Assembly (NCBI GenBank): GCA_900319005.1
Contig: ONMV01000020.1
Span: 1 to 34,870, forward strand
Direction: 5' to 3'
DNA: 34,870 bases
DNA from: an uncultured Bacteroidales bacterium
GTDB taxonomy: Bacteria; Bacteroidota; Bacteroidia; Bacteroidales; Paludibacteraceae
A program made the position numbers and the translations under genes. The notes beneath the pieces are model-generated. The model ran no database searches, was not told where the DNA came from, and worked only from the letters and a program-made list of their open reading frames with translations. Of this stretch, positions 1 to 34,870 are shown piece by piece (position 1 is the stretch's first letter; each line of letters starts with the position of its first letter).

Positions 1-1245
1 GTTGACGGTGTAGAGCAGATTGTTGCAAGCGAGATCGCTATATACCTTGACGCCCCAGTTGTTACACGACATGCCACTCTTGGAGAACGATCCGGCAGGG
101 AAAGTTACCTTGACGGACGCTATCTCACATTCGAACGCAGTCTTGTTAACTACATAGACCGGATTAGCCGTAGTAAGCGTAGCACTCTTACCACCCATCT
201 TAACGTAATCCCACTGTCCTCCGTTGTTTGCACCGCCGAAGACCGTCCAGTCGGTGTCATATACCCAGCTATCCGTATAAGCAGTATGATTCGCCGATTT
301 CTTGGTAAAGTCACAGACGTACGGATCGCAGTCACTACCGCCTTGTGGTTTGGCGGTCGCCGTAAACTGGGCGGTGTAGTCGGCATCCGCCGTAGCCGCC
401 ACGACAGTCGGACTCCAACCGCTGAACGTATAGGTGTAGTCGTCATCGGCAGGCTTGGTTGGCGTAGCGCTGGTATAAGACGGCATCGCGCCTTCGAGAA
501 CCAAGGTGTTCTGCAACTCCTCGCCATCCCAGTTGAGGAAGCGGATGGTATAATAGGTCGGATCGACCGGAGTGGATGATTGAGCAGGGATATACTCGAT
601 CTTGCTTACCAGCACGATACCGTTGGTGGTACTTGTATTGGCGAGATCCCAATACACTTGGATCGCATAGCCTGCGCTCCATGGTTTACCGCTTTCGGCA
701 TTGATAGTCAACTCTTGCGCGGTCTCAGCGATCGTACCACCATTGACGGTATAGAGCAGGTTCGTGCATGCAAGATCGCTATATACCTTGACGCCCCAGT
801 TGTTACACGACATGCCACTCTTGGAGAACGAACCGGCAGGGAAAGTCACTTTGACGGAGGCTATCTCACATTCGAACGCAGTCTTGTTAACTACATAGAC
901 CGGATTAGCCGTAGTAAGCGTAGCACTCTTACCACCCATCTTAACGTAATCCCATTGTCCACCGTTGTTTGCACCACCGAAGACTTCCCAATCGCTATCG
1001 TACGTCCATTTATCGTTATAGGCAGTGTGCGTAGTGGTTTTCTTGGTAAAGTCGCAGACGTACGGATCGCAGTCACTACCGCCTTGTGGTTTGGCTGTAG
1101 CAGTAAACTGGGCGGTGTAGTCGGCATTGGCAGTAGCAGCCACGATAGCCGGACTCCAACCGCTGAACGTATAGGTGTAATTGTCATCCTCCGGTTTGGT
1201 CGGCGTGGCACCCGTGTATGAAGGCATGCTGCCTTGCGCTACCTG
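1..1245 (-). CDS. C-terminal part of giant repeat-rich surface protein (out of frame with its upstream part, runs off window)
   Basis: On the minus strand one frame stays open from about 1245 to the window edge without a stop. It reads as two copies of a ~247-residue module. Each copy has a Flg_new/InlB-like piece (YTIRFLNWDGEEL, then TPTKPADDDYTYTFSGWSP, then ADYTAQF) followed by a beta-rich piece with DCDPYVCDF, FGGANNGGQWDYVKMGG and CNNWGVKVYSD. There is no start codon of its own. By similarity of the modules it continues the protein encoded upstream (1184-4882) but lies in a different frame, because part of one linker is missing near 1243. The protein is probably exported and surface exposed; its function is unknown. 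No sorting tail is visible because the gene leaves the window. The calls in other frames here are shadows of this repeat. Confidence 0.6.
1..1245 (-). repeat. Tandem 741-bp coding repeat (about 1.7 copies in window)
   Basis: The stretch starting at 2 (ttgacggtgtagagcag) recurs at 743 (ttgacggtatagagcag), and agatcgctatatacc at 32 recurs at 773. The period is therefore 741 bp, exactly 247 codons. The copies are very similar at DNA level over most of their length and differ mainly around 280-310 against 1020-1050. The period keeps the reading frame, so copy number can change without breaking the protein. Confidence 0.85.
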
Positions 1246-4200
1246 ACTGCTTGTAGTAAGTAGGCTCTTGTACCTGATTAACCTTGAAGTTTCTATTTCC
1301 AGATACATTATATTTGGTAGCAGTAGCCGTTACTTTGGTAGTGCCTTCGCCTAAACCTTGAAGGACAGCATATGCCGCATGGTAGGTGACAGAATTTAAT
1401 ACCAGTGTGCTATCATCTGCGTAGGGCACTGCCTTCACAATCGTTTCATCATTACTTTGCCACGAGATAGGCGATTGAGCTGCTGCCGGAGAGAGGTAGG
1501 CTGCTACCATATATTCCCATCCATTATCAAGAACAGGTGTCGCCGCTGTTGTGTTAATGGATTGCCATGCCGTGGTTCCGATCTTGCGTTTGTTTTTGAT
1601 CGTACTATACACCGTAACACTCGGCGTATATACATTGAGCGTACATTTCTTTACAAAGCCGCCGTCATCGGTAGTTGCAGAAACAACCACAGTCCATTTA
1701 TAACTGAGGGTTGTATCTTTAATATGGACTAAACCGTTCTCGTCCACGGTCGCAATTATCTTTGAGACGGCATCAGCCAAGTCCCAATGAATCTTTTGGT
1801 TGGCAGCGTTAGCCGGAACAACTGACGCGTGCAGTTGGATCGAATCACCAACAACGACATCCACATTGGTCTCTTGCAGCGTGATACCTGTTACGGTGAT
1901 AGGATCAGGGCTGTTTTGCAAGCCCGGATGGAAGATACGAAGAACAGGATAGCCGTCGTTGACAGCATCGTTGCGAACCCAGACGTTATCGAAGTCCCAA
2001 CCAGTATAATTGCTCATCGTCTTCATACTGAAAGTGGACGTCGCTCCTTTGGTGGTTTCCGGTTTAGCAACCAATTCCTTGTTGTAATAACTGGTAGTAC
2101 CCGACATACCCACCTTTTGGGTTTTACCGGCGTTATAGCAGTTAACCATCTTGTTGCCGCTATTATTGTAGAAGTTAAATGCACCTGCCGGATCCAGCGA
2201 GTCGCGCTGTAAATAATTGTCTTGATAAATATCAATACGGGCGTAGCAGTTTACAACAGAATCCGAAGCATTGACAAAACCGGGAAATCCACCATTATAC
2301 ACATTGTAAATACGACCTATAGCGTAGCATTGTTTGATTTCCGCTTTGGCGTAACCACCGGACAACATTCCCAAATAGTTTGCATTCTGAAAACCAGGGT
2401 AATACCACGTATGGTCATTCTTCACTCCGGGCGTATTATGCCATTGTGCATCAAGAACAGCTGCCTCGATACCTACGTTTTGGATGACAGCATCATCACC
2501 CGTAGTACCGAACAGACCTCCGATTTCTGTACCACGCATACCACCTAACTCTACGTACAGACCATAGATAACATGTCCTTGACCGTCAAATGTGCCGTTA
2601 AAGGTAACAATCTCTCCGCTGTACCCTGAACCGATAGATTTCCACGGCAGACCGTACGCGCCGCGTCCCCAGAACTGCCAATCGGTGGTGTCGCAAAGGA
2701 GAATATCGTTATCGAGCACGATAGTCTTACCTGTGAAATCACGCGGAGCTGCTGTTTGTACTGCACTGCCGCTACTCCAGTCGTAGAGACCGTTCTGCAG
2801 GGCAGCAAAACCGCGCAGTTGTGCAGCCGTCTGGATATGATAAGTGCTGGTGAACTTGTTATTGAACGGCGTGATATCTATATCTTCCCGCTCATCATTA
2901 ATCCAACGCGCATAAAGAGTCATGTCGTTTTCTACGATGTCGTTATAGAAATCAAAGATCTGCGTCAGTGCGGCGTCCTTGTACCAGCCTGAGAACAGTT
3001 GATCGTCCTTTAACGGACGAACCGGCATCTCAATACGACTGCCCGGAACCACTGTTTTGGAAACCACAGCACTACCGCCGTTACTATTAAAGGTCACCAC
3101 TACCGGTGTATAACTCGGATTCTTTGTCAGTTTCGGATAGTCACCTTCCTGCCACTCCCAGTAATCCATTTGCAGTTCCTCGTTGTGCGAATCATTCCAT
3201 TTAGAAACAGCATAGTTGAGCAGGTTGACATATTCTTTCGATTGCAAATACGCTGTAGGACGTACTCCGTTAAGATCTTCGCTACTGAAGTCATATGTAA
3301 TATTTGCTACGTTGCCATCCGTAAATACATTCTCGTTATAACCATACGCATGGCAATAACCTCCGGATTCTTCCGTAAGTCGACCGGTGAAGAGATAGTT
3401 GACAATCGTATCTTCTAATAAAGTTGCATGACTTGACCATATATTTCCTATAAGCGTTTTATGCCCATCCACTTGTGCAGACGTTGTACAGTTTAACCAC
3501 AAGCACTGACTACCATATCCTACTATTGCACCCAAAGAACAGTTTGCATCATAAGAGCCGGAAGCAGCAGAGATTTTACCGGAGGTATGACACTGTGAGA
3601 AGAGTACCTGAGGGCGGCCGATAGATGGGCTAACTCCACCTGCCAAGATACCGGACGTTCCGCATGCTACTACGTAAGCATCGGTTATACGGAGATTGCG
3701 AATAGCGACCATATTCGTAGTTCCATTATACCAACTACCTCCAATAGCGCCAAAGAAACCCTGACAAGTACGGATATTGTCAATGTACATGTTCCGGACC
3801 TCATGGAAATCTCCGTCATAGACACCGCGGAAAGCAGTTTCCACATCACCTGTGCGTTTGAAATGCGGGTGGGAGTGTACAAATCCGCCTATTGGGATCC
3901 ACTCTTCCGGCATCTGGTATTCCCATTGAGACATCGGTGCGTTGAGCGTAATATCCGCTGTCTGTTTGATATACTCACCGCAGAAATCATAGCAACCGTG
4001 ATTGATCAACCAACGGAAGTTCTCCAATTGCGTTTTATTGGAAATAAGGTACGGATTGTCTTTGGTACCTTCACCACCGGCAAAGAAGACATTGGTGTTT
4101 TTGGTGTACACTCCTGTCGGTTGCGGAAGACCGTCACGCAACTCCCATTGACTTGTACCCAAGAAAGAAGCGCAAAGATTGAGCGTGTCTACAAACGCCT

Positions 4201-4882
4201 GGCTATGCAGATAAACACTACTGCGCGCTTCACCGTAAGGACGAATATCATTAATCGTGGTGGTAGCAGACAACTCGTCATCATTGTACCAGCAGAAAGC
4301 ATCCCGACTAATTAAAGGACTCTCATAAAGCCAGGAATAATCAAAATCAAGATTGCTTAATAAAAAACTTGCTGCTAAGGATTCAGTACCTTCTGCATTA
4401 TAGATATGATGGCCGGCGGCATAGCAGTTCACAATAGTACCTGCTCCATTGAGACCCTCTAAATGCGAACCGGTATCATGCATTCCATTATAGCTCACAA
4501 ACATAGCAACAGCGGGACCATTGGAAGCATCTATATGAATCATGTCTGTTGTACTATAACTGGATTCAATCAATCCGAGGTTGATAGAACAGAAACCGGC
4601 AGAACGGTCTCCTAATGAAGTACTGATGCTTCCTGCAGACGAACATTCGCGAATAACTCCGCTCTGAAAGTTTCTTGCACAGAAACCGCTGATTACGCTT
4701 CCTCTTCCTCTACCGCCGGTAATAGTAAATGAGGCTTGGCTTTTTTTCAACCAATCCGTAATTATCCTGTACGAAACCGCAAGCTGCAACACCATAGGAA
4801 GTTCCGAAAGCATTGATGATACCTGTAGCCGTACAATTACGGATAATACCGTCATGCTGATTTTCAAAAACGAGACCTGCAC
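1184..4882 (-). CDS. Central part of giant GLUG/InlB-repeat surface protein (frame-disrupted)
   Basis: This is a 1232-codon open frame. The first ~45 codons are read out of frame; the sequence that continues the upstream N-terminal ORF begins near 4745 with KSQASFTITGGRGRG. It carries many short beta-helix-like repeats of the GLUG type (IRECSSAGSIS, NCYAAGHHIYN, QCYAIGRIYN, NCYARIDIY). There is also a Listeria-Bacteroides (InlB/Flg_new) repeat with FNSNGG and FSGWYKD, and a BIG2-like Ig domain (VTGITLQETNVDVVVGDSIQL). The last ~25 residues, after VQEPTYY, are again out of frame and end at a stop at 1184. This family architecture is typical of secreted or surface adhesin-like proteins of Bacteroidales. 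Together with 4710-5636 and 1-1245 it would make one protein of more than 1900 residues. Ligand unknown. Confidence 0.65.
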   Translation of the reverse strand: MQVSFLKISMTVLSVIVRLQVSSMLSELPMVLQLAVSYRIITDWLKKSQASFTITGGRGRGSVISGFCARNFQSGVIRECSSAGSISTSLGDRSAGFCSINLGLIESSYSTTDMIHIDASNGPAVAMFVSYNGMHDTGSHLEGLNGAGTIVNCYAAGHHIYNAEGTESLAASFLLSNLDFDYSWLYESPLISRDAFCWYNDDELSATTTINDIRPYGEARSSVYLHSQAFVDTLNLCASFLGTSQWELRDGLPQPTGVYTKNTNVFFAGGEGTKDNPYLISNKTQLENFRWLINHGCYDFCGEYIKQTADITLNAPMSQWEYQMPEEWIPIGGFVHSHPHFKRTGDVETAFRGVYDGDFHEVRNMYIDNIRTCQGFFGAIGGSWYNGTTNMVAIRNLRITDAYVVACGTSGILAGGVSPSIGRPQVLFSQCHTSGKISAASGSYDANCSLGAIVGYGSQCLWLNCTTSAQVDGHKTLIGNIWSSHATLLEDTIVNYLFTGRLTEESGGYCHAYGYNENVFTDGNVANITYDFSSEDLNGVRPTAYLQSKEYVNLLNYAVSKWNDSHNEELQMDYWEWQEGDYPKLTKNPSYTPVVVTFNSNGGSAVVSKTVVPGSRIEMPVRPLKDDQLFSGWYKDAALTQIFDFYNDIVENDMTLYARWINDEREDIDITPFNNKFTSTYHIQTAAQLRGFAALQNGLYDWSSGSAVQTAAPRDFTGKTIVLDNDILLCDTTDWQFWGRGAYGLPWKSIGSGYSGEIVTFNGTFDGQGHVIYGLYVELGGMRGTEIGGLFGTTGDDAVIQNVGIEAAVLDAQWHNTPGVKNDHTWYYPGFQNANYLGMLSGGYAKAEIKQCYAIGRIYNVYNGGFPGFVNASDSVVNCYARIDIYQDNYLQRDSLDPAGAFNFYNNSGNKMVNCYNAGKTQKVGMSGTTSYYNKELVAKPETTKGATSTFSMKTMSNYTGWDFDNVWVRNDAVNDGYPVLRIFHPGLQNSPDPITVTGITLQETNVDVVVGDSIQLHASVVPANAANQKIHWDLADAVSKIIATVDENGLVHIKDTTLSYKWTVVVSATTDDGGFVKKCTLNVYTPSVTVYSTIKNKRKIGTTAWQSINTTAATPVLDNGWEYMVAAYLSPAAAQSPISWQSNDETIVKAVPYADDSTLVLNSVTYHAAYAVLQGLGEGTTKVTATATKYNVSGNRNFKVNQVQEPTYYKQSGSARQHAFIHGCHADQTGG

Positions 4883-5636
4883 CTATGGAACTGCCTATTC
4901 CGGGAGTACTTGTAATATCCATATTGATATTGGCAGAGCAGTTCTCTATCAAACCGCCGTTAAGAGCCACCAAACCAGCTGGATCCATTGTCGCGCCTCT
5001 GAACTCACCTTGCACATGACAGTTGCGGATAACGGCATTATCCGTGGTTTTGTTTGCCAAAAAGGATGTCTTGTTTATGCCGCACAATCTGGCGTTCGCC
5101 ATATTCAGGTTCTCGACAGTACCGCCTTCCACATTGCCGAACAACGCGTTATTCATCGCATTGAAATCCAAATCACCGAGAAAGGCAGCCGGGTCAAAGA
5201 GCGGGTCACTCGGATCCCAATCATTACCCCAACCGGCACCGCCGTTATAGTACATGTTATAAATCGTGTGACCATCACCGTCGAAATGACCGCGGAAATA
5301 ATAGAGAATTGTTACCGAACCTCCCCCTGATTGAGAGTGCCTGTCTGTTCGTGCAATTGGAGCCGTCCACTCTTTCCAATTCGCTGTGTCAGGGTCGTTG
5401 AAGTTGGTGAGGTAGATGTCCGCCGTCAGTTTGATGTACTGACCTGCGAAATCCTCCTTGTCCACGTTCGTGCGTTCCGCCAGACCGGCTAACTGCTCCG
5501 CCGTACCAATCAAGTACGGGTCGGTCTGTGTACCTGAACCGCTGAACACTTTGTTACTTGTACCGTTCCAGTACGTTTGTGCCTGTACTACGACCGCCAT
5601 CAGCAGTCCTAATACGAAGAAGAGTTTCTTTTTCAT
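4710..5636 (-). CDS. N-terminal part of giant GLUG-repeat surface protein, with signal peptide
   Basis: The 308-residue frame starts with a clear signal peptide (MKKKLFFVLGLLMAVVVQAQ, cleavage likely after AQA or at Q). It continues with the segment GSGTQTDPYLIGTAEQLAGLA, typical of the start of GLUG-repeat adhesin-like proteins, and with beta-helix turns such as VENLNMANARLCG and IENCSANINMD. The frame ends in unrelated residues (KKPSLIYYYRR) right after a run of seven A on the coding strand at about 4737-4745. Dropping one A continues the protein directly into the central part (VEKSQASFTIT). So this is either a one-base indel (sequencing error, slippage or inactivating mutation) or a slippage-controlled gene. 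No TAnnTTTG promoter is visible in the 80 bp upstream. Confidence 0.75.
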   Translation of the reverse strand: MKKKLFFVLGLLMAVVVQAQTYWNGTSNKVFSGSGTQTDPYLIGTAEQLAGLAERTNVDKEDFAGQYIKLTADIYLTNFNDPDTANWKEWTAPIARTDRHSQSGGGSVTILYYFRGHFDGDGHTIYNMYYNGGAGWGNDWDPSDPLFDPAAFLGDLDFNAMNNALFGNVEGGTVENLNMANARLCGINKTSFLANKTTDNAVIRNCHVQGEFRGATMDPAGLVALNGGLIENCSANINMDITSTPGIGSSIGAGLVFENQHDGIIRNCTATGIINAFGTSYGVAACGFVQDNYGLVEKKPSLIYYYRR

Positions 5637-5697
5637 AAGCGTAAGTAAATTTAATTAGTATAATGGATTTGTAAGTAGTTTTTTCTAATATGGATAC

Positions 5698-5904
5698 GAA
5701 AAAGCGCGGGCTTTCGCTTGCTTCAATTTGATACTTTGAGGTCTTCGACTACCTTGTTAACACAAATTTATACACGGAAAACTCACGCTACCAACGTGAG
5801 CGTGCATAAACCGTACTTGTGTTAACAATGACCTTACGGTCAGATACTTAATGAAGTTGTCGAAGTTTCAAAGTATCAAGCTTTTCGGCTTATTACGCTT
5901 TTTT
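5698..5904. repeat. Large imperfect inverted repeat, ~207 bp
   Basis: Matching arms from outside in: aaaaagcg (5699-5706) with cgcttttt (5896-5903); TTGATACTTTG (5728-5738) with CAAAGTATCAA (5869-5879); CTTCGAC (5743-5749) with GTCGAAG (5859-5865); TTGTTAACACAA (5754-5765) with TTGTGTTAACAA (5817-5828). A central hairpin is formed by CTCACG (5782-5787) and CGTGAG (5795-5800). This is the main content of the 386-bp gap between the surface-protein gene and the DUF2442 gene. It could be a MITE-like remnant, a recombination site, or a long structured RNA or terminator. No coding sequence is seen inside. Confidence 0.75.
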
Positions 5905-5906
5905 TA

Positions 5907-5922
5907 GGCGCACACTTGCGCC
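5907..5922. other. Short GC hairpin beside the inverted repeat
   Basis: GGCGCA (5907-5912), loop CACT, TGCGCC (5917-5922). It directly follows a T-run (5898-5905) on the plus strand, which on the minus strand places an A-run after the hairpin. It is therefore not a standard terminator in either direction. It may belong to the neighbouring large inverted repeat. Confidence 0.4.
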
Positions 5923-6003
5923 TGTATGTCTTATCTTAATATAATATATTTTTCACCGCTTTTTTACGCTGTCGGTGAGGTCAGACCTGAGATCCGTTTA
6001 ACG

Positions 6004-6021
6004 TCATCGAGTGACGATGAT
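6004..6021 (-). terminator. Weak hairpin just downstream of the DUF2442 gene
   Basis: TCATCG and CGATGA pair around AGTGA (about 6005-6021), immediately after the DUF2442 stop. There is no clear U-tract on the minus strand, so this is only a candidate transcript end. Confidence 0.25.
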
Positions 6022-6022
6022 T

Positions 6023-6265
6023 TTATGCGGCTACTCCTATCTCATAGAGATACTCTGGGGCAAAGCCGATTTCATTAGACCAATCCACAGTAAACGGGTC
6101 TAATGTATAATTGCGGAAGTAATCCAAGTCCTGCAATTTAGTGCAAATACCTTTTTGCGCTAAAGGCCAAAAGTCCACAAGTTTAGTGGCTCCATTGTTG
6201 AACGAAAGACGCAAAACATGGTCACGGACATAATCGGCATTCGTTACTTTTAAAATAGGATTCAT
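6023..6265 (-). CDS. DUF2442 domain protein
   Basis: This 80-residue protein begins MNPILKVTNADYVRDHVLRL and contains FNNGATKLVDFWPLAQ, LQDLDYFRNY and DPFTVDWSNEIGFAPEYLYE, the usual layout of the small DUF2442 family (about 80 residues). DUF2442 genes are commonly paired with a DUF4160 gene; the pair has been suggested to act as a toxin-antitoxin-like module, but the biochemical role is not established. Here it follows the DUF4160 gene by 15 bp, presumably in one transcript, with AGGAGGT in that gap forming an unusually good Shine-Dalgarno for this group. The protein looks complete and cytoplasmic. Confidence 0.8.
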   Translation of the reverse strand: MNPILKVTNADYVRDHVLRLSFNNGATKLVDFWPLAQKGICTKLQDLDYFRNYTLDPFTVDWSNEIGFAPEYLYEIGVAA

Positions 6266-6280
6266 AATTACCTCCTTTCA

Positions 6281-6538
6281 CTATTGTAATGGATCTACTT
6301 TTATTGGTTCTTCCGACCTACCAAGCCGCTCCCAATTGGCTAATAATTCTTCTTCGTGCTGGTCAAGCCATTCATATACCATGCGCAGAGCACGACGCGG
6401 TAACGAGCCGGTTATAACGCCATCTTTAATAGTAATAATAGCTTCGTAACCTTGATATTTAACATGGAAATGAGGAGGATTATGTTCGCTCATGTACATG
6501 TAAATAGCAATTCCGTAAAATGAACTGATCTCTGGCAT
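6281..6538 (-). CDS. DUF4160 domain protein
   Basis: This is an 85-residue protein from MPEISSFYGIAIYMYMSEHN. It has the family core NPPHFHVKYQGYEAIITI and the ending LPRRALRMVYEWLDQHEEEL...NWERL. The frame is open further upstream to 6658, but I chose the ATG at 6538 because the family starts there and because the promoter at 6565-6596 would place the transcript start around 6558, downstream of the longer start. It is the upstream partner of the DUF2442 gene. Function is unproven; a toxin-antitoxin-like pair is a hypothesis from the literature on the co-occurrence, not something the sequence shows. Confidence 0.85.
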   Translation of the reverse strand: MPEISSFYGIAIYMYMSEHNPPHFHVKYQGYEAIITIKDGVITGSLPRRALRMVYEWLDQHEEELLANWERLGRSEEPIKVDPLQ

Positions 6539-6564
6539 AGTGTTGGTTATTACATTTTGCGCTG

Positions 6565-6596
6565 CAAAATTACACAAAAAAAACGACATACGCAAA
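6565..6596 (-). promoter_or_regulatory. Bacteroidota-type promoter for the DUF4160/DUF2442 pair
   Basis: On the minus strand: -33 box TTTG (6596-6593), 20-bp spacer, -7 box TAATTTTG (6572-6565). The extended -33 reads TTTGCGTATGT, as in other promoters here. Confidence 0.8.
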
Positions 6597-6708
6597 TTTA
6601 TATGCCATTTTTTTGTATTTTTGTATTTTATAACGGATTGATGCCACAAAAACATCAAAAAAACGAAAGGTTTGACAGAAAATAGTTGATTGACACGACA
6701 TTAGCGCA

Positions 6709-6744
6709 CAAAAAAAAGACATCCTCGAAAGAAGATGTCTTTTT
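6709..6744 (-). terminator. Rho-independent terminator of the tRNA cluster
   Basis: A 9-bp perfect stem, AAAGACATC (6715-6723) with GATGTCTTT (6734-6742), has a ten-base loop and, on the minus strand, a run of U from the A-run at about 6710-6717. It lies 6 bp past the 3' end of tRNA-Leu(GAG). Confidence 0.85.
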
Positions 6745-6747
6745 CAG

Positions 6748-6831
6748 TGCGCAGGATGAGACTCGAACTCACACGATCTTGCGACCACTACCCCCTCAAA
6801 GTAGCGTGTATACCAATTTCACCACCTGCGC
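6748..6831 (-). tRNA. tRNA-Leu (GAG)
   Basis: The acceptor stem is GCGCAGG with CCTGCGC (6825-6831 and 6749-6755). The D-arm has AAATTGGTATACACG, the anticodon loop is TTGAGGG with stem CTACT/GGTAG, there is a long variable arm, and the T-arm contains GTTCGAGTC. The discriminator is A and CCA is not encoded. The long variable arm and anticodon GAG make it a leucine tRNA. Last gene of the tRNA transcript. Confidence 0.95.
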
Positions 6832-6861
6832 GGAGCTGCGCGAATGCGCAGCGACTTGTTG

Positions 6862-6943
6862 TGCCCAGAACAGGACTCGAACCTGCACACCTCGCGGCAT
6901 GCGCACCTGAAACGCACGCGTCTACCAATTCCGCCATCTGGGC
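6862..6943 (-). tRNA. tRNA-Leu (CAG)
   Basis: The acceptor stem is GCCCAGA with TCTGGGC (6937-6943 and 6863-6869). The D-arm has GGCGGAATTGGTAGACGC, the anticodon loop is TTCAGGT with stem TGCGT/GCGCA, there is a long variable arm, and the T-loop is GTTCGAGTC. The discriminator is A and CCA is not encoded. It is the middle gene of the cluster. Confidence 0.95.
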
Positions 6944-7086
6944 GCGCGCTTGCATCAATACTTCGCGTGACTCGCGGCAAGCCGCTCGATTACGCCTACG
7001 TATTGTGCTACGCTTTTTCGGTCTGCAAAACTGCGTTTTACATCCCGAGGTTTACCGGACCCTATTGCCTAACGGCAAAAAAAAAG

Positions 7087-7159
7087 AGCGGAAAACGAGA
7101 CTCGAACTCGCGACCCCAACCTTGGCAAGGTTGTGCTCTACCAACTGAGCTATTTCCGC
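7087..7159 (-). tRNA. tRNA-Gly (GCC)
   Basis: The acceptor stem is GCGGAAA with a matching strand at 7088-7094 (one wobble pair). The D-arm is TAGCTCAGTTGGTAGAGC, the anticodon arm is AACCT TGCC AAGGTT with anticodon GCC, and the T-arm is CGAGTTCGAGTCTCG. The discriminator is U, usual for glycine. First gene after the promoter at 7217-7248. The 143 bp between this gene and tRNA-Leu(CAG) contain no gene I can recognise. Confidence 0.95.
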
Positions 7160-7216
7160 ATACTTTCTTTACTCCAAAAACTTAGATCATTTCGCTTTGT
7201 TTTTCAAAAGCGGGTG

Positions 7217-7248
7217 CAAAGGTACTGCTTTTTTTTGATATACGCAAA
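7217..7248 (-). promoter_or_regulatory. Promoter of the tRNA cluster
   Basis: Minus strand: TTTG (7248-7245), 20 bp, TACCTTTG (7224-7217). The extended -33 reads TTTGCGTATAT and the spacer ends AAAAGCAG, as at the ttcA and rpmH promoters. Confidence 0.85.
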
Positions 7249-7280
7249 TTTTTTGGCAAAAAAATGCAAAAAAAATGCAT

Positions 7281-8180
7281 TTATAACCATCCAAGGCACG
7301 AAATGACCCCTGTAGAGAGCATCAAAACAGGCATTTGGAGGTCCAAAGCACTTCCTTCGTGCGTCCATACAAACCATAGATGCCATACCCAAATCGGCGT
7401 GACGCAAAGCACCCAGAAATGACCATAGCAAAGGAAAATCATCAGACATCCGAGCAGGAGACATGTATGATATATCTTCGCGCCCGTATATCCGAGCATA
7501 CTCGCGAGCGTGCGCTTAGCGTGTGCGCGGTCATTATTCATATCGCGTATGTTATTGAGGTTAAGAACCCCCACACAAGGCAAACCAATTGCCACACCTG
7601 CCCATATGACTTCCGGGGTCAGGTTCTGCACTTGCAGATAATAGGCTCCGAGGGTGCTGAGCAAGCCGAAGAAAAGGAAAACGCCCAAGTCTCCCAATCC
7701 CATATACCCATAACTATGTTTGCCGAGTGTGTACTTGATAGCTCCCAGGATTGCCAGAGCGCCCAGGAGAAGGAAAATGAGTGTGTTGGTGTATGGTGTA
7801 TAGTGTACGGTGTACGGTGTAGCCCAGAAAGCAACGAATACCAAAGCCGAGCCGAAAAGGATGGAGAGCATCACAAAGAGGATGATCATTCGTTTCATCT
7901 GCTGCATCGTGATCGTGCCTGCCTGCAATCCATACGCCTGTCGCCCGTGTTGGTCAGCGTCCGTACCCTTCTGCGCGTCACCAAGTTCATTACAGAGGTT
8001 ACTGAGAATCTGCAGACACAGTGTTGTCAGTACGGCGAGCACAAACACACACCATGCTTGGGAATCGTTCGCGGTGAACAGTTCATTATTCGCAGCATAA
8101 GCGAGCCCAGTTCCTAAAATAATACCTGACACGGACAGCGGCAGGGTTCGCAAACGCAAAGATTGGATATAGGGATTCAT
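7281..8180 (-). CDS. menA: 1,4-dihydroxy-2-naphthoate polyprenyltransferase (MenA)
   Basis: This integral-membrane UbiA-family prenyltransferase attaches a polyprenyl chain to 1,4-dihydroxy-2-naphthoate in menaquinone synthesis. The N-terminus (YIQSLRLRTLPLSVSGIILG) and the Mg-prenyl-diphosphate motif NELGDAQKGTDADQ (about residues 64-77) are classic, followed by the second Asp motif near NNIRDMNNDRAH. About eight to nine membrane segments are visible and the length (299) is normal. I prefer the ATG at 8180; a GTG at 8189 would add MFI. It follows the DUF486 gene by 9 bp. Odd: residues about 121-131 (TPYTVHYTPYT) are encoded by five 7-bp tandem repeats (7788-7822) sitting in a loop between two membrane helices. 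Confidence 0.93.
   Translation of the reverse strand: MNPYIQSLRLRTLPLSVSGIILGTGLAYAANNELFTANDSQAWCVFVLAVLTTLCLQILSNLCNELGDAQKGTDADQHGRQAYGLQAGTITMQQMKRMIILFVMLSILFGSALVFVAFWATPYTVHYTPYTNTLIFLLLGALAILGAIKYTLGKHSYGYMGLGDLGVFLFFGLLSTLGAYYLQVQNLTPEVIWAGVAIGLPCVGVLNLNNIRDMNNDRAHAKRTLASMLGYTGAKIYHTCLLLGCLMIFLCYGHFWVLCVTPIWVWHLWFVWTHEGSALDLQMPVLMLSTGVISCLGWL
7788..7822. repeat. 7-bp tandem array inside menA (5 units)
   Basis: Units on plus: GGTGTAT, GGTGTAT, AGTGTAC, GGTGTAC, GGTGTAG. The array is in frame on the menA strand and encodes a YTP/YTV-rich loop. Confidence 0.9.
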
Positions 8181-8189
8181 AATAAACAC

Positions 8190-8561
8190 TTATTTAAAAC
8201 CAAAGACGAAATAGACGGCCCCGATGAGGAGGAGACAGGCTACAGCATGATTCCACCGCAAAGGCATATGGAAAGCGATTGCCGAGAAAACGATAAACAC
8301 CAGCAGGGTGATTACCTCCTGAATCACCTTCAGTTGCATCAAGTTGAAAGGACCTCCGTTCTCCTCAAAACCGATACGGTTAGCCGGTACTTGCAGGCAG
8401 TACTCAAAGAACGCGATGCCCCATGACATCAGAATAACCAAGATAAGCGGTGTCGTATTGCCGATCACATGTAGTGATTGCAGTTTTAGATGTCCGTACC
8501 ACGCGAGCGTCATGAACACATTCGCTGCCAATAATAATCCTATGGTATAAAGTCCATTCAT
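8190..8561 (-). CDS. DUF486 (DMT-like) small membrane protein
   Basis: This 123-residue protein has four hydrophobic segments (about 3-22, 35-53, 76-97 and 102-120). It shows the DUF486 signature: MTLAWYGHLK near residue 20, the central SWGIAFFEYCLQVPANRIG, and FNLMQLKVIQEVITL. Members are short membrane proteins of the drug/metabolite transporter superfamily with no proven substrate. It lies directly upstream of menA (stop at 8190, menA ATG at 8180), so the two are probably co-transcribed. Whether it has a link to quinone metabolism is unknown. Confidence 0.88.
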   Translation of the reverse strand: MNGLYTIGLLLAANVFMTLAWYGHLKLQSLHVIGNTTPLILVILMSWGIAFFEYCLQVPANRIGFEENGGPFNLMQLKVIQEVITLLVFIVFSAIAFHMPLRWNHAVACLLLIGAVYFVFGFK

Positions 8562-8564
8562 TGT

Positions 8565-8596
8565 ATTTTTACATTTTTACATTTTCATATTTTATG
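8565..8596. repeat. 8-bp tandem array over the 3' end of the ttcA-like gene
   Basis: Units ATTTTTAC, ATTTTTAC, ATTTTCAT, ATTTTATG. The ttcA stop codon (8585-8587) lies inside the array; the rest fills the gap before the DUF486 gene. Confidence 0.85.
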
Positions 8597-9325
8597 GGGA
8601 AGGTAGTCCGTTTTGACATTCGACAGAGCTCCGTACATACTATCCATGGCTTCGGGGCTCATCGCTTTGATCTGTCGCAACAGTTCTTTTGCTTTCTCGC
8701 GCGAACTGACATGCTCAAATGGACAGAGAACCGTTTGTTTCTCATACCCCCGCTCGGCAGCAAGGGCAATAAGTGCCTGTTCGTCAATCAGGCACAGAGG
8801 ACGGATAATACGCAGCGGCATTTTGTCCATTTGCAACATCGGCGGCATGGTAGCGAACGTACCCTGATAAATTAGGTTCATTAGCATAGTCTCGATGAGG
8901 TCGTCCCGATGATGCCCGAAAGCAATCTTATTGCATCCTATCTCCTGCGCTACATTGAAAAGCGTCTTCCTCCTGTACCACGAACAAAGGAAACAGGGAT
9001 TCGCCTCCTTCGCTCTTTCATTTTTTAATTCTTTCACTCCTTCATTCCCTATCTCCACATCCTTCACCATCAGCGGCACTCCCGCCGCTTCGCAGAAACG
9101 CTCCAGATAACTGATATCCGAGTGATAATCCCGCTCTTTGACACGCACATGCAATGCCGTAACACGGAAACGGGGTTTGTAGATCTTCGCCCGCGCCCCT
9201 AACAACTCCGTCAGCGCCAAGGAGTCTTTCCCGCCGCTCAAGCCCACTAATATATGGTCGCCGTCCTCAATGAGACCATAATCCGCGCAGGCCTTATGAA
9301 ACAATCTAACTATCTTTGTATTCAT
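8585..9325 (-). CDS. ttcA: TtcA-family tRNA 2-thiocytidine biosynthesis protein
   Basis: This 246-residue PP-loop ATPase has the ATP-binding SGGKDSLAL at residues 30-38, the cysteine pair CFLC at 111-114 and a third cysteine at 201 (TVLCPFEH). These are the three cysteines that hold the iron-sulfur cluster in TtcA-type enzymes, which thiolate cytidine 32 of certain tRNAs. GHHRDDLIETMLMNLIYQG and IIRPL also fit. It starts at the ATG at 9325, just after the promoter at 9334-9365. Odd: residues about 92-104 (GNEGVKELKNERA) just before the cysteine pair are encoded by an 8-bp degenerate tandem array. The TtcA assignment against other TtcA/TtuA relatives rests on the cysteine pattern only. Confidence 0.85.
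   Translation of the reverse strand: MNTKIVRLFHKACADYGLIEDGDHILVGLSGGKDSLALTELLGARAKIYKPRFRVTALHVRVKERDYHSDISYLERFCEAAGVPLMVKDVEIGNEGVKELKNERAKEANPCFLCSWYRRKTLFNVAQEIGCNKIAFGHHRDDLIETMLMNLIYQGTFATMPPMLQMDKMPLRIIRPLCLIDEQALIALAAERGYEKQTVLCPFEHVSSREKAKELLRQIKAMSPEAMDSMYGALSNVKTDYLPHKI
9013..9052. repeat. 8-bp tandem array inside the ttcA-like gene (5 units)
   Basis: Units on plus: CTCTTTCA, TTTTTTAA, TTCTTTCA, CTCCTTCA, TTCCCTAT. On the coding strand this is a GGAGTGAAAGA-type repeat, the same kind of sequence found between the two permease genes (12536-12559). Confidence 0.75.
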
Positions 9326-9333
9326 TCAGCCGA

Positions 9334-9365
9334 CAAAATTACTGCTTTTTTACGACATACGCAAA
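9334..9365 (-). promoter_or_regulatory. Promoter of the ttcA-like gene
   Basis: Minus strand: TTTG (9365-9362), 20 bp, TAATTTTG (9341-9334), nine bases before the ATG. The extended -33 is TTTGCGTATGT. Confidence 0.85.
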
Positions 9366-9399
9366 TTTTTGCGTTTTTTTGTGGATATTTTGTCTTTTA

Positions 9400-9431
9400 T
9401 TTGCGTATATCAGAAATTTGCAGTAATTTTG
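9400..9431 (+). promoter_or_regulatory. Promoter of the secreted propeller-like protein gene
   Basis: TTTG (9400-9403), 20 bp, TAATTTTG (9424-9431); extended -33 TTTGCGTATAT. Divergent from the ttcA promoter, with 34 bp between the two -33 boxes. Confidence 0.85.
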
Positions 9432-9441
9432 CCTTCGCAAA

Positions 9442-10506
9442 ATGAAAAACATCCCTCATATGAAAAAGAAAATGAGTATTCTGACCATCGGATTAGTAAT
9501 ATCCCTTGGCGTTTGTGCCGCCGGAATCAATTATAACGGCACGAACCTGACGCTAAATAATGAATTCACCCGTAGCCAATGCGGTACCGCTTACAAGAGT
9601 GTGATGCCAGAGATAAGCGGTCTGGCTTGTTCGCGCACTACACCGGGATACCTTTGGGCACACGGCGATGAGAACACAGGCAGCAACAAAAAGATCGTAG
9701 CCATCAAGCCGGACGGCACGCTCGCCATGACCGTCAAAATCACCGGAGATCCCGGACGCGACGACTGGGAAGATATCGCCACCGGTGTCTATAACAACAA
9801 GAACTATGTTTTCATTGGCGCTTTCGGGGATAATGATCTCAAATTCAAAGATGCTTATTACATCTATTATTTCGAAGAACCGGCCATCACGTCCGGCACC
9901 AAGGAGATAGCCGTCAATTATATCCGTTTCGGTTATCCGGATAACAAAGCGCATAACACTGAGACGCTCCTTTACGATAATATTGAGCAGGTCTTCTATA
10001 TCGCTGATAAAGTGAAAGATGGCATTTGTACGCTCTATAGTTTGCCCTTCCGCACAAATTACGGCACAAACGTGCAGACGGTGACCAAAGTGACCGAATT
10101 GGGCAATGGTACGAAATTCAATTTCCTAACCGCCGGAGACATCACACCGGATGGTCATTGGATGGCTATCAAGAGTAAGAAATTCGTGTTGCTATGGGAG
10201 CGTAACGGCTCCGAGAGCCTCAGCGAAACCGTCAAGAGGACTCCTGTGCAGATTGCTGCATACTCTGAGGAGACCCAAGGCGAATCCCTGGCATGGCTGG
10301 ATGCCACGACGTTCTACACCACCAGTGACGCCAAGAATGACGATAAGATTTACAAATACGTTCGTTCCATCCCGACCGCGGTAGAACAGACCCCTTCTAC
10401 CGAAAAAAAGGTCAAGAAAGTGATGGTCAACGGCCAAGTCCTTATCTCACGGGACGGCACGTACTACGATTTACTTGGAGGAAAGCATGATCGTCATCAC
10501 CTCTGA
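9442..10506 (+). CDS. Secreted beta-propeller-like protein with Bacteroidales sorting tail
   Basis: A signal peptide is seen at MKKKMSILTIGLVISLGVCAAG. The ATG at 9442 would leave a leader of only a few bases, so the in-frame ATG at 9460 is also plausible. The body has propeller-like strands: EISGLACSRTTPGYLWAHGDE near the start, IVAIKPDGTLAMTVKI, DWEDIATG, FIGAFGDND, TLLYDNIEQVFYIADK. This resembles esterase-like or SdiA-regulated propellers, but I cannot assign an activity. The C-terminus KVMVNGQVLISRDGTYYDLLG matches the short tail seen on Bacteroidales secreted proteins (compare KVLINGQLFILRGEKMYDV in the 28072-33489 protein). The last residues GKHDRHHL are unlike that tail; a one-base shift would give LLGRKA and a stop at 10488-10490. 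The 3' end overlaps the convergent GH53 gene by 36 bp. Confidence 0.75.
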   Translation: MKNIPHMKKKMSILTIGLVISLGVCAAGINYNGTNLTLNNEFTRSQCGTAYKSVMPEISGLACSRTTPGYLWAHGDENTGSNKKIVAIKPDGTLAMTVKITGDPGRDDWEDIATGVYNNKNYVFIGAFGDNDLKFKDAYYIYYFEEPAITSGTKEIAVNYIRFGYPDNKAHNTETLLYDNIEQVFYIADKVKDGICTLYSLPFRTNYGTNVQTVTKVTELGNGTKFNFLTAGDITPDGHWMAIKSKKFVLLWERNGSESLSETVKRTPVQIAAYSEETQGESLAWLDATTFYTTSDAKNDDKIYKYVRSIPTAVEQTPSTEKKVKKVMVNGQVLISRDGTYYDLLGGKHDRHHL

Positions 10507-11535
10507 TGGTTTCCCTTCGGGCGTGAAAGCACCCATATCGTAACTACCCCATCCCAAAGGGATGTATTCCGACGGCCGCCAACCGCCGTACACTTCGGGT
10601 TCCCAATAGAAAACACCCGCGCAGGAATCAATCGCAGTGATGCGGCGGATAAAATCCTCCATCACAACAGGCGAGAGAGTATCGTTGGCAAACATTCCCA
10701 CCTCGGCAATCATCACCGGGCAATGCCAATCATGAATAAGACGCTTGATATTCTCTTCAGCTAACTCATTCATTTCCAGCCAACTCTTTCCTCCATTCCA
10801 TGCACTCATCATCGGGTAATGGCTCAGACCGATCATATCCCATTTGCCGCCATATGCCTGCATCGACTCCCAGAACCAATCGCGGCGTTCGTACGCATTA
10901 TCTACATGTACAATGACCGTAATATCAGGGAAAGCCTCCTTGGCAGCCTTGTACCCCATCGCCGTGAAACCCGCATAATGCGCCCATCCCTCATCCGTTA
11001 ACTCATTCACTTTCCCCATCGGCCAAAGCATGCCGTTCGGCGTCTCGTTGCCTATTTGCACCCATTCGGGTCGGATACCCTCCTCTTTGAGCGCATAGAG
11101 CACGTCCAGCGTGTGTTCGCGTACTGCCTCAAGCATCGTGAAGTAATCATAGTTCTGCCATGCCGCAGGGATAGTTTGATGGCTTGGGTCGGCAAAGAAA
11201 TCCGAATAATGGATATCGATCATGATACGCTGACCTGCCTTGGCTGCCCGCTTCGCCAGATAAAGCATATCCTCTTTGTTACTCCACCCGGTGCTATGGT
11301 TCACCCATACACGCAGCCGTACGGCATTCATCCCCATCCCGCGCAGCAACTCAATACAGTCCGAAGGCTGACTGCCGACAACTGACGGCTCATAAAACTT
11401 CACGCCATCATGTTCCATCTCACTGAGCCAACTCAGGTCAGCCCCTTTTGCCCATGCCCCTCTCGGGCTGTCCGTCTTGTGATAACACCCCGTTAGCACT
11501 ACCGCTACGCAGATACAAAGAAGCACTTTTTTCAT
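10471..11535 (-). CDS. Arabinogalactan endo-beta-1,4-galactanase, GH53 lipoprotein
   Basis: This 355-residue protein has a lipoprotein signal (KKVLLCICVAVVLTGC, Cys17) and the GH53 fold of clan GH-A. Characteristic stretches are KGADLSWLSEME, GMNAVRLRVWV, IMIDIHYSDFFADP and WVQIGNETPNGMLWP with the presumed acid/base Glu164. The presumed nucleophile is Glu278 in MIAEVGM, followed by FYWEPE. GH53 enzymes cut beta-1,4-galactan side chains of pectin. As a lipoprotein it probably sits on the outer membrane or in the periplasm. No SusC/SusD pair or other glycanase is nearby, so it is an isolated degradation gene. I chose the ATG at 11535 (ATG 11547 is possible); the open frame upstream to 11739 runs through the promoter and is not coding. 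Confidence 0.93.
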   Translation of the reverse strand: MKKVLLCICVAVVLTGCYHKTDSPRGAWAKGADLSWLSEMEHDGVKFYEPSVVGSQPSDCIELLRGMGMNAVRLRVWVNHSTGWSNKEDMLYLAKRAAKAGQRIMIDIHYSDFFADPSHQTIPAAWQNYDYFTMLEAVREHTLDVLYALKEEGIRPEWVQIGNETPNGMLWPMGKVNELTDEGWAHYAGFTAMGYKAAKEAFPDITVIVHVDNAYERRDWFWESMQAYGGKWDMIGLSHYPMMSAWNGGKSWLEMNELAEENIKRLIHDWHCPVMIAEVGMFANDTLSPVVMEDFIRRITAIDSCAGVFYWEPEVYGGWRPSEYIPLGWGSYDMGAFTPEGKPSEVMTIMLSSK

Positions 11536-11557
11536 ACTATCATCCATTGTTTGGGCG

Positions 11558-11589
11558 CAAAGATACAACAAATTTTGCAAATATGCAAG
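11558..11589 (-). promoter_or_regulatory. Promoter of the GH53 gene
   Basis: Minus strand: CTTG (11589-11586), 20 bp, TATCTTTG (11565-11558). The extended -33 is TTGCATATT. Confidence 0.8.
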
Positions 11590-11626
11590 CCTAAATAAAA
11601 AAAATATAGGAAAAATGCGCGCGCGC

Positions 11627-11657
11627 TTGCATATATGATTTTTTTTTTGTACCTTTG
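11627..11657 (+). promoter_or_regulatory. Promoter of the first ABC permease gene
   Basis: TTG (11627-11629), 20 bp, TACCTTTG (11650-11657); extended -33 TTGCATATAT. It is 20 bp upstream of the ATG at 11678. Divergent from the GH53 promoter. Confidence 0.85.
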
Positions 11658-11677
11658 CACGCTGTTTTTGAAAATAT

Positions 11678-12532
11678 ATGCAACAAGAGGATACACATTG
11701 GGATTTGACCATCACGCCAAAGGATCGCTTGCTGACCATCGATTGGGGTGAGTTATGGCGCTATCGGGATATGTTTGTGCTGTTTGTAGAGCGCGCTTTC
11801 CGCGTAGCTTACAAGCAGACGATTTTAGGTCCGCTATGGTTCATCATCACTCCCGTGCTGAGTGTGATTGTGTACGTGACGGTATTTGGCGGCATCGCAA
11901 ACATACCGACGGATGGTGTGCCGCCAATCCTGTTCTACTTGCTCGGCATATCCGTTTGGGGCTATTTCTCAAGTTGCCTGAGCGCAACCTCTAATTCATT
12001 CGTTAGCAATGCGGATATATTCGGAAAAGTCTATTTTCCGCGTATTATTATGCCGCTGGTGGCGGTCACAACGAACATGCTGTCGTTTGCCATTCAGTTA
12101 GCTATCTTCACTGTCTTTTATATCTATTATGCCGTTACCGGAACGGACCTGACCATTCATTGGCAGATTTTGCTGTTCCCCTTGTTGATTGTGCTGCTGG
12201 CACTGATGGCGGTGGGCTTCGGAATGATTTTCTCGTCAATGACTACCAAATACAGAGATTTGCAGATTATGCTGGCGAAAATCATCTCCCTTTGGGTATA
12301 TATAACGCCGGTCATTTATCCGCTGAGCATGGTAACGAACGAGAAACTGCATATGGCCATGAGTCTGAATCCCGTGACGCCGGTGATGGAAGCAATCAAG
12401 TATTCGTTGCTCGGTCAGGGTCAGTTCAGTTGGCTATGGTTGGCATATAGCGCCGCATTCACGGCGGTGTTGTTGATATTCGGACTTATGCTCTTCAATA
12501 AGGTACAAAAAAGCTTTATGGATACCGTATAA
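11678..12532 (+). CDS. ABC-2 type polysaccharide-export permease, copy 1
   Basis: This is a 284-residue membrane protein of the Wzm/TagG class. It has an N-terminal cytoplasmic part (WGELWRYRDMFVLFVERAFRVAYKQTILGPLWF) and then six membrane segments. Family marks are YLLGISVWGYFSSCL, FGKVYFPRIIMPL, FSSMTTKYRDLQ and LNPVTPVMEAIKY. Members pair with an ATPase (Wzt/TagH) to export lipid-linked polysaccharide or O-antigen across the inner membrane. It is followed after 19 bp by a paralogue with the same motifs in the same order. No ATPase gene is present in the window, so either a distant one serves both or they form a heterodimer with it. Substrate unknown. Confidence 0.87.
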   Translation: MQQEDTHWDLTITPKDRLLTIDWGELWRYRDMFVLFVERAFRVAYKQTILGPLWFIITPVLSVIVYVTVFGGIANIPTDGVPPILFYLLGISVWGYFSSCLSATSNSFVSNADIFGKVYFPRIIMPLVAVTTNMLSFAIQLAIFTVFYIYYAVTGTDLTIHWQILLFPLLIVLLALMAVGFGMIFSSMTTKYRDLQIMLAKIISLWVYITPVIYPLSMVTNEKLHMAMSLNPVTPVMEAIKYSLLGQGQFSWLWLAYSAAFTAVLLIFGLMLFNKVQKSFMDTV

Positions 12533-12535
12533 GGA

Positions 12536-12559
12536 GTGAAAGAGTGAAAGAGTGAAAGA
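12536..12559 (+). repeat. Three perfect 8-bp repeats at the permease junction
   Basis: GTGAAAGA occurs three times in a row, spanning the gap between the two permease genes. The last GTG (12552) is the likely start of the second gene, and the upstream units supply AGGAG/AAGAG purine-rich sequence. Confidence 0.85.
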
Positions 12560-13409
12560 AGAAAAAGATACATATTGGACAACGGAGATCTCTCCGACTA
12601 CTTTTGCAAAGGGTTTGGGACTGAAAGAACTCTGGCAGAAGAAATACCTCATCTGGTTGTTTATCAAACGGGATATTACCGTACAATACAAGCAGACCAT
12701 TTTCGGCATGGGGTGGTATTTCATCTCTCCGCTATTCACGATGTTCATGTATATCGTGGTGTTCGGTCGTATAGCCGGCATCCCGACCGATGATATCCCT
12801 CAGCCTGTCTTCTACCTGAGCGGTATCTGTCTTTGGGAGTATTTCTCCACCTGTCTGACGGAGGCGGCAGGCACCTTCCAGACCAACGCAAGTCTGTTCG
12901 GAAAAGTCTATTTCCCCCGTTTGGTCATGCCGGTATCCAAAGTGATATCCAAACTCTTCCGTTTTACATTGCAGTTAGGCACATTCATCATCGTCTATCT
13001 GATCTTTGTCTGGAAAGGAGTCCATCTCCGTCCGAACGCATACCTATTACTCTTCCCTGTGCTAATCTTCATGATTCAATGTCTGGCTTTGGGGTTGGGG
13101 CTGATCATCTCATCGTTGACCACCAAATACCGTGACCTAATCAATTTCTTCGGAGTCTTCGTATCCCTATGGATGTACGCGACGCCAATCGTTTATCCGC
13201 TGAGTTATGTAACAAACCCGACCTTGCATATGATCATGCTATTCAACCCCATGACCGCTATCATCGAGTCCTTCAAATACGGAGCATACGGAGCCGGAGA
13301 GTTCTCATGGACATCACTCGGATACAGCGCAATCATCATCATCGTATTGCTCTTTATCGGCATCGCGATGTTTAATAGGAAACAGAAATATTTTATTGAC
13401 ACAATATAA
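12552..13409 (+). CDS. ABC-2 type polysaccharide-export permease, copy 2
   Basis: This 285-residue paralogue of the preceding gene shows the same landmarks: VQYKQTIFGMGWYFISPL, YLSGICLWEYFSTCL, FGKVYFPRLVMPV, SSLTTKYRDLINF and FNPMTAIIESFKYG. It starts at a GTG (12552) within a small tandem repeat; no ATG lies near enough. The stop codon shares its last A with the ATG of ddl (13409), so it is translationally linked to a peptidoglycan-precursor gene. Two different permeases in a row suggest a heterodimeric channel or two exporters sharing one ATPase. Both end in the same way (KSFMDTV, KYFIDTI), which points to an old tandem duplication. Confidence 0.87.
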   Translation: MKEEKDTYWTTEISPTTFAKGLGLKELWQKKYLIWLFIKRDITVQYKQTIFGMGWYFISPLFTMFMYIVVFGRIAGIPTDDIPQPVFYLSGICLWEYFSTCLTEAAGTFQTNASLFGKVYFPRLVMPVSKVISKLFRFTLQLGTFIIVYLIFVWKGVHLRPNAYLLLFPVLIFMIQCLALGLGLIISSLTTKYRDLINFFGVFVSLWMYATPIVYPLSYVTNPTLHMIMLFNPMTAIIESFKYGAYGAGEFSWTSLGYSAIIIIVLLFIGIAMFNRKQKYFIDTI

Positions 13410-14377
13410 TGAAACGTAAAATAGCTATTATTGCCGGAGGTGACAGCAGCGAACATGACGTATCGCTTCGTTCCGCGGCGGGTATTTACTCCTTCATGGA
13501 CAAGGAGCGGTATGATGTAACCATCGTCATCTTTGATGGTAAAAATTGGCATACCGAAGACGGGTGTACCATTGACAAGAATGATTTTTCTTTTACGCGC
13601 GGGGGCGTGAAACACACCTTCGATTTTGCGTACATCACTATTCATGGTACTCCGGGCGAGAACGGTATTCTACAGGGATATTTGGATATGATCGGGATGC
13701 CCTACAGTTGTTGCGGAGTACTCGCTGCAGCACTGACGTTCAACAAATACGCCTGCAACCATTACCTCTCCTATTTTGGTTTTCATATCGCCGACAGTAT
13801 GATGCTCCGTGCCGGACAGAAATGGCCGAATGCACAGAAGATAGCGGACATACTCGGACTGCCGTGTTTCATCAAATCAAACGTCGGCGGCTCTTCTTTC
13901 GGGTGTACCAAAGTGAAGACCGTCGAGGATATCCATCCGGCTATCGAGCGAGCTTTCCAAGAAGGCAATGAGGTTATCTGCGAATCGTTTATGAAGGGTA
14001 CGGAAGTGACATGCGGCGTATATAAGACAAAGGACAAAGCTACGGCTTTCCCCATCACGGAAGTCGTTACCCATAACGAGTTCTTTGATTATGATGCCAA
14101 ATACAAAGGCCAGGTAGACGAGATCACTCCGGCACGCATCCCTGACGCCTTGCGCGACAAGATACAAGCGGAGACCCTGCGCCTGTACGACATCATCGGC
14201 GCTAACGGTATCATCCGCGTCGATTGGATCATCACGGACGGAGACAAACTGAACCTTCTGGAGGTAAACACCACCCCCGGAATGACACCGACGAGTTTTA
14301 TTCCGCAGCAGGTTCGTGCCGCCGGATTGGAAATGAAAGATGTATTGACAGATATCATTGAGAACAAGTTCAATTAA
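13409..14377 (+). CDS. ddl: D-alanine--D-alanine ligase
   Basis: This 322-residue ATP-grasp enzyme joins two D-alanines for peptidoglycan precursor synthesis in the cytoplasm. The start MKRKIAIIAGGDSSEHDVSLRS, the middle GENGILQGYLDMIGMPYSCCG (D-Ala binding), the ATP lid VGGSSFGCTKVK, and the C-terminal RVDWI, LEVNTTPGMTPTSFIPQQ are all typical. Length is normal. It overlaps the permease stop by one base and is the last gene of that tight run; the 127 bp after it are filled by a repeat array. Confidence 0.96.
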   Translation: MKRKIAIIAGGDSSEHDVSLRSAAGIYSFMDKERYDVTIVIFDGKNWHTEDGCTIDKNDFSFTRGGVKHTFDFAYITIHGTPGENGILQGYLDMIGMPYSCCGVLAAALTFNKYACNHYLSYFGFHIADSMMLRAGQKWPNAQKIADILGLPCFIKSNVGGSSFGCTKVKTVEDIHPAIERAFQEGNEVICESFMKGTEVTCGVYKTKDKATAFPITEVVTHNEFFDYDAKYKGQVDEITPARIPDALRDKIQAETLRLYDIIGANGIIRVDWIITDGDKLNLLEVNTTPGMTPTSFIPQQVRAAGLEMKDVLTDIIENKFN

Positions 14378-14500
14378 TGTACGAAGGACAAATGTACCAT
14401 GTACGAAGGATTTACGAAGGTGTCTAAGGACGAAGGTCGTTAAATCGTACATAAACTAAATCGTACATAAATCGTACATCGTACATCTTTAAATCTTACA
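14378..14500. repeat. 11-bp degenerate repeat arrays in inverted orientation
   Basis: The left half has units near TGTACGAAGGA (14378-14388, 14400-14410, with variants between and after). The right half has units near AAATCGTACAT (from about 14442 to 14500). The core TGTACGA of the left is the reverse complement of TCGTACA of the right, so the two halves could pair. This fills the gap between ddl and the polyprenyl synthase; no gene and no clear promoter is seen in it. Confidence 0.85.
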
Positions 14501-14504
14501 TAGA

Positions 14505-15452
14505 ATGATTGATATTAACCAAGTCATAGAATCGTTGGATTGGAGCAAGGATCCGAAAGGTCTATACGAGCCCATCGGGTACACCTTGGCTTCTGGCGGC
14601 AAACGCATCCGTCCTACCTTGGCGATGATTGCCTCATCCCTGTTTGGCGGCAAAGAGGAAGAGGTATTACCTGCAGCATTGGCATTGGAGGTATTCCATA
14701 ACTTCACACTACTGCACGATGATGTGATGGACCGCGCTGAAGTGCGTCGCGGCCGACCTACCGTACATGTGAAATGGAATGACAACACCGCCATCCTTTC
14801 CGGCGACCAGATGTTGATTGAAGCATACAAACTACTCAGCCATGTTCCCACCGACAAACTGCCGCAGGTTCTCCAATGGTTCAACACCATGGCAACCGGC
14901 ATATGCGAAGGACAGCAGTACGATGTGGATTTTGAGCAGAAGAATGAGGTCTCCATCGCCGAGTATATGAAGATGATTGAGCTCAAGACCTCTGTGCTAT
15001 TAGCCTATGCGCTGAAGATTGGCGGGTACATCGCCGGTGCAAATCCCGCCCAATTGGAGAGCCTCTATCAGTTCGGACTGCATATAGGTCTGGCATTCCA
15101 GATACAAGATGATATACTGGATGTCTATGGTAACCCCGAGACTTTCGGAAAAGCCATTGGAGGAGATATCTGCTGCAACAAAAAGACGTTTCTTCTTCTC
15201 ACCGCCTTTGAGAAAGCGGACCCGCAAAGCAAGGCAGAGTTGCAACAATGGTTAGCCATTAGCAACAGAAATCAGGAGAAGATAGCCGCTATCACCGCCA
15301 TCTACGATCACTTGGGCGTACGCGCTGCCGGAGAAACTGCGATGGAGGAACATACTACGCTCGCCTTGGCGCAATTGGACACTTTGCCACAGAATGAGGC
15401 AACCGCACAACTGCGATCCCTCGCGGAGCGTCTTGCCGCACGAAAGAAATAA
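14505..15452 (+). CDS. Polyprenyl diphosphate synthase
   Basis: This 315-residue trans-prenyltransferase condenses isopentenyl diphosphate onto an allylic diphosphate. The first aspartate motif is DDVMD at 72-76 (within TLLHDDVMDRAEVRRGRPTVH), and the second is DDILD at 202-206 with QIQ before it. GGKRIRP near residue 31 binds the homoallylic substrate. A Phe sits five residues before the first Asp motif, a position that influences chain length, but I would not predict the product from that alone. It may supply the chain for MenA (same window) or for undecaprenol-type lipids. Confidence 0.92.
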   Translation: MIDINQVIESLDWSKDPKGLYEPIGYTLASGGKRIRPTLAMIASSLFGGKEEEVLPAALALEVFHNFTLLHDDVMDRAEVRRGRPTVHVKWNDNTAILSGDQMLIEAYKLLSHVPTDKLPQVLQWFNTMATGICEGQQYDVDFEQKNEVSIAEYMKMIELKTSVLLAYALKIGGYIAGANPAQLESLYQFGLHIGLAFQIQDDILDVYGNPETFGKAIGGDICCNKKTFLLLTAFEKADPQSKAELQQWLAISNRNQEKIAAITAIYDHLGVRAAGETAMEEHTTLALAQLDTLPQNEATAQLRSLAERLAARKK

Positions 15453-15458
15453 AGGAAC

Positions 15459-15489
15459 AAATAGTAAATGACTAAATAGTAAATAGTGT
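15459..15489. repeat. 7/8-bp degenerate array upstream of the next gene
   Basis: AAATAGT units alternate with AAATGACT over about 30 bp and end directly at the ATG of the following gene (15491). Confidence 0.7.
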
Positions 15490-15490
15490 T

Positions 15491-16258
15491 ATGCCCTACA
15501 GACGTTTACCCAATACGGATTTAGCCCGTCTTCACGCCTTACAGAATGCTATTCAACAGGCGCAGTCTGCTGATTATACGGAACAAGTTATTCCTTACAA
15601 AGTGCTAAGTGAAGTACAGCGGTTCTTAGTGCCTTTCGAGAACGTAGTGATGCAATCGAAAGATAACTATAAATCCACCGTCAATGCCAATAAGCAGTAC
15701 CGTCATATCGTGCAGAATGCGCGTATGTATATCTCCCATTTCATCCAGGTCCTCAACCTGGCTGTCATTCGCGGAGAGATCAAGAAAGAGCAGAAACTGC
15801 TTTACGGCCTCGATCCTCACCAACATGTAGTACCGGATTTATCCACCGAAGAATACATCCTCGAATGGGGAAAGAAGATCATTGATGGTGAACAGAAACG
15901 TATGGCCAATGGCGGATTCCCGATCTATAATCCGGCTATCAACAAAGTGAAGGTACACTACGATATCTTCTGCGAACACCAACGCCAGCATACGTTCCAC
16001 ATGCAGAACACGGAGCGTGTACAAGGCGATTTGGGACCGCTCCGCACACAAGCGGATGAGATCATACTGAATCTATGGAACATCATCGAAGACTATTACA
16101 AGGATCTTTTGCCATACGCCCGTATGATGAAATGCCAGTTATACGGCGTCATCTATTACTACCGTAAAGGCGAAAGAAAACTCACGGCCGATAGTGACCG
16201 TGAGCTCAAACGAATAATGGATAGTCAGCCTACTTTCCAATGGTCTGCTGAGGAGTAA
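15491..16258 (+). CDS. Conserved-looking hypothetical protein
   Basis: This is a 255-residue, mainly helical, soluble protein without signal peptide or membrane segment. It begins MPYRRLPNTDLARLHALQNA and has tracts such as NARMYISHFIQVLNLAV, KKIIDGEQKRMANGGFPIYNP and DEIILNLWNIIEDYYKDL. I do not recognise a named domain. Codon use and length look like a real gene and it follows the polyprenyl synthase by 38 bp. Its last 29 bp overlap the end of the convergent folate gene. Confidence 0.75.
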   Translation: MPYRRLPNTDLARLHALQNAIQQAQSADYTEQVIPYKVLSEVQRFLVPFENVVMQSKDNYKSTVNANKQYRHIVQNARMYISHFIQVLNLAVIRGEIKKEQKLLYGLDPHQHVVPDLSTEEYILEWGKKIIDGEQKRMANGGFPIYNPAINKVKVHYDIFCEHQRQHTFHMQNTERVQGDLGPLRTQADEIILNLWNIIEDYYKDLLPYARMMKCQLYGVIYYYRKGERKLTADSDRELKRIMDSQPTFQWSAEE

Positions 16259-16835
16259 CGACGCGGTCCATCTTATGGTCATGCATCAAATGCGGCACAT
16301 CATGCTTCTTGAGCTGGAACGCATAGCATACACCTATCTTTTTGGAAGAAGGATATTTGGCAAGGAACTTGTCATAATACCCGCCACCGCGACCAATACG
16401 ATGACAATGCAGGTCAAAAACCACCCCGGGCACCAGCATCAAATCAATAGAACCCGTATAAGTTGGAGTCTGAGGTTCAGGGACACCCAAACGACCCTTG
16501 CGCATCATATCCTCTCCATCGTAGGGACGCACCTCCATCGAGTGACGATGGGTAACAGGTAAAAGAAATGTTTTTTGATCCTTGTATTTCTCGAGCAACG
16601 GACGCAAATCCACTTCGTTATGCACCGGGTAATACATCAGTACCACCTTCGCATTGCGGAAGACGGACATCTGCTCGATTTGAGAGATAATAAGCGCTGA
16701 ATCGGCAGCCACTTCCTCTTTAGTCAAGATACGACGACGCTGCTCCACAATAGCACGCAAGGCCGACTGCTCACGATGAATACGTACCCACGGAAGCCAT
16801 GCAAGAATATCGTGTATTTGCGAATCAAATAACAT
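16230..16835 (-). CDS. 5-formyltetrahydrofolate cyclo-ligase
   Basis: This 201-residue enzyme converts 5-formyl-THF to 5,10-methenyl-THF using ATP. Visible marks are MYYPVHNEVDLRPLL, the phosphate-binding DLMLVPGVVFDLHCHRIGRGGGYYDKFL (positions about 133-160, key part GRGGGYYD) and IGVCYAFQL. The N-terminus carries about 25 residues before the usual start region (RAIVEQRRRILTKEEV); no later ATG fits, so I keep the ATG at 16835. It has its own promoter at 16889-16919, and its end overlaps the convergent gene. Confidence 0.93.
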   Translation of the reverse strand: MLFDSQIHDILAWLPWVRIHREQSALRAIVEQRRRILTKEEVAADSALIISQIEQMSVFRNAKVVLMYYPVHNEVDLRPLLEKYKDQKTFLLPVTHRHSMEVRPYDGEDMMRKGRLGVPEPQTPTYTGSIDLMLVPGVVFDLHCHRIGRGGGYYDKFLAKYPSSKKIGVCYAFQLKKHDVPHLMHDHKMDRVVTPQQTIGK

Positions 16836-16888
16836 AGTAAAATTGATGATTTAAAATAATTAATAGATTGATTTAATGTTTCGGGCTG

Positions 16889-16919
16889 CAAAATTACTGC
16901 TTTTTTCCGAAATATGCAA
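16889..16919 (-). promoter_or_regulatory. Promoter of the 5-formyl-THF cyclo-ligase gene
   Basis: Minus strand: TTG (16919-16917), 20 bp, TAATTTTG (16896-16889); extended -33 TTGCATATT, spacer ending AAAAGCAG. Confidence 0.85.
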
Positions 16920-16942
16920 GAGAAAAAGTATTTTTATATAGA

Positions 16943-18253
16943 ATGAAGCGTTTTTTATACATAACATTAAGTGTGCTAACTGTTATTATAACAGGATGCG
17001 AGGGAGGTAGTTATAGTTATAACCCATCCGCATCTGTAGCACGTTTATCTGCGTTTGCGTTCGCCAAGAACGATTCTATGCCGGGTCTGCGAGCCGCTGT
17101 TTTTTCCGTAGAAGAATTGAATGATACCGGTCTGATATGGAATAAAGACTCCATACTCTATGGTACACGTTTGGATCGTGTCGTTCCTCGTTTGACATTT
17201 GCCGCTACTCCCAGTGCCGCATGGATCACCACGCCGGACACGGTCTGCAACCTCACCGGCTACGATACCTTGAATTTCACCAAGAATCCAATTTATCTCA
17301 CCATCCGCTCGTCCGACAAGTCAAACACGAAAACATATGAGATACGGGCCACTGTACATCAACAGGATCCGGACTTATATACATGGACTACCCTTACTGA
17401 AGGCATCTACCCATCGGACAACGATGAGCAACGCGCCGTCATGCTCGGCAACTCCTTCATTCTCCTCAAGAGTAACGGAACGGAAACGTATGCCTATCAA
17501 TCTACAGATGGCGCAGTATGGAATGATCTGGGCGATGTGACCGGCCTTCCCGATGATGTACGGGTACGTCAAATCATCAGCGACGGAGAACGCATGTACT
17601 ATGGCGCAGAGAAAATGCTTTATACCAGTACCAATGCCATCGATTGGAGTGCCACTCCGGTGGATTATTCCATCGTCTCAATGCTGCTCTATTGGAACAA
17701 ACGCACCTGGGCGCTGATAAATAATAACGGCTTTCAGTTAGCTTACTACGCTAATGGCACACTGGACACTTTAGCCCTTCGTCCCGACAATGATTTCCCC
17801 GTTCGGGATTTTGCAACAGTTTGTTTCGAGAGTTCCAGTCTGCGCCAACGCGCAATGATTATCGGAGGTATCAATACGAACGGAGATGAATGCGACGGAA
17901 GGTGGTGTATGGAGTACTCCTCCCATCCCACAAACTTGAACGGCACCTATCGTTTGCAAAATTTCTCGGAAGGACGGGATAATTTCGCCCCCGTCTCCGG
18001 TGCTGCTGCCGTAGCATATAAGAATTTACTGCTGCTCTTCCGCTATTCAGACATCATGACTTCTGCCGATGAAGGACTCAACTGGACCAAAGCAGACTCA
18101 TCAAAAAACAGGCTGCCGGAGATCTTCCGCGAACGGCAGTATCAGTCCGCCATCAAATACAATAATAATATTTACCTTTTCGGAGGACAAAAAGAGCAAA
18201 ATGTCTATAGCGATGGATGCAAAGGACGGCTCAACTCCATTGATTGGAAATAA
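16943..18253 (+). CDS. DUF6242-type lipoprotein
   Basis: This 436-residue protein has a lipoprotein signal (YITLSVLTVIITGC, Cys19). The N-terminal half (about 25-130) looks like a tandem Ig-like region (RLSAFAFAKNDSMPGLRAAVFSVEE, LNFTKNPIYLTIRSSDKS, YEIRATVHQ). The C-terminal half resembles a kelch-like or sialidase-like propeller (WTTLTEGIYPSDNDEQRAVML, YQSTDGAVWNDL, RAMIIGGINTNGDE, SAIKYNNNIYLFGGQ). This matches my memory of DUF6242 proteins of Bacteroidales; the function is unknown. No clear TAnnTTTG promoter is upstream. The best candidate is TATTTTTA at 16930-16937, five bases before the ATG. Confidence 0.7.
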   Translation: MKRFLYITLSVLTVIITGCEGGSYSYNPSASVARLSAFAFAKNDSMPGLRAAVFSVEELNDTGLIWNKDSILYGTRLDRVVPRLTFAATPSAAWITTPDTVCNLTGYDTLNFTKNPIYLTIRSSDKSNTKTYEIRATVHQQDPDLYTWTTLTEGIYPSDNDEQRAVMLGNSFILLKSNGTETYAYQSTDGAVWNDLGDVTGLPDDVRVRQIISDGERMYYGAEKMLYTSTNAIDWSATPVDYSIVSMLLYWNKRTWALINNNGFQLAYYANGTLDTLALRPDNDFPVRDFATVCFESSSLRQRAMIIGGINTNGDECDGRWCMEYSSHPTNLNGTYRLQNFSEGRDNFAPVSGAAAVAYKNLLLLFRYSDIMTSADEGLNWTKADSSKNRLPEIFRERQYQSAIKYNNNIYLFGGQKEQNVYSDGCKGRLNSIDWK

Positions 18254-18260
18254 AACTAAC

Positions 18261-18284
18261 AACTTTAAAATATTAACATTATGA
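18261..18284 (+). promoter_or_regulatory. AT-rich leader of pgk, shared with the big surface gene
   Basis: The 24 bases ending at the pgk start differ by one base from the leader just before the start of the 1805-aa surface protein (minus, 33509-33486). The shared pattern is AACTTTAAAATnTTAACATT followed by ATGA. It probably acts as a translation-enhancing AT-rich leader, which replaces Shine-Dalgarno in many Bacteroidota genes. Confidence 0.55.
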
Positions 18285-19531
18285 TTATCAAAGATTACAA
18301 ATTCGCTGGTAAAAAAGCGATCGTACGTGTAGATTTCAACGTACCTTTGGATGAAAATGGCAAGATCACAGACGACACCCGTATCCGCGGTGCGCTGCCT
18401 ACCCTCAAGTACATTCTCGACGAAGGAGGTGCACTTATCATTATGAGCCATATGGGCAAACCCAAAGGCAAGGTATCGGCTAAGTTCAGCCTCAGCCAGA
18501 TTAAAGATGCTGTTTCCGCAGCGCTCGGTCGTCCCGTTCAGTTCGCTAAGGATTGCGCGAAAGCACAGGATCAAGCTGCAGCCCTCCAACCGGGCGAGGT
18601 ACTCCTGCTCGAGAACCTCCGTTTCTATCCCGAAGAGGAAGGCAAACCGGTAGGCATCGAGAAAGAAGATCCGGCTTACGAACCCGCAAAGAAAGAGATG
18701 AAAGCACGCCAGAAAGAGTTCGCCAAGACTCTTGCTTCCTACGCAGACTGCTATGTCATGGACGCTTTCGGTACCGCACACCGCAAACATGCATCTACCG
18801 CTGTCATCGCAGACTATTTTGATGCAGACAACAAAATGCTTGGTTTCCTTATGGAGAAAGAGGTAGCCGCAGTAGATGCGATACTTAAAGATATCAAACG
18901 TCCGTTCGTAGCGATCATGGGTGGTTCGAAAGTGAGCTCCAAGATCGGTATCATTGAGAACCTCCTTGGCAAAGTGGACAAACTCATCCTCTGCGGCGGT
19001 ATGACCTATACCTTCGCTAAGGCACACGGCGGCGAGATTGGCGGTTCTATCGTGGAGCTCGACAAACTGGATGTCGCTCTCGGTGTAGAAGAACTCGCCA
19101 AGAAGAATGGTGTTGAACTCGTTCTCGCTCCGGATGCTATCTGCGCAGACAACTTCAGCAATGATGCCAACAAGAAAGTATTCCCCTCGAACGCTATCCC
19201 AGAGGGTTGGGAAGGTCTGGACGCAGGTCCGAAAGCACAGGAAAATTTCCGTAAAGCCATCAAGGGCGCCAAGACTATCCTCTGGAATGGTCCTGCAGGT
19301 GTGTTTGAGTTCGATAACTTCTGTGATGGTAGCCGCGCTATCGGCGAGGCGATTGCAGAGGCAACAGCCGAAGGAGCTTTCTCTCTCATCGGTGGTGGCG
19401 ACTCCGTTGCTTGCGTGAACAAGTTCGGTCTGGCTGACAAAGTTTCATATATCTCTACCGGCGGTGGTGCCCTCCTCGAGGCTATCGAAGGCAAAATTCT
19501 TCCGGGTGTAGCAGCTATTAAAGGAGAATAA
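18281..19531 (+). CDS. pgk: Phosphoglycerate kinase
   Basis: This 416-residue glycolytic enzyme transfers phosphate from 1,3-bisphosphoglycerate to ADP. The N-terminal substrate region [25 protein letters not shown] and MSHMGKPKG is intact, as are the hinge and lid region [14 protein letters not shown] and the nucleotide site GPAGVFEF and GGGDSVA. Length matches the family. It heads a compact run of four genes (pgk, DUF3127, phosphoesterase, recO) with gaps or overlaps of a few bases. The long open frame on the opposite strand is a shadow. Confidence 0.98.
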
Positions 19532-19534
19532 GTT

Positions 19535-19972
19535 ATGGAAGTAGTAGGCAAAATCATTCAAGTCCTGCCGGCTCAAGAAGGTGTCGGACGTAACGGCAAT
19601 CCATGGAAGGTGCAGCCGTATGTATTAGAAACGCTTGATCAATACCCCCGCAAGGTACATTTCGAGGTATTCGGCGAGGAACGTATCAAACAGAATCCTT
19701 GTGAGATTGACCAATTGGTAACGGTTAGTTTCGATATTGAGAGCCGCGAGTTCAACGGTCGTTGGTACACCTCTATCCGTGCATGGAGAATCCAGCAGGG
19801 CGACACCACTCAAGTCGCTGCTGCAGCTCCTGCTGCAGCTCCCGTTGCAGCTCCTACTGCGGCACCAGTGGCTGCTGCTCCGGCACAAGCAGCTCCGGCT
19901 GAGGGTATACCGGCGAATATTGATCCGTTTGATGCCTCCGCAGGAGACGGAACCAGTGATCTTCCCTTTTGA
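19535..19972 (+). CDS. DUF3127 OB-fold-like protein with SSB-like C-terminal tip
   Basis: This 145-residue protein starts 3 bp after pgk. Residues 1-90 are the DUF3127 domain (MEVVGKIIQVLPAQEG, NPWKVQPYVLET, RKVHFEVFGEERI, VTVSFDIESREFNGRWYTSIRAW), which looks like an OB fold. Residues about 95-125 are an Ala/Pro/Val-rich linker coded by near-repeats of GCTGCAGCTCC. The end, FDASAGDGTSDLPF, resembles the acidic tip of single-stranded DNA-binding proteins (DxDDIPF). The plan of OB domain, flexible linker and acidic DLPF tip is that of SSB, and recO lies two genes downstream. A role in single-stranded DNA handling is an inference. The stop shares one base with the next start. Confidence 0.88.
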   Translation: MEVVGKIIQVLPAQEGVGRNGNPWKVQPYVLETLDQYPRKVHFEVFGEERIKQNPCEIDQLVTVSFDIESREFNGRWYTSIRAWRIQQGDTTQVAAAAPAAAPVAAPTAAPVAAAPAQAAPAEGIPANIDPFDASAGDGTSDLPF

Positions 19973-20883
19973 TGCGCAAGTGGATTAAATTCATATTATT
20001 CGTGCTGATGTTAGCGGGTGGTGCAGTGCTTTGCGCCATCCGCTGGCAGGCATGGTTCGGCATGCCTCCTGAGCCACATTGGACGGGAGACACAATAGAT
20101 TATGTTTTCCCCTATCCTACCGACGGATCTACCATTTTGGTCCTTGGCGACATCCATAATCGGCTCATGCAAGCAGACTATGACACTCTTGCTGCGCGTG
20201 TGCCCGAAGTAAATGCCGTAGCTCAGATAGGCGACTGGATGGAACGCGGACAAGAATACTACCGCCAGGAACTACTGCGCGAATGGACCCACAGCGCCCT
20301 CATGGGACTGCCGGTTATCGCGTGTCCGGGCAATCATGAGTACTCAAAAGGGATTATTAAATCCCTCTCTCCTGTATGGGAGCATACGTTCACTCATCCC
20401 GATAACGGTCCAGAAGGAGTGCCAGGAGTCAGTTACTTCTTGGATATTCCGAATATCCGCTTCATCGTGATTGATACCAACCCGCTCGTGCGACTCGTTG
20501 ATTTCACCCGTACCCTCACATGGCTGCGCGGGGCAATGAGAACTGCCGAACGCCGTTTCGTCGTTGTGATGATGCATCATCCGGTACTCTCCGTAGGCAA
20601 AGGACGCTATAACCTGCTTATCTATTCCGCCTTCCGCCATGCGCTGGGAGATGCAGATCTCGTGATTGCAGGACACGACCATAGTTATATGCGCTATACG
20701 CCATTCGTCATTCTCAATTCCGCCGGTAAAATCAAACCACAACAGCCGCTCTTTGATCCCGAAAAGACGGACACCGTTCCCGTCTATGGAATTCTTACTG
20801 CGAAACAGTCCGAGCTGCTGTTTACAATACATCGCATGAGCGACGGAGCACCAATCGACTCTCTCTATGTTAACCACGACTGA
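19972..20883 (+). CDS. Metallophosphoesterase, membrane-anchored
   Basis: This 303-residue calcineurin-like phosphoesterase has one N-terminal membrane segment (KFILFVLMLAGGAVLC). All metal-binding motifs are present in order: GDIHN near 57, GDWMERG, GNHEYS, VVMMHHPVLS and AGHDHSYMRY. The catalytic domain should lie outside the cytoplasmic membrane given one N-terminal anchor, or the segment may be a signal peptide. The ATG at 19972 overlaps the DUF3127 stop (TGATG); a TTG three bases earlier is not needed. Substrate unknown. Its 3' end overlaps recO by 17 bp. Confidence 0.9.
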   Translation: MRKWIKFILFVLMLAGGAVLCAIRWQAWFGMPPEPHWTGDTIDYVFPYPTDGSTILVLGDIHNRLMQADYDTLAARVPEVNAVAQIGDWMERGQEYYRQELLREWTHSALMGLPVIACPGNHEYSKGIIKSLSPVWEHTFTHPDNGPEGVPGVSYFLDIPNIRFIVIDTNPLVRLVDFTRTLTWLRGAMRTAERRFVVVMMHHPVLSVGKGRYNLLIYSAFRHALGDADLVIAGHDHSYMRYTPFVILNSAGKIKPQQPLFDPEKTDTVPVYGILTAKQSELLFTIHRMSDGAPIDSLYVNHD

Positions 20884-21427
20884 CGCGATAGTGCTGTCAC
20901 TCCAACCGCATTCGGACAAAGCGCATATATTACACACGTATACGCGCGCAAGCGGGCGCGTTAATTATATGGTGTATGGTCTCGGACGCAAAAACACTGC
21001 CGGCAAATACAGTCCGCTGTCGATTGTGCAACTGACCACAGATGAACGCTCCGTACGTACCGCTCAACTGATGTACGTGCCATCGACCCTCATCACAGAC
21101 CCATACAAACGCACTATAGCACTCTTCTTAAGCGAAGTGATGCATCATGTGCTTCGTCACCCGATGACCGATGAACTTATGTTCGACTTCATCGAACAGG
21201 CAATTAGAGAACTGGACTTAATGGAAAATGCCGAGAATTTTCATATACAGTTTCTCGTTTCCTTTGCCTCCAAACTCGGTTTTGCAATGGAGAAAGAACC
21301 GGCTGTTCCTACAACCCGGAAGGAGAGACAGGACACCCTTCGCACACTCTGTTCGTATTTTGCAGAACATGTGGATACATGGCAAAATCCACGCTCAATG
21401 GACGTACTTATGGAGGTTTTTGACTAA
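20867..21427 (+). CDS. recO: Short RecO-type DNA repair protein
   Basis: This 186-residue protein begins MLTTTDAIVLSLQPHSDKAHILHTYTRASGRVNYMVYG, the RecO OB domain. It continues with the helical part (DPYKRTIALFLSEVMHHVLR, FIEQAIRELDLMENAENFHIQFLVSFASKLGF). RecO loads RecA in the RecFOR pathway. From memory, Bacteroidales RecO is about 240 residues. Here the region between LGF and the final helices (TLRTLCSYFAEHV...SMDVLMEVF) is about 50 residues shorter, with no zinc-binding cysteines. It could be a naturally compact version. It overlaps the phosphoesterase gene by 17 bp and ends the pgk run. Confidence 0.82.
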   Translation: MLTTTDAIVLSLQPHSDKAHILHTYTRASGRVNYMVYGLGRKNTAGKYSPLSIVQLTTDERSVRTAQLMYVPSTLITDPYKRTIALFLSEVMHHVLRHPMTDELMFDFIEQAIRELDLMENAENFHIQFLVSFASKLGFAMEKEPAVPTTRKERQDTLRTLCSYFAEHVDTWQNPRSMDVLMEVFD

Positions 21428-21462
21428 AAACGCACATAAAAAGCAAAAAAAATACGAAAAAA

Positions 21463-21494
21463 TTTGGTCATATCAAAAAAAAGCAGTACCTTTG
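21463..21494 (+). promoter_or_regulatory. Promoter of the rpmH-rbfA operon
   Basis: TTTG (21463-21466), 20 bp ending AAAAGCAG, TACCTTTG (21487-21494). It gives a leader of about 50 bases before rpmH. Confidence 0.88.
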
Positions 21495-21551
21495 CAGTCC
21501 ATTTTGTGTATAAACCCGCCTTGTGAAAGGCCTAAAAAATAATTTAAGACA

Positions 21552-21710
21552 ATGAAACGTACATTCCAACCTTCCCAACGCAAGCGTCGTAACAAACACG
21601 GCTTCTTGGAGAGAATGGCTACCGCTAATGGTCGCCGTGTATTGGCTGCACGCCGTGCTAAAGGTCGTAAAAAACTGACCGTTGCCGACGAGGGACGCCA
21701 CAAATTTTAA
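21552..21710 (+). CDS. rpmH: 50S ribosomal protein L34
   Basis: This 52-residue protein, [20 protein letters not shown] followed by [22 protein letters not shown], is a clear L34 with the usual short C-terminal tail. It is a small basic protein of the large ribosomal subunit. It is first in an operon with its own strong promoter; its stop shares the A with the rbfA ATG (TAATG at 21708-21712). In many bacteria rpmH sits beside dnaA/rnpA; here it is linked to rbfA. Confidence 0.97.
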
Positions 21711-22045
21711 TGGAGTCAACTAGACAACACAAGATCGCTCGTCTCATTCAAAAGGACATGAGCGATATTCTTTTGCGATACGCGCGCACGCTACATGGAA
21801 CATTGATTTCCGTGAGTGAGGTGCGCGTTTCGCCTGACCTCTCTATTGCGCATATCTATCTCTCTATCTATCCTCAAAACAAGGTAGCGGATACGATGGC
21901 GCTGATTGAAGAGAACACTCACCGTTTTCGCGGTGAATTGGGCTCGCTCGAGCGCCATCAACTGCGCATAATCCCTGAAATTATCTTCCACCTGGATGAA
22001 ACGATAGATCGAATGGAGCGCATTGATGAACTTCTTAGAAAATAA
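21710..22045 (+). CDS. rbfA: Ribosome-binding factor A
   Basis: This 111-residue KH-like factor is needed for late maturation of the 30S subunit and 16S 5' end. Typical stretches are STRQHKIARLIQKDMSDIL, TLISVSEVRVSPDLSIAHIYLS and LRIIPEIIFHLDETIDRMERIDELL. It overlaps rpmH by one base and the next gene by 20 bp, so translation is coupled across the three. Confidence 0.95.
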   Translation: MESTRQHKIARLIQKDMSDILLRYARTLHGTLISVSEVRVSPDLSIAHIYLSIYPQNKVADTMALIEENTHRFRGELGSLERHQLRIIPEIIFHLDETIDRMERIDELLRK

Positions 22046-23246
22046 AATAGCCTGGCGTTATCTTTTCTCCAAGAAAGGGCATAATGCCATCAATATCGTT
22101 TCCGGTATTAGTGCGGCTGCAGTAATGGTTGTTACGGCGGCGATGATTTGTGTGCTGAGTGTGATGAACGGTTTCGGCGCACTCGTGGAGCGTATGTTCT
22201 CCGAGTTCGATCCCGTTCTTATGGTTGTTCCTGCCGAGGGGCAGATGCTGCGCACCGACACGATGCCTATCGCTTCTTTATACGCGCGCGAGGACATCGA
22301 GGCTATCTCTCTCCAATTGGAGCAGACAGCTCTCATCCGGTACAAAGACCATCAAGTGCCGGCGCGCGTATTAGGTGTGGATAGTCTTTTCACCCGCACC
22401 GCGCATATTGACTCTATCATCACCGATGGTTTCTATTCGGTTTGGGACGGTGCTTTCGACCGCACGGTACTCGGGCGTGGACTGGCGGCGCAGATAGGCA
22501 TGAACGCACATTTCACGGGCGCGCTGCATCTCTATGCACCCGAGCGCACCAAGCGCATTAATATGTTGCGGCCAGACCAATCATTGCGGCATGAGCATGC
22601 TTTCATCGCCGGTACGTTTGCGGTGAACCAAATGGAATATGACGACCAACTCCTGCTCGTCTCCCTTCCTCTTGCGCGCCGACTCTTTGACTACGACTCC
22701 TGTAGCTGCACCGCCCTGCGGATCCAACCAAAAGAAGGCATAAAAATCTCCTATTTCAAATCTCAAATCTCAAATGCCCTCGGCGCGGGCTATCGCGTTT
22801 TGGACCGCTATGAGCAGCAAGCGGATTTCTTCCGCATTCTCAGGATTGAGAAGCTACTGACGGTGCTACTGTTGGTTTTCATCCTTCTCATTGCCAGTTT
22901 CAATATCATCGGCTCACTCTCGATGCTGATAATCGACAAACGCGAGGATATACGTATCCTTTCACATTTAGGCGCGGACGAACGCACTATTCGCCGCATC
23001 TTCCTGCTTGAAGGATGGTTTATATCTTTCCTTGGCGCCATAGGAGGACTGATTATTGGTGTCCTTTTATGTCTCGGACAGCAACACTACGGATGGCTCT
23101 CATTGGGCTCCGGAAACGAATATATTATCTCCGCGTACCCCGTGCAGGTACAGGTGCCGGATATTATAACGGTCGGGCTCGTTGTGATTGCTTTGGGCAT
23201 AGCCGCAGCCTGGTATCCGACCCGAAAATTGAGAATTGAAAGTTGA
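22026..23246 (+). CDS. FtsX/LolC-like ABC transporter permease
   Basis: This 406-residue protein has the LolC/LolE/MacB-type plan. An N-terminal membrane helix after FLENKIAWRYLFSKKGHNAINIVS is followed by a large periplasmic domain (about 45-260). Three C-terminal membrane helices carry the FtsX core (LTVLLLVFILLIASFNIIGSLSML, DKREDIRILSHLGAD, RRIFLLEGWFISFLGAIGGL, YPTRKLR). Such permeases with an ATPase release lipoproteins from the inner membrane or move other substrates; the ATPase is not in the window. Odd: KSQISNA in the periplasmic part is encoded by a 7-bp tandem array, and the last codons lie in another array. The ATG at 22026 is preferred to the TTG three bases earlier. Confidence 0.88.
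   Translation: MNFLENKIAWRYLFSKKGHNAINIVSGISAAAVMVVTAAMICVLSVMNGFGALVERMFSEFDPVLMVVPAEGQMLRTDTMPIASLYAREDIEAISLQLEQTALIRYKDHQVPARVLGVDSLFTRTAHIDSIITDGFYSVWDGAFDRTVLGRGLAAQIGMNAHFTGALHLYAPERTKRINMLRPDQSLRHEHAFIAGTFAVNQMEYDDQLLLVSLPLARRLFDYDSCSCTALRIQPKEGIKISYFKSQISNALGAGYRVLDRYEQQADFFRILRIEKLLTVLLLVFILLIASFNIIGSLSMLIIDKREDIRILSHLGADERTIRRIFLLEGWFISFLGAIGGLIIGVLLCLGQQHYGWLSLGSGNEYIISAYPVQVQVPDIITVGLVVIALGIAAAWYPTRKLRIES
22757..22777 (+). repeat. 7-bp tandem array inside the FtsX-like gene
   Basis: CAAATCT, CAAATCT, CAAATGC, preceded by a related TATTTC; in frame within the periplasmic domain. Confidence 0.75.
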
Positions 23247-23256
23247 AAGTTATGAA
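23225..23256 (+). repeat. 8-bp tandem array over a stop/start junction
   Basis: AAAATTGA, GAATTGAA, AGTTGAAA, GTTATGAA. It contains the stop of the FtsX-like gene (23244-23246) and the ATG of the lipoprotein gene (23252). Confidence 0.8.
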
Positions 23257-23797
23257 AAATCATTATCTCATATTAGCTGCAATAGCGCTCGTCACGATGG
23301 CATGCCGCCCCGTCAGTTCCGGTTCATCCCGCGGCAGTATCCCCCGCGAGTATCACACGGCGTATATACAATCATACGGCCGGTGCTACGACTCCGTACC
23401 CTATAATGTTGTCTCGCTCGACCTCTATTCCGACAAACTCTCGCTGGATGACAGCGCCAATGTGATGACAGGTACCGGTTATAATCTCTATCTCTCGGAT
23501 ATCTTCATCGCCGGTTCAACCCTTGAGCCGGGCACCTATCGTTCTTCCGAATCCGCAGAACCCTTTACCTTTCTTCCCGGACGCGACTTCGAGGGCACGC
23601 CTAACGGGCTGTACCTGCTCTATGTTGAGGAAAACAAACTGCAATCCATCCAACTGCTGGACTCGGGCACACTCGTTGTGAAGGATACCACGAATAATCT
23701 CCTTGACCTTCAGTTTACACTCTATTTCCGCAATTCCTACGGAGGACGCGCCACCTATAGAACGCATTTCCAAGGCGAATTGCAAGAGAAGCAATGA
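23252..23797 (+). CDS. Small lipoprotein of unknown function
   Basis: This 181-residue protein has a lipoprotein signal (NHYLILAAIALVTMAC). The mature part is beta-rich (NVVSLDLYSDKLSLDD, GYNLYLSDIFIAGSTLEPGTYRSS, LDLQFTLYFRNSYGG), like the small outer-membrane lipoproteins common in Bacteroidales. I recognise no named domain. The ATG at 23252 gives a normal signal; the TTG at 23243 would add three residues. Its stop overlaps the xerD start (ATGA). Confidence 0.75.
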   Translation: MKNHYLILAAIALVTMACRPVSSGSSRGSIPREYHTAYIQSYGRCYDSVPYNVVSLDLYSDKLSLDDSANVMTGTGYNLYLSDIFIAGSTLEPGTYRSSESAEPFTFLPGRDFEGTPNGLYLLYVEENKLQSIQLLDSGTLVVKDTTNNLLDLQFTLYFRNSYGGRATYRTHFQGELQEKQ

Positions 23798-24717
23798 CTC
23801 GAGCCGCCAACACCGATACGGAACTGTTGCGCGAATATCATACATGGCTTCGACTCGAACGCGGGTATTCGTCCAATACGATCGAGGGCTACGAAATGGA
23901 CCTCGACAAACTGCGTACGTTCTGCGAGGAGCATCAATTAGACCCCGTCCATCTGGATTTTGACGCATTGCAGGAGTTTGTCTTTGAGCAATTCAAAGAC
24001 ATCCGCTCGGAAGCTACGCAAGCACGCATTCTCGCCGGTATTCACTCATGGTACCGCTTTCTTCTTTATAAGAATTATATAGAGCAGGATCCTTCCGAAT
24101 TGCTGGAAGGTCCGCGTAAATCCAAACATCTGCCTACGGTGCTGTCGTTGGAGGAGATCAACCGGATGATGGCGGCGATTGATCTGAGCAGTAATGAGGG
24201 TCATCGCAATCGGGCGATGATGGAGATGCTCTACGGTAGCGGACTGCGCGTCAGCGAACTGGTCGGGCTGCGTCTTAGCCAGATTTATCTCAATGAACAT
24301 TATATGCTTATTCAGGGGAAAGGGTCCAAACAACGCCTCGTTCCTCTCTCGCCGGTAGCGGAAGAATGGTTCGGATACTGGATGCAGGACCGCGCCACAT
24401 GGCCTCTCAAACCCGAATCAAAAGATATCGCATTTGTTAACCGATACGGTCGTCCGCTCACTCGCGCGATGGTCTTTACGATCGTTCGCCGCTTGTGCGC
24501 CGAAGCGGGCATCACCAAGACCGTCTCGCCACACACCCTCCGCCATTCGTTCGCCACACACTTGCTGCAAAACGGTGCTGATTTACGGATCATACAGCAA
24601 CTGCTCGGGCACGAAGATCTCGCCACCACCGAGATATATACACATGTTGATGTGCAGGATCTACGAAAAGCCATTCTTCAATGCCACCCGGCGAATAAAA
24701 TGAAAGGTGAAAAATGA
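23794..24717 (+). CDS. xerD: Site-specific tyrosine recombinase XerD
   Basis: This 307-residue recombinase has a SAM-like N-terminal core-binding domain (to about 110) and a catalytic domain with all active residues: Arg152 (GSGLRVSE), Lys176 (GKGSK), His247 and Arg250 (HTLRHSF), His273 (LLGHED) and Tyr282 (EIYTH). The length and the lack of extra domains fit the housekeeping Xer that resolves chromosome dimers at dif. It lies inside an operon of core genes, not at the edge of an island, so I do not read it as an element integrase. It overlaps both neighbours by 4 bp (ATGA). Confidence 0.93.
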   Translation: MTRAANTDTELLREYHTWLRLERGYSSNTIEGYEMDLDKLRTFCEEHQLDPVHLDFDALQEFVFEQFKDIRSEATQARILAGIHSWYRFLLYKNYIEQDPSELLEGPRKSKHLPTVLSLEEINRMMAAIDLSSNEGHRNRAMMEMLYGSGLRVSELVGLRLSQIYLNEHYMLIQGKGSKQRLVPLSPVAEEWFGYWMQDRATWPLKPESKDIAFVNRYGRPLTRAMVFTIVRRLCAEAGITKTVSPHTLRHSFATHLLQNGADLRIIQQLLGHEDLATTEIYTHVDVQDLRKAILQCHPANKMKGEK

Positions 24718-24721
24718 AAGG
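24701..24721 (+). repeat. 7-bp tandem array at the xerD end
   Basis: TGAAAGG, TGAAAAA, TGAAAGG; contains the xerD stop and abuts the next start. It is in inverted orientation to the array at 24761-24795. Confidence 0.75.
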
Positions 24722-27122
24722 AAGATGGGCGCATAGGATCATGTGGAAATTGACTCTCCTTTCAATTTTCATTTTTCAATTTTCAATTCTCAAGGCGGTC
24801 GAGACCATCGTCGTCGGTGAGGTGGTCAACGAGGCGACAGGCGAGCCTATTCCCAATGTGAATATTCATTTCCGAGGCACGAAGATTGGCACGACCACCG
24901 ATGAGACCGGTTCATACGTCCTGCGCGTGGACATGAAATCGAAGGCGCAACTTGATTTCTCAGCCATCGGTTATTATTCCCAGCGCTATGAGGTCGAGCC
25001 GGGCGCAATGGCGGGTCTCCAAGTGACGCTCAAAGAGCGGGCGGCGACGATCACAGAAGTAGTGGTGTCGCCTACCGAGAACCCCGCGCTGGCTATCATC
25101 CGCCAAGTGCGGGAACACAGGGCGGAGAACGACCGCACCCTCAAACAGGGATCGGAAGATATGATTCGCGAGCAATCGCTCTTTGTCTCGCATATCAACA
25201 AACGTACGCTTCGCCGCGCGCTATGGCGCAGCCTGCGCAGCGGTATGATTGAGCAGGAGGACTCCACCTATGTTATCCCTCTTTACCACGAGAAACAGTC
25301 CTTTCGGGTAAGCGGCAATGAAATGATTGCCACTAGCGAACCCGAGACACGCGCAATGATACTCAGCGAGACGGAATACTCGATGTATCTCAGCAAAGAA
25401 GGCAACCTCAATTTCTACTCCAGTACGGTTCCTATCATGAACCATTCTTTCCTCTCGCCTTTGTCTGCCAGCGGCAACTTGTACTACCGCTATTATATTG
25501 ACGAATTAACCGACATCATGCACCGCGGTGAGAAAGACCGAAAGCTGGTACGTGTAGCCTTCCGCACGCGTAACCCTTTTTACACCACGTTCAACGGCGA
25601 CATGCTCATTGACACGGCCACCTATGCCGTGCGCGCTATTAATGCATACGTACCATCCGAGGTGGCGGTCAACTACGTGAATAATATTAATATCAAACAA
25701 GTGCTGTCGCCCGACGGCGCGTTAGCCGAAGAACATATCAGCGTCATCCTGGATGTAGCTATCCAAACCAAAGAGGTACGCTTCCCGACAATATTAATCA
25801 CCAATTCGCTCTATAACCAACATGCCGATCTCACGGTCAACGACAGTCTTTTGGCAGCGGAGCCTGCGAAGGGTCAAAGCGCGTTGAGGTCCATTCCGCT
25901 GGTGGGAGAGAAGATGAATGCGTATTTCAATAAGGTCGATTCCCTCCCCGTCATCCGTACCGCCAAATGGATAGCGGACATCGTGACCACCGGATATATA
26001 CCTACCGGCACGCCGATTGATATAGGACATATAGAGGAACTCCTGCAAGTCAATAGTCACGAGGGAGTCCATATGGGTCTTCCCTTCCGCACAAATGAGA
26101 AATTCTCCAAGAATATATCCCTTGAGGTCGCATTAGGTTATGGTTTCAAGGATCGTCGGTTCAAGGGTTTAGGGCGGGCTTCTTTCAACCTGCCTACCTT
26201 ACGAAAAAACATCTTACAGATAGAGTACAATGATCATTATGTTTGGTCTGAGGTGGATGATTTCGATCGTCTGATGCGTGAGAACTCCATCGGTATGGGT
26301 AATTTTGACTTCACTTCCTATGCGTTTGAGGCGTTACATCTCGATTCGTTCGTCAGCACCGTCACCCATCAGAAACAATTACAAGTCCACTGGTTTGCCG
26401 ATTGGACGAACAAAGTGGAGACGCACGCGTATTTACGGGTAGGATGGCAAGACGGCTATTCCTATCAACTCTTATCTACGATTGGCCGTATCAGTTGGGG
26501 TGAACAGAAGCATCAGGGTTTCTTCATGCGCCGCTATACCTACTCCACCATCTACCCGGTCCTTTTCCTCGGTTTGGAAACCGGTCACTGGTCATATAGC
26601 GAACTACCGGAAAATTTCCCTGCCAATAGTGCTGTTTATGCGCATGTACGCGCCATGCTCACCCAGCATGCCAACCTCGGAATGGCGGGCAAACTGACAT
26701 ACGTGCTACGCGTAGGAGCTGTCTTCGGACATGTACCAAGCACCCTCACGCGTCAGGCGAACAGAAACCAGGGCTACGCCTATGACCCCTATCGTATGAC
26801 TTTGTCCTTTAATAGCAATTTCTTTCCGGATAAGTACTTGGCGTTACAAGCGGAATGGAATGGTCAAGGCATACTCTTCAATCTCATTCCCGGCATCCGT
26901 TGGTTGCATCTGCGCGAACTGGTAGAGACCAAGATCGCCTACGGATATATCTCTCCTCGGTATCGCTACCGTTTGGAAGAAGGCAAATCGCCGCATGAGT
27001 TCTATTCAGAAATAGGAATCGGCTTAGGCAATCTGCTTCGTATCTGCGATCTCTATTCCGTTTGGTCGATCACCCCAGAAGTGCATTGGGCGCTCCGCTT
27101 CCGTCTCCATATAGGTCTCTAA
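24714..27122 (+). CDS. Outer-membrane protein, carboxypeptidase-regulatory-like plus DUF5686
   Basis: This 802-residue protein has a signal peptide, a CarboxypepD_reg-like domain (about 30-115: VVGEVVNEATGEPIPNVNIHFRG, GTTTDETGSYVLRV, FSAIGYYSQRYEV) and then DUF5686. Long stretches of alternating polar/aromatic residues to the end (HWALRFRLHIGL) suggest a C-terminal outer-membrane barrel. The role is unknown; members are widespread in Bacteroidota. The ATG at 24714 overlaps xerD, but the ATG at 24741 (MWKLTLL) is a better signal start. Odd: the hydrophobic core of the signal (SIFIFQFSIL) is encoded by a 7-bp tandem array. Last gene of the run, followed by a terminator. Confidence 0.85.
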   Translation: MKGRWAHRIMWKLTLLSIFIFQFSILKAVETIVVGEVVNEATGEPIPNVNIHFRGTKIGTTTDETGSYVLRVDMKSKAQLDFSAIGYYSQRYEVEPGAMAGLQVTLKERAATITEVVVSPTENPALAIIRQVREHRAENDRTLKQGSEDMIREQSLFVSHINKRTLRRALWRSLRSGMIEQEDSTYVIPLYHEKQSFRVSGNEMIATSEPETRAMILSETEYSMYLSKEGNLNFYSSTVPIMNHSFLSPLSASGNLYYRYYIDELTDIMHRGEKDRKLVRVAFRTRNPFYTTFNGDMLIDTATYAVRAINAYVPSEVAVNYVNNINIKQVLSPDGALAEEHISVILDVAIQTKEVRFPTILITNSLYNQHADLTVNDSLLAAEPAKGQSALRSIPLVGEKMNAYFNKVDSLPVIRTAKWIADIVTTGYIPTGTPIDIGHIEELLQVNSHEGVHMGLPFRTNEKFSKNISLEVALGYGFKDRRFKGLGRASFNLPTLRKNILQIEYNDHYVWSEVDDFDRLMRENSIGMGNFDFTSYAFEALHLDSFVSTVTHQKQLQVHWFADWTNKVETHAYLRVGWQDGYSYQLLSTIGRISWGEQKHQGFFMRRYTYSTIYPVLFLGLETGHWSYSELPENFPANSAVYAHVRAMLTQHANLGMAGKLTYVLRVGAVFGHVPSTLTRQANRNQGYAYDPYRMTLSFNSNFFPDKYLALQAEWNGQGILFNLIPGIRWLHLRELVETKIAYGYISPRYRYRLEEGKSPHEFYSEIGIGLGNLLRICDLYSVWSITPEVHWALRFRLHIGL
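24761..24795 (+). repeat. 7-bp tandem array encoding a signal-peptide core
   Basis: TTCAATT, TTCATTT, TTCAATT, TTCAATT, CTCAAGG. In frame this reads SIFIFQFSILKA. Confidence 0.85.
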
Positions 27123-27125
27123 CCA

Positions 27126-27153
27126 AACAACCCCGCCGGTTGGCAGGGTTGTT
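27126..27153 (+). terminator. Strong hairpin after the DUF5686 gene
   Basis: AACAACCC (27126-27133) pairs with GGGTTGTT (27146-27153); the inner GCC/GGC closes a GGTT loop. It starts 4 bp after the stop. There is no long U-tract, but it is the best transcript end for the rpmH run. Confidence 0.7.
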
Positions 27154-27192
27154 CAGTTCATTTCGCCGCAAAGGCGTATGGATTATGGGACA

Positions 27193-27318
27193 TTAATCGC
27201 CTCCTTCACCCGGCAATGGATCGCCAACTGGCAAGCCTGCAGGACTTGCATCTAAAAGCATCGATACTGCTTGTACTTCGGTAGTTTCTACCTCCGGTTG
27301 ATTATAAATCTTTTTCAT
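27193..27318 (-). CDS. Small 41-residue peptide of Bacteroidales type
   Basis: The frame MKKIYNQPEVETTEVQAVSM followed by LLDASPAGLPVGDPLPGEGGD fills most of the gap between two larger genes. It resembles a class of very short Bacteroidales proteins that open with MKKxYxxPxxExxxxx and end in a Gly/Pro/Asp-rich tail; I recall the type but no function. It is not a normal signal peptide. It lies downstream of the four-helix-bundle gene on the same strand, separated by an 8-bp repeat array. The DNA shows a purine-rich gap upstream but no TAnnTTTG promoter. Coding is supported by its pattern, not by length. Confidence 0.65.
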   Translation of the reverse strand: MKKIYNQPEVETTEVQAVSMLLDASPAGLPVGDPLPGEGGD

Positions 27319-27346
27319 AATGATTGATATTTTTGCGTTGTTAATA

Positions 27347-27394
27347 TCTAGTTTTCTAGTGGACTAGTAGACTAGTTGACTAGTTGACTATCAA
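27347..27394. repeat. 8-bp CTAG-rich array, left of the four-helix-bundle gene
   Basis: Units TCTAGTTT, TCTAGTGG, ACTAGTAG, ACTAGTTG, ACTAGTTG, ACTATCAA. Confidence 0.9.
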
Positions 27395-27402
27395 AATCCT
27401 CT

Positions 27403-27951
27403 CTAATTCTTGCGAGCGGCAAACATCCGCTCTTTCACTCCGCCTTCGGCTAAGAACTCCGCTTCCATCTTCTGCAACAACGTCATCAGCCCTTTGTCTG
27501 CCTGATGAATCAGCGTCAGTGCTGTGTTGCAGAATGTCTCTTTATCCCATTTGTCATAGTAGGGTGCGTAGTCCTCTACCTCATTATGCGTCGCGCAGAA
27601 CTGTAGCATCTTGCCAAATCGTTCATGGTCACGCGACCATAATTGGAGGCGGTTGGAGCGCAACTGGTCTTCGTAATCCTCGCGTAACTCTTGCAGACTT
27701 CCGCGAGCCACGTTCACCAAATGCAATCCTGTATCAGTAGATGTCATCTTGTCCTCTAAACCCTCAACGATATTCTGCTTGCCGGATCGCGCCGCTTGCT
27801 GCATCTGGCCGTACGTCCTGTCCGAAGACTGGAGGTACTTGTCTATATAGTAGATCGTCATATCGTATAGAATAACGCTCTTCTTATAGCAGACCAAACT
27901 GCGATACCCTCCGGGATGAATCAGAAACCCGCCAGGATTTAAAGTAGTCAT
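27403..27951 (-). CDS. Four-helix-bundle suffix-domain protein
   Basis: This 182-residue helical protein has the family core GGYRSLVCYKKSVILYDMTIYYIDKYL, SSDRTYGQMQQAARSGKQNIVEG (about residues 15-65), and a longer C-terminal helical part with DYEDQLRSNRLQLW. It belongs to the four-helix-bundle group related to the proteins encoded by 23S rRNA intervening sequences and to Avd of diversity-generating retroelements; Bacteroidota carry many stand-alone copies. No reverse transcriptase is near. The gene is flanked on both sides by the same CTAG-rich 8-bp arrays, as if it were one unit. Function unknown. Confidence 0.82.
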   Translation of the reverse strand: MTTLNPGGFLIHPGGYRSLVCYKKSVILYDMTIYYIDKYLQSSDRTYGQMQQAARSGKQNIVEGLEDKMTSTDTGLHLVNVARGSLQELREDYEDQLRSNRLQLWSRDHERFGKMLQFCATHNEVEDYAPYYDKWDKETFCNTALTLIHQADKGLMTLLQKMEAEFLAEGGVKERMFAARKN

Positions 27952-27967
27952 CTTTGATGTGATTTTG

Positions 27968-28015
27968 TAGTTTACCAGTTTACTGGTCTTCTAGTTGACT
28001 AGTCTAGTAGTTGAC
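27968..28015. repeat. 8-bp CTAG-rich array, right of the four-helix-bundle gene
   Basis: Units TAGTTTAC, CAGTTTAC, TGGTCTTC, TAGTTGAC, TAGTCTAG, TAGTTGAC. Confidence 0.88.
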
Positions 28016-28034
28016 TTGCCTGCGATTTCTCGCG

Positions 28035-28070
28035 TTAGTTTTCTAGTAGACTAGTTGACTAGCAGACTAT
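28035..28070. repeat. Second 8-bp CTAG-rich array, at the 3' end of the surface gene
   Basis: TTAGTTTTCTAGTAGACTAG and onward to GACTAT at 28070. It matches the left array (27347-27391) with one or two units fewer, in the same orientation. It ends 1 bp before the stop of the surface-protein gene. Confidence 0.85.
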
Positions 28071-28071
28071 C

Positions 28072-31000
28072 TTATTTTACCAGCTGACCCTTTACGTCGT
28101 ACATCTTCTCGCCGCGGAGGATGAAGAGCTGACCATTGATCAGGACCTTAGCCGGAGCCTCGCTGCCGTTCAGTTCATCGATGCCGGTAGCAGTGTTCTG
28201 CTGCATCGGAACGGCGCGTACGCGACGACCCGGAGCAGGTTGCGGAGTGTTAACCTCCAATGCACTATATTCAATGTATGCACGGTTAGCAGCCAAGAAG
28301 TTTCCGGTTGTTCTCGGGCGGATGGCATTGTTGATCAGCAAGTACGGGTTGCCCGGTAATGCTGCAAACGCCTCAGCATCAATACCGTTAAGTGTTCCGC
28401 GCAATGCGCCGTTGGTGCCGGCAGTGGTAGTAGCAGTGCCGGTGTAAACTACCTCCAGTTTGGTATCGGTAGCCTGGATGATGAACGGCGTACCAGCCTC
28501 AGCGATAGTCGGATCAACCTCCTCCAGATAAGCCATGCTACCTGCCTCATTGCGGCTGCTGAGTGTCCAGAAGCTTGCGCCACGAACCTCCATCATCTTC
28601 TTAGGCAGACAAACGGTGTAGTAGTGGTTCGGCTCCAGCGCACGAGTGTAAGTGTCTTGTACGTAGATGTTAATTGCTCTTTGAGCACCAGATTGATAGC
28701 ATGAGAAGATAGTATTTCCACTATTGTAGCGCAATACATTGCGGTTGTTGGAAGATGCCACGATGTTTGCTTCTCCATTTTCAATAGTAATAGTCCACTT
28801 AGCATTGTCTTCATCGAAATTCTCAGCTTCTTTCAGGAAATTGCTCGTTCCCGTACCGGCAGCACTGAGATAGTTACCATTCGAAGCCTGGATAGCGAAC
28901 TTGCCATCACCGGCATCAACAAGGGTAAATACTTTCGTGCCTGCACCAGGAGTAAGAACATCGTCTTCCAGAGTACTTGCTACAGCAGCACGGTTGTTGC
29001 TATTCTGAATACCCATGGCTTTGGTTTCATTTTGATAAGTAGCAGCGATAATGACTTTCTGACCAACGGCGGGAACAGCGGTTGCAAGAACCCAGCTACC
29101 GGACAGATCGTCGCCTGCTTCATTTACGGTAATGGTGTACGAAGCAGAACCTGCCAGATAATTGCTATTGCCAGCGAAGGTAGCCGTGATAGTAGCCGTA
29201 CCGATTGCATCCTCAACGAGCGATACAACACCTTCGTTAACCACTGCGAGGCTGGTATTCGAACTTTCGAGTGTGACGTCAGCCAGAGCGTTAAAGCCCT
29301 CTACATAGCCAAGCACCGGAGCCACAAATTCGTCACCTACGGTCAGCGTAACCTCTTCCGGATTAAATGCCAATTGGGGATCAACTTTAGTTGACAGAAT
29401 AATGTTCTCTGCTGCTATCTCAATAACCTCTGTTGCTGCATAAGCATCATTTGCTAAGTTCGATGTAGCATAACCTTTGAATACTCCACTATTATTGAAG
29501 AAGAGACCACGATTAGTATATTCAGAACTGATATAACATGATTTCTCACTATCCCAATTCCAATTGTATGCAGCTTCGTCAAGCGAGAGAGACGCACCGC
29601 TGGATCCCTTGATATATTTATCATTAGCATCTTTCAGCGTGGTGTTGTTGCCATCTGTAGTAGCTGTCCACTGGATAGCATCTTTATCTGCTTCGGCAAA
29701 GACAACAATCTTGTCATTGTCTTTCTCAACCTCAACCGCTGCCAGAGCACCGTTTGAAAGCGAATTGGTCATTGCATAGAACTTGCTGTTGTACTCAGCG
29801 AGAATTACGATGTTCTTAGTCTCAGCAGGAACAGGAGCTGGATTCACAGTGATGGTATAAGAAACCGAAGCAGCTCTGTAAGTCTCATCGCCTGCATAAG
29901 AAGCGGTAATCTTAGCGGAACCTGTTGCATCTGCCACAAGCGAAACGATGCCTTCGCTTACGGTTGCAACTTCTTCGTTATCGCTGGTGATAGTTACTAC
30001 CAAATTGTTCGGGTTCGTCAGTGTCGGAGCAGTAAACTCATCGCCAACGGTCAGTTCAACTGCATTTGCGCTCCATGCCAGACCTGCGGCTTGCTTGCCA
30101 TCATTCTTTACATAGAGTTGCAGAGCCTGCTGACCACTTGCATAAGTGGTGAAACGAGGACTACCGCTATTATATTTCAAATCACCATTGGGTGCGCCGA
30201 TAGTAGCAATATTGCCGTCACTGATACTAATAGTCCACTCAAATGCTTCCTCTCGAACTTTTACAGATTTAGCAGCGGATTCATACATATAGCCGTTGCC
30301 ATCATTGAGTGTAAAGTTTTCACCGGATACACCAAGAGTAAACTCCGTCGGCATATTCTCGCTATCCAAAATCAGATAGTTACCATCGGTTGTTCTTTCT
30401 ACATCAACTACATTACGATATGTTGCTGCTGCACTTCCAGCTGCTTTATCTTCCTCAGCTGCTACGATGATGACTTTCAAACCATCTTGTAGTTGTGCCG
30501 CATCTGTTACAAGTGCATAATCATAGGATGCCGGAGTCGGTTCAGCGGCATTTACTGTAATTGTATAAGAAACCGAAGCAGCTCTGTAGGTCTCATCTCC
30601 TGCATAAGAAGCGGTAATCTTAGCAATACCCGTTGCGTCTGCAACAAGCGAAACGATGCCCTCGCTTACGGTTGCAACTTCTTCGTTATCGCTGGTAATT
30701 GTTACTACCAAATTGTTCGGGTTCGTCAGTGTCGGAGCAGTAAACTCATCGCCAACGGTCAGTTCAACTGCATTTGCGCTCCATGCCAGACCAGCGGCTT
30801 GCTTGCCATCATTCTTCACATATAGTTGCAGAGCCTGTTGACCACTTGCGTAAGTAGTGAAACGAGGGCTGGTACTATTGTAACGCAACTCGTTCGTTGC
30901 TTGGATGGTAGCAATGTTTCCGTCACCGATAGAAATAGTCCACTCAAATGCTTCATCCTGAACTTTTACAGATTTAGCAGCGGATTCATACATATAGCCG

Positions 31001-33489
31001 TTGCCATCATTGAGTGTAAAGTTTTCACCGGATACACCAAGAGTAAACTCGGTCGGCATATTCTCACTATCCAAAATCAAATAGTTACCATCGGTCGTTC
31101 TCTCTACATTAACTACATTTCGATAAGTTGCTGCTGCACTTCCTGCTGCTTTGTCTTCCTCGGCTGCTACGATGATGACTTTCAAACCGTCTTGCAGTTG
31201 TGCTGCATCCGTTACAAGTGCATAATCATAAGATACGGGAGCAGCTTCCGGCGTTACGGTAACCGTACACTCTGCATAGAATGCTGTACCTTGTACCGTT
31301 GCACGGATAACTGCTTCGCCTTCTGCGATACCGGTTACTACACCATTTTCAACACTTGCATAAGCGTCACCGCTTTCAACACTCCAAACGATAGTACCGG
31401 TTGCATTAGACGGCAAAATAGTTGCGGTCAAGTTAACCGTCGATCCTGCTTCTACCTCTGCAGTTGCGTCAAGTTCAATACCCGTTGCCGGTTTTTGGAT
31501 GTCAACAAGGTAGTTGCCTTGCTTGAATTCATATGTAGTATTGTAAACGGTCAACTGACCATAACCGATAACAATGTTACCAGCTTGCACATCAGTAAGT
31601 GCCTCAAACGGGGTGGTTGCATTACCATCGTTGATACCTGCACATTTGTAGAGCTCAAACTGATTCTCTGCATTAGCATCTTTGATGAAAATGTTCATCG
31701 CACCATTATTGAAACTCTTCACGTCATAAACGACACCTTGAACATATACATAATCGTCAAGATCGTAAGTTACACCATCAGCGGCATATGCGATAGCTTG
31801 AGCAACGGTATAAGGATTTGCCTGATCATTGCCGATATGAGTCTTCGGAACTTCCGGAGCCACGTACGATACCAAATGGCAGTTAGCATCAAATTCGTAG
31901 GTCGAATTAAATTTCTTCAATGTACCGGTTATTACTACAGTTGCGCCGGTCTTTACATCAGTCAAAGCTTCGAATGGAGCACTATTCAAACCATAGCACT
32001 TGTAAGCCTCTATCTGCTGACCGGTTGTTGCACCATCGGCAGAGAAGTAGAAGGAAATATATCCCTCTGTAGGAAGAGATGTGGTATAGATTGAACTTAC
32101 AATACCTGAAGCATATGCATTCGCCATAGTGCCCATTACATCAATAGCAGTCTTTACGTCTGCTGCAACATACGGATCAGCCTCTATACCTGCATGAGCG
32201 GTTACGCCAATCGTATAAGAAGCCGAACCTGCTTTGTAGTCATCATTACCAGCGAACGAAGCAGTAATAACAGCTACACCGGCAGCCTTGATTGTCAAAG
32301 CACCGGTCGTCTCATTTACTGCTACCACATTTGCATCGCTACTTGTATAAGTAACAGTCAGATTGTTCGGATTTGTCAAGGTCGGAGCGGTAAATGCATC
32401 ACCTAACTTAGCCAATTTCTTGAGGTCAGCCTCAGCATATGCCAAACCGGCAGTCTGTTTCTGAGGAGTTCCATCTGATTTTTTAAAGAATGAGAAGGTT
32501 TGGTCTTTGATGTTGTTATTAATCGAAGTATAACAACGCCAATCTGTGCTATTATAAACACCCACATAACGACTTGTTGCTGTGTTATAGAGGTATCCTT
32601 CAGTAGAGATTGTGAATACATTACCCGTATTCGTTCCTATGCGTACCCCATTATTAGAACTTGTACAATAGAGATAATTGCTTGTCTCGGGTACAGCAAA
32701 CTGATATGAGTTTTCTGTAACAGTTACCTCCCATTGGATTGCTGCCACAGGTGTCGCAGATAGTTTATTCTCGCTCACAATAACGGAAACTGCTGACGGA
32801 CCTCCTTGCGAAGCAGCTTCTTGAGACAATGCCAATTCATCATCTTTTACAATAACAACTACATCACCAGTTTCGAGATCGGCTACATCTACTTTTTCCC
32901 AATCGCTGGTTGTTGAAGTAGGTTCATCGCCCGGTTCATCGCCCGGAGTAGGTTCATCACCTCCGCCCGGCTCGTCACCGCTTTCTTCTGATTCATAGGT
33001 TACCTGAATCGTTTTAACATAAATTGCTTTTGAAGTTGTTTGTGCCCACGAGATAGTAATTTTTCCACTAGCATTTCCTTCAAACGTATAATCCGTTGCT
33101 GTTGTAGATAAGTTTGCTGTTTCTGAAGAATTACATTGAAAAGCTGTCGAGCCAACAGTAACGCTAACTGTTCCAGAAAAACCACTTGCTCCAGAAGTAT
33201 TTACAACAACCTTCTTAATCGTTCCTGCTAGTCCAGTAGTCTCAAAAGTTAAGGATTTGGTAGGTTTACTTCCAGAGCCGATTTGTGCACCTTTAGTGGC
33301 GTTAACATTTTGCCCTAAACCAGCTGTGTTGTCTGATGTAATAGTCCAAGTCACATCACTCATGACCTGATCTCCATTCGCATCAACTTTAGCAACGGTT
33401 CCTGTATAGACAGTTTCCGTCGCCCACACATTTCCCACGCTGAATGCTATCAGCATCAACATGGAGAGAAATAGTTTTAGTTTTCTCAT
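28072..33489 (-). CDS. Giant secreted multi-domain surface protein (1805 aa) with Ig-like and OB-like repeats
   Basis: Signal peptide MRKLKLFLSMLMLIAFSVGNVWA. After it come a beta-sandwich (about 25-165, ending ISWAQTTSKAIYVKTIQVTY), a Gly/Asp/Glu/Pro linker (166-195), and Ig-like repeats of the type TAPTLTNPNNLTVTYTSSD...YTIGV. Next are two OB-like domains (about 440-545 and 550-670: EALTDVKTGATVVITGTL, EALTDVQAGNIVIGYGQL), a BIG2 domain, and two near-identical 235-residue modules (about 755-1220) starting YDYALVTDAAQLQDGLKVII. Further Ig-like modules follow. The end, GIDELNGSEAPAKVLINGQL with FILRGEKMYDVKGQLVK, is the Bacteroidales sorting tail, probably for type IX-like secretion. Likely surface or secreted; ligand unknown. 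It has an AT-rich leader copied exactly upstream of the KilA-N gene. Confidence 0.85.
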   Translation of the reverse strand: MRKLKLFLSMLMLIAFSVGNVWATETVYTGTVAKVDANGDQVMSDVTWTITSDNTAGLGQNVNATKGAQIGSGSKPTKSLTFETTGLAGTIKKVVVNTSGASGFSGTVSVTVGSTAFQCNSSETANLSTTATDYTFEGNASGKITISWAQTTSKAIYVKTIQVTYESEESGDEPGGGDEPTPGDEPGDEPTSTTSDWEKVDVADLETGDVVVIVKDDELALSQEAASQGGPSAVSVIVSENKLSATPVAAIQWEVTVTENSYQFAVPETSNYLYCTSSNNGVRIGTNTGNVFTISTEGYLYNTATSRYVGVYNSTDWRCYTSINNNIKDQTFSFFKKSDGTPQKQTAGLAYAEADLKKLAKLGDAFTAPTLTNPNNLTVTYTSSDANVVAVNETTGALTIKAAGVAVITASFAGNDDYKAGSASYTIGVTAHAGIEADPYVAADVKTAIDVMGTMANAYASGIVSSIYTTSLPTEGYISFYFSADGATTGQQIEAYKCYGLNSAPFEALTDVKTGATVVITGTLKKFNSTYEFDANCHLVSYVAPEVPKTHIGNDQANPYTVAQAIAYAADGVTYDLDDYVYVQGVVYDVKSFNNGAMNIFIKDANAENQFELYKCAGINDGNATTPFEALTDVQAGNIVIGYGQLTVYNTTYEFKQGNYLVDIQKPATGIELDATAEVEAGSTVNLTATILPSNATGTIVWSVESGDAYASVENGVVTGIAEGEAVIRATVQGTAFYAECTVTVTPEAAPVSYDYALVTDAAQLQDGLKVIIVAAEEDKAAGSAAATYRNVVNVERTTDGNYLILDSENMPTEFTLGVSGENFTLNDGNGYMYESAAKSVKVQDEAFEWTISIGDGNIATIQATNELRYNSTSPRFTTYASGQQALQLYVKNDGKQAAGLAWSANAVELTVGDEFTAPTLTNPNNLVVTITSDNEEVATVSEGIVSLVADATGIAKITASYAGDETYRAASVSYTITVNAAEPTPASYDYALVTDAAQLQDGLKVIIVAAEEDKAAGSAAATYRNVVDVERTTDGNYLILDSENMPTEFTLGVSGENFTLNDGNGYMYESAAKSVKVREEAFEWTISISDGNIATIGAPNGDLKYNSGSPRFTTYASGQQALQLYVKNDGKQAAGLAWSANAVELTVGDEFTAPTLTNPNNLVVTITSDNEEVATVSEGIVSLVADATGSAKITASYAGDETYRAASVSYTITVNPAPVPAETKNIVILAEYNSKFYAMTNSLSNGALAAVEVEKDNDKIVVFAEADKDAIQWTATTDGNNTTLKDANDKYIKGSSGASLSLDEAAYNWNWDSEKSCYISSEYTNRGLFFNNSGVFKGYATSNLANDAYAATEVIEIAAENIILSTKVDPQLAFNPEEVTLTVGDEFVAPVLGYVEGFNALADVTLESSNTSLAVVNEGVVSLVEDAIGTATITATFAGNSNYLAGSASYTITVNEAGDDLSGSWVLATAVPAVGQKVIIAATYQNETKAMGIQNSNNRAAVASTLEDDVLTPGAGTKVFTLVDAGDGKFAIQASNGNYLSAAGTGTSNFLKEAENFDEDNAKWTITIENGEANIVASSNNRNVLRYNSGNTIFSCYQSGAQRAINIYVQDTYTRALEPNHYYTVCLPKKMMEVRGASFWTLSSRNEAGSMAYLEEVDPTIAEAGTPFIIQATDTKLEVVYTGTATTTAGTNGALRGTLNGIDAEAFAALPGNPYLLINNAIRPRTTGNFLAANRAYIEYSALEVNTPQPAPGRRVRAVPMQQNTATGIDELNGSEAPAKVLINGQLFILRGEKMYDVKGQLVK
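29838..31230 (-). repeat. Two tandem ~705-bp modules inside the surface protein
   Basis: The stretch aagtgcataa at 30511 recurs at 31216 (offset 705), and tataagaaaccgaagcagct at 29856 recurs at 30564 (offset 708). The difference is one codon near NIATI. The copies are almost identical at DNA level, which implies a recent duplication or gene conversion. The frame is kept. Confidence 0.9.
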
Positions 33490-33543
33490 AATGTTAAAAT
33501 TTTAAAGTTAAACAAAAAGTTAATTATATTCGTTTGATTTGTT
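33463..33543 (-). repeat. Leader/signal-peptide repeat, copy A (functional leader of the surface gene)
   Basis: 33463-33538 is identical over 76 bp to 34494-34569; after one mismatch a further four bases match. It covers the first ~9 codons of the 1805-aa protein and its 5' leader, and ends 1 bp before the stop codon of the KilA-N gene (33545). Confidence 0.95.
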
Positions 33544-33544
33544 G

Positions 33545-34417
33545 CTAAAGTTTTGATAGTTTTGGAGGGTACTTCGTTTCAAGACGTTTGAATTGTTGCT
33601 CAACATTCGTTTTATCAAGAGAAGCCAATTCGTCTACCGCCATTTGTTTTAAGAACAAATATCTTTCTCCTTTCTCCATTCCTCTCTTAATCAATTCTGC
33701 ATTAACGACTTCCATATTGGATAATACAATCAACTGGTTGATAGAAGCCGTATCTCTTAGGTTAAGTCCCTTAGCAGCTAAAGAAGGATTATGTTCCTCC
33801 CAATCTTTTGCCCTACATCCAAACAATGCCATGTTTAGCATATCCGCTTCGGACGCATATACTAAATATTCTTTCGCTTTTTCCACAGACAATGCAGGAA
33901 TAATATTATCTTTGATTGCATCTGTGTGTAACTGATAATTAGTTTTGGAAAGTATCCGTTTAATATCCCATTGCAGTAGTAACGGATTCGCTTCACTTTC
34001 TTTAAGACGCTGAAACTCTTTAACCACCAATAAATTAAACTCAGGAGAAAGCCACATTCCAAAATGATATGCAATATCTTTATGCGCGTATGTTCCTCCG
34101 TAGCGCCCGGCCTTTGCGAACAACCCTATGGCATTTGTCTTCTCAATAAATTTGTTTACAGACATATAGAAGCGATTACTGCCGGCCTCCATTCTAATTC
34201 CCCCGAATTCAGGGGTTTTAAAATCAGGATTATAGAGCTGCTCCCATACACCAAGGAAATCAATAGTGCTTTTGTTATTAAGCCATTTCTCTATTAATCT
34301 GCTCCCCTCCTCAAAACCTTTTGTCATATCCGTTAAACAGATATAATCATTCTGGTTCATGTCTAATAGCACATTGATAGCAGTTCCTTTTACGACTATG
34401 GATTTTGTCTGTTTCAT
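33545..34417 (-). CDS. KilA-N domain protein
   Basis: This 290-residue protein has an N-terminal KilA-N DNA-binding domain (about 10-110): DYICLTDMTKGFEEGSRLIEKWL, GVWEQLYNPDFKTPEF, IRMEAGSNRFYMSVNKFIEKTNAIGLFAKAGRYGGTYAHKDIAYHFGMWLSPEFNLLVVKEFQRLK. A C-terminal helical part follows (NLRDTASINQLIVLSNMEVVNAELIKRGM). KilA-N proteins come from phages and large DNA viruses and are common as single genes in Bacteroidota genomes. This gene is AT-richer than its neighbours, a sign of transfer. Its upstream region holds leader copy B, which faces into it, and its downstream edge touches leader copy A. Role unknown; a regulator is possible. Confidence 0.87.
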   Translation of the reverse strand: MKQTKSIVVKGTAINVLLDMNQNDYICLTDMTKGFEEGSRLIEKWLNNKSTIDFLGVWEQLYNPDFKTPEFGGIRMEAGSNRFYMSVNKFIEKTNAIGLFAKAGRYGGTYAHKDIAYHFGMWLSPEFNLLVVKEFQRLKESEANPLLLQWDIKRILSKTNYQLHTDAIKDNIIPALSVEKAKEYLVYASEADMLNMALFGCRAKDWEEHNPSLAAKGLNLRDTASINQLIVLSNMEVVNAELIKRGMEKGERYLFLKQMAVDELASLDKTNVEQQFKRLETKYPPKLSKL

Positions 34418-34478
34418 TAATACTTCATCTCATTTATGAGCATAAACCATTCCTCTCTCATTTCCCCGCGCCGACTAT

Positions 34479-34520
34479 CTAAACCATCAGCAGGGAGAGA
34501 AATAGTTTTAGTTTTCTCAT
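34479..34520 (-). pseudogene. 13-codon remnant of a signal peptide start
   Basis: From the ATG at 34520 the minus strand reads MRKLKLFLSLLMV and then TAG. The first nine residues equal the start of the 1805-aa protein (MRKLKLFLS), and the leader before it is identical. It is a broken copy of a surface-protein gene start, or at most a leader peptide ahead of the KilA-N gene. Confidence 0.75.
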
Positions 34521-34574
34521 AATGTTAAAATTTTAAAGTTAAACAAAAAGTTAATTATATTCGTTTGATATGTT
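34494..34574 (-). repeat. Leader/signal-peptide repeat, copy B
   Basis: Exact 76-bp copy of 33463-33538 (see copy A), 1031 bp away in the same orientation. It begins within the stop codon of the ORF6N-type gene (34573-34575). Confidence 0.95.
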
Positions 34575-34870
34575 ATAATCTGGCTTTGATCGTTTTAATC
34601 TGCGAGGAATCCATTTGCGTAAAGGCGAAAAGGCGTTTGCCTGCATCTTTGAGCGATGCGCCAATTAAATAAATCGTTTCTTCGTCAATAATTAAAAATC
34701 TGTCGTGGCAAATGGATGTCGTATGGAGCGCCAAACCTTTATACTGCGCGTTGAAATTCTTCTCTGCCAACTGTAATGCACTCGAAATGTCCTTCGTGTA
34801 AATATCTACTTGTACTCCTTCCTGTTTCGGACTCATCATCGTCAAAACCGATTCATCCACGTAATTATCA
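34573..34870 (-). CDS. C-terminal end of an ORF6N-type protein (partial)
   Basis: The frame is open to the window edge. The visible 95 or more residues contain QVDIYTKDISSALQLAEKNFNAQY and HDRFLIIDEETIYLIGASLKDAGKRLFAF. The latter is the typical end of Bacteroidales ORF6N-domain proteins and resembles a phospholipase-D-like half motif. The DNA-binding ORF6N domain would lie outside the window. It sits directly upstream of leader copy B and on the same strand as the KilA-N gene, so two phage-type DNA-binding genes are adjacent. Confidence 0.72.
   Translation of the reverse strand, partial: DNYVDESVLTMMSPKQEGVQVDIYTKDISSALQLAEKNFNAQYKGLALHTTSICHDRFLIIDEETIYLIGASLKDAGKRLFAFTQMDSSQIKTIKARL

Follow-up and report, generated by a model that had tools for sequence, protein, structure and literature searches.

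Many-sequence heptamer-class tandem repeats, dense in the genome of a gut Paludibacteraceae bacterium and variable between related species

Short, degenerate tandem arrays in the genome of an uncultured gut bacterium of the Paludibacteraceae (genome G000) are real and far beyond chance, and they represent a dense, sequence-varied form of a known kind of repeat. We regard them as probably heptanucleotide-class long simple-sequence repeats, of unusual density and sequence variety, which grew by slippage, were partly copied from one another and were kept where neutral. Most likely, they are copying by-products settling where they are least harmful, rather than a regulatory device. The analysis started from a 34,870-nucleotide stretch of this genome, here called the window, and extended to larger samples of the genome, to a related species (G071) and to other Bacteroidota.

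Arrays in the window

The preliminary description counted 13 arrays in the window. Tandem Repeats Finder (TRF), run at score 30, places a row over all 13; a stricter lag score (match +1, mismatch -2, pass at 12 or more) is passed by nine only, the other four scoring 8 to 11. The arrays, with the methods that detect them, are as follows.

7788..7822, period-7 array of GTGTACG, in frame within a putative UbiA-like ORF (named by eye; 7281-8180, minus strand); TRF 7783-7821, lag score 19
8565..8596, period-8 array (ATTTTTAC) spanning the end of a ttcA-like gene and the start of the next gene; TRF and lag score
9013..9052, degenerate array of TTTCA type, in frame in a loop of the ttcA-like gene; TRF 9005-9047, weak; lag score only 8
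12536..12559, period-8 array of GAGTGAAA that separates two ABC permease genes and runs into the GTG start codon of the second; TRF 12534-12559, 100%
14378..14500, 127-bp hairpin element built from tandem GTACGA units, lying between ddl and a prenyl synthase gene
15459..15489, array of AAATAGT/AAATGAC units (7+8) between the prenyl synthase gene and the next gene; TRF 15459-15487, lag score 11
22757..22777, period-7 array of TCAAATC, in frame within a lolC/E-like gene; TRF and lag score
23225..23256, period-7 array (AATTGAG/AAGTTGA) over the stop of the lolC/E-like gene and the next start; TRF and lag score
24701..24721, weak period-7 array (TGAAAGG) at the end of a tyrosine recombinase (xerC/D-like) gene and the next start; TRF 24697-24719, lag score 11
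24761..24795, period-7 array (TTTCAAT), in frame near the start of an 802-aa ORF; TRF and lag score
27347..27394, period-8 array (CTAGTTGA) adjoining a small ORF (27403-27861, minus strand); TRF and lag score
27968..28015, period-8/16 array with the CTAGTNGA unit, as at 27347-27394, on the opposite side of the small ORF; TRF and lag score
28035..28070, array of CTAGTAGA ending at the stop of a 1805-aa ORF (28072-33489, minus strand); TRF 28043-28069, lag score 10

Some features of the first account change on closer inspection. The stretch at 14378-14500, first taken for a simple array, is one copy of a ~130-bp hairpin element built of tandem units. Nor does each array have a unit sequence of its own: all 13 stretches match elsewhere in 859 kb of the genome, with 2-53 matches each at a lenient limit (E<=0.05), although both matches of 7788-7822 sit at one place. 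The regions 1-7.7 kb and 28.1-34.9 kb, described as free of arrays, contain weak ones at 6610-6629 (period 8), 7258-7279 (period 11) and 32921-32946 (period 12), among others; two very large ORFs lie in these regions, which leaves few gene junctions there.

Markov shuffles do not reproduce the array numbers or periods; had they done so, the preliminary description would have been refuted on its own terms. TRF finds 25 non-overlapping arrays in the window, 13 of them of period 7-8, against means of 5.4 and 1.5 (maxima 12 and 6) in 100 third-order Markov shuffles. By the lag score there are four arrays of period 7 and four of period 8, where 100 shuffles give an expectation of 0.0 for each. On a larger scale, 325 kb of real sequence holds 106 arrays, and three Markov-4 sequences of 325 kb hold 4 in all.

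Periods, unit sequences and positions

In the genome sample, arrays with periods of 7, 8 and 11, or sums of these, greatly exceed chance expectation. The 290 arrays in 859 kb of G000 include 90 of period 7, 29 of period 8, 30 of period 11, 14 of period 14, 25 of period 15 and 5 of period 6, with none of periods 2-5; the 280 arrays in 800 kb of G071 include 103 of period 7, 32 of period 8, 1 of period 6 and 2 of period 2. Period 7 is thus the commonest in both. The array sequences form a limited shared vocabulary and are not independent: in 1.5 Mb of loci from the genus, the period-7 units fall into 78 types, against 136 expected for random heptamers of like composition (loci L001-L004, L024-L053 and L154 excluded, identical arrays counted once).

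Arrays concentrate between genes, at 1.44 per non-coding kb and 0.16 per coding kb in 460 kb. In the same 460 kb, counts inside and outside genes are 24/25 for period 7, 2/0 for period 6, 2/7 for period 9, 4/1 for period 12, 9/6 for period 15 and 3/2 for period 18. When only periods 7, 8, 11, 14-16 and 22 are counted, 115 of 180 arrays in gaps between co-directional genes (G000 and G071 together) start at most 10 bp past the upstream stop, and 132 arrays lie inside genes in 1.66 Mb, 83 of them of period 7 and many in frame. Genes were called by a home-made Markov ORF picker, not Prodigal, so gene ends near arrays are uncertain.

Turnover between related species

Comparison of orthologous sites shows that related species have gained and lost arrays, exchanged one for another and changed their length in whole units. 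For G000 and G071 (mean identity of aligned pieces 84%), 243 and 230 clusters were left once those at most 260 bp from a stretch end and periods above 25 had been dropped, and 90 and 89 of these had orthologous flanks. Nor are the arrays just carried along unaltered in relatives, the other result that would have refuted the first account, although 56 of 179 rows have the same length in both species. Among 26 rows with a clean indel (some events counted from both sides), 13 indels are of 7, 8, 11, 14, 15, 21 or 22 bp, and loci L102 and L110 differ by one 7-bp unit. Inside genes, the length difference is divisible by 3 in 66 of 72 rows (in 40 of 46 when unchanged rows are set aside); outside genes, this holds for 58 of 107 rows.

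Single sites in the window illustrate this variation. Relative to the window, G071 is 25 bp longer at 8565-8596, 15 bp shorter at the permease junction (12536-12559), 9 bp shorter at 23225-23256 and equal in length at 24761-24795. In protein alignment, the loop at 7788-7822 is shorter in 9 of the 11 relatives displayed, and the remaining two have other inserts; the loop of the ttcA-like gene at 9013-9052 likewise bears inserts that differ among relatives (alignment with 28 relatives).

Gene gaps were compared after periods above 24 and gaps over 300 bp had been dropped, leaving 413 gaps, 153 with an orthologous gap. A change in length of at least 7 bp is seen in 9 of the 17 gaps where both species have an array, in 30 of the 31 where only one has (a class that is changed almost by definition) and in 25 of 105 array-free gaps (17 of 63 among those above 15 bp). 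At the ddl/prenyl synthase junction, scoring failed for 3 of 80 relatives. Of 78 loci, 39 carry an array there (lag score at least 8), 26 have overlapping or touching genes and 13 have another spacer. The unit sequence at this junction varies from species to species, and on the tree the array label needs 21 changes, 13 of them forced by well-supported (starred) branches. Whole arrays of 30-130 bp appear between close sisters (window/L124, L058/L057, L068/L072 and L086/L079), and intermediates were not seen among them.

The 127-bp hairpin element and copying

The hairpin element at 14378-14500 is absent from the sister locus (L124, in G071), where the genes overlap by 4 bp; no target-site duplication was visible by eye in this filled/empty pair. 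The 127-bp element folds with a z of -3.3, a value equalled by 1 of 200 shuffles. It has 27 matches in the genome, with copies at 99% over 86 bp and 90% over 130 bp, its ends are similar in five aligned full copies, and matches, mostly partial, occur in 16 of 40 other genomes of the genus.

Some arrays, at least, duplicate others in the genome. Across 222 array clusters, the best match within the genome beats the best G071 match in 115, loses in 91 and ties in 16 (p=0.002), with periods above 24 and of 1, 2, 3, 6, 9, 12, 18 and 21 dropped, along with orthologous-looking G071 matches. A long copy (score at least 80) was found elsewhere in the G000 sample for only 17 of the 222 clusters, and in the G071 sample for 8, so copying explains few arrays directly.

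Distribution across Bacteroidota

The bias towards periods 7-8 is wide in the phylum. Of the genomes scanned, 140 of 247 from Bacteroidales and 124 of 296 from Bacteroidota contain AATTNNN arrays, and a period-6 control pattern is nearly absent (6 of 20 genomes, at most 2 matches each). The backward-read control TTAANNN is also enriched in some genomes (11 matches in G000, 215 in G204) and is not a null. The AATT pattern at period 8 has 0 matches in G000, whose period-8 arrays use other units. Sister genomes are patchy, ranging from 0 to 485 AATTNNN matches, and other genera of the order (g33, g2) each include both array-rich and array-free genomes. The earlier suggestion of a single process favouring period 7-8 is borne out as far as the bias goes, which is real, widespread in the phylum and survives shuffles and relatives; it is tempered by the shared vocabulary and by some arrays being copies.

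Relation to known repeats

Prokaryotic long simple sequence repeats with a heptanucleotide excess go back to Mrazek et al. 2007, as cited in PMC4679880 and PMC4692102. As reported there, the class has units of 5-11 nt, with period 7 commonest, in scattered taxa, and a 7-nt polymerase contact is offered as the reason for the excess; PMC4692102 dates the recognition of heptamer over-representation in bacteria to 2007, and PMC4679880 cites units divisible by 3 as the likeliest in genes. The arrays of the window and genome share with this class tandem units of 5-11 nt beyond chance, period 7 at the top and unit-wise change. They differ in density (290 arrays in 859 kb), in many unit sequences per genome and degenerate copies, in extra peaks at 8, 11 and sums, and in the many period-7 arrays in frame in genes.

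TAACTGA direct repeats are described from marine Beggiatoaceae, some Cyanobacteria and five Bacteroidetes (PMC4679880). By that description, they too are heptamers adjoining start codons, lying over stop codons and inserted in ORFs, with 7-nt indels between strains and relatives that have no repeat at one junction. The TAACTGA system has one unit sequence (PMC4679880), whereas the arrays here have many; membership in that family was rejected, as two successive TAACTGA units (TAACTGATAACTGA) occur 0 times in 859 kb of the genome. The GGGNATC repeats of Xanthomonas and Nostoc are likewise heptamers, mostly intergenic, that vary in length at conserved sites (PMC4692102). They are described as G-rich and G-quadruplex-forming (PMC4692102), whereas the arrays here are AT-rich and do not include GGGNATC, both judged among 40 of the 78 period-7 unit types. 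In the open-licence literature, we met no account of such repeats from Paludibacteraceae, no Bacteroidota class with many unit sequences, nor a tested cause of the heptamer excess beyond the polymerase-contact idea.

The STRR sequences of heterocystous cyanobacteria are tandem heptamers spread through the genome, a likeness shared by the arrays here, but they belong to another phylum and use other units. Rickettsia palindromic elements and MITEs are small and sit in gene gaps or, in frame, within genes; the arrays resemble them in size and placement, and the 127-bp element, like them, forms a hairpin. Unlike these elements, the arrays have tandem structure, no common sequence and no visible target-site duplication. 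Those inside genes have many sequences instead of the one conserved in-frame palindrome of the Rickettsia elements, and the 127-bp element has the hairpin structure of a MITE but, by eye in its one filled/empty pair, no target-site duplication.

Origin of the arrays

Slippage of heptanucleotide-class repeats is probably the best explanation. New units would arise through strand slippage during DNA copying. Loops of 7-8 bases or more would escape mismatch repair, which would normally remove slips of 1-4 bases, so short periods would not accumulate despite MutS. Template switching between arrays may copy whole segments to new places, and insertions would survive only where neutral, that is, between genes, in leaders and in protein loops. 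Bacteroidota are not known to need a Shine-Dalgarno sequence, and a regulatory function would be unnecessary in this account. We infer slippage together with template switching from sequence comparison; against slippage steps, arrays of 30-130 bp arising whole exceed single steps. Slippage that prefers 7 nt has been put forward for bacteria before (Mrazek 2007, as cited in PMC4679880 and PMC4692102), so there is no need to invoke a special new process.

The mismatch repair gene mutS1 is full length in G000 and G071 and over the cut-off in 24 of 27 genomes. The three below it all belong to the array-rich group: G299 and G167 have partial genes, and G271 (86% complete) has a weak match only. Lost mismatch repair, as in microsatellite instability, was rejected as the cause, mutS1 being present with these exceptions. 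The lower limit of 7 rather than 5 is not accounted for by mismatch repair.

An unlikely alternative is the insertion of array segments at gene junctions by an enzyme or mobile system dedicated to this, transposon-like or by template jumping, with slippage secondary. The similar ends and spread of the ~130-bp hairpin, the whole-array insertions in four sister pairs and the patchy spread between sister genomes are consistent with such a system. The sister pairs inspected, however, show by eye neither a target-site duplication nor a constant terminal repeat, and most clusters have no long copy. A Y1 transposase (PF01797) is found in 13 of 14 array-bearing genomes, the miss being G299 (65% complete) and G071 counting as array-bearing by its period spectrum, but also in 7 of 10 without an AATTNNN match; a Y1/REP-associated transposase was rejected as the cause, as it does not separate array-rich from array-free genomes. 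Rather doubtful, too, is an undescribed Bacteroidota process that writes 7/8-base-stepped DNA into permissive sites and copies it, through a template-jumping polymerase or inserter with a natural step of 7-8 nt. If true, it would explain whole arrays between near-identical sisters, many units under one period, hairpin arrays with tandem arms and patchy presence in sister genomes.

We consider it improbable that the arrays work in transcripts as spacers or as binding sites for regulators, acting through translation uncoupling, three-frame stops or leader control; roles of this kind have been proposed for the TAACTGA repeats of Beggiatoaceae (PMC4679880). The preference for sites just past a stop would suit this role, a period of 7 or 8 yields stops in all frames, and stop codons are more frequent in sense than antisense in arrays near an upstream stop (77 v 17) and in those no further than 25 bp from a start codon (19 v 4). 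Yet, although junction arrays as a whole show a bias of 110 v 35, those lying over 10 bp past the stop and over 25 bp short of the start show 14 v 14, and selection for stop-codon spacers was set aside on this ground; one and the same junction can hold an array, another spacer or a 4-bp gene overlap in different related species, units differ from species to species, and arrays also occur inside genes. For the bias near both gene ends we favour a gene-caller cause, in which stop-free arrays are absorbed into the neighbouring ORF, with selection as the alternative.

Phase variation at contingency loci, in which fast length change switches genes on and off, is very improbable: unit numbers do change between species and arrays do lie within or over gene ends, but the 56 rows of equal length at 84% identity, the mostly frame-keeping changes inside genes and the mostly housekeeping-like character of the window genes that could be named (10 ORFs searched) stand against it. 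Chance, low complexity or assembly artefact deserves almost no credence, for although the weakest array (9013-9052) is barely periodic, this reading is already refuted by the Markov shuffles and by arrays in numerous genomes assembled independently of one another, one of which (G512) has a 5.5-Mb contig.

Significance

Within one genus, 39% of a single genome already holds 290 arrays, and dozens of sister genomes and exact empty and filled sites are at hand. With such an array-rich genus, these site pairs and genera that mix array-rich and array-free genomes, the cause of the 7-base step is directly testable. The findings caution against reading such arrays as regulatory sites or genes. For the organisms that carry them, the arrays are a strong source of change in gene spacing, turning overlapping genes into spaced ones, and a source of new peptide loops in proteins.

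Period bias from the window to the phylum

The window corresponds to contig 40 in a genome of 2.18 Mb and 41 contigs. Judged by the ddl protein, its nearest named relatives are MAGs of Bacteroidales and Paludibacteraceae, most of them from ruminant guts according to their titles. Thirteen short tandem arrays had been proposed in the window by inspection, and Tandem Repeats Finder (TRF) rows overlap every one of them (13/13), with 4 of the 13 reported stretches weak by lag score (match +1, mismatch -2). Their excess over chance was borne out, as 100 shuffles analyzed with TRF gave a mean of 1.5 and a maximum of 6 period-7/8 arrays, compared with 13 in the real window. By lag score, four arrays of period 7 and four of period 8 are present in the window, and none in 100 third-order Markov sequences.

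In 859 kb of the window’s genome (G000), 290 arrays were found, led by period 7 (90), followed by periods 11 (30), 8 (29) and 15 (25), many of the last looking by eye like 7+8; period 6 is rare, and no arrays of periods 2-5 occur in this sample. A sister genome (G071) has a much similar spectrum (280 arrays in 800 kb, 103 of period 7), and period 7 accounts for 165 of 479 arrays in 1.5 Mb of loci from the genus. In whole-genome counts, arrays matching the period-7 pattern AATTNNN are present in 140 of 247 genomes from Bacteroidales and 124 of 296 sampled across the phylum, at 0-485 matches per genome and with a patchy distribution even inside one genus. The reversed pattern TTAANNN is likewise enriched in some genomes. 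At period 6, the AATT pattern occurs in 6 of 20 genomes with at most two matches each, and at period 8 in 14 of 20 with up to 102, G000 having none at period 8. Stretches of two other Bacteroidota genomes, G265 and G512, hold like arrays with different units, G265 additionally showing periods 9, 10, 20 and 22. Comparing small stretches, array density is 0.23 per kb in array-rich genomes (122 kb) versus 0.09 in array-free ones (134 kb), with period 7 restricted to the former. The bias toward periods 7 and 8 is real and wide.

Three genomes sharing the genus code g33 (G204, G299 and G090) have 9, 485 and 0 AATTNNN matches and 215, 86 and 0 TTAANNN matches, respectively.

Unit sequences and dispersed elements

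The preliminary description gave each array a unit sequence of its own, with some sharing, but the units are not private: all 13 stretches match other places in the genome sample, at 2-53 matches each (E<=0.05). Period-7 units in the genus fall into 78 types among 165 arrays, against 136 expected. For 222 array clusters, the best match within the genome was better than that in G071 in 115 cases, worse in 91 and equal in 16 (p=0.002), and a long copy was found within the own genome for 17 clusters and in G071 for 8. Part of the unit vocabulary thus spreads within a lineage, though no more than a small part of it shows up as recent copies.

An 11-base array of the AGGTGGATGTC type lies beside a GGATGACATCC palindrome at two places in the genome, L009:4955-5024 and L006:16571-16727, 87% alike over 100 bp, and, unlike the 7-mers, looks like a defined element. 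A second dispersed 11-base family, AGTGGGTGATT, has long similar copies at five places:

L013:4909-4952, AGTGGGTGATT family copy
L020:11032-11143, AGTGGGTGATT family copy
L136:9193-9232, AGTGGGTGATT family copy
L219:5926-5962, AGTGGGTGATT family copy
L224:17784-17854, AGTGGGTGATT family copy

Within window positions 27347-28070, a small ORF (27403-27861, minus strand) has CTAGTNGA 8-base arrays on either side, and the 1805-aa ORF at 28072-33489 has no NCBIfam match.

The ddl junction and its hairpin element

Positions 14378-14500, in the gap that separates ddl from the prenyl synthase gene, had been listed as an array; the tandem units stand, but the stretch is a composite element rather than a simple array. 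This gap consists of a single copy of a 127-bp hairpin element made of GTACGA units (predicted fold z -3.3). The genome contains 27 matches to the element, one of them 90% identical over 130 bp and another 99% over 86 bp, and 16 of 40 other genus genomes also have matches, mostly partial. Each of the five near-full copies seen lies between one gene’s stop and the next gene’s start, and partial copies lie in leaders and also in frame inside a gene. At this junction, tandem units also form inverted arms in the related loci L069, L084 and L091, the last being weakest (z -2.05).

Scoring succeeded for the window plus 77 of the 80 relatives, giving 78 loci, two of which belong to one MAG; the junction holds an array in 39 (lag score at least 8), overlapping or touching genes in 26 and other spacers in 13. 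On a quick protein tree with two long branches, the array label requires 21 changes, 13 of them forced by starred branches. Whole insertions lie directly 5' of the downstream ATG in the sister pairs window/L124 (its G071 counterpart), L058/L057, L068/L072, L086/L079 and L070/L066, and the L102 and L110 junctions differ by one unit.

At the same junction, L069, L070 and L106 have a common core, ACAAAGCGTCCTAG...AGCCCTTTGT, with imperfect inverted ends and flanking heptamer arrays; the three carriers are not sisters on the tree. GC-rich inserts occupy the same permissive sites as arrays, namely the ddl junction of L114 and L116, where they are palindromic (CCCCTNNAGGGG type, by eye), and the ttcA loop of L171. 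The ddl on contig L080 shares 81% identity with the window’s Paludibacteraceae-like ddl, and the contig’s label, uncultured Ruminococcus, is likely a binning error. The MAG JAFSQV01 contributes both L060 and L068, contigs with different ddl junctions, and is likely a mixed bin.

Turnover between sister genomes

Array rows with orthologous flanks in G000 and G071 number 179, where one locus can be counted from both sides, and comprise 56 of the same length, 26 with one clean indel and 97 complex cases. Gap length shifts by at least 7 bp in 30 of 31 gaps with an array in one species, 9 of 17 with an array in both and 25 of 105 without an array (17 of 63 of those longer than 15 bp). Some sites hold a different array in each species, and the ttcA loop, an in-frame array site, has varied inserts among 28 relatives.

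Arrays inside genes

Of the arrays in 460 kb, 60 were assigned to genes and 107 to sequence outside them, at densities of 0.16 and 1.44 per kb. The in-gene length difference is divisible by three for 66 of the 72 rows, and for 40 when the 46 changed rows are taken alone, and stop codons per base of in-gene arrays are fewer in sense (0.036) than in antisense (0.084). Together, the lower density, the multiples of three and the fewer sense stops form the pattern expected from selection on random inserts. In arrays of gene gaps, sense versus antisense stop codons number 77 and 17 near stops, 19 and 4 near starts, and 14 and 14 away from both; since the bias is absent away from gene ends, we read it as ascertainment, not function.

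Relation to known repeats and proposed origin

The arrays belong with long simple-sequence repeats showing heptamer excess. As described in PMC4679880, the closest likeness is to the TAACTGA repeats, which lie over stops, before starts and as ORF inserts, with empty junctions in relatives. Unlike those repeats as portrayed there, many units coexist here, and tandem TAACTGA is absent from the 859-kb sample, which together set the arrays apart as a variant within the known heptamer-repeat class. As cited in PMC4679880 and PMC4692102, polymerase contact length was offered in 2007 as the reason for a 7-base preference.

Lost mismatch repair is excluded as the cause for G000 and G071, since mismatch repair is present in both. 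The most likely origin is slippage and template switching as the source, with selection as the filter. Slippage and template switching would provide both whole-unit changes and copies. Mismatch repair has an upper limit on loop size, and loops of at least 7 bases would escape it; selection would then retain inserts that fall in gene gaps, leader regions or protein loops.
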